Below, piece after piece: positions 1-64,000 of a stretch of 64,000 nucleotides of DNA. A program made the position numbers and the translations under genes. The notes below the pieces were generated by a model. The model had not been told where the DNA came from. It did no database searches and saw only the letters and a list, made by a program, of their open reading frames with translations. The number at the start of each line of letters is the position of its first letter. Position 1 is the stretch's first letter. The DNA is taken from NCBI RefSeq assembly GCF_001642735.1, contig NZ_LWHM01000001.1, positions 248,001 to 312,000 on the forward strand, in the 5' to 3' direction. Source of the stretch: Pseudohongiella nitratireducens (GTDB taxonomy: Bacteria; Pseudomonadota; Gammaproteobacteria; Pseudomonadales; Pseudohongiellaceae).

Positions 1-2
1 CC

Positions 3-1316
3 AGTGAAGCAGAAATTATCGAAGCACCGCCACCTGAACTTTTTAATCTGCAGGCTAACCGGGCAAATATTCAACAGACTAAACGAAACCGCGCCTGGTT
101 GAATATGGCCAATGCGGATGAAGCTGCCTATGTTGCGATGATGAAAGGCCATCGACTTGCAGCCAGCGGGCAGGATGATCTTTTCTATATCGCCTCCGAA
201 ACGGCAATGGCAGAGCTGCAGCGTGCCTCCAATGAGTTGCATGCACTGTACATGCATGCCACAGAATATGTGTTGAAAGACGACTCATTGCTACGCTATT
301 TCAACATCCCCGAGGTGCTTTGGAGCAGGATACGGCAGTCATGGAATAACCGGCGGAACCAGATGATTACCGGGCGCTTCGATTTTTCACTGTCTGAGAA
401 AGGCCTTAAAACCTATGAGTACAACTGTGACTCTGCCGCCTGTTATATGGAAACCGGTAAAGTTCAGGGGCGCTGGGCCAAACATTTTGCCTGTAACATC
501 GGCGCCAATCCGGGCAAACAGCTCCACAAATGCCTGCGCAAGGCCTGGAAAAACAGCGATGTCGACGGCCTGATTCATATCATGCAGGACGATGACCCGG
601 AAGAGACCTACCATGCGCTATTCATGCGCGAAGCGATGGAAGAGGCCGGTATCCCAAGCAAAATACTTTATGGCGTAGAGGGACTCAACTGGGCTCCTGA
701 TGGCTCCATAGTTGATGCCGATGGCACCAGGATCCGCAGGGTCTGGAAGACCTGGGCCTGGGAAACCGCACTGAATCAAATCCGAGAAGAGTGCAACAAC
801 GACGCGGCTCAACTGGAACGCTATCAACCCGGTGAGCCACACAGTGGTTCGCCACGACTGGTCGATGTGCTATTACGTGGTGATGTCATGGTTTACGAAC
901 CGCTTTGGACACTCATCCCCAGTAACAAAGCCATATCCCCGGTATTGTGGCAACTGTTCCCCGAGTACTCCTATTTACTCGAATCGGCTTTTGAATTGAC
1001 GGCATCACTGACAGCAAGCGGTTATGCCATAAAACCTATTGTGGGACGCGGCGGCGCCAACATTACGCTGCTCAACCAGCAGGACAAAGTGATGGCAAGC
1101 ACAAAAGGTAAATTCGACAGCCAGGACCAAATCTATCAGCAATTCTTCCCGCTACCCAGAATCGCAGAACAGTATGTGCAGGTCAGCACATTTACCGTAG
1201 CCGGTCGTTATGCTGGTGCCAGTGTGCGTATCGATCCAACACCCGTGATAGGCATGAACAGCGATTGCCTTTGCCTGCGTGTAGTCGAGGATGATCACTT
1301 TCTGCGCATGTTCTAA
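3..1316 (+). CDS. gss: Glutathionylspermidine synthetase (C-terminal part of bifunctional synthetase/amidase), 5' partial
   Basis: Ligates glutathione to spermidine with ATP; the N-terminal amidase half found in E. coli Gss would reverse the reaction. The frame is open to the left edge: before the first possible start (TTG at 99, ATG at 105) about 30 more codons read as a proline-rich linker (E-A-P-P-P-E-L-F-N-L-Q), which matches the join between the amidase and synthetase domains of the 619-residue E. coli enzyme. About 437 residues are visible. The ATP-grasp synthetase fold is recognisable from YEYNCDSAACYMETG, KPIVGRGGANITLL and the C-terminal VSTFTVAGRYAGASVRIDP. The start therefore almost certainly lies upstream of the window; that a CHAP amidase is encoded there is inference. 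A stand-alone synthetase with a longer N-terminus is the alternative. Confidence 0.88.
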   Translation, partial: SEAEIIEAPPPELFNLQANRANIQQTKRNRAWLNMANADEAAYVAMMKGHRLAASGQDDLFYIASETAMAELQRASNELHALYMHATEYVLKDDSLLRYFNIPEVLWSRIRQSWNNRRNQMITGRFDFSLSEKGLKTYEYNCDSAACYMETGKVQGRWAKHFACNIGANPGKQLHKCLRKAWKNSDVDGLIHIMQDDDPEETYHALFMREAMEEAGIPSKILYGVEGLNWAPDGSIVDADGTRIRRVWKTWAWETALNQIREECNNDAAQLERYQPGEPHSGSPRLVDVLLRGDVMVYEPLWTLIPSNKAISPVLWQLFPEYSYLLESAFELTASLTASGYAIKPIVGRGGANITLLNQQDKVMASTKGKFDSQDQIYQQFFPLPRIAEQYVQVSTFTVAGRYAGASVRIDPTPVIGMNSDCLCLRVVEDDHFLRMF

Positions 1317-1331
1317 AGGCTCACCTGGGGT

Positions 1332-1892
1332 TCATGAACGCAGGGACGCGTCCTGAATGAACCCCTGAATCAGCGGCAAGGCCTCTTCCATATGACTGAA
1401 GCGGTGGCTGCCGCCAGCGAAGGCATGCACTGGCATAAGCGGTTCCAGTACAGTTTTTGTGATTTCAGAGTCAATCAGTTCATCCCCCATATCCAGCAGC
1501 ACCATACCCAGGTCAGCGCTCGGGAGAAAGTCGGGATACGTACTGACAGTCTGTTCGCTCAACGTAAAAGTGCGACCGACATGATCCTGGTGAGTGCCGA
1601 TATATTTGCTCAGGGTTGCCTGGGTTCTTAGCACCGGGTTAATGGCCACGAACGGCTTGCCTGTCAGCTCACACAGGCGCGAGACCAGAAACCCGCCCAT
1701 GGAGGTGCCCAGCATGAGGTCGGCTTTATCCAGATAAGGCTGAACGGTTGCCAATACGTCTTCATACGACGTTGAATAATCCGGTGCCACGGCTTCGACT
1801 TGCGCAATCTTGTCCAGTGCCATGCGCTTGTCGCTACTGGGATCGACTTTCGAGCCAAAGCCATGAATATACAGGATGTTGAGCTCTTTCAT
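1332..1892 (-). CDS. yqiA: YqiA-type alpha/beta-hydrolase esterase (UPF0227)
   Basis: A 186-residue cytoplasmic esterase of the YqiA/YcfP family (Pfam UPF0227), which hydrolyses short acyl esters in vitro; the cellular substrate is unknown. The N-terminus LNILYIHGFGS carries the family HGF oxyanion motif, LGTSMGGF holds the nucleophile Ser in GxSxG, and GGSHRFSHME near the C-terminus supplies the catalytic His. Length is normal for the family. The start is supported by GGAG six bases before the ATG. It converges on the glutathionylspermidine synthetase gene, with only 15 bases between the stop codons, and I see no clear hairpin there. Confidence 0.88.
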   Translation of the reverse strand: MKELNILYIHGFGSKVDPSSDKRMALDKIAQVEAVAPDYSTSYEDVLATVQPYLDKADLMLGTSMGGFLVSRLCELTGKPFVAINPVLRTQATLSKYIGTHQDHVGRTFTLSEQTVSTYPDFLPSADLGMVLLDMGDELIDSEITKTVLEPLMPVHAFAGGSHRFSHMEEALPLIQGFIQDASLRS

Positions 1893-2013
1893 ATTATCTC
1901 CATTACTGACAGCTGCTGCGCCAGGCTGCTGACTTTCTGCTATAAATGCCGGAAAGGAACAGAGTTCCTTACATCCAGCTGTAGAAATTCTTTTGCATGA
2001 AAATCTGTTGATA

Positions 2014-2073
2014 TTACGGAAATAATCCGTAACAATTAAACTGACTACGGTTTTTTACCGTAAAATTATACTC
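2014..2073 (+). promoter_or_regulatory. Twin palindromes with a shared TACGG/CCGTA core upstream of the toxin-antitoxin pair
   Basis: Two perfect inverted repeats lie 31 bases centre to centre. The first is TTACGGA-AATAA-TCCGTAA (2014-2032) and the second TACGGT-TTTTT-ACCGTA (2046-2062). Both contain the half-site TACGG. A -10-like TATACT (2068-2073) follows directly. Ribbon-helix-helix antitoxins usually repress their own operon by binding paired palindromes, so these are candidate operators for the antitoxin at 2134. Spacing by about three helical turns would put both sites on one DNA face. Binding is inference. Confidence 0.55.
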
Positions 2074-2133
2074 TAGGCGACGGACTAACCATTGCCAGTC
2101 TTTCAGACCAGATCTCAGGAACGGTAAACGGTT

Positions 2134-2421
2134 ATGAGCAAAACCATTCGTTATGAAATGCAGTGGGACGAAGACACGCATCAACTGGCAGAACGAGCAG
2201 CTCGGGCTGCTGGTCTTGGCAGTATCAAGGCCTATGTATCTCAACTCATCCAGCAACACGCACCAGAAACATTACAGACATACAACCAGGTCAAGCTCAG
2301 CAATGCCGAGTTCGACGCATTTTGCCAGGCTTGCGACTCTCCCCAACCTGTTTCACACAAATTGAAACGTGCCGCGCAAAAACTTGACCAGGAAGGGTTT
2401 TCGTTGGATGAGCAAGGCTGA
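2134..2421 (+). CDS. DUF1778 ribbon-helix-helix antitoxin (TacA-like)
   Basis: A 95-residue antitoxin of the DUF1778 family. The N-terminal ~50 residues form the DNA-binding ribbon-helix-helix (IRYEMQWDEDTHQLAERAAR followed by a helix ending in SQLIQQHA). The C-terminal part, VKLSNAEFDAFCQACDSPQP, is the peptide that in TacA-type antitoxins wraps around and blocks the GNAT toxin. The stop overlaps the toxin start by 14 bases, so the two are translationally coupled. An AGGA sits rather far (13 bases) from the ATG. Two palindromes upstream (2014-2062) are likely autoregulatory operators. Confidence 0.85.
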   Translation: MSKTIRYEMQWDEDTHQLAERAARAAGLGSIKAYVSQLIQQHAPETLQTYNQVKLSNAEFDAFCQACDSPQPVSHKLKRAAQKLDQEGFSLDEQG

Positions 2422-2926
2422 CTTTGTTCCACTCGATTCCAGAGTCGCCGACGTTCGTACTTTCGACTGCGGCAATAGAGACATTACTACATATTTACGT
2501 CGATTTGCTGCAAAAAATGCTGCATTAAACCTGAACAGAACCTTTGTTTTGCATGGAAAGCAACGTCATAATAAAAAAACATCCATAGCAGCCTTCTACA
2601 CCCTCGCTCACCAGACATTGGCTCGAGAGGATCTGCCTGATAAAAGACAACTTCCCAGATACCCCATTCCAGTCATTCTGCTCGCTCAACTTGGGGTAGA
2701 CATCAATCATCAAGGCCAGGAGCTTGGCAGCAAAATATTAGTTCACGCATTAAGAAATGCCTATCGGATCGCTTCTCAGCCCCACGGCATACCCGCCGCC
2801 GGTGTCATTCTGGATGTAGCGGATTTTAATGCGCTGGCTTTTTATGAGTCCTTCGAATTTTTCCAACCACTAACAAAAAACCCCATGAGGTTGTTCACTC
2901 CCATGGGGTCTCTTGCTGAGCTCTGA
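2408..2926 (+). CDS. GNAT-family toxin (TacT-like tRNA acetyltransferase) with an altered acetyl-CoA motif
   Basis: A 172-residue GNAT domain protein partnered with the DUF1778 antitoxin. Studied relatives (TacT, AtaT, ItaT) acetylate the amino group of aminoacyl-tRNA and stop translation. Family marks: FDCGNRDITTYLRRFA at the N-terminus, ILLAQLGVDINHQGQELGSK as the acetyl-CoA strand-loop-helix, and ALAFYESFEF with the catalytic Tyr near the C-terminus. The pyrophosphate-binding motif Q/R-x-x-G-x-G reads Q-G-Q-E-L-G here: the first Gly is Glu, which could weaken cofactor binding. The start at 2408 is chosen because relatives begin just before the FDCG segment and because of the 14-base overlap with the antitoxin. 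An ATG at 2369 would add 13 unsupported residues. Confidence 0.82.
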   Translation: MSKADFVPLDSRVADVRTFDCGNRDITTYLRRFAAKNAALNLNRTFVLHGKQRHNKKTSIAAFYTLAHQTLAREDLPDKRQLPRYPIPVILLAQLGVDINHQGQELGSKILVHALRNAYRIASQPHGIPAAGVILDVADFNALAFYESFEFFQPLTKNPMRLFTPMGSLAEL

Positions 2927-2930
2927 CTTA

Positions 2931-2965
2931 TGGCTTCTGGCTTCTGGCTTCTGGCTTCTGGCTTC
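2931..2965 (+). repeat. Five perfect copies of the heptamer TGGCTTC
   Basis: Five head-to-tail copies of TGGCTTC fill nearly the whole 44-base gap between the convergent toxin and ilvD stop codons. Heptamer arrays mutate by slipped-strand copying, so copy number may vary between strains. No function is visible; since both flanking genes end here, length changes would alter neither protein. Confidence 0.9.
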
Positions 2966-2970
2966 CAGGT

Positions 2971-4806
2971 TCAGTCTAGCTGACTCAGATCCCGGACTGC
3001 ACCTTTATCGGCACTGGTCGCCAGCAAGGCGTAAGCTTTCAGTGCGGCACTGACTTTACGTGGACGCTCTTTGGCCGGTTTCCAGCCCAGCTTATCCTGC
3101 TCGGCACGGCGATGCGCCAGCTCTTCATCGCTGATCATCACATCGATGCTGCGGTTCGGAATGTCGATACGGATACGGTCGCCCTGGCGTACCAAACCAA
3201 TAGCACCACCGGCCGCCGCTTCTGGCGAAACGTGACCAATCGACAGACCTGACGTACCACCTGAAAAGCGGCCGTCTGTCAGCAGGGCACAATCCTTACC
3301 CAGGCCTTTGGACTTGATGTATGAGGTTGGATAGAGCATTTCCTGCATACCCGGACCACCTTTGGGCCCTTCGTAGCGAACGATAACCACATCACCAGCC
3401 TTCACTTTGTCTGCCAGGATGTCAGCAACGGCTTCGTCCTGAGACTCCGTTACATAGGCTGAACCTTCAAAGACCAGGATAGAGTCGTCAACACCCGCCG
3501 TTTTAACGACACAGCCATCCAGCGCAATATTGCCATACAGGACAGCCAGACCGCCTTCTAAGCTAAAGGCATGCTCCAGAGACCGGATGCAGCCATTTTC
3601 ACGATCAGCATCCAGGCTGGTCCAGCGCTCAGACTGACTGAAAGCAGTCTGGGTACGAATGCCTGCCGGGCCCGCTTTGTAGAATGTTTTGATCTCTTCA
3701 CTGACACCACGCATGATGTCGTATTTGGCCAGAGCATGTCCCATGGTTTTACTGTGTACCGTGGGCAGGTCGGTATGCAGCAGCCCGGCGCGATCCAGTT
3801 CACCAAGAATGGCCATAATGCCACCAGCACGGTGAACATCCTCAATGTGATACTTCTGCGTATTAGGTGCCACCTTGCACAGTTGCGGAATCGTTTTTGA
3901 CAGACGGTCAATGTCTGCCATGGTGAACTCCACTTCAGCTTCCTGGGCAATCGCCAGCAGGTGCAAAATGGTGTTCGTGGAACCACCCATAGCGATATCC
4001 AGCGCGACACAGTTCTCAAACGCCTGATAGGTGCCGATGGAACGTGGTAACACTGACGCATCGTCTTTCTCGTAATACAGCTTGGCAAGCTCGACTATCT
4101 TGCGCCCGGCTTCCAGAAAGAGTTCTTCACGGTCAGAGTGAGTGGCTACGACAGTACCGTTACCCGGCAGTGCCAGCCCCAGCGCTTCGGCCAGACAGTT
4201 CATGGAGTTGGCCGTGAACATACCGGAGCAGGAGCCACAGGTCGGGCAGGCACTGCGCTCAATCTCGGCCACCGTTTCATCATCAACACTGTCATCGGCA
4301 GCAATCACCATGGCATCAACCAGATCCAGCTTGTTCTCAGACAGCTTGGTCTTACCCGCTTCCATCGGACCGCCTGAAACAAAGATAACCGGTACATTCA
4401 GGCGCATGGCTGCCATCAGCATGCCGGGTGTGATTTTGTCGCAGTTGGAAATACAGATCAGTGCATCAGCACAGTGGGCGTTAACCATGTACTCCACTGA
4501 GTCGGCAATAATGTCACGCGAGGGCAGGCTATACAGCATACCGTCGTGGCCCATAGCGATACCGTCATCCACAGCAATTGTGTTGAATTCTTTGGCAACG
4601 CCGCCGGCTCGTTCGACTTCACGTGCCACTAACTGTCCCATGTCTTTGAGGTGGACATGACCGGGCACAAACTGAGTAAAGGAATTGGCGATGGCAATAA
4701 TAGGTTTTTGAAAATCATCATCATTCATACCGGTCGCGCGCCACAGGGCACGAGCCCCGGCCATATTACGACCGGCAGTTGATGTTTTGGAGCGATAGGC
4801 TGGCAT
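2971..4806 (-). CDS. ilvD: Dihydroxy-acid dehydratase
   Basis: Dehydrates 2,3-dihydroxy-isovalerate and 2,3-dihydroxy-3-methylvalerate to the 2-keto acids, the third common step of valine, leucine and isoleucine synthesis; cytoplasmic and Fe-S dependent. All 611 residues align with E. coli IlvD: N-terminal [35 protein letters not shown] and [18 protein letters not shown] with the cluster cysteines, [18 protein letters not shown], and [20 protein letters not shown] with the base Ser. The C-terminus ends [17 protein letters not shown] as in the family. No other ilv gene is in the window and I see no leader-peptide attenuator in the 200 bases upstream. Confidence 0.98.
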
Positions 4807-5007
4807 AAGTTACGGCCTCAATGTTGCTACAAATTATGAATAGACGGGAATTCTAACAGATGTTGCCGCCTTTGGGTTGCCCGTCAACAGACTCGGCGCT
4901 AACATCATTCACCTTTCATGTATGTATTACGCTCTGTTCTCTCAACACACCGTTTTCTCAGCCAGTCTGGTATCAGCCGCCAGGAAACTTGTTAGGAATG
5001 AAAAGAT

Positions 5008-6246
5008 ATGACTGGAACCGCTGACCAACCCGCTCAGACACCTCTCTCTGATGATAAGCAGGAGAGCCCCCCTTCACTGAGCCTGATGCCTATCATGTTT
5101 GCTGTTTTTTCCGGCACCATGGGCATCATGGCTTTTGTCGCTATCGCCGGACCACTGGCCCGAACCCTGGCACTGGAACCCTGGCATATTGGGGCGGCGA
5201 TGACAGTTGGCGGCTTTACCTGGGTGATTTGTGCGCGCTGGTGGGGCGGGCTGTCTGATAAAGTGGGGCGGCGTCCCGTTTTACTGCGTGGCGTGGGTGG
5301 TTTTACGTTAAGTTATGCGGCTCTTTGCCTGTTTATCGATTACTCGCTGTCGACATTGCTGGCTGCCACGCTGGTTTTCATTGGCCTCGCCCTGCTGCGC
5401 GGCATCGTCGGCGCCTTTTATGCGGCGGTGCCCGCCACCTCCTCAGCATTGATCGCTGACCATATTGAACCCAAAAAACGGGCCAGCGCCATGGCCGCCA
5501 TTGGCAGCGCCAGCGGTGCCGGCATGGTAATCGGCCCAGGTTTTGTCGGACTACTGGCACCTCTCAGTCTCACTATCCCGCTTTACATCACAGCCATCTT
5601 GCCAGCGATTGCCTGGCTGGTTCTGTGGCGAACTCTGCCAGCAACTGCGCCGCAAAATATCCGCCCGTCGACCCCTCTCAAGTTCAGCGACGAGCGGTTG
5701 CGCCGACCGATGGCTATTGCCTTCTGCGCTGCCTTTAGCGTAGCCATCGCGCAAACCACGGTAGGGTTCGTGGCACTGGATGCACTGGATCTGGCACCGA
5801 ATGATGCAGCTCGTGTGGCGGGGATTGCATTGACACTGGTTGGTGTTGCACTGGTTATTTCACAGTCCGTATTGCGCAAACTGCAATGGCCGCCACAACG
5901 TCTGATTCGCTATGGCTCACTGGTTGCAGCCATCGGCTTTGGTTCTACAGCATTGGCGCAAACCAGTTGGATGATCTGGGCCAGTTTTGCCGTCGCAGCT
6001 TCTGGCATGGGATGGATTTACCCTTCCCTGTCAGCCCTGGCTGCAAACTCAGTGAATCCGGGCGAGCAAGGCATGGCCGCAGGCACAGTGGCTTCCGTGC
6101 AGGGTGCAGGTGTCATCAGCGGGCCGCTGATCGGCACTCTTCTCTACGAGGCGGGTATCGGCCTGCCTTACCTGCTGGTAGCCGCACTACTGTTTTTCGG
6201 TGGACTTTATGCGGCAGGCCATGTCACAGCTGCTGACGCCGATTAG
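5008..6246 (+). CDS. MFS drug/H+ antiporter, TetA-like
   Basis: A 412-residue inner-membrane transporter with about 12 hydrophobic segments after a ~25-residue polar N-terminus. The loop between TM2 and TM3 carries MFS motif A as WGGLSDKVGRRPVLLRG, and TM5 has the G-rich motif C typical of 12-TM drug exporters (GSASGAGMVIGPGFVGLLA). This resembles the TetA/class B multidrug group, but substrate cannot be read from sequence. The ATG follows AGGA by about 11 bases. Its neighbour downstream, a gamma-glutamyltranspeptidase, starts after a further 78 bases and could be cotranscribed. Confidence 0.85.
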   Translation: MTGTADQPAQTPLSDDKQESPPSLSLMPIMFAVFSGTMGIMAFVAIAGPLARTLALEPWHIGAAMTVGGFTWVICARWWGGLSDKVGRRPVLLRGVGGFTLSYAALCLFIDYSLSTLLAATLVFIGLALLRGIVGAFYAAVPATSSALIADHIEPKKRASAMAAIGSASGAGMVIGPGFVGLLAPLSLTIPLYITAILPAIAWLVLWRTLPATAPQNIRPSTPLKFSDERLRRPMAIAFCAAFSVAIAQTTVGFVALDALDLAPNDAARVAGIALTLVGVALVISQSVLRKLQWPPQRLIRYGSLVAAIGFGSTALAQTSWMIWASFAVAASGMGWIYPSLSALAANSVNPGEQGMAAGTVASVQGAGVISGPLIGTLLYEAGIGLPYLLVAALLFFGGLYAAGHVTAADAD

Positions 6247-6324
6247 CAGCCCGACTTGTCCTAACGGACGTTCGGTTATATGCTCGAAGCTCTTGTAGTA
6301 CCAGACCTAAGGACGTATCAGACC

Positions 6325-8094
6325 ATGAGACTGACCGCCGCAGTACTAAGTTTCGCCATGCTCGCAGCCTGCTCTGAGTCAAATCAGCAAGCAACTGCTC
6401 CCGAACAGACACCATCCGCCGCACCTGCACCTCCCGCACAGTCCACCCCTCAGAGCCAGCCTGACTGGGACAAAGGCTACATGGCAGCCGTTGCCAACCC
6501 TGATGCAACTGATGCCGCAGCCACCATGCTGGAAAGAGGCGGACATGCCGTTGATGCAGCCATAGCAGCTCACGCTGTGCTTGGCCTGGTGGAGCCTGAG
6601 AGCTCGGGCATTGGCGGTGGCGGTTTTATGGTGGTGTTCGACGAAGATAATGGCGGCGTTACGTTTCTGGACGGTCGTGAAACCGCACCCAGCGGCGCAA
6701 CTGCTGACATGTTTATGCGTGATGGCGAGCTGATGGGATACCTGGATGCCTGGCAAAGTGGTAAGGCCGCCGGTGTTCCCGGCACCATCGCGCTGTACAA
6801 ACAGGCGCATGACAAATACGGCAAACTGCCTTGGGCAGACCTGTTCGAACCAGCCATTCGCCTGGCCAGTGAAGGCTTCACAGTCACCGCCAAAATGGCA
6901 GGCTACCTGCCGCAAATGGCTGAGATTACCCGACTGGATGACAACCCGGGCGCGCGCGAATACTTTTACCCGAACGGACAGCCATTGCAGGCAGGCACCC
7001 TCAAGCAAAACCCGGAATACGCCGAAACCTTGCGCCGGGTTGCCGAGGAAGGCCCCTCAGCGTTTTACCAGGGCGAAATTGCCGAAGCCATGGCGGCAGC
7101 CGTTCAGGCTGCACCAGAAGCCGGCAGCATGACCGTTGCGGATATTTCCGCCTACGAGGCCGTGGAACGCCCGGCTGTTTGCGGTGAGTGGCGTTCTTTG
7201 AATATTTGCTCGGCAACACCACCCTCTTCCGGCGCAATGCAGATAATGGTCGCCAACCTCTATGATCAACTCCTGCCAGAAGGAGCAACTCAGGACGATA
7301 AAGTCAGAGCCTTTGTCGATGCCCAGCGGCTGGCCTACGCAGATCGTGATTACTATTTTGGCGACCCCGACCAGGTTGAGGTGCCCGTTTCGCAACTGAT
7401 TGATCCGCGCTACATCGAGTCACGTGCTGCCAGCCCGACTGCACCAGGCGACATGCCAATGCACGGTGATCCCGGCATGGTACTTGGCAATAGTGCTGCA
7501 GCCGTCTGGGGACCGGACAGTACCTTTGAAGCAGCAGGCACCACACACTTCTCAATCGTCGACAGCGAAGGTAATGCGGTCTCGGCAACCATGACAGTTG
7601 AATCACCGTTTGGTTCGGCACGATGGGCTGCCGGTTTCCTGATGAACAACGAGATGACTGACTTTTCCCGCGAATACACCGCGGGCTCCCCTGAACCGGC
7701 CAATATGGTTAGACCTGGCGCCAGACCCAGATCATCAATGTCTCCGACAATCATCCTGGATGAAAACCAGGAGTTATACATGGTGACAGGTTCACCCGGC
7801 GGCAACTCCATCCCTGCATACACAGCGAAAACCGTGGTCGGCATCGTAGACTGGGGACTGAGCGTGCAGGAAGCGATCGACTTTCCGAACATCATAGCTC
7901 GGGGTGAAAGTGTGCGTGTGGAGATCAATCGGGAGCCCGGCCAGAATCTGGCTGACATGCTTTCTGAAGCCGGTTACAACGTCAGTGAAAGCGACGGAGA
8001 AAACTCTGGCCTGCACGTTATTCTAGTCACGGATGAAGGCATGATCGGCGCTGCAGACCCCCGCCGTGAAGGTACTGTGGCGTCCGGGATGTAA
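6325..8094 (+). CDS. ggt: Gamma-glutamyltranspeptidase, predicted lipoprotein
   Basis: Hydrolyses or transfers the gamma-glutamyl group of glutathione and conjugates outside the cytoplasm. I choose the ATG at 6325 (589 residues) because it is followed at once by a lipoprotein signal, MRLTAAVLSFAMLAAC, with lipobox LAAC and Ser at +2 of the mature protein, and is preceded by AAGGA. A Pro/Ala/Gln linker follows. The family precursor is cleaved before a Thr nucleophile, seen here in TTHFSIVDSEGNAVSATMT; GSPGGNSIPAYTAK and the N-terminal ESSGIGGGGFMVVFD complete the active site. Ser after the lipobox Cys suggests outer-membrane sorting. Lipidated Ggt is less common than the soluble periplasmic form. 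Confidence 0.93.
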   Translation: MRLTAAVLSFAMLAACSESNQQATAPEQTPSAAPAPPAQSTPQSQPDWDKGYMAAVANPDATDAAATMLERGGHAVDAAIAAHAVLGLVEPESSGIGGGGFMVVFDEDNGGVTFLDGRETAPSGATADMFMRDGELMGYLDAWQSGKAAGVPGTIALYKQAHDKYGKLPWADLFEPAIRLASEGFTVTAKMAGYLPQMAEITRLDDNPGAREYFYPNGQPLQAGTLKQNPEYAETLRRVAEEGPSAFYQGEIAEAMAAAVQAAPEAGSMTVADISAYEAVERPAVCGEWRSLNICSATPPSSGAMQIMVANLYDQLLPEGATQDDKVRAFVDAQRLAYADRDYYFGDPDQVEVPVSQLIDPRYIESRAASPTAPGDMPMHGDPGMVLGNSAAAVWGPDSTFEAAGTTHFSIVDSEGNAVSATMTVESPFGSARWAAGFLMNNEMTDFSREYTAGSPEPANMVRPGARPRSSMSPTIILDENQELYMVTGSPGGNSIPAYTAKTVVGIVDWGLSVQEAIDFPNIIARGESVRVEINREPGQNLADMLSEAGYNVSESDGENSGLHVILVTDEGMIGAADPRREGTVASGM

Positions 8095-8169
8095 ACATGA
8101 ATGCCCGGTTTCTCCTCACCTATGTTCCGACAATACTGTTCCGGCAGCTCAGGAACACGACCTGGTGAA

Positions 8170-8339
8170 CGCCTGGGTATCATAGCCCCCATGGTAGACA
8201 ATAAGACCACGTGAAGCACATCGGGCCTCGCTCGAGAAAGTGGGTGGACTGTTTAAAGCCGTCAGGCTGAGTTTCCACCCACCGAGTGAGGCCCGATGTG
8301 CTGTAGTCGTCTACCATGGGGGGCTATGATGCCCAGGCG
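8170..8339 (+). repeat. Hairpin element A: 170-bp multi-stem palindrome with a conserved loop
   Basis: A nested inverted repeat. The outer stem is 8170-8199 with 8309-8339 (30 bp, one 1-nt bulge, one mismatch). The internal loop is 15 nt on the left (8200-8214) and 6 nt on the right (8303-8308). The inner stem is 8215-8234 with 8283-8302 (20 bp, one G/T-type mismatch). A 5-nt bulge lies at 8235-8239. The apical stem GTGGGTGG/CCACCCAC (8240-8247, 8275-8282) closes a 27-nt loop. The minus strand corresponds in orientation to element B at 48032-48198. The loop contains GCCGTCAGGC and the left internal loop contains AGACCACGT, both shared with B as reverse complement. The stems are unrelated in sequence to those of B. 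It fills the gap between ggt and icd. No open reading frame is convincing inside. Confidence 0.9.
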
Positions 8340-8373
8340 TGGCGGCACCTCGATGACCTAAACACCGGACACA

Positions 8374-8408
8374 AAAAAGCCGGAACAGATTAACTGCTCC
8401 GGCTTTTT
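8374..8408. terminator. Bidirectional Rho-independent terminator between ggt and icd
   Basis: AAAAAGCCGGAACAG-attaa-CTGCTCCGGCTTTTT forms a 10-bp GC-rich stem (one mismatch) with a 5-base loop, flanked by A on the left and T on the right. It can stop transcripts from both strands: icd on the minus strand, which ends 46 bases away, and anything reading through from ggt and hairpin element A. Confidence 0.85.
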
Positions 8409-8453
8409 AAATGTTGCCGCTCTTCAATGTGCGACTCAGTCTTTAGCAGACGC

Positions 8454-10715
<2,262 letters not shown>

Positions 10716-10900
10716 CTAGCATACATATTGAACGCGCGCCTTGAGAAACTGTCAGGCGCGGAAAAAAAGTGGTGCGAAGTATAGCACCACAGGCCCAATT
10801 ATGGTATCGAATAGCGTATCCTGTCCGAATCAACCTGAACAGAAAGCTGTCAGAAAATTGTTTTAATTACAACTAATTCAATAATATAGAGAGCATAACC

Positions 10901-11338
10901 ATGAATGAGAGTTTTACATATTCTTCACTCCTGCCGTCACTGCTGGGCGGTGTCATGATCGGTGCCGCCGCACTCATGTTGATGTCCTCTCATGGACGAA
11001 TCATGGGCATTTCCGGCATCACCAGCCGGTTATTGAAACCAGTAGCCGGTGACATTGACTGGCGGGTCAGCTTTTTGGCCGGCCTGATCGTCACTCCTCT
11101 CGTACTTCAGTTCAGTTCACGAGTCCAGATGCAGGTGGTGACAGACGTCAGCGCACCGACCCTGATACTGGCAGGGTTACTGGTTGGTTTTGGCACGGTG
11201 TATGGCAATGGTTGTACCTCTGGCCATGGTGTCTGCGGCGTTTCACGCTTATCCAGACGCTCCCTGGTTGCCACACTGACCTTTCTGGCGACCGCCATGC
11301 TGACCGCCACTTTATTGCGACTGGTCTGGGGAGCATGA
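10901..11338 (+). CDS. YeeE/YedE family sulfur-transport membrane protein, first half (PmpA-like)
   Basis: A 145-residue inner-membrane protein with four hydrophobic segments. The YeeE/YedE (DUF395) signature GNGCTSGHGVCG lies in the third segment region; in the fused relative TsuA the corresponding cysteines relay thiosulfate through the membrane. It is the N-half of a split transporter whose other half follows directly. The stop codon overlaps a possible ATG (11335) of the next gene, so the pair is translationally coupled. Followed by msrB and msrA, which suggests a link between sulfur uptake and repair of oxidised methionine. Substrate is inference. Confidence 0.85.
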   Translation: MNESFTYSSLLPSLLGGVMIGAAALMLMSSHGRIMGISGITSRLLKPVAGDIDWRVSFLAGLIVTPLVLQFSSRVQMQVVTDVSAPTLILAGLLVGFGTVYGNGCTSGHGVCGVSRLSRRSLVATLTFLATAMLTATLLRLVWGA

Positions 11339-11340
11339 TC

Positions 11341-11751
11341 ATGAGTCTGATTCTGCCATTTTTTACCGGTCTGTTATTCGGGGTTGGCCTGGTGATATCC
11401 GGAATGAGCAATCCGGCAAATGTGATTGCTTTTCTCGACCTGGCCGGTAACTGGGATCCCGGGCTTGCTTTTGTCATGCTTGGCGCCGTGGTCACCTTCG
11501 GAGCCGGTTTCCCCATCTTACGAAAACGACAGGGAAAACCCCTCTTCTCTGACAAGTTCACACTGCCTGCGTCTACCTCGCTGGACCGGAAACTGATCAG
11601 CGGTGCAATCATTTTCGGGGTTGGCTGGGGTATAGGCGGATTCTGCCCGGGCCCGGCACTGGTCAACGTCCTGACCGGCTCAGCACAGGGTTTGCTGTTT
11701 GTCGCTTCGATGTTAATTGGTATGCTAGTGGCCGTATACCGAAAATCATGA
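11341..11751 (+). CDS. YeeE/YedE family sulfur-transport membrane protein, second half (PmpB-like)
   Basis: A 136-residue membrane protein with four hydrophobic segments and the partner motifs [12 protein letters not shown] near the N-terminus and GGFCPGPAL near the C-terminus, whose Cys is conserved in the family. It pairs with the upstream half to make the full YeeE/YedE fold. I favour ATG 11341 because GGGGAG lies eight bases before it; ATG 11335 would add two residues and overlap the upstream TGA. A much longer open frame starting at 11212 runs over the previous gene and is not credible. Confidence 0.83.
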
Positions 11752-11779
11752 ATTTACCGAGATCACAGGAGAGCATGTC

Positions 11780-12226
11780 ATGAGCTACAAGAAGTCCGAG
11801 GATGCTGTGGCAGGCCTGACAGAGGAACAATATCGCGTCACCCAGCAAGATGCGACAGAGCGCCCGTTTCAGAATGCCTACTGGGACAACAAGGAACCAG
11901 GCCTGTATGTCGATGTGGTCTCTGGCGAACCCCTGTTTGCCTCCACTGACAAGTTCGACTCCGGCACCGGGTGGCCCAGCTTCACCCGCCCGGTCAGTGC
12001 GGACAATATTGTGGAGAAACATGACCACAGCCATGGTATGACCAGAACCGAGGTTCGCTCATCGACTGGCGACTCCCACCTGGGGCACCTGTTTCCAGAT
12101 GGTCCGGCCGATAAAGGCGGCATGCGCTACTGTATAAACTCCGCCTCACTGCGTTTCATTCCTGTTAACAAACTGGAGTCGGAAGGATACGGCGACTACA
12201 GCCATTTATTTGCGCAGGGAGAATAA
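11780..12226 (+). CDS. msrB: Peptide-methionine (R)-S-oxide reductase, single-cysteine and zinc-less
   Basis: Reduces methionine-R-sulfoxide in proteins and free methionine. The 148 residues include [41 protein letters not shown] and the catalytic [11 protein letters not shown]. Two oddities are visible. The CxxC pairs that hold zinc in many MsrB proteins are absent ([11 protein letters not shown] where others have Cys-x-x-Cys), and the catalytic Cys is the only cysteine in the whole protein. There is thus no internal resolving Cys, and regeneration must use another thiol. Start supported by AGGAGA seven bases upstream. Cotranscribed with msrA, five bases downstream. Confidence 0.95.
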
Positions 12227-12231
12227 AGATT

Positions 12232-12741
12232 ATGAGCGAACAACATGAAACAGCCATTCTTGCCGGCGGTTGCTTTTGGGGCTTGCAGCATTTACTGAGA
12301 GACAAGCCGGGCATCATAAGCACACGTGTCGGCTACTCCGGCGGTGATGTCAAAAATGCTACATACCGCAACCACGGCACCCATGCCGAAGCAGTAGAAA
12401 TTGTCTTCAATCCGGACATCATCAGCTATCGCCAGATACTGGAATTTTTTTTCCAGATCCACGATCCCACCACGGTCAACCGCCAGGGTAATGATATCGG
12501 CACCAGCTACCGCTCCGGTATTTATTACACATCAGAGCATCAAAAGAGTGTCGCCGAAGAAACGATCATGGACGTTGACGCTTCCGGGTTATGGCCGGGC
12601 AATGTCGTCACTGAAGTCAAACCGGCAGGCGACTTCTGGGAAGCCGAGCCAGAGCACCAGGACTATCTGCAGAAATATCCCGGCGGCTACACCTGCCATT
12701 TTGTGCGCCCGGACTGGGTATTGCCTCGCCGGGAAAAGTAA
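12232..12741 (+). CDS. msrA: Peptide-methionine (S)-S-oxide reductase
   Basis: Reduces methionine-S-sulfoxide, complementing MsrB. The 169-residue protein has the catalytic [13 protein letters not shown] with Cys in GCFWG, then [12 protein letters not shown] and the resolving Cys in [12 protein letters not shown]. Together with msrB it repairs both stereoisomers. The start codon lies five bases after the msrB stop, with AGGGAGAA overlapping the msrB end as ribosome-binding site, so it is the last gene of a four-gene operon beginning at 10901. Confidence 0.97.
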
Positions 12742-12765
12742 TGGCTAAGACAGTAGTGGCATGGA

Positions 12766-13227
12766 CTACACCCAGCGCCGAACCTGCTCACAATAAGCGG
12801 CGAAGTCTGCTGGAAATTTTTCCAACAAGCAGGCTTCTTCCGGTTCGATCTGGTAGCGGGTGATATATCTTACAAACAGCAGAACCACCAAAAATGCTGT
12901 GATATCAGCAAAAATAACAGCTGATCCCAGCAATATTATTACCATTCCTAAATAAATCGGATTGCGTGACACCGCAAAAACGCCTGCATTTAACAGCACG
13001 GTACTGTTTATAGGGTGCATCGGGTCCAGCGTAGCCTGATGTTGACGCATTTGTCGGGCAGCTACAAAAACGAGGCCGATGCCAGCAAGAATGCAGACCC
13101 CGCCGAGCAAACTGACAATGCGGTACTGCAACAACGCCAGAGGATAGAACCCCTGCAAAAAGTACATCAGCAACAGGGCCAGCATCACCAGCAGCAATGG
13201 TGGCAGTTTCAGTTCAAGTGATTTCAT
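12766..13227 (-). CDS. Isoprenylcysteine methyltransferase-like (ICMT/PEMT) membrane protein
   Basis: A 153-residue membrane protein with four to five hydrophobic segments and the C-terminal S-adenosylmethionine-binding pattern of the ICMT/phospholipid methyltransferase family: FAVSRNPIYLGMVIILLGSA followed by RYQIEPEEACLLEKFPADFAAYCEQVRRWV (Glu-Glu plus Y-x-x-Y/C-x-x-x-V-x-R-W). Bacterial members are mostly uncharacterised. Its ATG overlaps the stop of the sensor kinase gene by four bases (ATGA), so it is translated as the second gene of that pair. The methyl acceptor is unknown. Confidence 0.8.
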   Translation of the reverse strand: MKSLELKLPPLLLVMLALLLMYFLQGFYPLALLQYRIVSLLGGVCILAGIGLVFVAARQMRQHQATLDPMHPINSTVLLNAGVFAVSRNPIYLGMVIILLGSAVIFADITAFLVVLLFVRYITRYQIEPEEACLLEKFPADFAAYCEQVRRWV

Positions 13228-14678
13228 TGTTCGGGCATGATCGTTGGTAAGGTGACGATAAATTCACTGCCTTTCTGCCATTCACTTTTCGCTTTGATTT
13301 CACCGCCCAGAATCTGCGCGAGCCCCAGGCAAATTGACAACCCCAGCCCTGAACCATCATGGTCCCGATCAAGACCACTGTCAATCTGACTAAACGGTAC
13401 AAACAACTTCGACATATCCTGCTCACGAATACCGATCCCTGTGTCTTGAACACGGATCCGAATAACATCAGTTACCTCTCCCGCAGGTGTATTATTTCCC
13501 CGATTTGTACCCGCATCTTCAACAACAACAGTCACCTCGCCTTCATAAGTGAACTTAATGGCATTATTGATAAGATTGAGAAGTATCTGCTCGAGCCGGC
13601 ATTTGTTGCTTAACATACGCCCTTGTTGGCTGTCATTCAGCAGACGAAGATGGATGCCTTTGCGCTGAGCAATAGGTTGCATCAAGTCGACCACACGGGA
13701 CACCGATGCATTCAAACTAAAAGCCTCGCGGTCAACCCGGCTCTCACCCGCCTGAATTCTGGACAGTTCCAGAATATCATTGATCAATTCCAGCAAATGA
13801 TTGGAACTGGATTTTACTAACGACAACTGCTCTTTCTGAACGTCCGTTATTGGCCCAGACATACCCTGCAACAAGATAGAGGTATAACCAATAATGGCAT
13901 TCAACGGGGTTTTTAGCTCGTGCGACATGGTCGCCATAAAAGTCGACTTTGCCCGATCTGCCGACTCAGCATCGATCAATGCTTTCTCCAGCGCCGAGGT
14001 TCGCTCTGACACCCGGGTCTCCAACGCTTCATTTAACTCCGTCAACTTCCGTTGTTGTTCCTGCCAATCACTGACATCCCTGATGATCACGACGTACATC
14101 ACCGCACCTTCCCAGTGAACTGGCGCCAATGACAACTCTGCCGGAAAAAAAACGCCGTCACTTCGTTTACCCATTACCTGCAAAATATCGGACTGGTCCA
14201 GATTTAGCGGCTCAACCAAAAGGTCATTAACTGAACGGCCTAAACTATCGAGTGAATTTAAGACAAACATAGACTCAGCAGCAGGATTCATACTGAGTAT
14301 ATCCCCGTGATCGTTCAGGGTAAGAATGGCATTACGAGCCGATTGAATCACTGCTGAGAGTTGGGCCCGGCTGCGCTTTAACTCTGTGTCTGACTGCTGC
14401 AGGGCTTTCACAGCCTTATCAAGCTTGCCAAAGCCACGCCACATCATCACCAGTAACAGCAGTGACGTCACTGAAACAAAGAATATACCTTTAACCACAC
14501 TTAATTGGGCGACAACATCGGCGTCCCGGACGATGGCAAAAAGGAGGCGATCAGACAGGAAAATCCATAAACCGGATATGACTGCATAAATGCTGGCAAT
14601 AATAATGGAACGAGCGCCAAATTGAATTATCGGCGAGTCAACTTTTTGACTTTTCTTGCTGAGATGGCGTCCCATCAA
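13224..14678 (-). CDS. Membrane-bound PAS sensor histidine kinase (orphan)
   Basis: A 484-residue inner-membrane histidine kinase. Two transmembrane helices near residues 22-46 and 62-82 enclose only a short periplasmic loop, so the signal is probably membrane or cytoplasmic. A PAS domain (about 105-210, SARNAILTLNDHGDILSMNP) and a coiled coil follow. HisKA has the phospho-acceptor His in MATMSHELKTPLNAIIGY. HATPase_c carries NLINNAIKFTYEG (N box), DTGIGI (G1), LFVPFSQIDSG (F box) and GSGLGLSI (G2). No receiver domain or response-regulator gene is near. It overlaps the ICMT-like gene by four bases, so a link between sensing and membrane methylation is conceivable. Confidence 0.9.
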   Translation of the reverse strand: MMGRHLSKKSQKVDSPIIQFGARSIIIASIYAVISGLWIFLSDRLLFAIVRDADVVAQLSVVKGIFFVSVTSLLLLVMMWRGFGKLDKAVKALQQSDTELKRSRAQLSAVIQSARNAILTLNDHGDILSMNPAAESMFVLNSLDSLGRSVNDLLVEPLNLDQSDILQVMGKRSDGVFFPAELSLAPVHWEGAVMYVVIIRDVSDWQEQQRKLTELNEALETRVSERTSALEKALIDAESADRAKSTFMATMSHELKTPLNAIIGYTSILLQGMSGPITDVQKEQLSLVKSSSNHLLELINDILELSRIQAGESRVDREAFSLNASVSRVVDLMQPIAQRKGIHLRLLNDSQQGRMLSNKCRLEQILLNLINNAIKFTYEGEVTVVVEDAGTNRGNNTPAGEVTDVIRIRVQDTGIGIREQDMSKLFVPFSQIDSGLDRDHDGSGLGLSICLGLAQILGGEIKAKSEWQKGSEFIVTLPTIMPEQ

Positions 14679-14807
14679 AAGGACCTGCTATTTAAATTCG
14701 GGAATACGCGCCAGTTATACCACTGTAGTGGCAACCGGGCAATCTGATTGTCACTACTCATGCATTTCACCTTCTTAACAGAGAACCTGTTATCAGCAGC
14801 ATCACTG

Positions 14808-15374
14808 CTAGAAGAATTCCGGCAAATCCAACAGGGTCATGTAACGCTCATCGCTTATTTCTTCAGCAGTCAGTTCACCCCGCATAATGGCATTTACATC
14901 ACTGGCAATCTGGCGTAACGCCCTCAATCGCTCCTCTGGCTGCTCCACTGACAGCATAACCGTCCCCCAAAGACTCAGCATGGCGGTATTAATTTCCCGT
15001 ACACTGTTATCCTTTGCCCATTCAGAGGAAATTGCCAGTCCCAGTTCACTGCTTTCCTTCTCAGCCGCCGTCAACGTTTCACCTGACATTCCCATCAAGA
15101 CAGCCGGAGTGAGTTCATTCCACCCCGTACTCATCAAGTCAGATCCCTGGTAAAAACGGATAATCCAGTTCAGATACTGTTGCTGCGTCTGTTCCTGTTG
15201 ATTCTCAGCATCGACCTCATAGGCATTAAGAAAGAAGCCCCGTTCAGGCACATCATCTGGCCATGTGTTGCTACCTGTCAGTGACTGGCAACCGGCCAGC
15301 GAAATCATCAATACCAAAAAAACCATGCCGCGCCAGGCACTGCACTTCATCAACAAAACAGAATTCAAAATCAT
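14808..15374 (-). CDS. Predicted lipoprotein of unknown function
   Basis: A 188-residue protein with a lipoprotein signal peptide: hydrophobic GMVFLVLMISLAGC with lipobox LAGC, cleaved to leave a Cys-Gln-Ser start, which predicts the outer membrane. The mature part is mostly alpha-helical and acidic (EQTQQQYLNWIIRFYQGSD, EKESSELGLAISSEWAKDN) without a domain I recognise. The first ATG is chosen because AAAGG precedes it by eight bases; an internal Met at codon 9 lacks a ribosome site. The next gene on the same strand (15424-15762) lies 49 bases upstream and may be cotranscribed. Confidence 0.7.
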   Translation of the reverse strand: MILNSVLLMKCSAWRGMVFLVLMISLAGCQSLTGSNTWPDDVPERGFFLNAYEVDAENQQEQTQQQYLNWIIRFYQGSDLMSTGWNELTPAVLMGMSGETLTAAEKESSELGLAISSEWAKDNSVREINTAMLSLWGTVMLSVEQPEERLRALRQIASDVNAIMRGELTAEEISDERYMTLLDLPEFF

Positions 15375-15423
15375 CAGGATACCTTTCTAGGGTTAAACAG
15401 ATCAGGCTTAAACAGAAATTCCA

Positions 15424-15762
15424 TTAATGCCGGGCACCGCCAGCATCTTCTACGACATGAGGCGCTATATGAATGGCTGTCAGACGGTTCCCAGACAGCT
15501 CGACTTCTCCCGGATAACGGTCGCCCCCGGTCGCCGAAAACTCAAAACTGTAATATCGGCGCCAGCAAATGCCAGCCTCAGCAGAATAGGCAGGGCGCAA
15601 TTTCCGCAAGACAATACTTTGATCGAGCAGTTGCAGGCCAAGTTGCTCACAGCGCCGGGAAGCATGCTCCAACGCCCAGGCTTTTGCATCTCGTGATCGC
15701 CACCAGTGACTGATACAAAACACAAAAACGGCACCCCAGAACAGATGCGATAGCGTTAACAT
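15424..15762 (-). CDS. DUF3301 small membrane-anchored protein
   Basis: A 112-residue protein of the DUF3301 family, common in gammaproteobacteria and of unknown function. One N-terminal hydrophobic segment (about residues 5-20, LFWGAVFVFCISHWW) is followed by the family pattern ALEHASRRCEQLGLQLLDQS, then RRYYSFEFSATGGDRYPGEVELSGNRL. The invariant Cys and the YSFEFSxxGxxRYxGxxxLxG stretch are present. The short N-terminal anchor suggests attachment to the inner membrane. It precedes the lipoprotein gene on the same strand. Confidence 0.8.
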   Translation of the reverse strand: MLTLSHLFWGAVFVFCISHWWRSRDAKAWALEHASRRCEQLGLQLLDQSIVLRKLRPAYSAEAGICWRRYYSFEFSATGGDRYPGEVELSGNRLTAIHIAPHVVEDAGGARH

Positions 15763-15918
15763 GAAGCATTCCCAATGTGGTTGAAACGATATTTATGGTA
15801 CCAGAATTCAGATCTGGCTTCTGCAGCGGGGAACGGTCATGCTCTGACCTTGTGCCATGTCTGCTGGGTGTGTTGGATACTCACTGGAAAAAAGTGTTTA
15901 TCTGGCGTGCCAATTGAA

Positions 15919-15942
15919 AAGGGCCCGACAATGATGTCGAGC
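15919..15942 (-). terminator. Terminator downstream of bfr
   Basis: AAGGGCCCGACA-atga-TGTCGAGCCCTT pairs over 12 bp with one mismatch around a four-base loop. Read on the minus strand the stem ends in CCCTTTTC, a short T run. It lies 57 bases beyond the bfr stop. Confidence 0.65.
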
Positions 15943-15998
15943 CCTTCTCTTTGTGATATCGATTGTTAATCCTGGCTACCAGCGCCGTAAGGTTGAGC

Positions 15999-16463
15999 TT
16001 ACATCATGGATTGATGGTAGTTCTCGATACCCACAGATTCGATCAGTGAAAGCTGGGTTTCCAGCCAATCTACGTGCTCTTCTTCACTTTCCAGGATGGA
16101 GACAAGTAGTTGTCGGCTCACGAAATCATCAATCGATTCTGCGTATTTGATGCCTTCTCGCAAATCTGGAATCGCTTGCTGCTCAAGTTTCAGGTCACAG
16201 TCCAGCATTTCTTTGGTATGTTCACCAATCAGCAGTTTGCCCAGGCTTTGCAGGTTAGGCAGCCCTTCCAGGAACAGAATCCGCTCAATTAGCTGATCTG
16301 CATGCTTCATCTCATCGATGGATTCCTCGTACTCTTTATCAGCCAGCTTGAGGAGACCACGGTCTTTGTACATGCGTGAGTGGAGAAAGTATTGGTTAAT
16401 GGCAATCAACTCATTGCCCAGCGCCTTATTCAGGTGCTTGATCATGGTTTTATCGGATTTCAT
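15999..16463 (-). CDS. bfr: Bacterioferritin
   Basis: Iron-storage ferritin that assembles as a 24-mer, oxidises Fe(II) at a di-iron centre and binds haem between subunits. The 154 residues begin [20 protein letters not shown], include the ferroxidase ligands in [14 protein letters not shown] and [19 protein letters not shown] (Glu, Glu, His), the haem-ligand Met in DEMKHAD, and [17 protein letters not shown] near the end. Start at 16463 is preferred: GGGGG precedes it, and the earlier ATG (16487) would add eight residues absent from the family. Its redox partner bfd lies upstream in the same orientation. Confidence 0.95.
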
Positions 16464-16626
16464 ACTGTTTACCCCCAACGCAAACATTTCATAAATTCAT
16501 TGGGGCAAGGATGAGGCTTCAAGGGACGCATGTCAAGACAAACCAACAGCTAAGCTATTGAATTTCAAAGGAAAGATAATGAAAACGATTACGATTTTCG
16601 GTCAGAGAGCGCCAGACAGCAATAGG

Positions 16627-16839
16627 CTAGGCCGCATAAGCAATCGACTTGATATCGACGCCAGTGCTCATCATCTGATCCATGGTCTCATGCATGATCT
16701 GCCTGGCAAGTTTAGCGCAGCGACCACAATCACTACCCAGGCCAAGATCTTTACGCATCTGTGACAGACTCGCATTATTGCTTTCGCAATACTCGCGGAT
16801 ATCATGGTCAGTCACTTGTTGGCAGATGCATACGTACAT
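16627..16839 (-). CDS. bfd: Bacterioferritin-associated ferredoxin
   Basis: A 70-residue [2Fe-2S] protein that reduces bacterioferritin haem and releases stored iron. The start MYVCICQQVTDHDI gives Cys4 and Cys6, and GSDCGRCAKLAR gives Cys38 and Cys41, the C-x-C...C-x-x-C pattern of Bfd. An upstream ATG (16881) adds 14 residues not found in the family. It precedes bfr on the same strand with a 163-base gap, so the two genes may have separate promoters. A weak Fur-like sequence sits about 85 bases upstream of the start; iron repression of bfd is the norm in relatives. Confidence 0.95.
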   Translation of the reverse strand: MYVCICQQVTDHDIREYCESNNASLSQMRKDLGLGSDCGRCAKLARQIMHETMDQMMSTGVDIKSIAYAA

Positions 16840-16924
16840 GCGGTAATTCCTGAATAATTGCGCCGTTGGGGAAGAGCGCATCAGCTTTATTTATCGAACG
16901 AATGTGATTTTAAATGTGAATAGG

Positions 16925-16940
16925 AATGATTGTCAATAAC
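16925..16940 (-). promoter_or_regulatory. Possible Fur box upstream of bfd
   Basis: The plus strand reads AATGATTGTCAATAAC. Against AATGATAATCATTATC, part of the 19-base Fur consensus, 11 to 12 positions agree by eye. The site is about 85 bases upstream of bfd, a gene repressed by Fur-Fe in E. coli and Pseudomonas. The match is imperfect and context carries most of the weight. Confidence 0.33.
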
Positions 16941-17023
16941 AATTCTACCTGAAAATCATCCCCAGCCCTGATTTCACATCCAGCCAAAACCTGCACTGCC
17001 TTCTTAACACCGGTCGGCATAGC

Positions 17024-17052
17024 TTGCTGAGCCGAATATAGACTTATATAGT
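17024..17052 (+). promoter_or_regulatory. Sigma-70-type promoter for the secreted protein at 17096
   Basis: TTGCTG (17024-17029) and TATAGT (17047-17052) are separated by exactly 17 bases, close to the TTGACA/TATAAT consensus, and point at the gene starting at 17096. The predicted leader would be about 40 bases. Confidence 0.55.
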
Positions 17053-17095
17053 GTTGTCAGAAGAATAAAAGCCGTTACTTCGGAGCCAGACTGCT

Positions 17096-18127
17096 ATGTA
17101 CACCTCAAGAATATTGGCACTTCCCTTTCTGTTAATAAGCACAGCCTTATCCGCACAGAGCAGTGAAATCCCAAGAACTTCAGACGGCAAACCAGATTTG
17201 CAAGGCATCTGGAGTAATGCGACCCAAACATCGCTAGAGCGTCCGGCACGATATGGCGAGCGTCAGGCATTAACGGATCAGGAAGCGTTGGACATGCAAG
17301 ACGGAGCTCAGTCCCGAGCTGAGCGAGGCAATGCGCCGAGCGACCCTGATCGGCCTCCGCCCAGTGATGGCAACACGGCGGCTGCCTATAATTCATTCTG
17401 GCTGGACAGAGGCACTGGCGTGGTTCAGGTTGATGGCGAATACCGTACATCGCTGATCATAGACCCGCCTGACGGCCAGATCCCCTACCGTGAGAATGCT
17501 CCAGAGCAGAACAAGATGGAGCAATGGCGGGACGAGCATGGCGCCGATGCCTTCCTCGGGCCCGAGATGGCGACAATTGGCGAGCGCTGTCTGCTGTTCT
17601 ATGACTTCAGGACGTCTAATTCCAGCGCCGGCCCACCAATGATGCCCATGATATACAACAACAATTACCAGATTGTGCAAACAGATGATTACGTCATGAT
17701 ACTCGCCGAGATGATGCATGATGCCCGCATTATTCGGCTCAACAGTGAACACCAGGACCCTGCCATCCATAAGTGGATGGGCGACACCATTGGCCACTGG
17801 GAAGGCGACACACTGGTTTTCACCACACGAAACCTGCACCCTCAGCAGTCTCACTTTGGCTCTGGTCCCGGGTTGGTCGTGACAGAAAGCTTACGCATGG
17901 TTTCAGACAGTGAAATTGTCTACCGCTTCACCATGGATGACCCGGTGGCGTATGAATCACCCTGGACAGCAGAAATGGTATTTCATGCCCAACCACCTGG
18001 CGAACAGATATATGAGTATGCCTGCCATGAGGGCAACTATGCCCTGCCAGGCATTCTGGCGGGTAAACGCAGGGAAGAAAGTCAGGAACAGGAATCTGGT
18101 CCGGCCGACTCAACTCAGGCCGACTGA
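17096..18127 (+). CDS. Secreted protein of unknown function (D-G-K-P-D-L-x-G-I-W family)
   Basis: A 343-residue exported protein. The signal peptide is ILALPFLLISTALSAQS, cleaved near Ala-Gln. The mature N-terminus RTSDGKPDLQGIWSNATQT is a hallmark of a large uncharacterised family that is common, often in many paralogues, in marine gammaproteobacteria and Acidobacteria. Further conserved-looking stretches are GERCLLFYD, YQIVQTDDYVMILAEMMHDARII, DTIGHWEGDTLVFTTRN and ESPWTAEMVFH; YACHEGNYALPGIL lies near the end. The W-E-G-D-T-L-V and A-C-H-E-G-N motifs suggest a beta-rich fold. No enzymatic role can be assigned. It converges with the PhoX-like gene. Confidence 0.8.
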   Translation: MYTSRILALPFLLISTALSAQSSEIPRTSDGKPDLQGIWSNATQTSLERPARYGERQALTDQEALDMQDGAQSRAERGNAPSDPDRPPPSDGNTAAAYNSFWLDRGTGVVQVDGEYRTSLIIDPPDGQIPYRENAPEQNKMEQWRDEHGADAFLGPEMATIGERCLLFYDFRTSNSSAGPPMMPMIYNNNYQIVQTDDYVMILAEMMHDARIIRLNSEHQDPAIHKWMGDTIGHWEGDTLVFTTRNLHPQQSHFGSGPGLVVTESLRMVSDSEIVYRFTMDDPVAYESPWTAEMVFHAQPPGEQIYEYACHEGNYALPGILAGKRREESQEQESGPADSTQAD

Positions 18128-18183
18128 TAGCACCTTGCAGCGCAGATCAGCCGGCCTGAGACGATCCGTCTCAAAGCATGTGG

Positions 18184-19731
18184 TTAAAATGGTCCTTTTT
18201 GCCAGGGCCCCCACACAGCGAATGTAATACCCGGTGTCTGGATATTGAAGAACAGGAACTCGCCGGCAGGGTCAAAACAGACACCGGCAATTTCGCGGTT
18301 CCGGTAATCACCAGGGGAAATATATTTTCCGGCTGCCTTGATTTGTTCAGCGTCAATCTGAATATTGTTTTTGGCGAAGATAAAGGAATTGCCCGTCGGA
18401 TCAATACCCAGAATCCGCTCACCGAAGCCGAAAGAGTCTTCTACACCGCCACCGTCCTCGCAGGTGACAATCGCACCACGCGGGCTGACCGTGACATTAT
18501 CCGGATTATTCGCCACCTCAGAATCCACCGAAGCAAACAGGCAGGTCAGCTCACCGGAGACCGGATTCAGCATCCAGATAGCGCCGTTGCCCTGACCAGG
18601 CACACCGTCCTCATTGACACCAGCAGAGGTGTCTACGATATAAATCATGCCTTCTGAGTAAACGATTCCCTCACCACGACTGATGCTCAATGCACCTTTA
18701 GCTCTGGCTTGCAGATAAGGGCCGCTGGCATCGTCTACCGGCGGGCTGTCAGGCTGATCAATATCAACCCATTCAACCTGATATCGATCACCTAATGCAG
18801 GGGCGAGCAAGTCGGCGTTATCCTGGCCAATAATGCGGGCAGCCTGCAAGCGCCCGCCTTTTTCCAATGCACCTGTTTGCTGGCTGTCATCATTTGGTAT
18901 GAAGCGATAAACAGGAGAGTGATTACGGTTATCTTCGGTCAGGTAGACATAACTGTTAGCTGGGTCTACGGCGACTGCTTCGTGCTCAAAACGCCCCATG
19001 TCGGTAATCGGAACACCACTGGTAGAGCTGGCATCTGCGGTCACTTCAAACACATAACCGTGCTTGCGACCACCGTGTGAGGTGCCATCGTAAACGGTTT
19101 CCTCACAGCTCAGCCATGTGCCCCAGGGGGTGACGCCGCCAGAGCAATTCACCATGGTGCCTGACAGGCTCGCACGTGTTTCGCGCAGACGCTTCTGACT
19201 GCGGGAAAAATACAGATTGGTGTTGCCTCCGGATGCCTGGGTACCATCCTCGCGTTCGCCTGATTCATAGCAAGCGTCAGCGACAATCAGTCCGCCACGA
19301 GACAGCTCATGGTTGCGAACCAGAATGATATCGTCCCCATCGACAGCCACCACGCCCATGCCGTCGTGTCCTGGCGGCGCAGGGTAAGCATCCACCATGG
19401 CATCTCCAGTCCATGAAAAAGTCGCGTATTTAAATCCTTCGGGCAACTGCAGCAACTCAAGACCTGTGACTTCATCAGCTACCGGGCGAATTGGGCCATA
19501 GGGGCTATCCATCAGCCGTGACTGCATACTTCCCTGGGCATTGTTGGCTGCCAGACTGACCAGCGCATTTGCCAGTGAGGAAGCCCCCAGTGCTGCTGCG
19601 GCACCGCTTTTAATTAACCGGCGGCGGCTTAAGCGCAGACTTGCATCCTGTTCACTATCGGACAAATCTGACTGCTGATTTGCATCGTAATGACTAGATA
19701 AGGCATCTTCAGGGAAGGGGCGTGATGACAT
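18184..19731 (-). CDS. PhoX-like DUF839 protein, Tat-exported
   Basis: A 515-residue member of the DUF839 family, which includes the calcium/iron-dependent alkaline phosphatase PhoX. The N-terminus has a Tat signal, LSRRRLIKSGAAAALGASSL. Recognisable blocks are LVRNHELSRGG, WGTWLSCEETVYD, HGYVFEVTAD, RFEHEAVAVDPANSYVYLTED, SRGEGIVYSEGMIYIVDTSAG and DNVTVSPRGAIVTCEDGGG; the acidic and Cys residues in these blocks correspond to metal-site regions of PhoX. The start at 19731 has AAGGAT about ten bases upstream; an open frame from 19872 adds 47 residues without family support. Phosphatase activity is likely but many DUF839 proteins are untested. No Pho box was found. Confidence 0.85.
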   Translation of the reverse strand: MSSRPFPEDALSSHYDANQQSDLSDSEQDASLRLSRRRLIKSGAAAALGASSLANALVSLAANNAQGSMQSRLMDSPYGPIRPVADEVTGLELLQLPEGFKYATFSWTGDAMVDAYPAPPGHDGMGVVAVDGDDIILVRNHELSRGGLIVADACYESGEREDGTQASGGNTNLYFSRSQKRLRETRASLSGTMVNCSGGVTPWGTWLSCEETVYDGTSHGGRKHGYVFEVTADASSTSGVPITDMGRFEHEAVAVDPANSYVYLTEDNRNHSPVYRFIPNDDSQQTGALEKGGRLQAARIIGQDNADLLAPALGDRYQVEWVDIDQPDSPPVDDASGPYLQARAKGALSISRGEGIVYSEGMIYIVDTSAGVNEDGVPGQGNGAIWMLNPVSGELTCLFASVDSEVANNPDNVTVSPRGAIVTCEDGGGVEDSFGFGERILGIDPTGNSFIFAKNNIQIDAEQIKAAGKYISPGDYRNREIAGVCFDPAGEFLFFNIQTPGITFAVWGPWQKGPF

Positions 19732-19933
19732 AACGGGTGTATCCTTAAAATGGTTACTACTTGAGCAGACAACACTGTGTCTACGGCTTGTACCATTGAA
19801 GCACGTTAATGTGACACAGTTTTTACATGGAATGAATGCTCGTGCTAAACGTTTAGAATCAACATAAAGCAAAGAACTACCATTTAGGTTAAGCTGACCT
19901 GGTGAGCAAAGTCATACTGAAAGGAGAACGGGT

Positions 19934-20584
19934 ATGAAACAATTGGCTAAAACATCTTCACTGGCCGCGGCAATGTTACTGACCGCGGCATGTACGACAA
20001 TCAACCCCTATACAGGTGAACAACAAACCAGCCGCGCAGCCACTTATGGTGCCATTGGTGGTGTTGTCTGCGGCCTGATCGGTGCGACAGAAAACAGCCA
20101 GCATGCTCGCAATGCCGCACTGGGTTGTGGTGCTATCGGCGCAGGCGTCGGGGCTTACATGGATGTGCAGGAAGCCGAACTTCGCCAGGAACTTCAAGGT
20201 ACCGGAGTCCAGGTACAACGCAATGGTGACCAGCTCGAGTTGATCATGCCGGGCAACGTGACTTTCAACACCAACGAATACAGTATTCGGCAGAATTTTT
20301 ACCCGGTGCTGGATTCAGTGGCACAGGTGCTATACAAGTTCACTGACACTCGCCTGACCGTAACAGGTCACACAGATTCAACAGGGGCACGTGACTACAA
20401 TTACAACCTGTCTAACCGTCGAGCTACCAGCGTTGCCAATTACCTGGCTGGCGCAGGGATTGATCAAAGCCGGCTGATCACTCAGGGTGTCGGCCCAGAC
20501 CAGCCAATCGCCAGCAACGACACAGAACAAGGACGTGCCATGAACCGCCGTGTCGAACTTCAGATTGTCGCTGTACAACGATAA
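19934..20584 (+). CDS. OmpA-family peptidoglycan-binding lipoprotein (YiaD-like)
   Basis: A 216-residue outer-membrane lipoprotein. Signal with lipobox in MLLTAACTT; then a glycine-rich hydrophobic hairpin (ATYGAIGGVVCGLIGA, NAALGCGAIGAGVGAYMD) of the kind called glycine zipper; then an OmpA C-terminal domain from about residue 95 with VTFNTNEYSIRQNFYPVL, LTVTGHTDSTGARDYNYNLS and RRATSVANYLAGAGID ending NRRVELQIV. The Asp in GHTDSTG and the Arg in NRRVE bind diaminopimelate. Two extra cysteines in the zipper region could pair. The ribosome site AAAGGAGAA is strong. It anchors outer membrane to cell wall. Confidence 0.92.
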   Translation: MKQLAKTSSLAAAMLLTAACTTINPYTGEQQTSRAATYGAIGGVVCGLIGATENSQHARNAALGCGAIGAGVGAYMDVQEAELRQELQGTGVQVQRNGDQLELIMPGNVTFNTNEYSIRQNFYPVLDSVAQVLYKFTDTRLTVTGHTDSTGARDYNYNLSNRRATSVANYLAGAGIDQSRLITQGVGPDQPIASNDTEQGRAMNRRVELQIVAVQR

Positions 20585-20593
20585 CTTTTCTGT

Positions 20594-21331
20594 TCAGGCA
20601 CTGTGGCGGCTGCGCCACAGTGCCAAAGCATTACTCGACAGCAAAAGCGCAGCCAGCGCAACAACCACAGCAATCAGTGCCCACTGTATCGCGTAACCAA
20701 TATGCGTCCGGATAGATATCCTCGGCGCAGACCAATGCCTGGATAACACGCCTGGCTGCCTTTCTTCCAGCCTGAGAACGTATGGGTATAAAGGCTCCCC
20801 AAGCAGGCGTTCAGCCTGGGCAACATTCAAACGACTCACTGTAACCGGCCAGCTGTTATCACTGATTTGCGCAGGCGGGATATCCTGCTGGGGCACATAC
20901 ACTTTCGCGACGATGGTTTTATCACCCTCAACGACAGGAATGTCCGGCTCACCACCATTGTTAGCTGTAGCAACCCAGCCGCGACTGACCAGAACAAGTG
21001 AGCCGTCTTGCCGCCTGAAAGGTGTCACGACTTCCAGGCCAGCCTGTCCACGGAAAAACTGAAATGTCTTGAGGAAAGGAATACTGTTTTCGAAACGCCC
21101 TGTCAGCGTTACAGGAAACTGGTCACCAAACAAAGGGTGGTCTGCCGCATCGTCAAATGGAACCGCTGGCAACGCCGAACGGTTTTCCAAGGCATCTGCG
21201 AGCATTTGTTTTTGCTCTGCCCGATCAAGCTGCCAGGCAGCGAGGCTGATAAACATTCCCATACTGGACATAAAACACAGCAGCACCAACCAGTTAATCT
21301 GGATTTTTAGCTTCCCCAGTTTTAACTCCAT
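20594..21331 (-). CDS. SURF1 family cytochrome oxidase assembly protein
   Basis: A 245-residue inner-membrane protein of the SURF1 family, which helps insert haem a into cytochrome oxidase. One transmembrane helix lies near the N-terminus (about 12-32, INWLVLLCFMSSMGMFISLAAWQ) followed by WQLDRAEQK, and one at the C-terminus (YAIQWALIAVVVALAALLL). The periplasmic domain has PVTLTGRF, PFRRQDGSLVLVSRGWV and the typical HIGYAIQW. The start at 21331 follows GGAG by six bases; the ATG at 21379 has no such support. Oddly it stands alone: no cox, ctaA or ctaB gene is in the window. Confidence 0.9.
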   Translation of the reverse strand: MELKLGKLKIQINWLVLLCFMSSMGMFISLAAWQLDRAEQKQMLADALENRSALPAVPFDDAADHPLFGDQFPVTLTGRFENSIPFLKTFQFFRGQAGLEVVTPFRRQDGSLVLVSRGWVATANNGGEPDIPVVEGDKTIVAKVYVPQQDIPPAQISDNSWPVTVSRLNVAQAERLLGEPLYPYVLRLEERQPGVLSRHWSAPRISIRTHIGYAIQWALIAVVVALAALLLSSNALALWRSRHSA

Positions 21332-21419
21332 GAATACTCCAGCACTCACATTATTGTTATATACACCTGATCGCCGCAAGAGCCACCAAGAGAGGTGTCA
21401 TAAGGGTCAACCCAACAGG

Positions 21420-21785
21420 CTAGCGATTAGTGCTTATCAGGACTATCCCTATTAATAGAAAGGCTGCGCCAAGCCATTGCGTGCTGCCGACGGATTCACC
21501 AAATACCCAGCGCCCCAGCATGACAACGAACAATACTGACAAGCCGGTATAAACCGGATAGAGCAATGAAACGGCAGCACTGCGCAATACAAAAACATAG
21601 TAAAAAAATATAAAACCATAGGCGCTAAGCGCCAGCAAAATGCCTTTCCATTCATTGAGAAGCAGTTGCCAGTAGTTATCATACTGGCGCTCTGCCACCC
21701 ATTTCAGCGTGGCATGCGAAGCTGCCAGAATGACGGCCATCAGCAATGCATGAAGTAACGTAGGCAGCCACATTAAAGGCATCAT
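21420..21785 (-). CDS. Small DMT-superfamily membrane protein (SMR/EamA-like, possible lipid-linked sugar flippase)
   Basis: A 121-residue protein with four transmembrane helices and one EamA/SMR-type repeat: HALLMAVILAASHATLKWVAE, then a middle pair, then SAAVSLLYPVYTGLSVLFVVMLG and WLGAAFLLIGIVLISTNR. The loop FGESVGSTQWLGAAFLLIGI matches the G-E-x-x-x-x-x-Q-x-x-G-x-x-L-I-x-x-G pattern of small multidrug resistance proteins and of ArnE/ArnF. Its ATG overlaps the stop of the glycosyltransferase gene by four bases. That coupling favours a role in moving the polyprenyl-phosphate sugar made by its partner rather than drug export. Confidence 0.75.
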   Translation of the reverse strand: MMPLMWLPTLLHALLMAVILAASHATLKWVAERQYDNYWQLLLNEWKGILLALSAYGFIFFYYVFVLRSAAVSLLYPVYTGLSVLFVVMLGRWVFGESVGSTQWLGAAFLLIGIVLISTNR

Positions 21786-22765
21786 TCATTATCCTCAGGC
21801 AAAACGCTGCGTTTGTTATCAGTAACAAAATTGGGTCGGCGCTTCACTTCATCGTAAATGCGACCAATATAGGCACCTATCAATCCAACACTGAACATCA
21901 ACACACTACCAATGATCAGCAAAAGCAGAATGACAGTCGTGAATCCATCCACTGCCTGCCCGGATAACTTGTCAGATAACGCCATAAATCCAAAAACCAC
22001 ACTGATGATGAACGTCAATATTCCCATCAGTGAAACAAGCTGTAAGGGAAATGCCGTAAATGACGTAATCGACGATAACGCATATTTAAACAATGCACTG
22101 CTTCCCCAATTTGACCTTTGCCGGGTCGAGGCGGGTACATCAAAGGAAATAGAGGTAGTCGGGTATCCCATCCACTTGATCAAACCTCGAAAAAAACGAC
22201 CATGCTCAGGCAGTGCATTCACTGACAGCACCACTTCACGATCCAGCAGTTTATAATCCGTATCCCCGGAAATATCGATTTCAGTCAAGTAGCTAAACAG
22301 TCGGTAATATACTTTTACCAGGCTTCCTTTTACCGCCGACTCGGAACCCCGCGATAACTTGACCGCTTCTACCACGGCACTGCCACCACGCCACTGAGCA
22401 ATCATTTCTTCCAGTAAAGCTGGCGGGTGCTGTAAATCACTGTCCATCACAATCACAGCATCGAAATCCGGTACTGCACGCAACCCTGCCGATATCGCCG
22501 CCTCCTTGCCGAAATGCCGGTTTAGACAAAGCAGATAAACATCGGGGTCATCCTTACGATACGCAAGGACCTGTTCAGCGGTATTATCACTGGAGCCATC
22601 ATCAACCACCAACAGACTCACCTGACAATCACTCACAGAGACCACATGTGAGCGAATCGTCTGTAAGTTCTCAGCAATTGAGCGACCTTCGTTCAAGGCT
22701 GGAATGATGATCGCTATCCGATCCACTCTTTCTTTCGCCTCTGTGCTCCTGCTCGTCACAGTCAA
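21782..22765 (-). CDS. GtrB/ArnC-type polyprenyl-phosphate glycosyltransferase (GT2)
   Basis: A 327-residue family 2 glycosyltransferase anchored in the inner membrane. The catalytic domain (1-230) has IAIIIPALNEG, LLVVDDGSSDNT and the acidic DxD in VIVMDSDLQHPPALLEEM. Two C-terminal transmembrane helices (about 245-268 and 280-303) are arranged as in GtrB, ArnC and dolichol-phosphate mannose synthase homologues. Such enzymes load a sugar on undecaprenyl phosphate for envelope glycan modification. It is coupled (ATGA overlap) with a small four-helix DMT protein that may flip the product. The final transferase (GtrC-like) is not visible here, so the target glycan is unknown. Confidence 0.88.
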   Translation of the reverse strand: MTVTSRSTEAKERVDRIAIIIPALNEGRSIAENLQTIRSHVVSVSDCQVSLLVVDDGSSDNTAEQVLAYRKDDPDVYLLCLNRHFGKEAAISAGLRAVPDFDAVIVMDSDLQHPPALLEEMIAQWRGGSAVVEAVKLSRGSESAVKGSLVKVYYRLFSYLTEIDISGDTDYKLLDREVVLSVNALPEHGRFFRGLIKWMGYPTTSISFDVPASTRQRSNWGSSALFKYALSSITSFTAFPLQLVSLMGILTFIISVVFGFMALSDKLSGQAVDGFTTVILLLLIIGSVLMFSVGLIGAYIGRIYDEVKRRPNFVTDNKRSVLPEDNE

Positions 22766-22961
22766 CCTCTATCTATAAGTCAAATACGTTGCTGAAGAAT
22801 GTGTCAATTTTCAGCCTGTGATTATTATTATCCATTCGCCAAGCGATACCCTCAGAGGTTATGCTGTGCGTTTAATTAATCCTTAAGGCAGTCATTGTCG
22901 CCAAGTCCCGGGCAGCTGGCAAGGCAGACATCTGTCATTTCAATGAAACAGGCGGATCTAC

Positions 22962-23876
22962 ATGAGAATTGGCGTTTTATCCCGAAATTCCAGGCTTTAC
23001 TCAACACGACGGCTTGTAGAAGCTGCCGAGGCTAGAGGTCATGAAGCCCGTGTCATTGATGTTCTCAAATGTTTCATGAACATCACCGCCAATAACCGCA
23101 CTGTTTTCTACAAAGGCAAGCGTGAGGCAGAGGCTGTTGAATTTGATGCCGTCATCCCTCGTATTGGCGCCAGCGTGACGCAATACGGTACGGCGGTACT
23201 CAGACAGTTTGAAGTCGGCGGCACCTACTCTATTAACGAATCCATCGCCATTACACGCTCACGAGACAAACTGAGAGCTCACCAGTTGCTGGCCAGAAAA
23301 GGCATTGGCCAGCCAGTGACCAGTTATGCTCATTCCGCTAATGCCACATCTGACCTGATTCAGTCAGTTGGCGGCGCCCCGCTATTAGTTAAAGTCCTGA
23401 AAAGCACGCAAGGCAATGGAGTTGTTCTGGCTGAAACCAAGAAAGCGGCTGAAAGTCTGATTAATGCGTTTCGCGGCCTGGAAGCCGACTTCCTGGTACA
23501 GGAATTTATCAAAGAAGCCTCAGGCTCTGATATCCGCTGTTTTGTTGTCGGTGGCCGCGTAGTTGCGGCAATGGAACGCAAAGCAGCTGCTGGCGAATAT
23601 CGCTCCAACCTTCACCGGGGTGGTACCGCAGAGCTGATTCGGCTTCGCCCTGACGAACGCAAACTTGCAACAAAAGCGGCCCAGGTCATGGGGCTGGATG
23701 TGGCTGGCGTCGACATTATTCGCTCCAATCATGGTCCGTTGGTGCTGGAAGTGAACTCTTCACCAGGACTGGAAGGAATCGAGCGGGCAACGGGCAAGGA
23801 TATTGCCGGGGCGATTATTGCTTATATTGAGAAGGATTCGTTGAAGGGGCCCAACAGAATGCGCGGCAAAGGCTGA
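22962..23876 (+). CDS. rimK: RimK-type ATP-grasp glutamate ligase
   Basis: A 304-residue ATP-grasp ligase aligning end to end with E. coli RimK, which adds glutamate residues to the C-terminus of ribosomal protein S6. Key blocks: [118 protein letters not shown] and [13 protein letters not shown] with the Mg-binding Glu and Asn. AGGCGG six bases before the ATG supports the start. No RimB/RimA-type protease gene accompanies it here. Confidence 0.95.
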
Positions 23877-23916
23877 GTTCTTTATCCGGAGCTACCTGCG
23901 TTGCCAGCTCTTCGTC

Positions 23917-23975
23917 AGAGACGTTCTCAAACTGCTCATTTACTGATCGTAAACTGCGCGTTTTCGAACGTCTCT
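23917..23975. repeat. Inverted repeat AGAGACGTTC / GAACGTCTCT downstream of rimK
   Basis: Perfect 10-bp arms (23917-23926 and 23966-23975) enclose 39 bases. It stands in the 250-base gap between rimK and the convergent DUF3450 gene. It has no T tract, so it is not a terminator. It lacks the loop sequence of the large hairpin elements at 8170 and 48032. An 87-codon minus-strand frame runs across it but is doubtful. Confidence 0.6.
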
Positions 23976-24052
23976 TCCTCGATCTGACTGCCTCAAGGGA
24001 CGGCTCTCGATCACCTGCTGAAAGTGGGGGTTTCTGAAAAGTGGAAACAAAA

Positions 24053-24108
24053 ACGGGCTGCTTTTCTTTAACCGCCAACGATGTGGTAGTTAGAGAAAAG
24101 CAGCCCGT
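24053..24108 (-). terminator. Terminator downstream of the DUF3450 gene
   Basis: ACGGGCTGCTTTTCT and AGAAAAGCAGCCCGT pair perfectly over 15 bp around a 26-base loop. On the minus strand the stem is followed by TTTTGTTT. It begins 23 bases after the DUF3450 stop codon. Confidence 0.8.
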
Positions 24109-24130
24109 CTGCGATACCTGAATCTGGGAG

Positions 24131-24850
24131 TTACTGAGCTGGCTCAGGTGCCGGGATTGGGATGTTCATCAGTTCAGGTGCCAGTGAGCCATTGGCTACA
24201 TTCTGGGCGCGTGTCACTGAGGAACGGAATTCACCGGGAGACAATTCTACCCACTGATCCTGCTCTTTGTCGTAGACGGCTGTCACGCTGCGGTCAGATG
24301 TCTGATACGCCAGCATGATGCGACCGATGCGCGTCACTGTCACTTCCTGCTCAACACCAGCAACTTCCATGGTAGTTTCGTAGGTTTCCAGCGTACGACC
24401 GTAGCCATTCTCAGCCTGATACAGGGCGATCAGCATGCTGATTTTCTGTGCAGCGGAGGCTTCCGGATTGTCGACCAGGCCGCGAATACGATCCAGCTCG
24501 GCACGACGGTCTTCCAGCTCAAATGGCAGATCGTCTTCAACAAACTGCTCAATGCTGGACATCATGCGCTCAGCCAACTCGTGAAACGGCGAGTTTTCAT
24601 GATCAGTCAGTAACGTGGCGTGCTCAATCGATGCAGCCATATCCTGGATCAGCTGCTCCTGGCGAGCAATACGATCACGTAGCTGCTGGTTAGTCAGCAT
24701 CAATGCTTCCAGCGAAGTATTCGCCTGGTTAAATTGTTCTTGTGTGGTCTGTGCACTCAAAGGCGCACTGATGGCAGCAAAAGTGACGGCTGCTGCAGCT
24801 ACCGCAGGCCCAATGAACCGGGTCCTGGAAACGTATTGCAGGGACTTCAT
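24131..24850 (-). CDS. DUF3450 periplasmic protein
   Basis: A 239-residue exported protein. The signal peptide is VAAAAVTFAAISAPLSAQT. A long coiled coil follows (about 35-100, TQEQFNQANTSLEALMLTNQ with heptad-like spacing), then a globular end with YQAENGYGRTLETYETTMEV, RIGRIMLAYQTSD and ELSPGEFRSSV, the DUF3450 pattern. In many gammaproteobacteria it is the first gene of a TonB-ExbB-ExbB-ExbD-TPR operon (Ttp system) and may help energise TonB-dependent transport. Here it is alone: the neighbours are the terminator at 24053 and the peptide-transporter cluster. The only TonB receptor in the window is 25 kb away. Confidence 0.85.
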   Translation of the reverse strand: MKSLQYVSRTRFIGPAVAAAAVTFAAISAPLSAQTTQEQFNQANTSLEALMLTNQQLRDRIARQEQLIQDMAASIEHATLLTDHENSPFHELAERMMSSIEQFVEDDLPFELEDRRAELDRIRGLVDNPEASAAQKISMLIALYQAENGYGRTLETYETTMEVAGVEQEVTVTRIGRIMLAYQTSDRSVTAVYDKEQDQWVELSPGEFRSSVTRAQNVANGSLAPELMNIPIPAPEPAQ

Positions 24851-24998
24851 AATCTTATTCTTCCTCGGTATCGGTTTCCCATCTTAAAACAGATAGCGGG
24901 CTGAAAACAACCCATCGTAAGCATTCATCCATTCATCGAATGCATAAAACTCCACATTGACGATTTTCCGGCACGTATCCTGGCATTATGCCCCAAAA

Positions 24999-25976
24999 TC
25001 AGGCAGGTCCGGCATGGTGGCAGGCCGTCACCAGCCCTCCCGTTTCCGGCTGCGCGGTCAATACCGGCTCCTGCTCTTTGCAGATCTGGGTCGCTCTCGG
25101 GCAGCGGGTATGAAACCGGCAGCCTGAAGGCGGATTGATCGGCGAGGGCACATCGCCTTTCAATAAAATTCGCTGACTCTTCTGATGCGGATCCGGGACC
25201 GGGATCGCCGAAATCAACGACTGTGTATACGGATGCTGCGGGTTGCGATAAAGCGCCTCCCCCGGCCCGCTCTCAACAATCCTGCCCAAATACATGATCG
25301 CGATTCGGTCAGAGATATGCTTTACCACGGCCAGGTCGTGCGCGATGAACAAATAGGCCAGGTTCAATTCCTGCTGCAACTCTACCAACAGGTTGAGAAT
25401 TTGGCTCTGTATTGACACATCCAGCGCAGAAACCGGTTCATCACAGACAATCAGACTCGGCTTCAGCGCTATGGCTCGGGCAATACCAATGCGTTGCCGC
25501 TGGCCGCCAGAAAATTCAAACGGATACCGAGTCACTGAGCGGGCCGGCAATCCGACCTGATTCAACAACTCCGCTACCCGTTTTTGACGTTCCTGTCGGT
25601 TCCCCATCTTGTGGATAATCAACGGTTCTTCGAGTATCTCACCGACTGTGTGACGAGCGTTTAACGATTCAAGCGGGTCCTGGAAAATCATCTGGATATC
25701 GCGACGCAAGGGCAGCAAATCCCGATTGCGCATGCGGCTGATATCCTGGTCGCGAAACTTGATTTCACCACTGGTGGGCTGATACAGGCGCGTGATACAG
25801 CGACCCAGTGTCGATTTTCCGCAGCCGGATTCACCCACCAGACCTAACGTCTCGCCCGGCGCGACATGCAGGTTCACTCCATCGACAGCACGATTGAATT
25901 TGCTGGCACGCAGAAACAGCCCTTCCCTGACCGGAAAGTGCATTTTCAAGTCATTGACCTCCAGTAACGGTGTCAT
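24999..25976 (-). CDS. Peptide ABC transporter ATP-binding protein (OppF/DppF type), Yej-like system
   Basis: A 325-residue ATPase, the last gene of a ten-gene importer cluster on the minus strand. It has Walker [10 protein letters not shown], signature [14 protein letters not shown], Walker [13 protein letters not shown] and the His switch in FIAHDLAVV. The C-terminal oligopeptide-transporter extension contains [21 protein letters not shown], whose cysteines bind an Fe-S cluster in some Dpp/Opp ATPases. It pairs with the OppD-type ATPase just upstream (four-base overlap) and probably serves the Yej-like permeases, since in E. coli YejF these two ATPases are fused into one protein. Confidence 0.92.
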
Positions 25977-26980
25977 ATCACACCACCTGGCTGAGCCGGT
26001 GACAACGCCTTCCAGTGCAGGCAGGCTACGGTATGCTGACCTGAGACTGCCTCTTCCACCGGAGTCTGGACACAGCAGGCTTCATCACTAAAAGGACAGC
26101 GGTTCTCGAACCGGCATCCCGGGGGCAGGTCTCTCAACCCGGGCACCATGCCCGGGATAATCGTCAGTCGTGATTTGGGCGTGGTGTCCAATCGTGGGAT
26201 GGACGCAAGCAGGCCCTGGGTGTAAGGGTGAGAAGGTTTATCAAAAATATCGTACACCGTTCCTCTTTCTGCGACCCGTCCGGCGTACATGACCACCACG
26301 TTCTGACAGGTTTCGGCAATCACCCCGAGATCATGCGTAATCAGCATCACGGCCATACCCATGTCTTGCTGCAACTCTTGAATCAGCTCCAGGATTTGCG
26401 CCTGGATAGTGACATCCAGTGCCGTCGTGGGCTCATCAGCAATCAACAAATCAGGCTCACATACCAGCGCCATGGCGATAACGACTCGCTGTCGCATGCC
26501 ACCAGAGAGCTGATGTGGGTATTCCCCCATCCGTATATCTGGCGACGGGATGCCGACGCGATCCAGAATGGCGACGGCTTTTTGCAAAGCTTCCTGCTTG
26601 CTGACTTTCTTGTGCAACAGAATCACTTCAGTCAGTTGCCGCCCGATCGTGTGCACCGGGTTCAGGGCCGTCATCGGCTCCTGGAACACCATTCCAATGC
26701 GTGCCCCACGAATACGGCGCATTTCCTCCAGGGACAGTGATGCCAGATCCTGTCCGTGAAAGCGGATAGCGCCGCCAACAATTTGCCCCATGGGTTGCGG
26801 CAGCAGGCGCATAATAGACTGCGCCGTCACACTCTTGCCGCACCCTGATTCACCGACAACACCGACGGTTTCACCCGCCTTAACGGAAAAACCCACACCG
26901 TCCAGTGCACGCACCCGTCCCTCGTCGGTATCAAACTCAACGACCAGGTCATCAACTTCCAGAATGGCGTCCTGCATCAA
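25973..26980 (-). CDS. Peptide ABC transporter ATP-binding protein (OppD/DppD type), Yej-like system
   Basis: A 335-residue ATPase with Walker [10 protein letters not shown], signature [14 protein letters not shown], Walker [13 protein letters not shown] and [11 protein letters not shown]. The C-terminal extension [20 protein letters not shown] carries the Cys-rich motif of the family. It forms a heterodimer with the downstream OppF-type ATPase to power peptide uptake. It follows the substrate-binding protein gene by six bases and overlaps the next gene by four, so the three are translated in series. Confidence 0.93.
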
Positions 26981-26986
26981 ACTTCC

Positions 26987-28951
26987 TTACTGCTCACGCC
27001 ATTGATCATGTACGTTAATCACCGGCTCAAAGGTTTCACCGTTCTCACGCGCTTCCAGAGTCGCTTCTTTCATGTCTGTATCAATCCAGTGCAGGAAGTA
27101 CACCGTATTGGCATCTCCAACACGGTGGTTGAAGAAATCAGGGTAACGAACCCAGCGCCAGTGCCCCATACGGTAAAAATCTTGGACGTACCCTGGCACA
27201 AATGAGGCATGGTCGTGATGAATTTGCAGCATCTGATGCGACATTTCAACCATCGCATCACGATCACTGGACTGCGTGTAGCGATCAATGATCTGGTCCA
27301 TTTCATGGATTGCAACCATCTCCATGTTATTGGTCTGGACCTTCACTTCACGTTCCAGGTTGACTGACCCGTCTTCCAGGAAGGCATCGTCGTAGGCATT
27401 ATCAGAGTGCATGGTGTCCCAAAAACGTGGATACATTTCCACGCCCACGCCTAGTCCGACCAGTGCGATCTCATGTTGCTTTTCCTGTGCTTTCTTCCAT
27501 GACGCTGTCTGATCCAGAACTTCAATACGGAACTCGAGTCCAGCTTTTAAGGCTTCTTCACGCAAAATAGTCAGTATGTCGGCTAATGACGGATAACCGG
27601 TAGTGATAGTAAACGCCAGGCGCTGCCCTTGCTCATTGACCAAAATGCCATCCGGACCACGCTCGGTGAAACCTGCCACGGCAAAATGTTCCAATGCCTG
27701 GTCGATATCAAATGGTCTCGCCTCAATGGTGGGATGAGAAAATTCACCATAACCATCGCTGGCTGTATTCATTCGCGCATAGTCATCACGGAAAAACTGC
27801 TCGATTACCAGATCAAAATTTGATGCGTACTGAATTCCCTCTCGCACATGTTGGTTATCCAAAAGTGGTTGTGAGGTATTGATCCATAGGCCGATATTGG
27901 GTCGAGGTCGCTGGTTATAGAAGACTTCCTTGTGGATATATCCATTCTGCACATCCGGGTCATTATCTGGCAATTTTTCGTACCAATACTCTGAAGTGTT
28001 CAAGCCAAACTTATCAACATCTCCTCGTTTGAAAGCTTCAAATGCATTATTGGGATCCCGAATCACACTGAATACAATACGGTCAACGTTAAAGCGGTTG
28101 CGATAGAATTTTTTATCTTTTGCCCACCAATCTGTTTGACGAGTTAAAGCAATTGATCGCCCCTGAATAATATCTTCATCACGAACAACATATGCTCCTG
28201 TCGTCGGCACAAATTCCCATTGATACCTTTCAATAAAATCATGATCTAAATCCTTGTAGAAATGCTGAGGCTCCGGGCGCAGGTCCAAGATGTGGTGAAA
28301 AAAATCCGGCTTAGCTGTATTCATGGTGACCGAAATGGTGTGGTCATCGTATTTGGTAATTTTATTGAACGTGGTGGAATAGTAGTTGTTATACCAAGGC
28401 TCAACGATGTAATCCGATAAATAGAAAAAGAAGGTGAAGAAGAAATCATCAGCAGTTACTGGCTCACCATCTGACCAGCGCGCATCGGGGTCTAACCTTG
28501 CATAAACCGTTGCCGAATCCTGATCAACAGCCCACTCTGACGCGATTCCTGGAAAGAATTCGAAATCTCGATCAGGGTGGGCGCTGGCCAATGGTAGCCT
28601 CACATTATCTAATAAATACCCGCGAAACGCTCCATTGGAATCAGGCCCTACATAACGAAGAGTTCGCGGAAAATCCTGAACATAGCTATATTCCGTCCCG
28701 CCTTTGGTAGCCTCCGGCGAACCAAGATCAGGCAGCTCCATGCCATTTTCCCAGTTCAGGTCTGCGGGCAGGTCAGCCGGGGTTTTGAACTGAAACAGTT
28801 CCGGGTGAGCAGCGTAGTAATCATTCACTTCCTGAGTAATATCACGCGTACTGACCTCTTCCTCACTACCGCCACCACAGGCAACCAGTAACCCGGCTGC
28901 CAGGACAACGGCAAATGTATTGCGTAGATTCCTGTTTAGCTGCCCGAACAT
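26987..28951 (-). CDS. Extracellular solute-binding protein, family 5 (YejA-like), lipoprotein
   Basis: A 654-residue periplasmic binding lipoprotein (lipobox GLLVACGGG). After a short acidic linker, the SBP family 5 fold begins; FPRTLRYVGPDSNGAFRGYL, PLASAHPDRDFEFFPGIASEW and DARWSDGEPVTADDFFFTFFF are typical of YejA, which in E. coli collects peptides and microcin C. Length (604 in E. coli YejA) and context with YejB/YejE-like permeases agree. Gly at +2 after the Cys suggests it may go to the outer membrane or remain free for periplasmic binding; anchoring side is uncertain. Confidence 0.92.
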   Translation of the reverse strand: MFGQLNRNLRNTFAVVLAAGLLVACGGGSEEEVSTRDITQEVNDYYAAHPELFQFKTPADLPADLNWENGMELPDLGSPEATKGGTEYSYVQDFPRTLRYVGPDSNGAFRGYLLDNVRLPLASAHPDRDFEFFPGIASEWAVDQDSATVYARLDPDARWSDGEPVTADDFFFTFFFYLSDYIVEPWYNNYYSTTFNKITKYDDHTISVTMNTAKPDFFHHILDLRPEPQHFYKDLDHDFIERYQWEFVPTTGAYVVRDEDIIQGRSIALTRQTDWWAKDKKFYRNRFNVDRIVFSVIRDPNNAFEAFKRGDVDKFGLNTSEYWYEKLPDNDPDVQNGYIHKEVFYNQRPRPNIGLWINTSQPLLDNQHVREGIQYASNFDLVIEQFFRDDYARMNTASDGYGEFSHPTIEARPFDIDQALEHFAVAGFTERGPDGILVNEQGQRLAFTITTGYPSLADILTILREEALKAGLEFRIEVLDQTASWKKAQEKQHEIALVGLGVGVEMYPRFWDTMHSDNAYDDAFLEDGSVNLEREVKVQTNNMEMVAIHEMDQIIDRYTQSSDRDAMVEMSHQMLQIHHDHASFVPGYVQDFYRMGHWRWVRYPDFFNHRVGDANTVYFLHWIDTDMKEATLEARENGETFEPVINVHDQWREQ

Positions 28952-28971
28952 AATAAACCCCTCTATACCGA

Positions 28972-30039
28972 TTATTTGTATACCGTAAATTTCTTGGGAT
29001 CAAACGACTCACGGATCGCTTCACCAATAAACGTCACTAATGTCAGCACAATAACCAGCGTGCTGAATGCCGCCGTCACAATCCAGGGCGCTGTACGCAG
29101 GTTGCTGGTCCCTTGCTTCAACAGTTCACCCAGACTCGCCGTGGGCGGCGGCAGACCAAAGCCCAGAAAATCCAGCGCGGTCACGGCAGTAATCGCAGAA
29201 ATGACCGTAAACGGCATAAACGTCACCAGCGTGGCCAGCACGTTAGGCAGAATATGCTTGAACACAATACGCGCATCGGAGGCGCCGATTACACGAGCCG
29301 ATGCCACATAATCCCTGACCTTCTGCTTATAGGTCTCGGTGCGCATGTAGTATGTCATCGTGGTCCAGGAAAACATGACCATGACCACCAGCAGAATCAT
29401 GATTCTCGTTCCCACCGCAAATGTCGCCGGCACCACCGAGAATATAATAATGACCATGTAAAGGAAGGGAATATTGCTCCAGATCTCAATCACACGCTGG
29501 AACAGCAAATCAAACGTGCCACCCAGATAGCCCATCGCCGCCCCGATCGCGATACCCACGCCGTACACCGCAACAGTGAAGGCAATGGCAAAGAACATGG
29601 CGGTACGCGTCCCATAGAACAGGCGCGCCAGAATATCCCGACTGGTGGTATCGGTGCCAAGATAGTGCCGATACTCTAAAGAGGGAGGCTCCGGGCGAAA
29701 CACACCTGAGGTAGAGTGGTTTTCATTAGGGCCGTAAGGTACCAGTGGCAGTAACACCCAATTACCCTCATCCGCCTCGGCAAAGGCTTCTTTGAGTTCA
29801 CGGTAGTTTGTCTCATAGGTGTAAGATTGCCCAAAATCAGTGCCTGGGTGAAACTCGCCGTAAGTGGGAAAGTACAGCTCACCTTCATAACTGACGATCA
29901 GGGCGCGGTTGTTAATCAGCAGCTCACCAATCACAAACAGCAAGAACAGAAAACCCAGAATCAGCAGACTGTAGTAGCCACGCTTGATCTCGCGGAAGCG
30001 GTTCAGTTTTTTTAGGGTTTCTGGAGTTAGCCTGAACAT
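28972..30039 (-). CDS. Peptide ABC transporter permease, YejE-like
   Basis: A 355-residue permease of the OppC branch. The first helix is YYSLLILGFLFLLFVIGELL, followed by a ~100-residue periplasmic segment with NNRALIVSYEGELYFPTYGEF and a pair of Y-x-E-T repeats, as in E. coli YejE (341 residues). Five more helices follow, with the EAA-type coupling motif VRDYVASARVIGASDARIVF contacting the ATPases. RHYLGTDTTSRDILARLFYG is the classic OppC N-terminal block. It pairs with the YejB-like permease upstream (nine-base gap). Confidence 0.93.
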   Translation of the reverse strand: MFRLTPETLKKLNRFREIKRGYYSLLILGFLFLLFVIGELLINNRALIVSYEGELYFPTYGEFHPGTDFGQSYTYETNYRELKEAFAEADEGNWVLLPLVPYGPNENHSTSGVFRPEPPSLEYRHYLGTDTTSRDILARLFYGTRTAMFFAIAFTVAVYGVGIAIGAAMGYLGGTFDLLFQRVIEIWSNIPFLYMVIIIFSVVPATFAVGTRIMILLVVMVMFSWTTMTYYMRTETYKQKVRDYVASARVIGASDARIVFKHILPNVLATLVTFMPFTVISAITAVTALDFLGFGLPPPTASLGELLKQGTSNLRTAPWIVTAAFSTLVIVLTLVTFIGEAIRESFDPKKFTVYK

Positions 30040-30048
30040 GAGATCTGC

Positions 30049-31068
30049 CTAGTTAAACCGGATGCGCGGGTCAACCAGCGCGACAAGGATGTCTGAAATA
30101 ATATTGCCTATCAGCAGCAACAGACTCGCCAACAGGACAATGCCCATCACCACCGGGTAATCACGATCAAGAATGGCATTGAGGCCCAGCAAGCCAAACC
30201 CGTCAATATCAAAAATGGTTTCAATCAGGAAGGAGCCGGTCACCAGCAAAGTGATATTTTGTCCGAAGGTGGTGGCAATCGGAATCATGGAATTACGTAA
30301 CGCATGGTTAGTCACCGCTTTGCGGAACGACACACCTTTGGCAATAGCGGTTCTGATGTAGTCAGCAGCCAGGTTATCCATCAGGTGGTTTTTCAGCAGC
30401 AGCGTGACCAGGGCAAAACTGCCTACCAGATAACAGATCAGTGGCAGTATCGAATGTTGCGCCAGATCAGCGACCTTGCCCATAAAATCCTTTTCAGCGA
30501 ACTGCATGCTGACAAAGCCGCCCATCGGGAACCATTCGAGCTTCACTGAAAAATATAGCAGCAGTAATGACCCCAGTGCATACCCGGGGATGGCATAACC
30601 GGTAAATATCAGTATCGAGGTGACGTTATCAACGACTGTCCGGTGCTTGATGGCTTTGAGTACACCAAGCGGGATACAGACCGCATAAGTGATAAAGAGA
30701 GTGATAAGGCCGTAATATAAAGAGATGGGAAAGCGGGAACTGATAACGTCTGTAACGGGCTGGTTGTAGCGATAGGATGTGCCAAGATCGCCTTGTAGCA
30801 CCTTGCCCATCCAGTCGAAATAGCTGACCAGCACCGGTTTATCGAATCCGTAATATTCTTTCAGTCGGTCCAGTTGAGCTTGTGACAGTGCCATGCCCTG
30901 CCCCACCTGGGAAGCACCGCCGCCGGAAATGCTCATCTGCTGCGATTCCATGATGGCCCGCTCGAGCGGGCCACCGGGCACCAGACGGGTGATGAGAAAC
31001 ACAATAATGGTCACACCAATCAATGTCGGCGGAATCAGCAGCAATCGCCGCAGAAAATAGTCACGCAT
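30049..31068 (-). CDS. Peptide ABC transporter permease, YejB-like
   Basis: A 339-residue OppB-branch permease. The N-terminus MRDYFLRRLLLIPPTLIGVT and LVPGGPLERAIMESQ resemble E. coli YejB (364 residues), including the loop insert rich in Gly/Ser/Gln (SISGGGASQVGQGMALSQ) ahead of YYGFDKPVLVSYFDW. The coupling motif is DYIRTAIAKGVSFRKAVTNH, and the C-terminus RDYPVVMGIVLLASLLLL...VDPRIRF is diagnostic. It follows the first system's OppF gene by 11 bases, which argues that all ten transporter genes are one transcript. Confidence 0.94.
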   Translation of the reverse strand: MRDYFLRRLLLIPPTLIGVTIIVFLITRLVPGGPLERAIMESQQMSISGGGASQVGQGMALSQAQLDRLKEYYGFDKPVLVSYFDWMGKVLQGDLGTSYRYNQPVTDVISSRFPISLYYGLITLFITYAVCIPLGVLKAIKHRTVVDNVTSILIFTGYAIPGYALGSLLLLYFSVKLEWFPMGGFVSMQFAEKDFMGKVADLAQHSILPLICYLVGSFALVTLLLKNHLMDNLAADYIRTAIAKGVSFRKAVTNHALRNSMIPIATTFGQNITLLVTGSFLIETIFDIDGFGLLGLNAILDRDYPVVMGIVLLASLLLLIGNIISDILVALVDPRIRFN

Positions 31069-31079
31069 AAAGGGTCGGC

Positions 31080-32042
31080 TTACTCCGGTTGATACAAATG
31101 ACAGGCAACCAGGCGGTCTTCATCGACCAGGGGGAGTAGTTGCGGTGTCACTTCCCGGCAAACAGGCATCACTTTGGGGCATCGGCCAGCAAAACGACAA
31201 CCTGTTGGCACATTTACCGGAGATGGTATCTCACCTTGGATGGTGGTTGAAGCCCGTTGTTTCTCTAATTCCGGATCCGGCTCCGGATTTGAGGCTGTCA
31301 GCACCTGAGTATAGGGGTGTTTAGGCGAGAAATATACATCGCTCGCCGGCCCGATCTCGACCAGCGCCCCCAGGTACATGACGGCCATGCGATCACTGAT
31401 ATAGCGCACCATGGACAGGTCATGAGCAATAAACAGCATGGTCAAACCCATGGACTGCTTCAGGTTATTCAGTAGATTGACGACTTGAGCCTGAACGGAG
31501 ACGTCCAGCGCCGAAATCGGTTCGTCACAAACCACAAATTCCGGCTCCATGATCAGGGCACGGGCGATCCCGATGCGCTGCCGTTGCCCCCCCGAGAATT
31601 CATGGGGATAACGCGACGCATGCCCTGCCGATAAGCCAACCCTGTCCAGCCATTCAGCAACGCGCTGCTGTTTCTGGCTATTGCTGAGTTTACGACCACG
31701 TAACCCTTCGGCGATGATCTCACCGACAGTCATGCGCGGGTTCAGTGACGAATACGGATCCTGAAAGATCATCTGCATCCGCGACGCCAGTCGCTGAAAA
31801 TCAGCGGCCTTGTACCGCTGAGGCAAAGCCTGCCCCCCATAATAAACGGTACCCGCAGACTTATCATGCAGGCCCAGCAGCGCCTTGCCCAAGGTGGATT
31901 TGCCAGAGCCGCTTTCACCCACCAGCCCCAGCGTTTCACCTTCGGCAATCTCCAGGCTAATGCCATCAACCGCATGCACACGCTGCCCGCGCCCAAGGTC
32001 AAAATATTTGCGTAAATCATCAAGCTTGACCAGTGCTGTCAT
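31080..32042 (-). CDS. Peptide ABC transporter ATP-binding protein (OppF/DppF type), Opp-like system
   Basis: A 320-residue ATPase with Walker A GESGSGKSTLG, signature [14 protein letters not shown], Walker B FVVCDEPISALD and FIAHDLSMVRYI. The C-terminal Cys motif is TGCRFAGRCPKVMPVCRE. It is the fifth gene from the start of the cluster and overlaps its OppD-type partner by four bases. It probably couples to the OppB/OppC permeases at 33100-35452. Confidence 0.92.
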   Translation of the reverse strand: MTALVKLDDLRKYFDLGRGQRVHAVDGISLEIAEGETLGLVGESGSGKSTLGKALLGLHDKSAGTVYYGGQALPQRYKAADFQRLASRMQMIFQDPYSSLNPRMTVGEIIAEGLRGRKLSNSQKQQRVAEWLDRVGLSAGHASRYPHEFSGGQRQRIGIARALIMEPEFVVCDEPISALDVSVQAQVVNLLNNLKQSMGLTMLFIAHDLSMVRYISDRMAVMYLGALVEIGPASDVYFSPKHPYTQVLTASNPEPDPELEKQRASTTIQGEIPSPVNVPTGCRFAGRCPKVMPVCREVTPQLLPLVDEDRLVACHLYQPE

Positions 32043-33103
32043 GGCGACACCTCCTGGTCTGCCGTATCTGAAACTGGCTTCGACACGCCCTGACTTTCAG
32101 CACGGTGCAGCCCCTCAACTTCACGCGGCTGACGCGGATGTTGCAGCCAGCAACGGGACGTGTGGGTATCACTTAAGCGGAAAGACGCGGGGTCGTCAGT
32201 CTGGCACACCTGCATATGCCAGGGGCATCGCGCGCAGTAAGCGCAACCTTGCGGAGGCGAGAACAGGTCCGGTGGACTACCGGGAATAGGTTCCAGCACG
32301 TGGTTCTCATCGGACTCGGCACTGGGCATGGCCTGCTTCAAGCCCAGTGTATAGGGGTGCGCTGATTCGTAGAACAGTTCGTTAACGGTAGCCGCTTCAA
32401 CAATTTGCCCCGCATACATGACCGCGACCTTGTCTGCCATACGAGCCACAACCGCCAGGTCATGAGTGATCAGTATGATCGCCATGCCTGTCTCTTTCTG
32501 AATATCTTGTAGCAGATCCAGGATTTGCGCCTGAATGGTGACATCCAGCGCCGTGGTGGGTTCATCTGCAATCAATACCGCAGGTTTGCAGGCAACCGCC
32601 ATGGCAATCATGACTCGCTGCAACATACCGCCGGAAAATTCAAAGGGGTATTGCGCGGCTCGTTTAGGTGCTTCAGGTATTTTTACCAGCTCCAGCAACT
32701 CAATCGCTCGCTTCCAGGCTTCTTTGGGCGAATAATCGCGGTGCACTTTCAGGGTTTCGGCGATCTGGTCCCCAATCCGCATGGTTGGATTCAGTGAAGA
32801 CATCGGGTCCTGAAAAATCATGCCGATTTCGTCACCACAAATAGTCCGTCCATCCATTTCCAGACGGCCCAGAAAGTCCTGCCCCCGCAGTTTGGCACTG
32901 CCTTGGGTAATGCGACCGGGGGGCATGGGAATCAGCCCCATCACTGCCTGCATGGTTACCGATTTACCACTGCCTGACTCACCCACAATGGCCAGCGTTT
33001 GTCCGGCTTCAACATCAAAACTCACACCACGGACCGCTTTGACGATACCGCCATAAGTGGCAAATTCCACGTGCAGATTCTCGACACTGAGTAATGCTGT
33101 CAT
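32039..33103 (-). CDS. Peptide ABC transporter ATP-binding protein (OppD/DppD type), Opp-like system
   Basis: A 354-residue ATPase: Walker A GESGSGKSVTM, signature FSGGMLQRVMIAMA, Walker [13 protein letters not shown] and LITHDLAVVARM. The Cys-rich tail reads PPQGCAYCARCPWHMQVCQT. About 40 residues follow that motif (DTHTSRCWLQHPRQPREVEG onward), longer than usual and without recognisable fold. It overlaps the permease gene upstream and the OppF gene downstream by four bases each, a fully coupled set. Confidence 0.92.
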   Translation of the reverse strand: MTALLSVENLHVEFATYGGIVKAVRGVSFDVEAGQTLAIVGESGSGKSVTMQAVMGLIPMPPGRITQGSAKLRGQDFLGRLEMDGRTICGDEIGMIFQDPMSSLNPTMRIGDQIAETLKVHRDYSPKEAWKRAIELLELVKIPEAPKRAAQYPFEFSGGMLQRVMIAMAVACKPAVLIADEPTTALDVTIQAQILDLLQDIQKETGMAIILITHDLAVVARMADKVAVMYAGQIVEAATVNELFYESAHPYTLGLKQAMPSAESDENHVLEPIPGSPPDLFSPPQGCAYCARCPWHMQVCQTDDPASFRLSDTHTSRCWLQHPRQPREVEGLHRAESQGVSKPVSDTADQEVSP

Positions 33104-34500
33104 TCTGCACTCCTCATTTTCGCATCCAGCGCATCGCGCAACCCGTCACCCAGCAGGTTAAAAGCCAGCACGGTAATACTGATCATGGCTGCCGGAAAGA
33201 CCAGTTCATGCGGATGCGTCAGCATATTCTTCAGACCTTCGTTACACATACTGCCCCAGGATGCCGTGGGCGGCGCAACACCCATGCCAATAAATGACAG
33301 GAAAGCTTCGGTAAAAATGGCGGAAGGTACTGCAAAGGTCAGAGTAACCAGAATCACACCCAGGGTGTTGGGAATCATGTGACGCAAAATCAGGTAATGA
33401 TGGGACGCTCCCAACAGTTTGGCGGCACTGACATAGGCTTCCTCGCGAATCTGCAGGATTTGCCCGCGCACCAGACGGGCGGTCGCAGGCCATAACAGCA
33501 CCACGAGAGCAATCAACATCGGCACAATACCGCTCTCTCCCGGCCCGATACCGAATACCACCTGAAAGAGAATCATAAACAGCAGGAAAGGCAGCGCTAC
33601 CACGAAGTCTGCAAAGCGCATCATTACCTGGTCAGCCTTGCCGCCCAAAAAGCCTGCGCTGGCGCCATATACCACACCAATCACAACATAGAGCAGTGGC
33701 GCCAGCAAACCAATAAAGAGGGACACTCGTGCCCCGGCCATTAACCTCGCCAACATATCCCGACCCAGGTAGTCAGTGCCCAGCGGGTGCCAGGGCATCA
33801 TGACCTCATCACCTACGGCCAGACTCTCACCGGCGCCAACCAACCCTCGGTTGCGCGCTTCCACTGCCGTGATCACACGACCCACGTTGACTTCAACTGT
33901 CTCAAACTGATCGGTTGGCTGCCCTAACTCGTCCAGGACCACCACGGCGTAATAATAGTCCCGGGCGCGTAAGTCCAGACGATCCTCATACCAGTAAACA
34001 TTGTCCCGAGTGATATCTGCCAGCGGAATACCCAATGCTTGCGGGTCCTCAATGGGATAGTTGTTGCGATAAACACGATAATTGTCGGCACCGGGCATGG
34101 GATCCCAGAGCAGGCGCACCCGTAGTGTTGTGGGCTCTGCCGCCAACCGTAAACCGCTGCCACCCGCAAAGTCTGGTTCTACCTGGCCATTCACCCAGGG
34201 CTCATAAGCTTCTGCCACCAATGCACTGCGGTCAGCGCCAGGTGCAATACTGATCTGATCCACATCCTGAAGTGCCGGGTCAACACGCCAGATCATTGGT
34301 CCGATGAAGGTAAACAGCAGCAAACCAATCACCAGATACAAGGAGACCAGTGCCCGCCTGTTCGCTTTCAGTCGGATCCAGGCATCCTGCCAGTACGAGC
34401 GCGACGGGCGGACCAGCAGTGGCGTCGTGGACTGCTCACCCAGTGGCTCGAAGTCGGAATCTCTTAACGTGCGGTGCACGCCATCATTATATTGACTCAT
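33100..34500 (-). CDS. Peptide ABC transporter permease (OppC type) with an inserted fibronectin III-like periplasmic domain
   Basis: A 466-residue OppC-branch permease, about 150 residues longer than usual. The first helix (about 45-65, ALVSLYLVIGLLLFTFIGPM) is normal, and the block GTDYLGRDMLARLMAGARVS that usually follows within ~50 residues comes only near residue 235. The inserted stretch contains TTLRVRLLWDPMPGADNYRV, YRNNYPIEDP and ARDYYYAVVVLDELGQPTDQ, the strand pattern of a fibronectin type III domain (V-x-L-x-W-x-P-x-x-G-A-x-x-Y-x-V-Y-R; Y-Y-Y-x-V-x-A). It would lie in the periplasm between TM1 and TM2, where the binding protein docks. The EAA loop REEAYVSAAKLLGASHHYLI and the remaining helices are standard. 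Confidence 0.9.
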   Translation of the reverse strand: MSQYNDGVHRTLRDSDFEPLGEQSTTPLLVRPSRSYWQDAWIRLKANRRALVSLYLVIGLLLFTFIGPMIWRVDPALQDVDQISIAPGADRSALVAEAYEPWVNGQVEPDFAGGSGLRLAAEPTTLRVRLLWDPMPGADNYRVYRNNYPIEDPQALGIPLADITRDNVYWYEDRLDLRARDYYYAVVVLDELGQPTDQFETVEVNVGRVITAVEARNRGLVGAGESLAVGDEVMMPWHPLGTDYLGRDMLARLMAGARVSLFIGLLAPLLYVVIGVVYGASAGFLGGKADQVMMRFADFVVALPFLLFMILFQVVFGIGPGESGIVPMLIALVVLLWPATARLVRGQILQIREEAYVSAAKLLGASHHYLILRHMIPNTLGVILVTLTFAVPSAIFTEAFLSFIGMGVAPPTASWGSMCNEGLKNMLTHPHELVFPAAMISITVLAFNLLGDGLRDALDAKMRSAE

Positions 34501-34519
34501 AAGTTAATCTGTCTGTTGC

Positions 34520-35452
34520 TCATTGCAGCCGAACCCGTGGGTCTACCCAGCTATAAACCAGATCCACCAGGATCACCATAAATACCAGAAAAGCCCCATA
34601 AAAGACGGTTGTGCCCATGATCACGGTATAATCCAGCTGCTGCACCGCCTGAACAAAATAGCGACCCAGCCCGGGGATGGCGAACACCAGTTCAACCACA
34701 AAACCACCCGTAGTGATGGCAGCAATCGCAGGACCTAATACAGTAATCACTGGCAGCACGGCATTGCGTAACTGGTGGTGGGTAAAGATGCGGGACATGG
34801 GCAGCCCCTTTGCTTTCGCGGTACGGATGTAATCAGCACTCATGACTTCCAGCATGGAAGAGCGCATCAAACGTGTCATATAGGCCATGGTGCCAAGGCC
34901 CAGCACCAGCGCCGGCAGCAGCATATGCGACACCGTACCCCAGCCAGCAACTGGCAGCAGCGTCCGGCCTGCCGCGGAGTTTAGTCCTACCAGCCCAAGC
35001 TGCCCTAACGCAGCAAACACAAAGCTGGGCACCGATATGCCCAGGATAACCAGAAACATAATGATGTAGTCAGGCAGACGATTCCGGTACAGGGCTGTTA
35101 ACGCCCCCCACAGTACGCCGCCAAGAGCAGCAATCATTACCGCAAGAATACCTAAGGTGGCAGAGACAGGGAAATGTTCACGTATGATGTCGTTCACTTC
35201 CCGGTTCTGCTGGGTATAACTGATACCAAAATCACCACGCAGCATATTGCCCAGGAAGATGACATATTGTTCGCCCAGTGGCCTGTCCAGGCCATATCGG
35301 GCTTCCAGGTTGGCTCGAATGGCTTCAGTTGACGCCCGCTCACCTGAAAGAGGGTCTCCCGGCACGCTGTGCATGCCGAAAAAAGTGGCAGTAGCAATGA
35401 ACCAGACGGTGATAATCCCCTGCAACACACGTTTTAGCGTATAGGCCCACAT
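34520..35452 (-). CDS. Peptide ABC transporter permease (OppB type)
   Basis: A 310-residue inner-membrane permease with six helices and typical OppB blocks: YTLKRVLQGIITVWFIATAT, HSVPGDPLSGERAS, ARYGLDRPLGEQYVIFLGNM, the coupling motif DYIRTAKAKGLPMSRIFTHH and the C-terminal YSWVDPRVRLQ. It pairs with the OppC-type permease with the inserted domain. The gene starts six bases after the binding-protein stop. Length is normal for OppB/DppB. Confidence 0.94.
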   Translation of the reverse strand: MWAYTLKRVLQGIITVWFIATATFFGMHSVPGDPLSGERASTEAIRANLEARYGLDRPLGEQYVIFLGNMLRGDFGISYTQQNREVNDIIREHFPVSATLGILAVMIAALGGVLWGALTALYRNRLPDYIIMFLVILGISVPSFVFAALGQLGLVGLNSAAGRTLLPVAGWGTVSHMLLPALVLGLGTMAYMTRLMRSSMLEVMSADYIRTAKAKGLPMSRIFTHHQLRNAVLPVITVLGPAIAAITTGGFVVELVFAIPGLGRYFVQAVQQLDYTVIMGTTVFYGAFLVFMVILVDLVYSWVDPRVRLQ

Positions 35453-35458
35453 ATCCCG

Positions 35459-37279
35459 TTATTCTCCGCCCTGCTGATTATCATTATCACCACCAGACCT
35501 GTCGTCCCGGGCCCCATCGATCCAGGCATAGGTGAAGTCCGTTTCTGCCCCGATTACCCGTCTCAGCATACCCTTCAACTCAGGGTGCGTGACATAAACA
35601 TAACCGCGTTCGTAGTTGGGCATGATCACGACATCTTCGTGGATGATGCGTTGAATCTCGGCAAACGCCTGCATTCGCTCCCCGGTATCCAGTGAACTTT
35701 GCGCGATGCGAATCTGGGCATCCAGCTCAGGGTTACTGTAGCGCCCCCGGTTATTGAGATTCCAGGAGGCAAACAGGTCCGCAAAGGTGAGTGGGTCGTT
35801 GTAGTCCGGGCCCCATCCAGCCATGACCAGATCGAATTCACCACTGGTCATTTTGTCCAGCCGCTGCCGGAAGATCTGAGCATCGATAACAACATCAATA
35901 CCCAGGTTGCGTTGAAACACCTCCTGATAATACTCGGCCTGCATACGGGCATTCGGCGAGTCACCAGTCAACAATGCCAGCGGTGGCAGTTCCTCAAGCT
36001 CCATCTCATCCAGGGCCTTTTGCAAATATTCTCTGGCCAGCTCAATATTGCGTTCATAAACAGGCGCCGGATGCTCCTGCCGGAATGGACGTTCTTTCCC
36101 CTGAAGCCAGACCGGAAAGAGGCTTTCTCCGGGCAAATAACCCGGCAGTTTGATAACCCGGTTCACCAGTTCACCCGGGTCCTGGGCCAGCGTCAGCGCC
36201 ATGCGCAAATTCTTGTTGGTGGTCAGCCGACCGTCCCGATGATTGAACTCGATATACCAGACGGTTCCCTCCATGAAGCGATCAATCTGCCACCCCTGAA
36301 ACATGGCCTCTTCCAGCATTTGCGAGCCCAGGTTGGTCATTACAATCTGCTCATCCTTAAACAGGTTGAGCAACGTATTGGGGTCGGAAGTCATGTGGGC
36401 GAAGTTGATTGCATCCAGTCGGATACGTTCTTTGTCCCAGTAATACGGGTTTTTAACCAGGCGCATGCTGGCCCCGTGTACCCAGCTTTCAATCATGAAG
36501 GGACCGTTATATAGCAGCTCATCAGCATCCGCCCCGTAACGTCCGTTGGTCTGCTCATAGAATGCTTCGTTAGCCGGCATATAGGTGACAAAAGCCACCA
36601 TACGGTCGAAGTAAGCGATGGGCGTCTCCAGTGTCACTTCCAACGTAAAGTCGTCAACGGCCTGCACACCAACATCATCGAGTGGCACTTCACCGTTGTT
36701 AGCGGCTTCGGCATTCAGAATGGGATAGAGAATGAAGGCGTATTGCGAGCCAGTAGAGGGGGCGAGTACGTTTTTCCAGGCGAATTCAAAATCATGTGCT
36801 GTGACCGCTTCGCCATTGCTCCAACGAGCGTTCTCGCGCAAGTGGAATGTCATGACATTGCCGTTTAACGCCCACTGCTCAGCAACACCACCAACCAGGT
36901 CACCGTGTTCGTCATAACGCAGCAACCCTTCCATCACATGGTTCAGTACCTGGCCACTGATGGAATCTGTCGATCGCATACTGTTCATTTGCGGGGGTTC
37001 ATCACGTAGATGAGATGTAATTTCGTTGTTTTCGTAATCAATAGCAGAACTGGATACGGTCGACTGGCTACTGGTTAATCCGGCCAGAGCATCCAGCAGA
37101 AACATGGTAACCAACAAACCCACTACCGCCACAATGGCAAATGTCAGCAACTGTTTCCCTGCTGCACTGATCAGATTCTGACCCTGAGCACTGTTGTCGC
37201 CGGGAACCTTGTCCGCTTCCACTGCTGGCTCTGATTCTATAGGGGCACTGGATTGGCGATAATTGGGTTCCTGTTGCAT
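35459..37279 (-). CDS. Extracellular solute-binding protein, family 5 (OppA-like), membrane-anchored
   Basis: A 606-residue peptide-binding protein and the first gene of the importer cluster. Instead of a cleavable signal or lipobox it has a ~45-residue polar cytoplasmic tail rich in Glu/Asp/Gln and one transmembrane helix (LLTFAIVAVVGLLVTMFLLDAL), so it should stay tethered to the inner membrane. The binding domain follows: LRDEPPQMNSMRSTDSISGQ, EGLLRYDEHGDLVGGVAEQW, ARWSNGEAVTAHDFEFAWKN and PDYNDPLTFADLFASWN are strongly OppA/DppA/XP55-like. An inner-membrane tether is known for Gram-positive OppA by lipid anchor, but an N-terminal helix is unusual for this family in a Gram-negative. Confidence 0.92.
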   Translation of the reverse strand: MQQEPNYRQSSAPIESEPAVEADKVPGDNSAQGQNLISAAGKQLLTFAIVAVVGLLVTMFLLDALAGLTSSQSTVSSSAIDYENNEITSHLRDEPPQMNSMRSTDSISGQVLNHVMEGLLRYDEHGDLVGGVAEQWALNGNVMTFHLRENARWSNGEAVTAHDFEFAWKNVLAPSTGSQYAFILYPILNAEAANNGEVPLDDVGVQAVDDFTLEVTLETPIAYFDRMVAFVTYMPANEAFYEQTNGRYGADADELLYNGPFMIESWVHGASMRLVKNPYYWDKERIRLDAINFAHMTSDPNTLLNLFKDEQIVMTNLGSQMLEEAMFQGWQIDRFMEGTVWYIEFNHRDGRLTTNKNLRMALTLAQDPGELVNRVIKLPGYLPGESLFPVWLQGKERPFRQEHPAPVYERNIELAREYLQKALDEMELEELPPLALLTGDSPNARMQAEYYQEVFQRNLGIDVVIDAQIFRQRLDKMTSGEFDLVMAGWGPDYNDPLTFADLFASWNLNNRGRYSNPELDAQIRIAQSSLDTGERMQAFAEIQRIIHEDVVIMPNYERGYVYVTHPELKGMLRRVIGAETDFTYAWIDGARDDRSGGDNDNQQGGE

Positions 37280-37383
37280 GACTGTCTCGTTAGCTCGCTA
37301 TTTAAGGCGTACATCAAACTGATAATCAACGTCGATTTGGCTGACTGTTTTAGCTAGCCGGATTTTAGTTGACCTGGCTTTGG

Positions 37384-37411
37384 TTGACCCGCTTTTTGGC
37401 TGCTTTATACT
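37384..37411 (+). promoter_or_regulatory. Sigma-70-type promoter for the MscS channel gene
   Basis: TTGACC (37384-37389) and TATACT (37406-37411) with a 16-base spacer closely match the consensus and face mscS, which starts 134 bases downstream. The leader is long; I see no hairpin or small gene in it. Confidence 0.55.
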
Positions 37412-37544
37412 TCAATAGCTTCACGCAAGGCTGCTGAGGCTATTTACAAAAAGGATACCTTAGGCATTCAGTTGAGTCGATAGCCAGGCAACAAATAATG
37501 AACACATTCATGTAACACCCACAAACCACTATCAAGGCAGCGTT

Positions 37545-38390
37545 TTGAGCGAAGAAATCGAACAAGTGGCAGAGATCTACCAACTGGTAACCACCTTCCT
37601 GGTGACCTATAGCTTCCAGATAGTCGGCGCAATCATCATTCTTTTGATTGGCCTGCTCATCGCCAGAAAAGTTCATAATCTGATATTGGCTCTATGCCAA
37701 AAGAAAGGCCTGGACATCACGCTCAGCCGGTTCATTGCCAGCGCGATCCGGCTACTGGTGGTGGCCATGGTTGGCATCATTGCCCTGAACAAGGTAGGGA
37801 TCAGTGTCACCCCATTGATTGCAGCGATCGGCGCCATCGGTTTAGGTGCCGGCCTGGCCGTTCAAGGCCTGTTATCCAACTACGGCGCTGGTCTCAACAT
37901 TATCCTTGCCAGACCTTTTGTCATCGGCGATACGATCCATGTTGAAGGGGTAAAGGGCATTGTGGAAGAAATCCACCTGGCCTACACCATGCTTTCAGAC
38001 GAAGATGGCGTGAGTATCATGATCCCCAACAAACATATCATCGGCGAGGTTATTCATAACTCGCAAAGTGATAGCCTGCAGGCCCTGAGTGTTGGCATTG
38101 CATATCACTGCGACCCTAAATCGGCCATCAAGGTCATCCAGCAGGCAGTTAGCAAACTCCCCGGACTTAGCACACAACGAGCACCATTGATCGGCATTGA
38201 CGGTTTTGGCGACAGCAGCATCGATATCGGTGTGCGCCTATGGGTCAAAACTGACCGCCTGTTTGAAATCAGGTATGCCGCCAATATGGCCATTCACGAG
38301 GCCCTGGAAGAGGCTGGCATAGAGATACCTTTCCCACAGCGAGATATCCATATTTCCTCCACCGATACAGAACTGGCAGCTGAAAAGTAA
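37545..38390 (+). CDS. mscS: Small-conductance mechanosensitive channel, MscS family
   Basis: A 281-residue heptameric stretch-activated channel that releases solutes on osmotic downshock. TM1 is FQIVGAIIILLIGLLIARKV, TM2 SAIRLLVVAMVGIIALNKV, and the pore helix TM3 has the Gly/Ala packing pattern AAIGAIGLGAGLAVQGLLSN followed by ILARPFVIGDTIHVEG. The beta and C-terminal domains end with FPQRDIHI. The start is TTG at 37545, with AAGG about nine bases upstream; no ATG gives a full first helix. The stop codon forms the loop of a terminator hairpin (38376-38405). Confidence 0.94.
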   Translation: MSEEIEQVAEIYQLVTTFLVTYSFQIVGAIIILLIGLLIARKVHNLILALCQKKGLDITLSRFIASAIRLLVVAMVGIIALNKVGISVTPLIAAIGAIGLGAGLAVQGLLSNYGAGLNIILARPFVIGDTIHVEGVKGIVEEIHLAYTMLSDEDGVSIMIPNKHIIGEVIHNSQSDSLQALSVGIAYHCDPKSAIKVIQQAVSKLPGLSTQRAPLIGIDGFGDSSIDIGVRLWVKTDRLFEIRYAANMAIHEALEEAGIEIPFPQRDIHISSTDTELAAEK

Positions 38391-38405
38391 CTTTTCAGCT
38401 GCTTT
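38376..38405 (+). terminator. Terminator whose loop is the mscS stop codon
   Basis: GCAGCTGAAAAG and CTTTTCAGCTGC pair perfectly over 12 bp; the three bases between them are TAA, the mscS stop (38388-38390). TTTTGT follows the stem. The last four codons of mscS form the left arm. Confidence 0.8.
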
Positions 38406-38571
38406 TGTCCCAGTTTTTACCCTAAATGCGAACCACATCACAAATCGGAGGAGTTAAACTGTCTTCATGGCGATTCTGTCGTTCGCATGCACACTCTGCG
38501 CGCTTTTCACTATTTTCCGCAGGGCGCTAGCCAACCCAATTCGCAATTCAAAACAAGAAAGGATTTTTGAT

Positions 38572-39639
<1,068 letters not shown>

Positions 39640-39656
39640 TCAATATTGATCAACGC

Positions 39657-39692
39657 AAAAGGGCCAGCCTGGAAACAGACTGGCCCTTTTTT
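39657..39692. terminator. Bidirectional terminator between the Asp/His-rich gene and a lipoprotein gene
   Basis: AAAAGGGCCAG and CTGGCCCTTTT (39657-39667, 39680-39690) pair over 11 bp around a 12-base loop, with A runs on the left and TTTTTT on the right. It lies between two convergent stop codons and can serve both. Confidence 0.85.
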
Positions 39693-39693
39693 G

Positions 39694-40032
39694 TTAGCGG
39701 CGCACTCGCCGCAAGACCTGCACTTCCCCATCAGTAATTTGACGCATCAGGTCAGGTGTCTCAAACTCGATTCGGCTCTCCACTTGTTGCCCCATGGCAT
39801 TCAGGCGAATATGGTCCTCGTCAATCCACTCATAATTCAGATGCAATCCCAGATCATGTACGGTAATTTCCCCGACATTATATTCCAGAGTAACAGGCTG
39901 GCCATCGAACTCGGCTCGCCAGGTTCCCTGAATCATGACCTGTTTGGAAAGCGGTGGTGACTGAGTGCTGCACGCGACCATCAATCCCAACAGGCTAGCC
40001 AGCGCCCCAACTTGCAACACCCTGTTTATCAT
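39694..40032 (-). CDS. Small predicted lipoprotein
   Basis: A 112-residue protein with lipobox LMVACSTQ after a hydrophobic signal (MINRVLQVGALASLLG). The mature ~90 residues are beta-rich with regular strand-turn spacing: IQGTWRAEFDGQPVTLEYNV, GLHLNYEWIDEDHIRLNAMG and VLRRVRR. I do not recognise a family; the I-x-G-T-W opening resembles small lipocalin-like folds, which is only a shape analogy. Start at 40032 is chosen because the signal begins there; the upstream ATG at 40074 adds 14 residues overlapping nothing known. Confidence 0.68.
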   Translation of the reverse strand: MINRVLQVGALASLLGLMVACSTQSPPLSKQVMIQGTWRAEFDGQPVTLEYNVGEITVHDLGLHLNYEWIDEDHIRLNAMGQQVESRIEFETPDLMRQITDGEVQVLRRVRR

Positions 40033-40190
40033 CTGGTTTACTCCTGTAAATAGCATTCTCCATTGAGATGCCACACCTTGTCATGTTTTACCGTGAACTT
40101 CCAGTCAGGGTATTTTCGGTGCACAATGCTGCTGCATTTCATATACAGCAACAAAGGCCAGTCACTGGCCCGGACCAACGAGGTGAGAAT

Positions 40191-40421
40191 ATGGCAGGTC
40201 ACGGTAGTACGCTCAAGCCTGGGAAATATGAACACTATAAAGGCAACTATTATGAAGTGATCGATGTTGCCAGGCATAGTGAAACAGGCGAGCTGTTAGT
40301 GGCTTATCGACCACTGTACGGTGAAGGAGCCCTCTGGGTTCGCCCACTGGACATGTTTACAGAGACTGTCACAGTGAACGGGCAAACCCGGCCCCGTTTT
40401 CGTTACTCTGGCGACACCTGA
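40191..40421 (+). CDS. DUF1653 family small protein
   Basis: A 76-residue cytoplasmic protein whose core [38 protein letters not shown] and [17 protein letters not shown] is nearly the DUF1653 consensus; function is unknown. GAGGTGAG just before ATG 40191 fixes the start; the frame is open upstream to 40068 but that part is not conserved. It ends 19 bases inside the convergent trhO gene. Confidence 0.9.
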
Positions 40422-41413
40422 GACTGGCCAGCTTCAGCGCTGCGTTGCTGTGCCTTGAAGGCCAGTTTTTCCTGACGACGCCGCTCGATCACTGTCGACA
40501 TCGGCTCGCCTATATGAGTCTCGCCTCGCTCTTGTGCCAGTTTGATCTGGCGCTCACGCTCGGCATAACGTCGTAACTGATCCTGGCTGTGCTGGTCGTA
40601 GCAATGCGGACAACTGATCCCGGGGCGGAAATGTGGTGAACTCTTTTCTGCTTCGGTAATCGGCATACGGCAGGCATGGCACTGATCATAAGAACCACGC
40701 TCTAACCGGTGGTTAACCGTTACCCTGTTATCAAAGACAAAACACTCGCCCTTCCATTTGGACTTGGTCTCTGGCACTTCCTCCAGGTACTTCAGGATAC
40801 CGCCTTTCAGATGGTAGACCTCTTCAAAGCCCTGTTGCTTGAGAAACGCCGTTGATTTTTCGCAGCGAATACCACCCGTGCAAAACATCGCCACTTTTTT
40901 ATGTTTTTTGGGATTCAGGTTGCTTTCTACGTACTCAGGGAACTCGCGGAATGCATCAGTACTCGGGTTAACAGCCCCTTCAAAAGTACCGATTTCATAC
41001 TCATAGTTATTGCGGGTATCAATCAACAGAACATCAGGGTCAGAAATCAGATCATTCCATTTTTTGGCATCCACATAAGTGCCCACCACCTGGTTCGGGT
41101 CGACATCCTCAACCCCCATCGTGACAATTTCTTTCTTGAGTTTGACCTTGGTACGGTAGAACGGATTTTCTTCCGTGTAGGACTCTTTTACTTCAATTCC
41201 GTTAAATCGATCATCCTGGGCCAACCAGGACAGGACAGCATCGATCTCTTCACGAAGACCCGCGATAGTGCCATTCAGCCCTTCACGCGCCAGTAACAGC
41301 GTGCCTTTTACCTGATTATCCAGCATGACCCGGTGCAATGGGGCACGCAAATTCTCAAAGTCGTCAAGCCTGACGAAGCGGTACATGGCCGCAACTACAA
41401 CCTTGTCAGTCAT
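40403..41413 (-). CDS. trhO: tRNA uridine(34) hydroxylase, rhodanese-like
   Basis: Makes 5-hydroxyuridine at tRNA position 34 by an O2-dependent route, the first step of cmo5U/mcmo5U. The 336-residue protein (E. coli YceA/TrhO family) has an N-terminal acylphosphatase-like domain ([20 protein letters not shown]), the rhodanese domain with active-site Cys in [17 protein letters not shown], and a Cys-rich C-terminal segment ([22 protein letters not shown]). Start at 41413 follows GGAGAAGAGA directly. It overlaps the DUF1653 gene by 19 bases tail to tail. Confidence 0.95.
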
Positions 41414-41474
41414 TCTCTTCTCCTGGTAGCTGACCGGATCGTAAATCCGGCGCACGGGTTAAGGGGGCGGGATT

Positions 41475-43292
41475 TTACCCTAATTCGTACTCGTGCTCAT
41501 TGATTATACGCAAAAATTCCTGACCGAATTTTGACAGCTTGCCTTGTCCGACACCGTTTACTGCCAAAAGTTGCTGTTCGTTAAGCGGGCGCAGCTGCAC
41601 CATATCAAGCAGGGTGGCGTCATGAAAAATGACATAGGGCGGCACATCATGCTCATCAGCCAGCTGTTTGCGACACTGGCGAAGATCTTCCCAAAGGCGC
41701 TGATCTTCCGGCAACAGATCAACCACAGCACGTTTGCGGCTGCTTGCCCGGCTGACGTCTTTCACATCTTCGCGCATCATTAATTCTTTTTCACCACGCA
41801 GGACTGGCCGTGCTTTTTCTGTCAGATAAAGCGCCCCAAACTGCTGATGGTCAGCACCAAGATAACCGCCCGCAATAAGTTGCCTGAAAACCGACTGCCA
41901 TTGGCTTTTATCCAGCTCACGTCCGATGCCGAATGTTGAAACCCGGTGGTGCCCATTTGATAGTATGCGCTCACTCTCAACGCCCAGCAGAATTTCTGTC
42001 GCATAGCTGACGCCAAACCGCTGACCAGCGCGATACACTGCCGATAATGCCTTCCTGGCCGCTTCAGTGCCATCCCAGGTTGGTGGCGGCTGCAGGCAGG
42101 TGTCGCAGTTGCCACAGGCATCGGGTGCACTCTCACCAAAATAATGACGCAGCGCCTGCCGCCGACAGCTGGTGATCTCACACAACCCCAGCATGGCATC
42201 CAGGCGGATTTGCTCCTGGCGCTTGAATTGCTCATTGCCTTGTGAGCTGTCCAGCATCTGCCGTAATTTGATCACGTCCTGTAAACCATAGACCATCCAG
42301 GCTGTCGCTGCTTGCCCGTCGCGTCCGGCGCGACCGGTTTCCTGATAATAGGACTCCACGCTTTTGGGCAAATCCAGGTGCACAATGAAGCGCACATCCG
42401 GCTTATCAATTCCCATTCCAAAGGCAATCGTTGCCACGATAATGACGCCGTCTTCGCGTAAAAAGCGTTGCTGATTAAACATCCTCAGATCTGAGCTCAA
42501 ACCGGCATGATAGGGCAAGGCATCAAAACCCTGCTGTTGCAGCCAGGCAGCTACCTCTTCGGTTTTCCGCCGCGACATACAGTAAATGATCCCGGCATCA
42601 TCAGGGTGCTCACGTCGGATAAACGCCAGCAATTGTTGGCGCGCATTACGTTTTTGCGTAATCCGGTACTGTATGTTGGGACGGTCGAAACCAGAGACAA
42701 AATGCGGGGCATCCTGCAAACCGAGCCGGCTGGCGATTTCTTCCCGGGTCGCAACATCGGCTGTTGCTGTCAGCGCTATTCTGGGGACATGAGGAAAACG
42801 CTCCTGAAGCAAGGAAAGCGACAGGTAGTCAGAGCGAAAATCGTGCCCCCACTGCGAAACACAGTGCGCTTCATCAATAGCAAACAAGGCAATATCCAGC
42901 GACTCCAGCAGCGCCAGGGTACCACTTTGGCTGAAGCGCTCGGGCGCCAGATAAAGCAGATCCAGCTCCCCTGCACGCAATTGCTGCATGACTTGACCAT
43001 AGGCTTCCGACGACAGGCTGGAGTTGATGAATCCGGCGCGCACGCCCAGCTCATCCAACGCATCGACCTGGTCTTTCATTAACGCAATCAACGGGGAAAT
43101 AACAATGCCGACACCTGAGCGGACCAGGGACGGGATTTGATAGCAAAGAGACTTACCACCACCGGTAGGCATCAGCACCAGGGCATTTTGACCACTAACA
43201 ACGGTATCAATAATGTCTGACTGAACACCCCGGAACTGCTCGTATCCGAACACTTTCCGCAGAACATTCAGCGAAGGTTGGATTTCGCTCAT
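41475..43292 (-). CDS. recQ: ATP-dependent DNA helicase RecQ
   Basis: A 605-residue 3'-5' helicase of the RecF recombination and fork-repair pathways. Motif I is [14 protein letters not shown], motif [16 protein letters not shown], motif [10 protein letters not shown], then [33 protein letters not shown] and [11 protein letters not shown]. The zinc site is [17 protein letters not shown] plus CGNCDTC. A C-terminal HRDC domain begins near 520 ([20 protein letters not shown]). All family parts are present and of normal length. It lies six bases downstream of the DUF3014 gene and could be cotranscribed with it. Confidence 0.97.
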
Positions 43293-43298
43293 GAGGGG

Positions 43299-44165
43299 TC
43301 AATCAGCCTGGAGACGCTCCCGGTATGCAGGTAAACGCTGTTTGAGCCGCTGCAGGTTCTCGGGACCAATGCGAATCAACTGTTTTTGCACAGGTGGCAG
43401 GCTTTCGTAACGGTTTTCTGCATAAATGTATTGCACAGTGGGCTTGATCAACTGATAGGGCCCCTCATCTGGCGTAAACGCCATGACCTGCTCAATGGCC
43501 CTAAGCACAACCTGATCAAAATCTTCCTGAAAACCTATTTCGGCATAAGCTTCCTGGAACAAAGGCTTCATCTGTCGATACAGGGACATGACAGCGGTCG
43601 GTTCCATCTCCGTTAAGGTGCTGATCATCGGCTCGTAGCGCTGATAATTGGCAGTTGCCAACTCGTAGAAATTGTCACCCACTTCATTGACCTCAAATTC
43701 GCCGGGGACACGTCGCAACGGATACTCAAGCTGCGGCAGCTCACCTTGCGAAGCATTGTGAACAAATACGACAAACTTCCTGATCACATCGTCAGGCGCC
43801 AGCAGGCGCAGCAGACTTGCACCCAGTTCCATTTCAGCCAGGCGATTAAACAGCATGGTATCGCTTTGATTCAAGGAAGGGAGTTCAACTTCTGTCTCTG
43901 ACATACTTTCGGCACCAGGCTGCTGCTCATCCACTACCTGATTATTAGCAGCTGGCGCAGGCACTTGCCTGACTGGCCGGGTTTCTTCAGCTTCTTCCTG
44001 TGCTGGCGCGACCTGGACCGGTGTTTCCACAGGACGCGGGATCGGCGTATCCAGCTCGACCGTCCGGGTTGTTTCCGGTGGTTCGAACGTCATCGCCAAG
44101 TAAATAAGAAAGCCCATCCCGATCAGGGAGAGCAGTGCAACGATTGCCAGGGTTTTATGCGCCAT
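43299..44165 (-). CDS. DUF3014 membrane-anchored protein
   Basis: A 288-residue protein with one N-terminal membrane helix (LAIVALLSLIGMGFLIYLAM), a Pro/Glu-rich linker of ~70 residues, and a DUF3014 domain: LLRLLAPDDVIRKFVVFVHN, NYQRYEPMISTLTEMEPTA, YRQMKPLFQEAYAEIGF and AIEQVMAFTPDEGPYQLI. The domain should be periplasmic. DUF3014 has no assigned function. Start at 44165 puts the helix at the N-terminus; the longer frame to 44258 adds a Cys-rich stretch without support. Neighbours: recQ downstream (six bases) and an exported helical protein upstream. Confidence 0.85.
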   Translation of the reverse strand: MAHKTLAIVALLSLIGMGFLIYLAMTFEPPETTRTVELDTPIPRPVETPVQVAPAQEEAEETRPVRQVPAPAANNQVVDEQQPGAESMSETEVELPSLNQSDTMLFNRLAEMELGASLLRLLAPDDVIRKFVVFVHNASQGELPQLEYPLRRVPGEFEVNEVGDNFYELATANYQRYEPMISTLTEMEPTAVMSLYRQMKPLFQEAYAEIGFQEDFDQVVLRAIEQVMAFTPDEGPYQLIKPTVQYIYAENRYESLPPVQKQLIRIGPENLQRLKQRLPAYRERLQAD

Positions 44166-44268
44166 AGTGAGCGGTATTCTTGCACAGGGGATAGAACACG
44201 GGCAATAGAGAAACCCGGGGAATGACGACATTACCCGGCATAGCCACAATTGCGCCACAATTAGTCTT

Positions 44269-45354
44269 TTACCAGCTTCTCAGCCTGGCCCGGCGAACCA
44301 TACGGCCTAGTTCGTTATTCATCTCACGCATTTCTTCCAGCCGTGCTGCCACTTCAGCCTCGTTATCAGCTGTAAATCCTGGATGTTCCTCACTGAAATT
44401 CTCCATCTCATCGGCCGTTTGCATTAACGCATAGCGAGCACGCTCAAGCTGGTTCACACGCTCGCGCCGCGCCGAGCGATAATAGTCCGGATTATTGACC
44501 TGCTGCTGGTAGCAGACCCGCTGAGTCCCTCCAGCGCCGTCGGTTACAAGGCGGCACACTGTCTCAGTGACAAAACGGGGCTCGTTAAGCAGCAGATCAT
44601 CCAGGCGCTGGTAATCATACTGTCTTGCCATTTCTATTTCTGTCGAGGCAATAGCGTTGAGCAAATCCCACTGCTGGCTGGCATTCTGACGCTGCCGCGC
44701 CTCATCCAAAGCCCTTCGCTGCTCCTGGATCAACTCTCGGATTGCCATGATTGCCTGGGTCGACCCGGGCCGTAGCAGCAAGTTTTCCCGCGAGGCGGTA
44801 ATCTGCCATCGACTATAGTCCAGTAAGGCTGCTGTGTACTCCACACTATCCGGATCATGAAGGCGCCGCTGAATCTGGAACAGCAAATGCGCCGCAGCAT
44901 CGGTGCCCTCCCAGTCACGAAGTGACTGTCGTGTCGCTACCAGCGCCTTCAGGATGTCGACCTGGCTCTCATCGTAGAGGCCATAATTAAGTCGAGCCAA
45001 TTGCAATGAGTCAGACAGTAATTGCTCTGCGGTTTCATGGTTGTTCAACTCCTGTTGCAGCCGGGCCAGATCCTGCTGGACTTCCAGGCGAGCGGGATCA
45101 TAAGGACCCGCAGTCTGATTCAGGGTTGCCAACCTTTGCTCCAGCGCTGCCGCACTGTTCAGTAATTGCGCTCTGGCTGCGGAATCGTCAGGCTCAAGTT
45201 CCTGCGCGCTCTCTTCGTCAGAGGGCTCGCCAGCCGCATCTACTTCTGCTTCTGCTGCGTGGTTTTCCAACCCTGGCGCAATCCACAGCAAAAACACCGA
45301 GAGCAAGCAACACTGTCTGAACAAGCTTAGATACTGCTGAATATGTATACGCAT
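44269..45354 (-). CDS. Exported helical protein with TPR-like repeats
   Basis: A 361-residue protein with an N-terminal hydrophobic signal (CCLLSVFLLWIAPGLENHAA), an acidic linker, and helical repeats. The segment LEVQQDLARLQQELNNHETA, EQLLSDSLQLARLNYGLYDE, SQVDILKALVATRQSLRDWE resembles kinesin-light-chain/TPR units (~42-residue spacing). A long coiled coil closes the protein. Two cysteines in TETVCRLVTDGAGGTQRVCYQ probably form a disulfide. No family is recognised. The start is uncertain among several ATGs (45354, 45378, 45402); the one giving a compact signal is used. The DUF3014 gene follows on the same strand after 103 bases. Confidence 0.68.
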   Translation of the reverse strand: MRIHIQQYLSLFRQCCLLSVFLLWIAPGLENHAAEAEVDAAGEPSDEESAQELEPDDSAARAQLLNSAAALEQRLATLNQTAGPYDPARLEVQQDLARLQQELNNHETAEQLLSDSLQLARLNYGLYDESQVDILKALVATRQSLRDWEGTDAAAHLLFQIQRRLHDPDSVEYTAALLDYSRWQITASRENLLLRPGSTQAIMAIRELIQEQRRALDEARQRQNASQQWDLLNAIASTEIEMARQYDYQRLDDLLLNEPRFVTETVCRLVTDGAGGTQRVCYQQQVNNPDYYRSARRERVNQLERARYALMQTADEMENFSEEHPGFTADNEAEVAARLEEMREMNNELGRMVRRARLRSW

Positions 45355-45571
45355 ACATCCAGTATACGCCAAGGCCATTACCAGGCAATCCACCCCAATC
45401 ACAGCCCGTCATGTCAATATTATTGTAAGCACTTACTACCAAATATCAAAATCATTCTAATTCAGCATCTTACAGCCAATATTGTCACGTAATCGTCACA
45501 ATACTTTTATCAGACTGTCAAATCCGGCCATTAAGGTATCCACTAACTTGGATACAGCTGGAGACTATCGT

Positions 45572-46387
45572 ATGAAGTCGATCAACCCACCCCAGAAAAA
45601 GCGGTATCGATCCATCTTTATTTCCGATCTCCACCTTGGCTTCAAAGGTTGCCAGGCTGACCTGTTGATCGACTTTCTTAATAAAACAGATTCAGACTAT
45701 CTCTATCTGGTTGGCGATATTTTCGACGGCTGGGAGTTAAAAAAGCGTCCCTACTGGCCTGATTCTCACCAGCAAGTAGTAAAACTGATTCTGAATAAAG
45801 CGGCCAATGGCACGCGTGTCATCTACACACCAGGCAACCATGATGAACGTGCCCGGGATTTTTGTGGGCACCAGTTTGACAGAATTGAAGTCAAACACTC
45901 AGCGGTGCATGAAACCAGCGCTGGCAAGAAAATGCTGGTGCTGCACGGTGACCAGTTCGATACCGTGGTAAAAATCTCACCAGTACTGGCTCACCTGGGC
46001 AGCACCATGTACGGTCACTTGCTATTTATGAACCGCATCGTCAATGGCGCACGGCGACTGTTCGGAAAACCGTACTGGTCACTGGCTGCACACCTGAAGC
46101 ACCGGGTAAAAAACGTGGTCAGCTATATTGGCCGTTTTGAGGAAGCCGTCATTAACTCGACCCGAAGCCAGCAGCTCGATGGCGTCATTTGCGGTCACAT
46201 CCACCATGCTGAAATCACCAGTTTTGGTAAAACGCTGTACTGCAATACCGGAGACTGGGTTGAGAGCTGTACCGCGCTAATCGAATCCGCTGATGGGCAG
46301 TTGCAGATTCTGCGCTGGGCAGATGCTGATGAACGCGCCACCGAAAGCGAAGAAGAACACGATAAAGCGCTCCCGGAAGCCGCCTGA
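45572..46387 (+). CDS. LpxH-like metallophosphoesterase (UDP-2,3-diacylglucosamine diphosphatase family)
   Basis: A 271-residue calcineurin-like phosphoesterase. The metal-binding motifs are in order: FISDLHLGF (D-x-H), YLVGDIFDGWE (G-D), TPGNHDE (G-N-H-D), LHGDQFD and ICGHIHHAE (G-H-x-H). It belongs to the COG2908 branch used for UDP-2,3-diacylglucosamine hydrolysis in lipid A synthesis, but the long middle segment (FMNRIVNGARRLFGKPYWSL) marks the larger LpxH-like subgroup whose substrate is not proven. Start at 45572 has GGAG eight bases upstream; 30 codons before it lack support. Confidence 0.87.
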   Translation: MKSINPPQKKRYRSIFISDLHLGFKGCQADLLIDFLNKTDSDYLYLVGDIFDGWELKKRPYWPDSHQQVVKLILNKAANGTRVIYTPGNHDERARDFCGHQFDRIEVKHSAVHETSAGKKMLVLHGDQFDTVVKISPVLAHLGSTMYGHLLFMNRIVNGARRLFGKPYWSLAAHLKHRVKNVVSYIGRFEEAVINSTRSQQLDGVICGHIHHAEITSFGKTLYCNTGDWVESCTALIESADGQLQILRWADADERATESEEEHDKALPEAA

Positions 46388-46461
46388 TCCCCTGGCAGTT
46401 GACCCTGATTTGACCCATAATCGACTGCAATCGATTTTCAGGGCATTTATAGGAGGGGAGA

Positions 46462-47889
46462 ATGAGCGACCTGGACCTGTCATTTTATCTGAATGGGCAA
46501 TGGGTTGATGCCAGCGAACGAAAGCAGCTTGCTGTCATTAACCCTGCAACGGAATCACCGCTGACCCATATCGCCATGGGCACAGCTGATGACGTCAACC
46601 TCGCGGTAAAAGCTGCCAGGGATGCGTTTCCGTCCTGGTCAACGACCAGCCGCGAAGAGCGCCTGCAGATACTGGACAAAATCATAGCTGGCATCAAAGC
46701 ACGAGGCGAGGAGCTGGCTCAGGCTATCAGTCAGGAGATGGGTGCGCCGATCAGCTTTGCCCGCACTGCCCAGGTCGGCACGGGCATTGGCCATTTCGCC
46801 ACCGCGCGACAAATCCTCGCTGATTTCGAATTTGCACACCTGCGCGGCAAAACCCTGGTTTGCCAGGAACCTATCGGTGTCTGTGGCTTAATTACTCCCT
46901 GGAACTGGCCACTAAATCAGGTCAGCTGCAAAGTAGCGCCGGCGCTGGCCACCGGCTGTACCATGATTCTGAAACCCAGTGAAATGTCTCCGGTAAGCGC
47001 CCGCATTTTGACTGAAATTATTCATGATGCCGGTGTCCCGGCTGGTGTCTTCAACCTGGTCAACGGCGACGGCCCTACCGTAGGTGCGGCAATGTCCTCG
47101 CACCCTGACATCGACATGATGTCTTTTACCGGCTCCACACGCGCCGGACGGGAAGTTGCCAAAGCGTCAGCTGATACGATCAAGCGCGTCAGCCAGGAAC
47201 TGGGCGGCAAATCTGCCAATATCATTCTTGATGATGCCGACTTCCCTGCAGCCGTAAAAGGCGGCGTACTAGGCTGTTTCGGTAACTGTGGACAATCCTG
47301 CAACGCACCGACCCGCATGCTGGTTCCAGCATCCCGAATGGACGAAGTGATTGAAATTGCCCGCGCTGTGGCCGCCAAAGCTATCCCCGGCAATCCTGCC
47401 GATGACGCTACCCGGATTGGCCCGGTGGTCAGCCAGACTCAATACGATCGCATCCAGTCACTCATCCAGGCTGGCATAGATGAAGGCGCAACACTGGTCG
47501 CCGGCGGAACAGGCAAACCTGACGGCCTGGATACAGGGTATTTTGTCAAACCAACCGTCTTTGCTAATGTCCGCAATGATATGACCATAGCAAAGGAAGA
47601 AATATTTGGCCCGGTATTATCCATCATCGCTTACCAGGATGATGACGATGCTGTGCGTATTGCCAATGACTCGGAATATGGGCTATCGGGCTATGTGTCA
47701 GGTGAGCAGGATCATGCCCGGCAAATTGCCCGCCGCATGCGTACCGGCATGATCCACCTGAACGGCGCCAGCACAGATTTCTCTGCACCATTTGGTGGGT
47801 TCAAGCAGTCTGGCAATGGTCGGGAATGGGGCGTTGAGGGGTTCCATGAGTTTTTGGAGACCAAGGCGATCATGGGTTATGGGGGCTAG
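46462..47889 (+). CDS. NAD(P)-dependent aldehyde dehydrogenase
   Basis: A 475-residue aldehyde dehydrogenase. Cofactor region: TPWNWPLNQVSCKVAPALAT and SFTGSTRAGREVAKASADT; general base Glu in QELGGKSANIIL; nucleophile Cys in GNCGQSCNAPTRMLVP; the C-terminal SEYGLSGYVSGEQDHARQIA and GGFKQSGNGREWG are standard. The substrate aldehyde cannot be told. A strong AGGAGGGGAG precedes the ATG. Downstream lie hairpin elements C and B, then the slyD terminator. Confidence 0.94.
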   Translation: MSDLDLSFYLNGQWVDASERKQLAVINPATESPLTHIAMGTADDVNLAVKAARDAFPSWSTTSREERLQILDKIIAGIKARGEELAQAISQEMGAPISFARTAQVGTGIGHFATARQILADFEFAHLRGKTLVCQEPIGVCGLITPWNWPLNQVSCKVAPALATGCTMILKPSEMSPVSARILTEIIHDAGVPAGVFNLVNGDGPTVGAAMSSHPDIDMMSFTGSTRAGREVAKASADTIKRVSQELGGKSANIILDDADFPAAVKGGVLGCFGNCGQSCNAPTRMLVPASRMDEVIEIARAVAAKAIPGNPADDATRIGPVVSQTQYDRIQSLIQAGIDEGATLVAGGTGKPDGLDTGYFVKPTVFANVRNDMTIAKEEIFGPVLSIIAYQDDDDAVRIANDSEYGLSGYVSGEQDHARQIARRMRTGMIHLNGASTDFSAPFGGFKQSGNGREWGVEGFHEFLETKAIMGYGG

Positions 47890-47919
47890 ATCGGCCAGCA
47901 ACGGCGCAAAATAGAGAGC

Positions 47920-48031
47920 GGTCAGGACATCATAGAACCGGTGGCAGACGACCACAGCACATCGGCCGACGCTCGGCGGGCGGAAACTCAGCCTGGCGGC
48001 TTCGGACAGTCCGCTCGCTCATTCGAGCTGC
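47920..48031 (+). repeat. Hairpin element C: left half and apex of a third element, interrupted by element B
   Basis: Aligned with the reverse complement of element A, this stretch has an outer left arm (47920-47949, sharing ATCATAG and GGyAGAC), the 6-nt GACCAC (47950-47955), a 20-nt inner left arm starting AGCACATCGG (47956-47975), apical stem GCGGGCGG/CCGCTCGC with one mismatch (47976-47983, 48011-48018), a 27-nt loop with GCCTGGCGGCT (47984-48010) and the 5-nt bulge TCATT (48019-48023). The right inner arm begins CGAGC as required but breaks after about eight bases, where element B begins. Sequence after B (TTGTGC, then TTGGTGCTATT near 48211) resembles the missing right part. Confidence 0.72.
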
Positions 48032-48198
48032 GGGCAGACCATCCCTTCACATACCTCAGCCGACCACTGCCTAACGCCCTTCACCCGGCAGCCGAAAACT
48101 CGCCTGACGGCTCAAACAGTTCGGCTGCGTTTTCGGGTGAAGGGCGTTAGGCAAAACGTGGTCTAACTGGCTGAGGTATGTGAAGGGATGGTCTGCCC
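48032..48198 (+). repeat. Hairpin element B: 167-bp perfect multi-stem palindrome with a conserved loop
   Basis: The outer stem (48032-48061 with 48169-48198) is a perfect 30 bp. The internal loop is GACCAC on the left (48062-48067) and 15 nt on the right (48154-48168, containing ACGTGGTCTAA). The inner stem TGCCTAACGCCCTTCACCCG (48068-48087 with 48134-48153) is a perfect 20 bp. Apical stem GCAGCCGA/TCGGCTGC (48088-48095, 48121-48128) encloses a 25-nt loop with AAACTC, GCCTGACGGCT and AAACAGT; the 5-nt bulge GTTTT (48129-48133) follows. Stem lengths and loop positions equal those of element A, yet the stem sequences differ throughout. No reading frame is convincing. Confidence 0.92.
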
Positions 48199-48243
48199 TT
48201 GTGCCGTGTTTTGGTGCTATTAGCAACAGTGACGTTAGGCTAT

Positions 48244-48284
48244 AAAAAAAGGCTATGAGTGTAATGACTCACAGCCTTTTTTGG
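48244..48284. terminator. Bidirectional terminator between the aldehyde dehydrogenase region and slyD
   Basis: AAAAGGCTATGAGT and ACTCACAGCCTTTT pair over 14 bp with one mismatch around a short loop, flanked by A7 and T6. It ends slyD on the minus strand (42 bases beyond its stop) and blocks transcripts coming from the hairpin-element region on the plus strand. Confidence 0.85.
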
Positions 48285-48325
48285 TGTTCACCGCTGCTGT
48301 TGTGAGCAGCGGTAACATCTTGCTA

Positions 48326-48814
48326 TTAATGCGCGTTGTCACCGTCGTGGACGTGGCCGTGCGCGATTTCTTCTTCACTGGCATCACGGATGCTGACGAT
48401 TTCGACGTCAAAGTGCAGAGTTTTGCCTGCCATGGGGTGGTTGCCATCAACAGTGACCTGGTCGCCATTGACTTCCTTGACAGTAATCTGTTGTTGCTGA
48501 CCTTCAGGGCCTTGAGCTGTGAAGCCCATACCAGGTTCGATGTTATCGACACCCTGGAACATTTCACGTGGCAGCGTCTGAATCAGCTCGGGATTGCTCT
48601 CACCGTAGGCTTGGTCAGGTGCAATTGTCGCTTTAAAGGAATCACCCTGGGTTTTTCCTGCCAGCTCTTGCTCCAGACCTGGAATCAGGTTATTGGCACC
48701 ATGCAGATAGACCAGAGGACCACGACCCTCAGATGTATCCATGACTTCACCTTCATCGTTAGTCAGTGTGTAGTTGATGCCAACTACTGAATTCTTGCCT
48801 ATCATTAAACTCAT
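48326..48814 (-). CDS. slyD: FKBP-type peptidyl-prolyl isomerase SlyD
   Basis: A 162-residue isomerase and chaperone. The FKBP part opens GKNSVVGINYTLTNDEGEVM and LVYLHGANNLIPGLEQELAG; the inserted chaperone flap is AYGESNPELIQTLPREMFQG to NHPMAGKTLHFDVEIVSI. The C-terminus keeps a short His-rich tail (GHVHDGDNAH), much shorter than the nickel-binding tail of E. coli SlyD. Start at 48814 has AGGAAAAG upstream; the frame to 48850 adds 12 residues without support. Confidence 0.95.
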   Translation of the reverse strand: MSLMIGKNSVVGINYTLTNDEGEVMDTSEGRGPLVYLHGANNLIPGLEQELAGKTQGDSFKATIAPDQAYGESNPELIQTLPREMFQGVDNIEPGMGFTAQGPEGQQQQITVKEVNGDQVTVDGNHPMAGKTLHFDVEIVSIRDASEEEIAHGHVHDGDNAH

Positions 48815-48898
48815 ATGCTTTTCCTGCTTTGGACAATAAAAATCACGCACACCCTAACATTTATCGTCCGCAAAGTCTCGCCAACTCCCTGCAACCCC

Positions 48899-49705
48899 TC
48901 AATCCCCCGAGGATTTGTATTGATCCGCGAATCGATCCTGCAACTTCCTCATGCCACCTAACCAGCGGTCATAATCGCTGGTTTTGCGCTGCATATAGGT
49001 CAGTACCTGGGGGTGCGGCAAGCATAAAAAACGTTCTTCAGAGAGGGTTTGCACCACCGTATCCGCTAATGCATCCGGTTCCAGCATGCCATCCACACCA
49101 GCCACGCCACCGCCACCGGTATTGGCTGTCATCTTGGTTCTGACTGCCTGAGGACAAAGTACGGACACTTTAATTCCCCGGCTACCGTAGGTGATAGACA
49201 GCCATTCTGCAAAACCAATAGCAGCATGTTTGGTAACCGCATATGGGGCCGAGCCTACCTGGCTGAGCAGACCGGCAGCTGAGGCCGTGTTAAGCAAATA
49301 ACCTTCGCCCCGCTCCAGCATCCCGGGCAGAACAGCGCGCGCCGCATAGATATGAGACATTACATTGATGTCCCAGATTTTTCCCCAGCCTTCATCACTG
49401 ACGTTCTCATCCCCGGGAATAAAAATACCGGCATTGGAACAGAACAGATCAATATGACCATGTTTGCTCTCTGCATGGGCTACCAGCGCCTGTATATCGC
49501 TCTCTTTACTAACGTCAACTGCCATCGTGGAGAGCTGACAGGTTGCCACCTCTTTGAATGCGTCAACCAGAGACGCCAGTCCTGCTTCATCAATATCTGC
49601 TGCCACAATTGCAGATGCGCCTTCACGAGCGAAGCGCTCGCACAAAGACCAGCCAATTCCACTGGCCGCCCCTGTTACCACAATGTTTTTGCCCGACAAT
49701 TCCAT
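48899..49705 (-). CDS. Short-chain dehydrogenase/reductase
   Basis: A 268-residue classical SDR. The nucleotide-binding turn is VTGAASGIGWSLCERFAREG with Asp in ADID at the end of the second strand, favouring NAD(H). SNAG is present, catalytic Ser lies in LLNTASAAGLLSQVGS and the Y-x-x-x-K in PYAVTKHAAIGFAEWL. The C-terminus is longer than the minimal fold and includes a segment rich in Arg/Lys (LTYMQRKTSDYDRWLGGMRK). Substrate unknown. It is transcribed away from the TonB receptor gene. Confidence 0.9.
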   Translation of the reverse strand: MELSGKNIVVTGAASGIGWSLCERFAREGASAIVAADIDEAGLASLVDAFKEVATCQLSTMAVDVSKESDIQALVAHAESKHGHIDLFCSNAGIFIPGDENVSDEGWGKIWDINVMSHIYAARAVLPGMLERGEGYLLNTASAAGLLSQVGSAPYAVTKHAAIGFAEWLSITYGSRGIKVSVLCPQAVRTKMTANTGGGGVAGVDGMLEPDALADTVVQTLSEERFLCLPHPQVLTYMQRKTSDYDRWLGGMRKLQDRFADQYKSSGD

Positions 49706-49891
49706 CGTCTGCCTCCCTGTTTGTTACAATGCGAATGAAAGAAGTTTACCAGTCAATGCGTCTCCTATCTCACAAGCAAGCATAGCTATCGCGACGTATC
49801 AACAGCAAGCGGAATTCGGCCGGAATCTGTGATAAGGTTCCGGCGGTTTTAGTAAGGATCTACTTCATCAATGATCCAGGGGAGAAAACAA

Positions 49892-52018
49892 GTGACACAG
49901 ATTAAACAGATTCCTGATCAGAATCCGTCAACCACATTCAAACTGGCATCCAGCCTGTCATTGGCAGTTGCCATTTCCGCAGCGATGGCCAGCCCGGCGA
50001 TGGCTCAGCAAGGCGACACACCTGAGATTGAAGAAATCCAGGTCATTTCCACCAGTCGCCGCCCGGAGAACCTGTCCGACGTTAACGCCAGCGTGGCAAT
50101 CCTCAGCGAGGAAGCATTACGCCTGGTAAACCACACTCACATCCAGGAAGCAGCCAACCGCTTACCGGGTGTGAATATCAATCGCAATAACGGTCAGGAA
50201 AGTCTGGCTTCCATCCGCTCACCTGTATTGAGCGGGGGTGGTGCCTGTGGCGCATTCCTGATGGCTGAGCAGGGTATTCCACTGCGTGCAGCCGGTTTCT
50301 GTAATGTCAACGAGCTGTTTGACTCACATTCAGAAAACGCTGAACGCATCGAAGTCATTCGAGGCCCAGGCAGTGCGTTTTATGGCTCAAATGCCGTTCA
50401 CGGCATGATCAACGTGGTACTGCCACGAGCAGGTACCGGTAATGATGTCAGCCTGGAACTTGGCCCACGAGGCACACTGCGCGGCAATGCCCGCATCGGC
50501 TTCGGTGAGGACTTCAAACAGACACTGCTGGTAAACGGTATTACCGAAGAAGGTTATCGGGCTGACAGCGGTTATGACCAGCAAAAGGCAACGTGGCTTT
50601 ATGAAACGACGCTGGATAATGGCGTAAACCTGGATGGCGGCATTGGCATCACCAACCTGAACCAGGAAACCGCAGGGTACGTTGTCGGCACTGACGCCTA
50701 CAAAGACGACGATTTGCGCAAAACCAACCCGAATCCCGAAGCGTACCGCAACAACCGCAGCCTGCGTGCCTGGACACGTATCAGTTACACGCTGGACAGC
50801 GGCTGGGACGTGGTGCTGACACCTTATGTTCGCGATGCAGACCTGGATTTTATCCAGCACTTCCTGCCCGGCACACCGGTTGAACAGAACAAGCACCGCA
50901 GTGCAGGTATGCAGTTTGCCAGCTATAAGGACCTGGGCGAGCAACGCACCCTGTCAGTTGGTATGGACCTGGAATTTACTGAAGGTTCGCTGTTGCAACA
51001 ACAGGATATGCCCACGACCGGCTCTGCATTCCTGGTCAACACCATTCCTGCTGGCAAACACTATGATTATGAAGTCGATGCTACGCAAATAGCGCCCTTC
51101 GTACAGTACGAGCAGTACTGGGACAACGGTTTCGACATCACGCTGGGCCTTCGATTTGAGCGTATTAACTACGAATACGACAACAAAATGATTGCCGGTC
51201 GCACCAAGGAAGACGGCACGCCCTGCGGCTTTGGTGGCTGTCGCTACAACCGCCCTGCCGACCGCGATGACACCTTCGGCAACCTTGCACCGAAGCTGGG
51301 CATTCGGTATCAGATCAATGATTCCCATGATGTGCAGTTCCGTGTCACCCGCGGTTATCGCGCACCTCAGGCTACAGAGCTTTACCGCCTGCAGAATGAC
51401 CAGAACGTGGCTGACCTCGATGCCGTGGAAATCGATAGTGTAGAACTGGGCTTTAATGGCAACCAGGGTCGCATGTCCTATGAGGCAGTCGCCTACTTTA
51501 TGGACAAGGAAAACGAGATCATCAATGACTCGGACCGTATCAACCTCAATAACATGCATACGCGACATCGCGGTTTGGAATTGAGCGGTGCCTATGAAAT
51601 CAGCCAGCAGCTACAACTCAGTGGTTCTTATACACACGCCAGACATACCTATGAGAATGACCGCTTATCAGACGGGACTAACCTCAACGGGCTGGATGTT
51701 GTGTCTGCACCACGTAACTTCGGCAGCCTGCAGCTGCAATGGCAGCCAACGAGCAGCCTGCTAACGGAATTACAGTGGGTAGCCATGGGCGAGTACTTCA
51801 CCAGCCCGGATAACATGCATGAATACGAAGGCCATGATGTTTTGAACCTGCGTACGCGCTGGGATGCTCGGGAAGATCTGACGCTGTCGCTTAATATACT
51901 CAACCTGACAGACACTCAGTACGCTGAACGCGCAGACTTTTCTGCCTTTGGTGGTGATCGGTACTTCCCGGGCGAACCGCTGCGCGCCTTCCTGTCTGTC
52001 GATTGGCGTTTTCGCTGA
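49892..52018 (+). CDS. TonB-dependent outer-membrane receptor
   Basis: A 708-residue outer-membrane transporter. GTG 49892 is chosen as start because GGGGAG lies eight bases before it; the in-frame ATG 49871 would place that ribosome site inside the gene. The signal peptide ends SAAMASPAMAQQ. A TonB box-like EEIQVISTSRR precedes the plug domain, which has IEVIRGPGSAFYGSNAVHGM; the ~22-strand barrel follows, closing with ERADFSAFGGDRYFPGEPLR. Two pairs of cysteines (GGACGAFLMAEQGIPLRAAG then FC; TPCGFGGC) likely form surface disulfides. The ligand (siderophore, cobalamin or other) is not deducible. No TonB/ExbB/ExbD genes are near. Confidence 0.93.
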   Translation: MTQIKQIPDQNPSTTFKLASSLSLAVAISAAMASPAMAQQGDTPEIEEIQVISTSRRPENLSDVNASVAILSEEALRLVNHTHIQEAANRLPGVNINRNNGQESLASIRSPVLSGGGACGAFLMAEQGIPLRAAGFCNVNELFDSHSENAERIEVIRGPGSAFYGSNAVHGMINVVLPRAGTGNDVSLELGPRGTLRGNARIGFGEDFKQTLLVNGITEEGYRADSGYDQQKATWLYETTLDNGVNLDGGIGITNLNQETAGYVVGTDAYKDDDLRKTNPNPEAYRNNRSLRAWTRISYTLDSGWDVVLTPYVRDADLDFIQHFLPGTPVEQNKHRSAGMQFASYKDLGEQRTLSVGMDLEFTEGSLLQQQDMPTTGSAFLVNTIPAGKHYDYEVDATQIAPFVQYEQYWDNGFDITLGLRFERINYEYDNKMIAGRTKEDGTPCGFGGCRYNRPADRDDTFGNLAPKLGIRYQINDSHDVQFRVTRGYRAPQATELYRLQNDQNVADLDAVEIDSVELGFNGNQGRMSYEAVAYFMDKENEIINDSDRINLNNMHTRHRGLELSGAYEISQQLQLSGSYTHARHTYENDRLSDGTNLNGLDVVSAPRNFGSLQLQWQPTSSLLTELQWVAMGEYFTSPDNMHEYEGHDVLNLRTRWDAREDLTLSLNILNLTDTQYAERADFSAFGGDRYFPGEPLRAFLSVDWRFR

Positions 52019-52084
52019 TTTATGACAAAGTAACAAGGTCAGGGAGAGAATCAGACACGGTGACACTGTAAAGGATCCTGGGAT

Positions 52085-52747
52085 ATGGCAAAGGTCGCAA
52101 TACATCACATGGAAGCGTACTTCCAGTTGCGGCCTAGCTCATCAGGACTGATCTCTCCGCCCGACCCATCTGACCGGAGCCTTGTGCCCGGCAAACACGT
52201 CTACGGCAAGCCTGTTCGCCAGGCTGCCGTACTCGTTCCCCTGATACACAGCCCTCGCAGCACGACATTCAATGTGCTTCTGACACTGCGGACCAAGCAT
52301 TTGCGCAATCACGCCGGCCAGGTCAGTCTGCCTGGTGGTTCCATGGATGCCGATGACAAGAATGCCGTTGCCACCGCTTTGCGCGAAACCGAAGAAGAAG
52401 TCGACATCAAGCCCGGACAGGTGCGCATACTTGGCACCATGCCTTCTATCATTTTGCCTTCTGCCTATCAGGTCACACCGGTTGTAGGCGTCATCGACAG
52501 TCGAATAGCGGCACGGGCACACCCTAACCCCGATGAGGTTGCAGAGATTTTTGAGGCACCAGCTTCCCTGTTATTCAACCCCGCCAGTTACCAATTACAG
52601 ACCATGCAGCTGCGTAACAAGCCGAGAAAATTCTGGGAACTGCATTACCAGCAGTTTCGTATATGGGGAGCGACAGCAGCGATACTGCATCATCTGGCGC
52701 AGGAAGTGTTTACCTTTATGGAAAGCGGAAGCAGCCAGGATCTGTAA
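52085..52747 (+). CDS. NUDIX hydrolase, CoA-pyrophosphatase type (NudL-like)
   Basis: A 220-residue NUDIX protein. The NUDIX box SLPGGSMDADDKNAVATALR and ETEEEVDI fits G-x5-E-x7-R-E-U-x-E-E-x-G-U with Asp and Asp-Ile replacements at the first Glu and final Gly-U positions. Before it stands VLLTLRTKHLRNHAGQVSLP, matching the L-L-T-x-R-x-x-x-L-R-x-H-x-G-Q-V-x-F-P motif of coenzyme A diphosphatases (NudL/Nudt7). So it probably cleaves CoA or oxidised CoA to phosphopantetheine and adenosine bisphosphate. A start at a second Met, eight codons in, is also possible. Confidence 0.9.
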   Translation: MAKVAIHHMEAYFQLRPSSSGLISPPDPSDRSLVPGKHVYGKPVRQAAVLVPLIHSPRSTTFNVLLTLRTKHLRNHAGQVSLPGGSMDADDKNAVATALRETEEEVDIKPGQVRILGTMPSIILPSAYQVTPVVGVIDSRIAARAHPNPDEVAEIFEAPASLLFNPASYQLQTMQLRNKPRKFWELHYQQFRIWGATAAILHHLAQEVFTFMESGSSQDL

Positions 52748-52765
52748 ACAGACCCTGGCTGTACT

Positions 52766-53512
52766 TTATGGCGCAACATCCAGCGGTGGCGTTTCAGTGA
52801 ACAATTCATTAAAAAAGTTAGCCAGTGCCAGATCCGTCCGGCGGCTGGCCTGCTGGCTGTATACCGTACCGAAATCCGGGTTATTGGCCGCAGGATTGGT
52901 GAAAGCGTGCTTGGTATTGCCAAACACGTGCACTTGCCAGTCAACCCCGGCATCGGTCATTTCCTTTTGCAGATCAGCAACCTGCTCAGGCGGCGCCATC
53001 GGGTCTTCATGCCCATGCATCACCAACACCTTGGACTTGATCTTATCTTCGTGTTCAGCCCCCTGCCCGAGCAAACCGTGCACACTGGCAACACCTTTGA
53101 CCAAAGCGCCTGCACGAGCCAGCTCAAGAACCGCCATACCGCCAAAGCAGTATCCCATGGCGCCAATATTGTCATCGTCCACCTGGGAGAGGCGTCTCGC
53201 AGCCTTGAAGGCTGCGAGCATCCGACGACGCAGTAATGCCCGGTCCTCTACATAGGGTGTCATCAGGGCTGCATTGCCATCCGTATCGCCGTCTTTACCG
53301 AAAACACCTTTGCCATAGATATCCAGTGCAAAGCCGACATATCCAAGCTCGGCCATCTTTTCCGCCCCGGCACAGGCATATTCCCTGCGGCCGCTCCAGT
53401 CATGTGCCACCAGCACACATGGCTGAGGTGCTTCGGCATTTTCATCGTAAGCAACATAGGCTTCCAGAACCGTATCTCCGTCCTGGTACTCCAGATATTC
53501 CGTTTTCAGCAT
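52766..53512 (-). CDS. Dienelactone hydrolase family protein
   Basis: A 248-residue alpha/beta hydrolase. Nucleophile Cys lies in GYCFGGMAV, the elbow G-x-C-x-G-G of dienelactone hydrolases; VLVAHDWSGRREYACA and VLVMHGHEDPMAPPEQV supply the remaining fold and the Asp, and the His is in GNTKHAFTNPAAN. Members act on lactones or other small esters; no aromatic degradation genes are near, so a general detoxifying role is more likely. Cytoplasmic, no signal. It lies upstream of nothing obvious on its strand, 45 bases after the peroxiredoxin gene. Confidence 0.88.
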   Translation of the reverse strand: MLKTEYLEYQDGDTVLEAYVAYDENAEAPQPCVLVAHDWSGRREYACAGAEKMAELGYVGFALDIYGKGVFGKDGDTDGNAALMTPYVEDRALLRRRMLAAFKAARRLSQVDDDNIGAMGYCFGGMAVLELARAGALVKGVASVHGLLGQGAEHEDKIKSKVLVMHGHEDPMAPPEQVADLQKEMTDAGVDWQVHVFGNTKHAFTNPAANNPDFGTVYSQQASRRTDLALANFFNELFTETPPLDVAP

Positions 53513-53557
53513 GATTCGCTACCTCGGATAAAACTCTGCCTGATGTAAGAACGGGAC

Positions 53558-54037
53558 TTATAGTGCTGCAAGAATCTTTTCAGCGGCGCTGACGTCAACA
53601 CCCGGACCATCTTCAACAGCCAGGAATGTGACTTCGCCGTTATCAACGATCATTGCGTAACGCTGACTGCGGCTACCCATACCAAAACCGGCAGCATCCA
53701 TTTCCAGGTCGACGGCTTTGGTGAACTCACCGTTACCGTCAGCCAGCATCAGGATCTCATCAGCATTCTGGCTCTTGGCCCAGGCGTCCATCACAAAAGC
53801 GTCATTGACCGCAACACAGGCAATAGTGTCCACGCCTTTGCCCTTGATCTTGTCCGCATTAACGACATAGCCCGGCAAGTGTGTAACCGTACAGCCAGGT
53901 GTAAACGCCCCGGGCACCGCAAATAACACGACTTTCTTGCCTTTAAATACGTCGTCACTGTTGATCTGCTTCGGACCTTCTTCGCCCATCACGTGCATTG
54001 CCACTGATGGTATTTTCTGACCTGCTTGAATCGCCAT
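53558..54037 (-). CDS. Peroxiredoxin, Prx5/AhpE-like (PGAFTPxC type)
   Basis: A 159-residue thiol peroxidase. The peroxidatic Cys is in VPGAFTPGCTVTHLPGYV; the usual P-G-A-F-T-P-T-C-S motif has Gly at the position before Cys. RYAMIVDNGEVTFLAVEDGP matches the R-x-x-x-I-x-D-x-G-x-V C-terminal pattern. A second Cys at DTIACVAVND is the usual site for resolution in some Prx5 proteins. Reduction is probably by glutaredoxin or thioredoxin. Start at 54037 has GAGG nine bases upstream; the long frame to 54148 overlaps the protease gene and is not credible. Confidence 0.93.
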   Translation of the reverse strand: MAIQAGQKIPSVAMHVMGEEGPKQINSDDVFKGKKVVLFAVPGAFTPGCTVTHLPGYVVNADKIKGKGVDTIACVAVNDAFVMDAWAKSQNADEILMLADGNGEFTKAVDLEMDAAGFGMGSRSQRYAMIVDNGEVTFLAVEDGPGVDVSAAEKILAAL

Positions 54038-54098
54038 ATCTATTACCTCTTGATAACTTTTCGTAAGATGGATGAAATTGCATTTGAGTGTAGCAAAT

Positions 54099-54962
54099 TC
54101 ACTGGTGGCTCGATATACAGGATTGCGAGGTGACAAGGGATTCTCCAACCACTGCCCTGATCCAGTCCATCTGACGGGATATACGCTGATAGATCACCCT
54201 GGCGCCGTATTGCCCCCAGGATGAAGGGCTGCCAGCGCCTAACTCACCTATAGCGACCCCGGCCAAACAATTTATACCATCGACGCTGACCAGGGCAGGC
54301 CCACCGCTATCCCCGAGACCAGGCACCCCTTCCAGTGGCAGAACACCGGACTGATCGGGTGACTCGAAATCAAAGCGCAACCAGGATTCGGTCACTTCGG
54401 TAACACGGTTGTGTGCTTTTCTAAGCTGGCCATCACGGCTTCGGCGTGGGTGATCGCCGGTACCTGAATACCCCCACCCCAAAAACATCATTTGCTTGCC
54501 AAGCTCGGCTTCACCACCATACACAGACAGGGGTTGCACACCGCTTACAGGTGCCTGCAAACGTATCAGTGCCAGGTCTGTCTCTGAGTTACCTGTTGTG
54601 TTGCCAGTGTGCCATTCGGGATGAAGGTAATATTGAGCCACAGGCATGACATCCCGGTTGATTGTTACCGTGAAACTGAGATCATCAGCAAAGGCGGCTG
54701 CCATGCCCGATTCCTGAACACAGTGTGCCGCCGTCAAGGCCCAGTCTCTGGCGATCAGGCTGGCCACACAGGTATGAATAAAGCCTTCGGTTCCCAGGGG
54801 AAATACCGCCGGGTAATCCCATTCTCTGGCGTAATATCGGGTGTATCCGGTATCATGGCGGGTAATGATCGCATGTGCCTGATCAGCGACCCTGAAGTCA
54901 ACCACCAGATAACCGAAGATCAGCACAGCCGTTGCAATAAATCGTGTCCAGGAGGCATTCAT
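54099..54962 (-). CDS. Secreted trypsin-like serine protease (S1)
   Basis: A 287-residue exported protease. The signal peptide ends ADQAHAII. Catalytic triad: His in WALTAAHCVQE, Asp in SETDLALIRLQAP, Ser in GLGDSGGPALVS; two cysteine pairs (CVASLIARDWALTAAHC and NCLAG plus SQSC) could form disulfides. The mature N-terminus lacks the I-V-G-G activation site, so activation would be by another route or the enzyme is active on export. Its ATG shares two bases with the ATG of a small gene on the other strand (54961). Confidence 0.87.
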   Translation of the reverse strand: MNASWTRFIATAVLIFGYLVVDFRVADQAHAIITRHDTGYTRYYAREWDYPAVFPLGTEGFIHTCVASLIARDWALTAAHCVQESGMAAAFADDLSFTVTINRDVMPVAQYYLHPEWHTGNTTGNSETDLALIRLQAPVSGVQPLSVYGGEAELGKQMMFLGWGYSGTGDHPRRSRDGQLRKAHNRVTEVTESWLRFDFESPDQSGVLPLEGVPGLGDSGGPALVSVDGINCLAGVAIGELGAGSPSSWGQYGARVIYQRISRQMDWIRAVVGESLVTSQSCISSHQ

Positions 54963-55125
54963 GATCGATCCTCAGAAACCCGAACGGGAATACGAACAGT
55001 CCGGAATGTATCCGAAGAAAGGTAAGGCTTTTCGCATTTGGGCTTTGTTGGGCTGTTTAGCCGGCATCATTGTGTTTCTCGCTGTGGTTTCCGCTATTGC
55101 CGATATCTTCCTGCTGCAACGTTAA
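54961..55125 (+). CDS. Small single-pass membrane protein
   Basis: A 54-codon gene: MIDPQKPEREYEQSGMYPKK, then a hydrophobic segment (WALLGCLAGIIVFLAVVSAI) and a short tail ending LLQR. A strong AGGAGG five bases before the ATG argues that it is real. The start codon overlaps that of the protease gene on the minus strand, so both ribosome sites lie inside the opposite gene's first codons. A charged N-terminus facing the cytoplasm and one helix suggest an inner-membrane small protein. Function unknown. Confidence 0.72.
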   Translation: MIDPQKPEREYEQSGMYPKKGKAFRIWALLGCLAGIIVFLAVVSAIADIFLLQR

Positions 55126-55185
55126 TAAGTGCCCGTAACTGCTGGAACAAATAAGGCTGCCATGAGCACCTAGCCTGTACCGGTA

Positions 55186-55374
55186 TCAGGAACGACCACC
55201 CGGTCGTTTACCAGGGCGCAGATTGGGCAGTGGCCGTTTCTGTTTTGTTGTGCTCAGTATTTTGACCAGCCGCCAGGCGATGACAATGACGGCAACGACT
55301 ATAAATACCAAAATACTGATGATCAGCCATTGCTCATGCGTCCAACTTGCCGGGTTTGACCATATTGCGGACAT
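55186..55374 (-). CDS. Small single-pass membrane protein
   Basis: A 62-residue protein: SAIWSNPASWTHEQWLII leads into one membrane helix (SILVFIVVAVIVIAWRLVKI) followed by a basic, Pro/Arg/Gly-rich tail (PLPNLRPGKRPGGRS). AAGGAG six bases before ATG 55374 supports the start. The basic tail should be cytoplasmic. No family recognised. Neighbours are another small membrane protein and a CheW-like gene. Confidence 0.68.
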   Translation of the reverse strand: MSAIWSNPASWTHEQWLIISILVFIVVAVIVIAWRLVKILSTTKQKRPLPNLRPGKRPGGRS

Positions 55375-55530
55375 TTTCAACTCCTTACTTCATTCGTTTC
55401 ACCGCGATTATGAAACATGGGGCGAATCATGGCTAGCCGGCTTATTTTCATGTTGCGAAAGTCAGACTTAATAAATCAGCCCATCTGCCGTTAACTCTAA
55501 AACATAACCATGAATTACAAGGATTCGCTC

Positions 55531-56019
55531 ATGTCTACTGAGCAGGCTTACGCATTCGACAATCAGCAGGAAGGGGAGCTGCCCGCCAGTGTGATCAAGC
55601 ATGTCAGCTTTCGCCTGGGTGAGGAAACCTATGCTGTCGTTGCATCCAAAGTCCATGAAGTGTTGCGTGTTTCTGAAATCACGCCCGTCCCCGGCGCACC
55701 GGATTTTATTCTGGGGATTATCAATCTGCGCGGTAATGTCGTTACAGTGATGGATGCCCGTCACGCATTCGAACTGCCAAAAACTGAAGTCACGGCTCAA
55801 TCACGGATCATCGTGGTGGAGGTCGAGGATTTCTCACTGGGAATTCTGGTAGATCGTGTCGCGGCAGTAGTCGACCTGGATGAACAAACCATTGAAACCG
55901 CCCCACAGACCGGCCAGGAAGCTGGCAGCCTCTTTATCCAGGGCGTATACAATGATGATGAGCAAATGCTGATACTGGTCGACTTTTCCCGCGTCATGGA
56001 AATGATCCCCCGGGCATAG
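55531..56019 (+). CDS. CheW-like domain protein
   Basis: A 162-residue chemotaxis-type scaffold. The fold is clear from VSFRLGEETYAVVASKVHEV, VPGAPDFILGIINLRGNVVT and RIIVVEVEDFSLGILVDRVA, ending ILVDFSRVMEM. The N-I-R/L-R-G-x-V motif is intact. Start at ATG 55531 follows AAGGA by seven bases; ATG 55510 is an alternative adding seven residues. It stands alone: no CheA, receptor or flagellar gene is in the window, so it may serve a distant chemosensory array or a gliding/pili system. Confidence 0.9.
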   Translation: MSTEQAYAFDNQQEGELPASVIKHVSFRLGEETYAVVASKVHEVLRVSEITPVPGAPDFILGIINLRGNVVTVMDARHAFELPKTEVTAQSRIIVVEVEDFSLGILVDRVAAVVDLDEQTIETAPQTGQEAGSLFIQGVYNDDEQMLILVDFSRVMEMIPRA

Positions 56020-56073
56020 TACACACCGGAATAGTCACACACCGGAACAGCCTCAAGTATGACATACTGAAAG

Positions 56074-56691
56074 CTACTCTCCGTGGCGCATGACCGCTGC
56101 CAGCAGTACCTCGATTTCCCTGATACGCTCATCAGTCCCGTTTATTTCCAGTAAGCGCTGTTTTTCCGACATCGGCACAGGGAGCAATTCAACCAGTCGC
56201 CAGGACAATCCCTGGCGACTCTGAATAGCCATGTCCAGCCCCAGTGACTCAACCAGGGGATGTTTCATCAGATCCTGTAACAACTCCACCAGGTAGTCAT
56301 GCTCGCTCGATAGCGGCAACAGCGGCTCAGTATCGACACTACCATCAATCCAATCGACCTCTGCCATTAGAAGGTGATCATCGCGGGACCAGCAATCTTT
56401 CACCTGAAAGCGTCGTGTCCCCTCAACTGTTATCCCCAACAGACCGTTCTCTAACTGATCCCAGTCAATAATATGAGCACAGCATCCAATCGAGTGCACT
56501 TGCTGTCTTCGTCCGGCGGTTACCGTTTCCTTGCCGTTCTTTAAGAAGCATACCCCGAAACCTGAACCGGTTTTAAGGCTGCTGCTTACCAGGTCCAGAT
56601 AACGCTGTTCAAATATTTGTAGCGGCAACCTGCCGTCAGGGACTAAAACCGAACGCAACGGAAATAGAGGGATAACTGACTCTTCACTCAT
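56074..56691 (-). CDS. Lon N-terminal (substrate-binding) domain protein
   Basis: A 205-residue protein made only of the LON N-terminal PUA-like domain: IPLFPLRSVLVPDGRLPLQI, FEQRYLDLVSSSLKTGSGFG and IGCCAHIIDWDQLENGLLGI. No ATPase or protease domain follows, which is normal for this COG2802 family of unknown function. It starts one base after the mpl stop codon, so translation is probably coupled to mpl. The longer frame to 56769 lies inside mpl. Confidence 0.9.
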   Translation of the reverse strand: MSEESVIPLFPLRSVLVPDGRLPLQIFEQRYLDLVSSSLKTGSGFGVCFLKNGKETVTAGRRQQVHSIGCCAHIIDWDQLENGLLGITVEGTRRFQVKDCWSRDDHLLMAEVDWIDGSVDTEPLLPLSSEHDYLVELLQDLMKHPLVESLGLDMAIQSRQGLSWRLVELLPVPMSEKQRLLEINGTDERIREIEVLLAAVMRHGE

Positions 56692-56692
56692 G

Positions 56693-58150
56693 TCAAACCT
56701 CTTCTGGCGCTGTTTCTCGAGCGGCCAGTGCATCAAGCAGACGCTGGTGAATATTGTCAAAACCGCCATTACTCATAATGACAATATGATCTTCCGCCCT
56801 CGAGTGTGATGCCAGATAAGTCACGATGTCTGCCGTTGCGACAAATGACAAAGCGGGTACGGGGCTGCCTTGTATGATGGCATCCATATCCAGGCCATTA
56901 TCATCACAGTCTTTCCAAAGACAAATATCGGCAGCATGACAGGCAGCCGCCAGCGTGCCCTGATGTACGCCCATTTTCATGGTGGCAGAACGTGGCTCAA
57001 TCACAGCCACCAGGCGACTGCCTGGCTGATCAGACAGCTTGGCCCGCATGCCTGCCAGCGTCGTTTCTATCGCGGTAGGGTGGTGAGCAAAATCATCATA
57101 AACATAGACATTATCCACTTCTCCGCGCAACTCCATGCGTCTTTTGACGCTGGAAAACTCACTCAGAGCATGACAGGCCGTTTGTATATCAACACCGACA
57201 TGCCTTGCTGCCATCACGGCAGCAAGGGCATTACTGACATTATGCTGGCCACTCAGTGACCATTTGATCCTGCCAGAGGCGACTGACTCCGTGGCATCGC
57301 CTTTGGGCAAAACCACATCAAAATCACTGCCGTCACTGCGGTGCAAATTGACCACCCACGGAGCGGGCAAATCAGGTTGCCCATTCGGCAGCCCCATATC
57401 AGAAGCGGAGTCAGCAACCGGGCTCTCAAAGCGTTGAACGGGCGTCCAGCACCCTTGTGCCAACACCTGTTCTATATCCGGATTGTTTGTCGGATAAATG
57501 ATCTGGCCTTCAGAAGGCACCGTTCGCACCAGGTGATGAAACTGGCGCTGAATCGCAGCCAGATCGGGAAAAATATCCGCGTGATCAAACTCCAGGTTAT
57601 TAATAATTAATGTGCGCGGCCGGTAGTGGACAAACTTGCTGCGCTTATCAAAAAAAGCAGAGTCATATTCATCCGCTTCAACAACAAAGAAATCACTGCC
57701 ACCCAAGCGGGCTGATGCTGAAAAGTTATTGAGTACACCCCCGATCAGGTAACCGGGCTGCATCCCGGCATATTCCAGAATCCACGCCAACATGGCACTG
57801 GTCGTGGTTTTCCCGTGAGTGCCTGACACTGCCAACACCCATTTCCCCGGCAATATATGATTGGCAAGAAACTCGGGGCCCGAACAATAAGGCAGGCCTT
57901 TATTCAACACGTATTCGACTGCGGGGTTACCCCGCGACATGGCATTACCAATCACAACCAGATCGGGTGCCGGATCAAGGTGTTCAGGGTCGAACCCTTC
58001 GCTCAGCACAATCCCCTGCGTTTCCAGCTGCGTGCTCATCGGTGGATAGACGTTGGCATCCGAACCACTGACACGTATTCCCATTTCTTTGGCCAGGACA
58101 GCCAGGCTGCCCATAAACGTGCCACAAATTCCCAATATATGAATATGCAT
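56693..58150 (-). CDS. mpl: Murein peptide ligase (UDP-MurNAc:tripeptide ligase)
   Basis: Recycles cell-wall tripeptide L-Ala-D-Glu-meso-DAP by attaching it to UDP-MurNAc. The 485-residue Mur ligase has the N-terminal MHIHILGICGTFMGSLAVLA, ATP-binding SGTHGKTTTSAM, the carbamylated-Lys region and metal site (FVVEADEYDSAFFDKRSKFV), central LEFDHADIFPDL and C-terminal VYDDFAHHPTAIETTLAGM. The sequence is clearly Mpl rather than MurC. Its neighbourhood with ubiX and a TIGR02444 gene is also known in Pseudomonas. Confidence 0.96.
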   Translation of the reverse strand: MHIHILGICGTFMGSLAVLAKEMGIRVSGSDANVYPPMSTQLETQGIVLSEGFDPEHLDPAPDLVVIGNAMSRGNPAVEYVLNKGLPYCSGPEFLANHILPGKWVLAVSGTHGKTTTSAMLAWILEYAGMQPGYLIGGVLNNFSASARLGGSDFFVVEADEYDSAFFDKRSKFVHYRPRTLIINNLEFDHADIFPDLAAIQRQFHHLVRTVPSEGQIIYPTNNPDIEQVLAQGCWTPVQRFESPVADSASDMGLPNGQPDLPAPWVVNLHRSDGSDFDVVLPKGDATESVASGRIKWSLSGQHNVSNALAAVMAARHVGVDIQTACHALSEFSSVKRRMELRGEVDNVYVYDDFAHHPTAIETTLAGMRAKLSDQPGSRLVAVIEPRSATMKMGVHQGTLAAACHAADICLWKDCDDNGLDMDAIIQGSPVPALSFVATADIVTYLASHSRAEDHIVIMSNGGFDNIHQRLLDALAARETAPEEV

Positions 58151-58207
58151 ATTCTTTCCTGTAAGCTTGCTCTAACTATAGCAGAAGCCAAGACATCAAC
58201 CATTATC

Positions 58208-58720
58208 ATGCAAGGCCTATCCGATTTCGCTGTCTCATTATATCAACAACCGGAAGTCGCACAGTCGTGCCTGCAACTGCAGAACGATCAGGGCTGCCAG
58301 GTGCCCGTTTTATTAGCCTACTGCTGGCACGCCAGCAGTATCGGGGTATTGCCGGAAAGTACCGCACACGACTGGATGAAGCTTGCCAGTGATCGCTCGG
58401 CACAGGCCATAGAGCCATTGCGAGAGGCCAGAACCTGGATGAAGCAACACTGGCCGAACGCTGAAGATTTGCGGGAAACAATCAAGAATACAGAGCTGCA
58501 GCTGGAGTTGCGATTGCTGGATGAACTGGAGTCCCTGGCTGTCACCCATCGACAGGACTCCATCATTAATTCGCAGTGCTTGCCTGAGACAAGGCAAAAC
58601 ACGTTAGCAAGGACAGAAGAGGTGTTAAGGGATTTTGCGCTGCGTTACCAAATTCATATAGCCGATGATGTTCGTGACTTGCTGGCCACCAGCTGCCTGA
58701 AAATCGCCAGCCCTGCTTAA
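58208..58720 (+). CDS. TIGR02444 / DUF2390 family protein
   Basis: A 170-residue cytoplasmic helical protein: MQGLSDFAVSLYQQPEVAQS, CQVPVLLAYCWHASSIGVLP and IEPLREARTWMKQHWPNAED follow the TIGR02444 pattern (F-x-x-x-x-Y-x-x-x-x-V-x-x-x-x-L-x-L-Q...G-x-x-V-x-x-L-L...W-R/M). Function is unknown. Start at ATG 58208 is chosen from homology; no strong ribosome site is visible. It overlaps the ubiX stop by four bases tail to tail. Confidence 0.83.
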   Translation: MQGLSDFAVSLYQQPEVAQSCLQLQNDQGCQVPVLLAYCWHASSIGVLPESTAHDWMKLASDRSAQAIEPLREARTWMKQHWPNAEDLRETIKNTELQLELRLLDELESLAVTHRQDSIINSQCLPETRQNTLARTEEVLRDFALRYQIHIADDVRDLLATSCLKIASPA

Positions 58721-59289
58721 CGTACCGACGCTCCCTGCCAACGGGTAACCAGGTCCGTGTCGATATCAAACAGGTCAAGCACCCTCCCCACGTTGTGATT
58801 GACGATATCATCGAGTGTTTTGGGCTTGGCATACCAGGCCGGCATGGGCGGTGCCACAATCGCACCGATTTGCGTGGCTTTCAGCAGCAACTCGCAATGC
58901 CCGGCGTGCAAAGGGGTTTCCCTTGGCATCAGCACCAGGCGGCGACGCTCTTTTAGCACCACATCAGCCGCACGGGTGAGCAGGTTGTCGGTATAGGAAT
59001 TAACCACGGCAGAAAGGGTTTTCATCGAACAAGGGGCGATAATCATGCCATCAGTGCGGAAGGAACCACTGGCAACCGAAGCAGCGAGATCTTTGACCGA
59101 ATGTACCTGATCAGCCAGTGCGATAACGTCATTGGCATCCCAGTCAGTTTCCAGCGCTATATTCAGCCGCGCCGCCGAAGTCATCACCAGGTGCGTTTCG
59201 ATGCCCTGGTGTTCACGCAACGCTTCCAGCATTCGAATGCCGTATATCAAGCCACTGGCACCTGACATGCCTATGATCAATCGTTTCAT
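58717..59289 (-). CDS. ubiX: Flavin prenyltransferase UbiX
   Basis: Prenylates FMN to the cofactor of the UbiD decarboxylase in ubiquinone synthesis. The 190 residues begin MKRLIIGMSGASGLIYGIRM (flavin-phosphate loop) and contain IIAPCSMKTLSAVVNSYTDN, LLTRAADVVLKERRRLVLMP and PRETPLHAGHCELLLKATQI, all UbiX hallmarks; the Ser in APCSMKTL and the Arg/Glu near PRETP bind the prenyl phosphate. Start at 59289 by homology; the frame up to 59373 is not conserved. Confidence 0.96.
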   Translation of the reverse strand: MKRLIIGMSGASGLIYGIRMLEALREHQGIETHLVMTSAARLNIALETDWDANDVIALADQVHSVKDLAASVASGSFRTDGMIIAPCSMKTLSAVVNSYTDNLLTRAADVVLKERRRLVLMPRETPLHAGHCELLLKATQIGAIVAPPMPAWYAKPKTLDDIVNHNVGRVLDLFDIDTDLVTRWQGASVR

Positions 59290-59446
59290 TGTTCTCGGTA
59301 ATCTCCTACCTAATATCCTTATCGAGCCTTTAGTACCCTTTCGATTGCCAAGCCTCTCGGCAATTTGTACCATTATGCCCTTACCTGCCGGCTAATGCAC
59401 GGTACAGCAAAGCGAACCCTCTCATTCCATTTTTCACAGGTTTAAC

Positions 59447-60712
59447 ATGCCCAAAGCCAATCTTTTCTATGCTCAATCCGGTGGGGTCACCTCCGTCATT
59501 AACGCCAGTGCATGCGGAGTCATCGAGACTGCCCGCCAAAACAAAGATCAGATCGGCAAAGTCTATGCTGGCATGAACGGCATCATCGGTGCGCTTCGTG
59601 AAGAACTGATTGATACCAGCAAGGAAACAACAAAACAGATCGCAGCACTGAAACATACACCAGCCGGCGCCTTTGGCTCCTGCCGCTACAAGCTCAAGAG
59701 CCTGGACGACAACCGTGAGGAATATCAGCGACTCATGGAAGTGTTCAAGGCACACAATATCCGCTACTTTCTCTACAACGGGGGTGGCGACTCCCAGGAC
59801 ACAGCGCATAAAGTGTCACAGTTAAGTCTGCAGGAAGGTTTTCCGATCACTTGTATCGGCATTCCGAAAACAGTCGACAATGACTTGCCTGTGACTGACA
59901 ACTGCCCGGGATTTGGCTCCGTGGCCAAGTACGTCGCTGTTTCAATTCGTGAAGCCGGACTGGATGTGGCTTCGATGTGCGAAAGCTCGACCAAAGTGTT
60001 CGTTATGGAAGTGATGGGGCGCCACGCCGGCTGGATTGCTGGCGCGGCCGGTCTGGCAGCGGAAGAAGAAGGCGACTCTCCTCATATCATCATCTTTCCG
60101 GAAATTGCCTTTAATGAAGCAAAGTTTCTGCGCAAGGTGAAAAGCTGTGTGAAGAAATTCGGCTACTGCGCCATCGTTGTGTCAGAAGGCGCTCGCTATC
60201 GTAACGGTCAGTTTCTGGCAGACGCTGGCGGCAAAGATGCTTTCGGCCACACTCAACTGGGCGGTGTGGCACCTTTTCTGGCCGACCTGGTCAAGCAAAA
60301 ACTGGGCTACAAATATCACTGGGCGGTGGCTGATTATCTGCAAAGAGCCGCACGCCACATTGCTTCAGGCACAGATGTTGAGCAGGCCTATGCAGTGGGT
60401 AAAGCTGCCGTGGAATTCGCCCTGGCAGGCAAGAATGCAGTGATGCCTACCATTGTTCGCAAAGGTACCAAACGATACAGCTGGGGCATTGGCGAGGTGC
60501 CACTAGCTGATGTGGCCAATGTTGAAAAAGCCATGCCACGAAAATTTATCACCACAGACGGATTTGGTATCACCGATGAAGCCAGGCAATATTTTGCACC
60601 GCTGATCGCTGGCGAAGATTATCCACCTTATCGCAACGGCCTGCCTCAATATGCCAAGCTGAAAAAACAGCTGGTCAGCAAAAAGCTGCCTGCCTGGAAC
60701 AAACCCGGCTAG
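59447..60712 (+). CDS. pfp: Pyrophosphate-dependent 6-phosphofructokinase
   Basis: Reversibly phosphorylates fructose 6-phosphate with pyrophosphate. The 421-residue protein has FYAQSGGVTSVINASACGVI, YNGGGDSQDTAHKVSQL and CIGIPKTVDNDLPVTDNCPG. In the last motif, Lys in P-K-T-x-D-N-D replaces the Gly of ATP enzymes and marks PPi dependence; the Asp in G-G-D-S has the same meaning. FVMEVMGRHAGWIAGAAGLA and RYSWGIGEVPLADV complete the active site. Length fits the long bacterial PPi-PFK (PFK-II) group. Reversibility would suit both glycolysis and gluconeogenesis. No other glycolytic gene is adjacent. Confidence 0.94.
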   Translation: MPKANLFYAQSGGVTSVINASACGVIETARQNKDQIGKVYAGMNGIIGALREELIDTSKETTKQIAALKHTPAGAFGSCRYKLKSLDDNREEYQRLMEVFKAHNIRYFLYNGGGDSQDTAHKVSQLSLQEGFPITCIGIPKTVDNDLPVTDNCPGFGSVAKYVAVSIREAGLDVASMCESSTKVFVMEVMGRHAGWIAGAAGLAAEEEGDSPHIIIFPEIAFNEAKFLRKVKSCVKKFGYCAIVVSEGARYRNGQFLADAGGKDAFGHTQLGGVAPFLADLVKQKLGYKYHWAVADYLQRAARHIASGTDVEQAYAVGKAAVEFALAGKNAVMPTIVRKGTKRYSWGIGEVPLADVANVEKAMPRKFITTDGFGITDEARQYFAPLIAGEDYPPYRNGLPQYAKLKKQLVSKKLPAWNKPG

Positions 60713-60767
60713 TCAGCCCCGGTCGACTAGTTCCAAGTTGGCACCCAGTTGACACCAGGCAGGCACT

Positions 60768-61409
60768 TCAGGGTGCCAGCCTGGCAATCTGCCATAGCCC
60801 ATGCGCATCCAGAGTATAATGAAAGCGATCATGCATCCGATGTGCACCACCTTGCCAAAACTCCATTTCAGTTGGCACCACACGGTACCCACCCCAAAAA
60901 GCAGGTGCCGGAATCTCCTGGCCGTCAAACTTTCCCTGAGCCTGGGTAAATTGCTCCATGAGCGCATCACGTGAGGCAACCTTCCGGCTTTGTTGGGAGG
61001 CCCAGGCACCCAGTTGGCTTTCTCGGGGACGGGACTGAAAGTAGCTGGCAGAGACCGTCGGTTCAATTTTCTCCACAATGCCTCCAACTAACACCTGGCG
61101 CTCTATCCGCGTCCAGGGAAAATGCAGGCTGACTTTGGGATTATCGTCCAGCTCTCGGGCTTTACGGCTTTCGTAATTTGTGTAAAAAATAAACCCACGC
61201 TCATCAACCGATTTCAACAACACGATCCGCTGACTGGGCTGTCCACTGGCGCCGACCGTCGCTACCACCATGGCAGTAGGGTCTTCCAGTTGCATATCAA
61301 TCGCCTGTTCCAGCCACAGTGAGAACTGTTGCAAAGGGTCCGGATTAAGTTCGCTGCGGCGCAAATGTCCTTGTAGATATTCCCGACGTATGGATTGTAA
61401 GTCCATCAT
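60768..61409 (-). CDS. pdxH: Pyridoxamine 5'-phosphate oxidase
   Basis: FMN enzyme making pyridoxal 5'-phosphate from pyridoxine or pyridoxamine phosphate. The 213 residues read MDLQSIRREYLQGHLRRSEL, MVVATVGASGQPSQRIVLLK, YTNYESRKARELDDNPKVSL, SRPRESQLGAWASQQS and the C-terminal HRMHDRFHYTLDAHGLW, with WGGYRVVP as in E. coli PdxH. AGGAA about six bases ahead of ATG 61409 fixes the start. The last residues differ from the usual R-L-A-P-x-x-end only slightly. Confidence 0.96.
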   Translation of the reverse strand: MMDLQSIRREYLQGHLRRSELNPDPLQQFSLWLEQAIDMQLEDPTAMVVATVGASGQPSQRIVLLKSVDERGFIFYTNYESRKARELDDNPKVSLHFPWTRIERQVLVGGIVEKIEPTVSASYFQSRPRESQLGAWASQQSRKVASRDALMEQFTQAQGKFDGQEIPAPAFWGGYRVVPTEMEFWQGGAHRMHDRFHYTLDAHGLWQIARLAP

Positions 61410-61523
61410 TTCAATTCCTGTCACTGATCCATTTAACTGGCAGGGTGTTCCTCATGTAACGAAGCATCAACTATACCGTTAGTATTTCAAAACCCTGTAA
61501 GCATTAGTACGGCTTCGGACGGG

Positions 61524-62141
61524 TTAACGGATTAATCGACCGTGCTCCCAGAGCTGCTCACGCCAGGTTCCGGTCGGGTAGTAAAACACGCCCAGCCCAT
61601 GTTTCTCGTTGGCAAAAAACTCACCTTCAAATCGCTGCCCATTTGGCCAGCGATAGGTACCTTCGCCCTGATAGAGATCTTCAACAAACTCGCCCGAATA
61701 ATTCTCTACGTTTTCGCGCAACCAATGTTCGCTGTGTTTGTTCGGGTACCAGTTTTCCAGGCCGAAAAAATACGAGCCACGACCATGACGCATATCATCC
61801 TGCCACTGCCCAATATAGAGGTCGCTCTGACCATCCCAGTACGTGCCACGTCCCTGTCGAATACCCATATCCCAATTGCCGTCATAATAAGCACGATCAC
61901 TGCGGGTTATCATCTTTTCGTACTTGCCGTAACCATCAAAAATGCCATCAGTAAAATTGCCTTCGTAGCGATCGATTCCTATCTCGGTTCGGATCTCAAG
62001 GGTACCAAAGCCATTTTGACAATCGCCATAAACACACTCCCGGCTGATCTCGTTTTCAGGTGCCATTTGCGCCACCGACAGTGTCGACAGCAATGCTAAT
62101 GACACCAGCGCGATTAACTGTTTCATCATGATCGATAACAT
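61524..62141 (-). CDS. Secreted MORN-repeat protein
   Basis: A 205-residue exported protein. The signal peptide is QLIALVSLALLSTLSVAQ. Five MORN repeats follow with the Y-x-G-x-(W/F)-x-x-G-x-x-x-G-x-G-x-x-x pattern: YEGNFTDGIFDGYGKY, YYDGNWDMGIRQGRGTYW, YIGQWQDDMRHGRGSYF, YSGEFVEDLYQGEGTYRWPN and FEGEFFANEKHGLGVFYY. An N-terminal pair of cysteines (RECVYGDCQNGFG) probably bonds. GGAG six bases before ATG 62141 sets the start. Its function is unknown; MORN blades often bind lipids or scaffold. It begins 19 bases after the permease gene and is likely cotranscribed. Confidence 0.85.
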   Translation of the reverse strand: MLSIMMKQLIALVSLALLSTLSVAQMAPENEISRECVYGDCQNGFGTLEIRTEIGIDRYEGNFTDGIFDGYGKYEKMITRSDRAYYDGNWDMGIRQGRGTYWDGQSDLYIGQWQDDMRHGRGSYFFGLENWYPNKHSEHWLRENVENYSGEFVEDLYQGEGTYRWPNGQRFEGEFFANEKHGLGVFYYPTGTWREQLWEHGRLIR

Positions 62142-62159
62142 ATACATCTCCAGAATTAC

Positions 62160-64000
62160 CTAATCTGCCAGCTGCCGCAGCACCAGCAAGGGGCTGGTAT
62201 TGACGACCCGTCGTGTTGCGGCAAAACCGATACCGGCAATAATGGCCGTCCCCAACACCGGACCAGCCAGCCATACCCATATATGCAAGCGGAAAGCCTG
62301 CTCAAAAACCTGTGTCTGCAAGAAGTACAGTGCCGCTTCTGCGCCCAGTGTCGCCATCATGCCAGACACAGCACCAATGAATGCATACTCAAACAGCATG
62401 GCACGTAAAATCAACTGGCGACTTGCGCCAAGGGTTCTCAGGATAGCATTTTCTCGATACCGCTCCCCTAGGGTTGCATTCACACAGGCCAACAATACCA
62501 AGGCGCCACTGACCAGTACCAGGGCGGCAATCAATTCGATAGCAGAACTCACCTGAAAAATAATACGCTGAATCTGCGCAATAATGGCATCCACCTCCAG
62601 CACAACAATTGTTGGGAAAGCACGCAGCATGTCATTCAACATCAGTTTTTGCTCACCTTCCAGCAATAAAGTAGACAGGTAAGTCGCACCAAATTGCTCA
62701 AGGCTTCCGGGTGAAAAGATGAAGAAAAAATTAGGCTGCATGTTATCCCAGCGTACCGTGCGGAAACTGCTGACATTGACGGTGACGCGCTGCCCTTCAA
62801 TTTCAAAGACCAGTTCATCTCCCAGCGACAGACCCAGCCTCTCTGCATAATCCTGCTCAACCGAGACTTCACCGGGTCGCGCCTCCTCATCCCACCACTG
62901 CCCGGCGACCACTTCATTGTCAGGCGGCAATGAGGATGTCCATGTGACCTGCCGCGTAACAGGACGAACAGATTCAGTGTCACCAACCTCACCTGATTCG
63001 TTCACAGTGGCTGCCTGCCCACTTTCATCAGCACTGGCTGGCGCTGCTGTACCCGCGCCCGAATCTTCCGCCGCCCGCTCGGTCAGGTTGCGCGGCTGCT
63101 CGTCATCGTCCCAGGGGCGTCTTGCCGGCTCTCCGTTAACCGTTAACAGGGCGGCTCGCATCATCGGATAGAAAGGGTTCCCTTCCAGATTCCGTTGCTC
63201 ATAGAACGATTCAATGCCTGGCAACTGCGCCGCGGTGATATTCATCATGAAATGATTGGGTGTATCTTCTGGAAGCTGTGCCTGCCAGTCGCTGATCAGA
63301 TCACTTCTTAACAAACTCAAGGTCAGCAAACTCATAAAGGTCACAGCAAAGACCATGATCTGCAGCACGCTTTGCTGACTGCGCCGACTCAGTGCCGATT
63401 TCGCCAGCAACCAGGCACTACCGGCTCGCATGCCACTTGCTGTGCCGGATTTAAGCAACAGGTATGAGGCCAGCGCCAGCACCAGAAAGACCAGGGAAAC
63501 CGCAATAGCAATCAGCGCGGTCAGGTATAAATCGCCGCTATACCACAGTATTAAAGCAAGGATACCTCCCACCCCGGCAGTGTACGGCAACCATTGCGAG
63601 CTACCATCCACTGCCACATCTTTGCGCAACACACGAAGCGGACTGACACTGCGAAGTCCCCACAGCGGCGGCAGCGCAAAGGCAGTCAGGCAGAGCAATG
63701 CGGTAAGCGCACCAATGAAAAACGGGGTAATGGATGCCGCTGGCAAAGCCACCTGCATCAGTGAGCCAAGCAGTGCCAGAATCGCCTCATGGATCAGCCA
63801 CCCTGCTATTGATCCTGTCAATACTGCCACGACCCAAAGTATTCCCAGTAACAGACCATACATCGTATTAATTTGTGAGGCGGTCAACCCCAGGGTTTTC
63901 AGTATGGCAACATGATCAAAATGCCGGTGGCTGTAACGGCGTGCCGTCAGCGCTATTGCCAGCCCTGCCAGCGTTACGGCAAACAGACTGCCCAGCATCA
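62160..64000 (-). CDS. FtsX/MacB-like ABC transporter permease (YbbP type), 5' partial
   Basis: The visible ~613 residues are the C-terminal part of a large permease with two FtsX domains; the frame runs off the right edge of the window. E. coli YbbP is 804 residues, so about 190 residues are missing. Visible parts: a first set of helices (LILWYSGDLYLTALIAIAVS), the linker AGSAWLLAKSALSRRSQQSV, a large periplasmic domain (AAQLPGIESFYEQRNLEGNP) with an acidic low-complexity insert near 63000-63100, and the last FtsX domain (ERYRENAILRTLGASRQLIL, AALYFLQTQVFEQAFRLHIW). The ATPase partner (YbbA type) is expected just outside. Substrate unknown. Confidence 0.88.
   Translation of the reverse strand, partial: MLGSLFAVTLAGLAIALTARRYSHRHFDHVAILKTLGLTASQINTMYGLLLGILWVVAVLTGSIAGWLIHEAILALLGSLMQVALPAASITPFFIGALTALLCLTAFALPPLWGLRSVSPLRVLRKDVAVDGSSQWLPYTAGVGGILALILWYSGDLYLTALIAIAVSLVFLVLALASYLLLKSGTASGMRAGSAWLLAKSALSRRSQQSVLQIMVFAVTFMSLLTLSLLRSDLISDWQAQLPEDTPNHFMMNITAAQLPGIESFYEQRNLEGNPFYPMMRAALLTVNGEPARRPWDDDEQPRNLTERAAEDSGAGTAAPASADESGQAATVNESGEVGDTESVRPVTRQVTWTSSLPPDNEVVAGQWWDEEARPGEVSVEQDYAERLGLSLGDELVFEIEGQRVTVNVSSFRTVRWDNMQPNFFFIFSPGSLEQFGATYLSTLLLEGEQKLMLNDMLRAFPTIVVLEVDAIIAQIQRIIFQVSSAIELIAALVLVSGALVLLACVNATLGERYRENAILRTLGASRQLILRAMLFEYAFIGAVSGMMATLGAEAALYFLQTQVFEQAFRLHIWVWLAGPVLGTAIIAGIGFAATRRVVNTSPLLVLRQLAD

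Follow-up and report, generated by a model that had tools for sequence, protein, structure and literature searches.

The window, a stretch of 64,000 nucleotides from the genome of Pseudohongiella nitratireducens (contig NZ_LWHM01000001.1, positions 248,001 to 312,000), contains two large hairpins, A and B, each located between convergent genes: those for a gamma-glutamyltranspeptidase and a monomeric isocitrate dehydrogenase beside A, and those for an aldehyde dehydrogenase and an FKBP-type isomerase beside B and its neighbor C. Element A, an A-type hairpin recognized by its fold (8170..8338, the + strand being the presumed folded one), consists of an outer stem (8170-8199/8309-8338), a bulge AATAA (8200-8204), a 6-bp helix (8205-8210/8303-8308), a bulge GTGA (8211-8214), a 20-bp stem (8215-8234/8283-8302), a 5-nt bulge (8235-8239), an apical stem of 8 bp (8240-8247/8275-8282) and a conserved apical loop, ACTGTTTAAAGCCGTCAGGCTGAGTTT (8248..8274, + strand), which includes an inner mini-hairpin, AGCC-GTCA-GGCT. 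Element B, a B-type hairpin recognized by its fold and by a match to the tip model described below (48032..48198, presumably folded as the - strand), has an outer stem (48032-48061/48169-48198), a 6-bp helix (48062-48067/48158-48163), a 20-bp stem (48068-48087/48134-48153), an apical stem of 8 bp (48088-48095/48121-48128), bulges at 48129-48133, 48154-48157 and 48164-48168, and a conserved apical loop, ACTGTTTGAGCCGTCAGGCGAGTTT on the - strand (48096..48120). The sequence TTGTGCCGTGT follows the outer stem of B (48199..48209), and this tail recurs after many copies as CCTTGTGC...

Read in a common orientation, A and B share an outer stem of about 30 bp, a 6-bp helix (GACNAC:GTNGTC), a 20-bp stem and an 8-bp apical stem, with an apical loop of 27 nt in A and 25 nt in B, and in both a single arm carries all three bulges. 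The 5-nt bulge beside the 6-bp helix is AATAA in A (+ strand) and TAACT in B as read on the + strand, which is AGTTA on the opposite strand. The loop and the bulge pattern are common to the two elements, whereas the stem sequences differ. Both hairpins were found where the original prediction had placed them, with the expected stem lengths, apical bulge and loops, although its "6/15-nt internal loop" proved to be a 6-bp helix set between 4-nt and 5-nt bulges. Both also fold far better than shuffled sequences: when their 126-nt cores were folded as DNA (AAACTC orientation), A and B gave z-scores of -8.5 and -11.4, and none of 200 shuffles was as good for either. Element C (47918..48031, - strand), overlooked until now, is a truncated A-type copy and a closer relative of A; it directly abuts B, ending at its start, and retains the loop and apical stem together with one arm, the remainder of the second arm being lost.

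A search of the 3.4-Mb genome of the window with R1, a tip covariance model built from 20 sequences, yielded 45 matches, A and B among them, so the outcome in which only these two copies exist did not occur. The loop pattern, allowing at most 3 mismatches, was found at 26 places in this genome, and its reversed control at none. Two subfamilies were distinguished, with an A-type loop (AAACTCAGCCTGACGGCTTCAGACAGT, in the orientation used by the original prediction) and a B-type loop (AAACTCGCCTGACGGCTCAAACAGT). The elements measure about 170 bp in the window's genome, where they end in GCGGTCAGG...CCTTGTGCC, and up to roughly 300 bp in a second carrier genome, G167. Decayed copies were also present, one without a tip (C26:105327) and one with a shortened arm (C26:107402), and the intactness of the others is therefore not automatic. 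Tandem units of the form [A truncated][B] or [B truncated][A] recur at further loci of the window's genome; one end is preserved in the truncated copies, whose break tends to fall at fixed places, and tandem half-elements that likewise keep one end were seen in Flavobacterium. Inverted groups almost always had the order (-,+): 6 of the 7 found in the window's genome did, as did all 10 from three Lachnospiraceae genomes (16/17 in total).

Gaps between convergent genes held 19 of 31 copies from the window's genome (15/25 loci), as compared with 44/281 among all gaps in stretches sampled from that genome; this count took in 31 of the 34 copies and relied on ORFs defined by length alone, the cut-offs differing slightly between the two sets. 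Only one of the 34 copies lay within an ORF call of at least 150 aa. The elements are mostly intergenic, are present in many copies and carry no protein of their own. By eye, the ends of the aligned copies showed no clear target duplication, and no clean empty site was found among the congeners.

To describe the paired changes, an alignment (A1) was made from 29 of the 38 elements collected in the window's genome, nine truncated or doubtful ones having been removed. Standard pairs filled 95.0% of its 1324 pair cells, as against 78.6% in shuffles and at most 40.0% when the structure was slid. Both sides had changed in 30 of 46 pairs, with 223 double-change cells (71.8 in shuffles), and the covariation score was 0.440, compared with 0.149 shuffled and at most 0.084 slid; unpaired or non-covarying copies were not what the search returned. 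These statistics are descriptive because the copies are related, but the effect is very large all the same. The unpaired parts had been described as conserved, and the loop and the bulges, as well as the inner mismatches, are indeed kept between copies. With 45 tip matches and paired changes of this strength, A and B are not chance structures.

The comparison across groups used 20 of the 32 elements of alignment A2 (alignment A3), A-type loops being left out since MAFFT set their gap at the end. The 8-bp apical stem has no common sequence across groups, and yet 81.3% of its cells pair, with a score of 0.966, where shuffles gave 0.223 and slid structures no more than 0.326. Of the five measures, two were not clearly above the shuffles, namely double-change pairs (433 of 500 shuffles as high) and further pair types (73 of 500).

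The elements are widespread. The exact loop pattern was detected in 21 stretches from 16 named genomes of six groups: Bacillota (eight genomes, five of them Lachnospiraceae), Bacteroidota (Flavobacterium lotistagni), Campylobacterota (one Campylobacteraceae and one Nitratifractor bin), Nitrospirota (three), Desulfobacteraceae (one) and Omnitrophica (one bin). Most of these genomes are bins; the records without such a label are those of two Lachnospiraceae and of the Flavobacterium. Judged by eye, nearly all the pattern loops sit on a predicted stem, two folding poorly (L031 and L043) and one having the tip stem only (L040). Since these hits were chosen by their loop, conservation of the loop across groups is partly by construction, which does not apply to the pairing of the stems. 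R1 matches occurred in all 16 genomes (1 to 16 each), 15 of which had two or more.

Runs over more than 40 genomes used stricter filters, under which weak matches were lost. R1 matches were obtained in 7 of 137 genomes from the family of the window's genome, the six others having 1-4 matches, and in 34 of 299 sampled genomes from the family of the carrier G001, two of which had at least 21 matches each. Among 14 congeners (E 0.001, stricter filters), 12 had no R1 match and two had one weak match each. The genes flanking B aligned in all 14 congeners, whereas the hairpin stretch was matched in none; the congeners have an additional ORF there, and the site is for this reason not a clean empty one. 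The distribution of the element is patchy between related species. Exact matches were absent from virus contigs for three patterns, from plasmids for the B pattern and from phages for the A pattern.

Mismatches and bulges were unevenly distributed between the two strands. Under a wobble-blind alignment scheme, applied to 114 of 120 elements (those with fewer than 25 pairs were dropped), the functional strand carried 216 G.T versus 122 A.C mismatches and 475 A.G versus 56 C.T. In the window's genome, where 30 of 34 elements were counted (the 34 came from the loop pattern and are not all 45 R1 matches), G.T outnumbered A.C by 54 to 14, as expected if the functional strand must fold; in all others the counts were 162 and 108 (p 0.0012, kinship ignored), and such p values overstate the case because copies are related. 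An excess of G.T over A.C was shown by four genomes (the window's, G009, G011 and G015), and none was seen in G001 (37 vs 36) or in 11 single elements of other genomes (16 vs 19). Of the bulges of at least 2 nt, the 5' arm carried 244 and the 3' arm 102, and 491 of the 992 bases in 5' bulges were A; this one-sidedness came mostly from the window's genome (96 vs 7), Flavobacterium and Campylobacterota, and the three Lachnospiraceae genomes had 43 and 50, respectively. These counts point to ACTGTYTGA...GAGTTT as the strand that probably folds.

A replication-strand bias was considered and rejected, as orientation relative to GC skew was inconsistent between groups: 19/27 copies in the window's genome, 14/20 in Lachnospiraceae, 11/15 in G167 and 2/15 in two Campylobacterota genomes. 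These strand counts exclude inverted groups and include one additional copy (C23:97785), taken from the loop-pattern matches. Counts made by hand among the matches listed gave 13/20 in G434 (one copy near the switch point excluded), 4/7 in G343 (an inverted pair excluded) and 1/7 in G198.

The long arms of G167 provided information on how the stems stay matched. In 16 of its 18 elements (two without the bounding motif were left out), 974 of 1027 outer-arm pairs were Watson-Crick, with 11 G.T and 17 A.C, and stems reached 144 aligned pairs. Between copies, these arms were 60% alike (52% when shuffled; scored only where the aligned arm reached 50 nt), whereas the loop with 40 nt on either side was 89% alike. 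One 62-nt arm matched its own second arm at 100% over 58 nt; the next best hits, among them two other known elements, reached 69-78% across the greater part of the arm, and several fell within or close to other elements. Perfect matches were confined to the element's own two arms, so no donor was seen elsewhere. Maintenance of stems through template switching, known as quasipalindrome correction, has already been described (PMC8794818), and the G167 pattern fits copying of one arm from its partner. At a locus common to three Lachnospiraceae genomes, with flanks 86-90% alike, neighboring pairs had changed together; gene conversion between copies is possible there because a copy from a different locus has the same variant, and ectopic conversion of this kind could be another source of two-arm change.

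A protein-coding helper, anticipated as a common neighbor, was sought near the hairpins of the carriers and was not found. The 998 ORFs near hairpins formed 20 clusters present in at least three genomes, the widest in 10; the three widest were of the ABC ATPase, histidine kinase and flavin oxidoreductase types, with nothing element-specific among these three of 20. Flanking ORFs differed from copy to copy. Stretches bounded by opposed copies, of 4.4 kb in G167 and 2.6 kb in G343, were examined as candidate autonomous units and rejected, as five of six tested ORFs belonged to ordinary families (ABC ATPase, GNAT acetyltransferase, GntR, FdhD and HAD); the other one matched no family.

Rfam gave no match at gathering score in the window and, at seven loci searched up to E=10, three matches, of which only an FMN riboswitch, which is not the hairpin, exceeded the gathering score. 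The open-licence literature yielded no description of the element, and the loop letters appeared in one unrelated paper only; within these sources, the statement of the original prediction that no described family has these traits holds. By description, the closest systems are REP/REPIN-RAYT, TIRYT repeats and MITEs. REPs and REPINs are presented in PMC3733652 as dispersed, non-autonomous extragenic palindromes, occurring singly, as inverted dimers or in clusters, often between unidirectional or convergent genes, with REPs of 20-40 bp bearing GTAG or CGTC tags. The present elements share the dispersed extragenic layout, the unpaired landmarks and the inverted dimers (7 groups in the window's genome and 10 in Lachnospiraceae), but they measure about 170-300 bp, have a complex loop of 25-27 nt and no GTAG or CGTC tag, and lack the adjacent transposase of RAYT systems, their loop being common to distant groups on unrelated stems. 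The element thus resembles a REP in layout and differs from it in size, tag and transposase. TIRtrons/TIRYT are described in the same source as long, partly self-complementary repeats in moderate numbers, forming dimers and clusters; TIRYT repeats flank a Y1 transposase and some have GGGGWSAS (PMC3733652). Our elements are likewise long and self-complementary, but no flanking transposase was seen beside them. ERIC, Correia and other bacterial MITEs are short intergenic palindromic elements without a transposase, thought to derive from insertion sequences and typically with direct repeats (PMC10969869), and PATEs are named as a similar kind of element (PMC4853749); in contrast, no parent insertion sequence was found here (with three of the 20 ORF clusters annotated, the widest), and the stems are sequence-free while the tip is conserved.

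Taken together, the results describe a real, widespread and apparently mobile hairpin family with a shared tip and stems that are free in sequence. We give a probability of about one half to the reading in which A, B and C belong to a dispersed family of hairpin mobile elements without proteins, moved in trans, whose outer arms are renewed by copying. The tip loop is common to distant bacteria and the arms change together; mobility and a trans-acting enzyme are what we infer, in that related copies in distantly related bacteria imply that something probably recognizes the tip and spreads copies. The putative enzyme would bind one folded strand through the tip loop ACTGTYTGA-minihairpin-GAGTTT and the bulges, its substrate being more likely single-stranded DNA at replication forks than RNA. 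Complementarity of the outer arms would be remade by copying the partner arm, through template switching or self-primed snap-back synthesis; if one arm is copied from the other, the stem sequence drifts freely, and selection on function would hold the tip and the bulges. Both alternatives of the original prediction, selection for a folded strand and arm-to-arm correction, are supported, each by a different part of the element. A broader proposal is tentative and in our view rather doubtful: a class of bacterial mobile DNA in very distant groups with only the tip loop and bulges fixed, in which a putative enzyme acting in trans would take up the folded single-stranded form and one arm would be remade by self-primed copying, leaving the stem sequence free and the arms perfect.

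The alternatives account for parts of this evidence. A structured RNA, in which the presumed strand is transcribed and the hairpin works as RNA (regulatory, protein-binding or at 3' ends) with mobility secondary, would explain the G.T excess in four genomes, the A.G over C.T imbalance, the inner mini-hairpin and the placement of most copies at the 3' ends of convergent genes; we consider it unlikely, given stems of up to 144 pairs and the scarcity of G.T in the outer arms of G167, both unlike selected RNA helices, the lack of an Rfam match and flanking ORFs that vary between copies. Old inert repeats, palindromic only through template switching and without selection on the folded form, would have the near-perfect outer arms of G167, with rare and roughly symmetric mismatches, and the correction process they require is published. 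Correction alone would, however, erase the bulges and inner mismatches, and these are kept between copies together with the loop; the loop is also conserved across groups (partly by choice of the pattern), and decayed copies exist, all of which makes inertness improbable.

Mobilization of a REP/REPIN-like element by a RAYT-type Y1 (HUH) transposase is likewise improbable, even though single, inverted-pair and clustered layouts and a folded hairpin with unpaired landmarks are what it predicts, and Y1-like ORFs lie 171 bp (L029, under Pfam's cut-off) and 2.7 kb (G167) from copies. Y1_Tnp was present in only 9/16 and 5/9 carriers of two sets, many of them incomplete bins, and was absent from G434, a nearly single-contig genome with at least 21 copies. 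In the window's genome the sole Y1 match was to a Y1-like protein that also carries a DnaA_C domain, and the surrounding 7 kb held no hairpin; a hairpin occurred at 1 of 33 Y1-related loci, mostly with 1.5-kb flanks, and that one was L029, itself fetched for its hairpin. The elements are, besides, far larger than REPs. Least probable, and by our estimate very much so, is a remnant of a retro-element spread via an RNA copy by a reverse transcriptase: tandem copies truncated at one end, such as C before B, with stops at fixed places, would suit it, and RVT_1 was present in 8 of 10 carriers tested, but it was absent from G003 and from the window's genome with its 45 tip matches, and strong hairpins make poor templates.

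That one 25-27-nt tip is carried by sequence-free stems in the window's genome and in the six groups above implies either a widespread, unrecognized recombinase or polymerase-linked process, or else a remarkable constraint. A putative helper should be traceable in high-copy carriers assembled into nearly a single contig, of which G434 is an example. The arms of G167 form a natural record of long palindromes that stay perfect while their sequence drifts, a record that bears on template switching and on the origin of compensatory changes.

Recognition of integron attC sites depends on a folded single strand whose unpaired landmarks sit on a variable stem, and these sites have the boxes GTTRRRY and RYYYAAC. 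The variable stem and unpaired landmarks are shared by the present elements, whereas these boxes are not conserved over the copies; identity with attC was rejected, as GCCTAAC/GTTAGGC is present in B and not conserved in alignment A1. A short motif, A[AG]T[ACT]AG, was absent from the 5' arms of 11 Desulfobacteraceae and 15 Campylobacterota elements; of 34 elements in the window's genome, 28 had it at a distance of 48 nt from the loop, and among 40 Lachnospiraceae elements it lay at 53 nt (38 hits), a pattern that is no more than suggestive.

In the congeneric genomes (loci L221-L234), an open reading frame of about 400 bp was found at the place that is occupied in the window (region 47890-48250) by elements C and B, a shortened A-type hairpin copy and the B-type hairpin adjoining it; judged by eye, this frame encodes a putative VOC/glyoxalase-like protein. 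Other long hairpins of unrelated sequence were observed 3' of the frame in some congeners (L227, L229, L231 and L234).

Elsewhere in the window's genome, genes for a HipA_C-domain protein and a small helix-turn-helix protein were enclosed by a pair of decayed B-type copies that share one orientation (locus L218, contig C26, ~105.3-107.4 kb). Contig C14 (L048, 892-1929, minus strand) encoded a protein of 345 aa that has both a Y1_Tnp-like domain and the C-terminal helix-turn-helix of DnaA; the HUH motif of this protein appeared degenerate by eye.

Four Lachnospiraceae loci (L027, L032, L038 and L046) carried a longer repeat of ~200 bp downstream (3') of the hairpin, part of it open reading frame (LGFDGYTVRIALRARTKGEWLASRDRD...). 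An 8-kb stretch from the same family, with one hairpin copy, also contained an FMN riboswitch (L037, 6901-7060, minus strand). In Flavobacterium lotistagni contig 12 (L039/L045/L150), half-elements of ~100 bp formed tandem arrays, with one complete hairpin at the array end.
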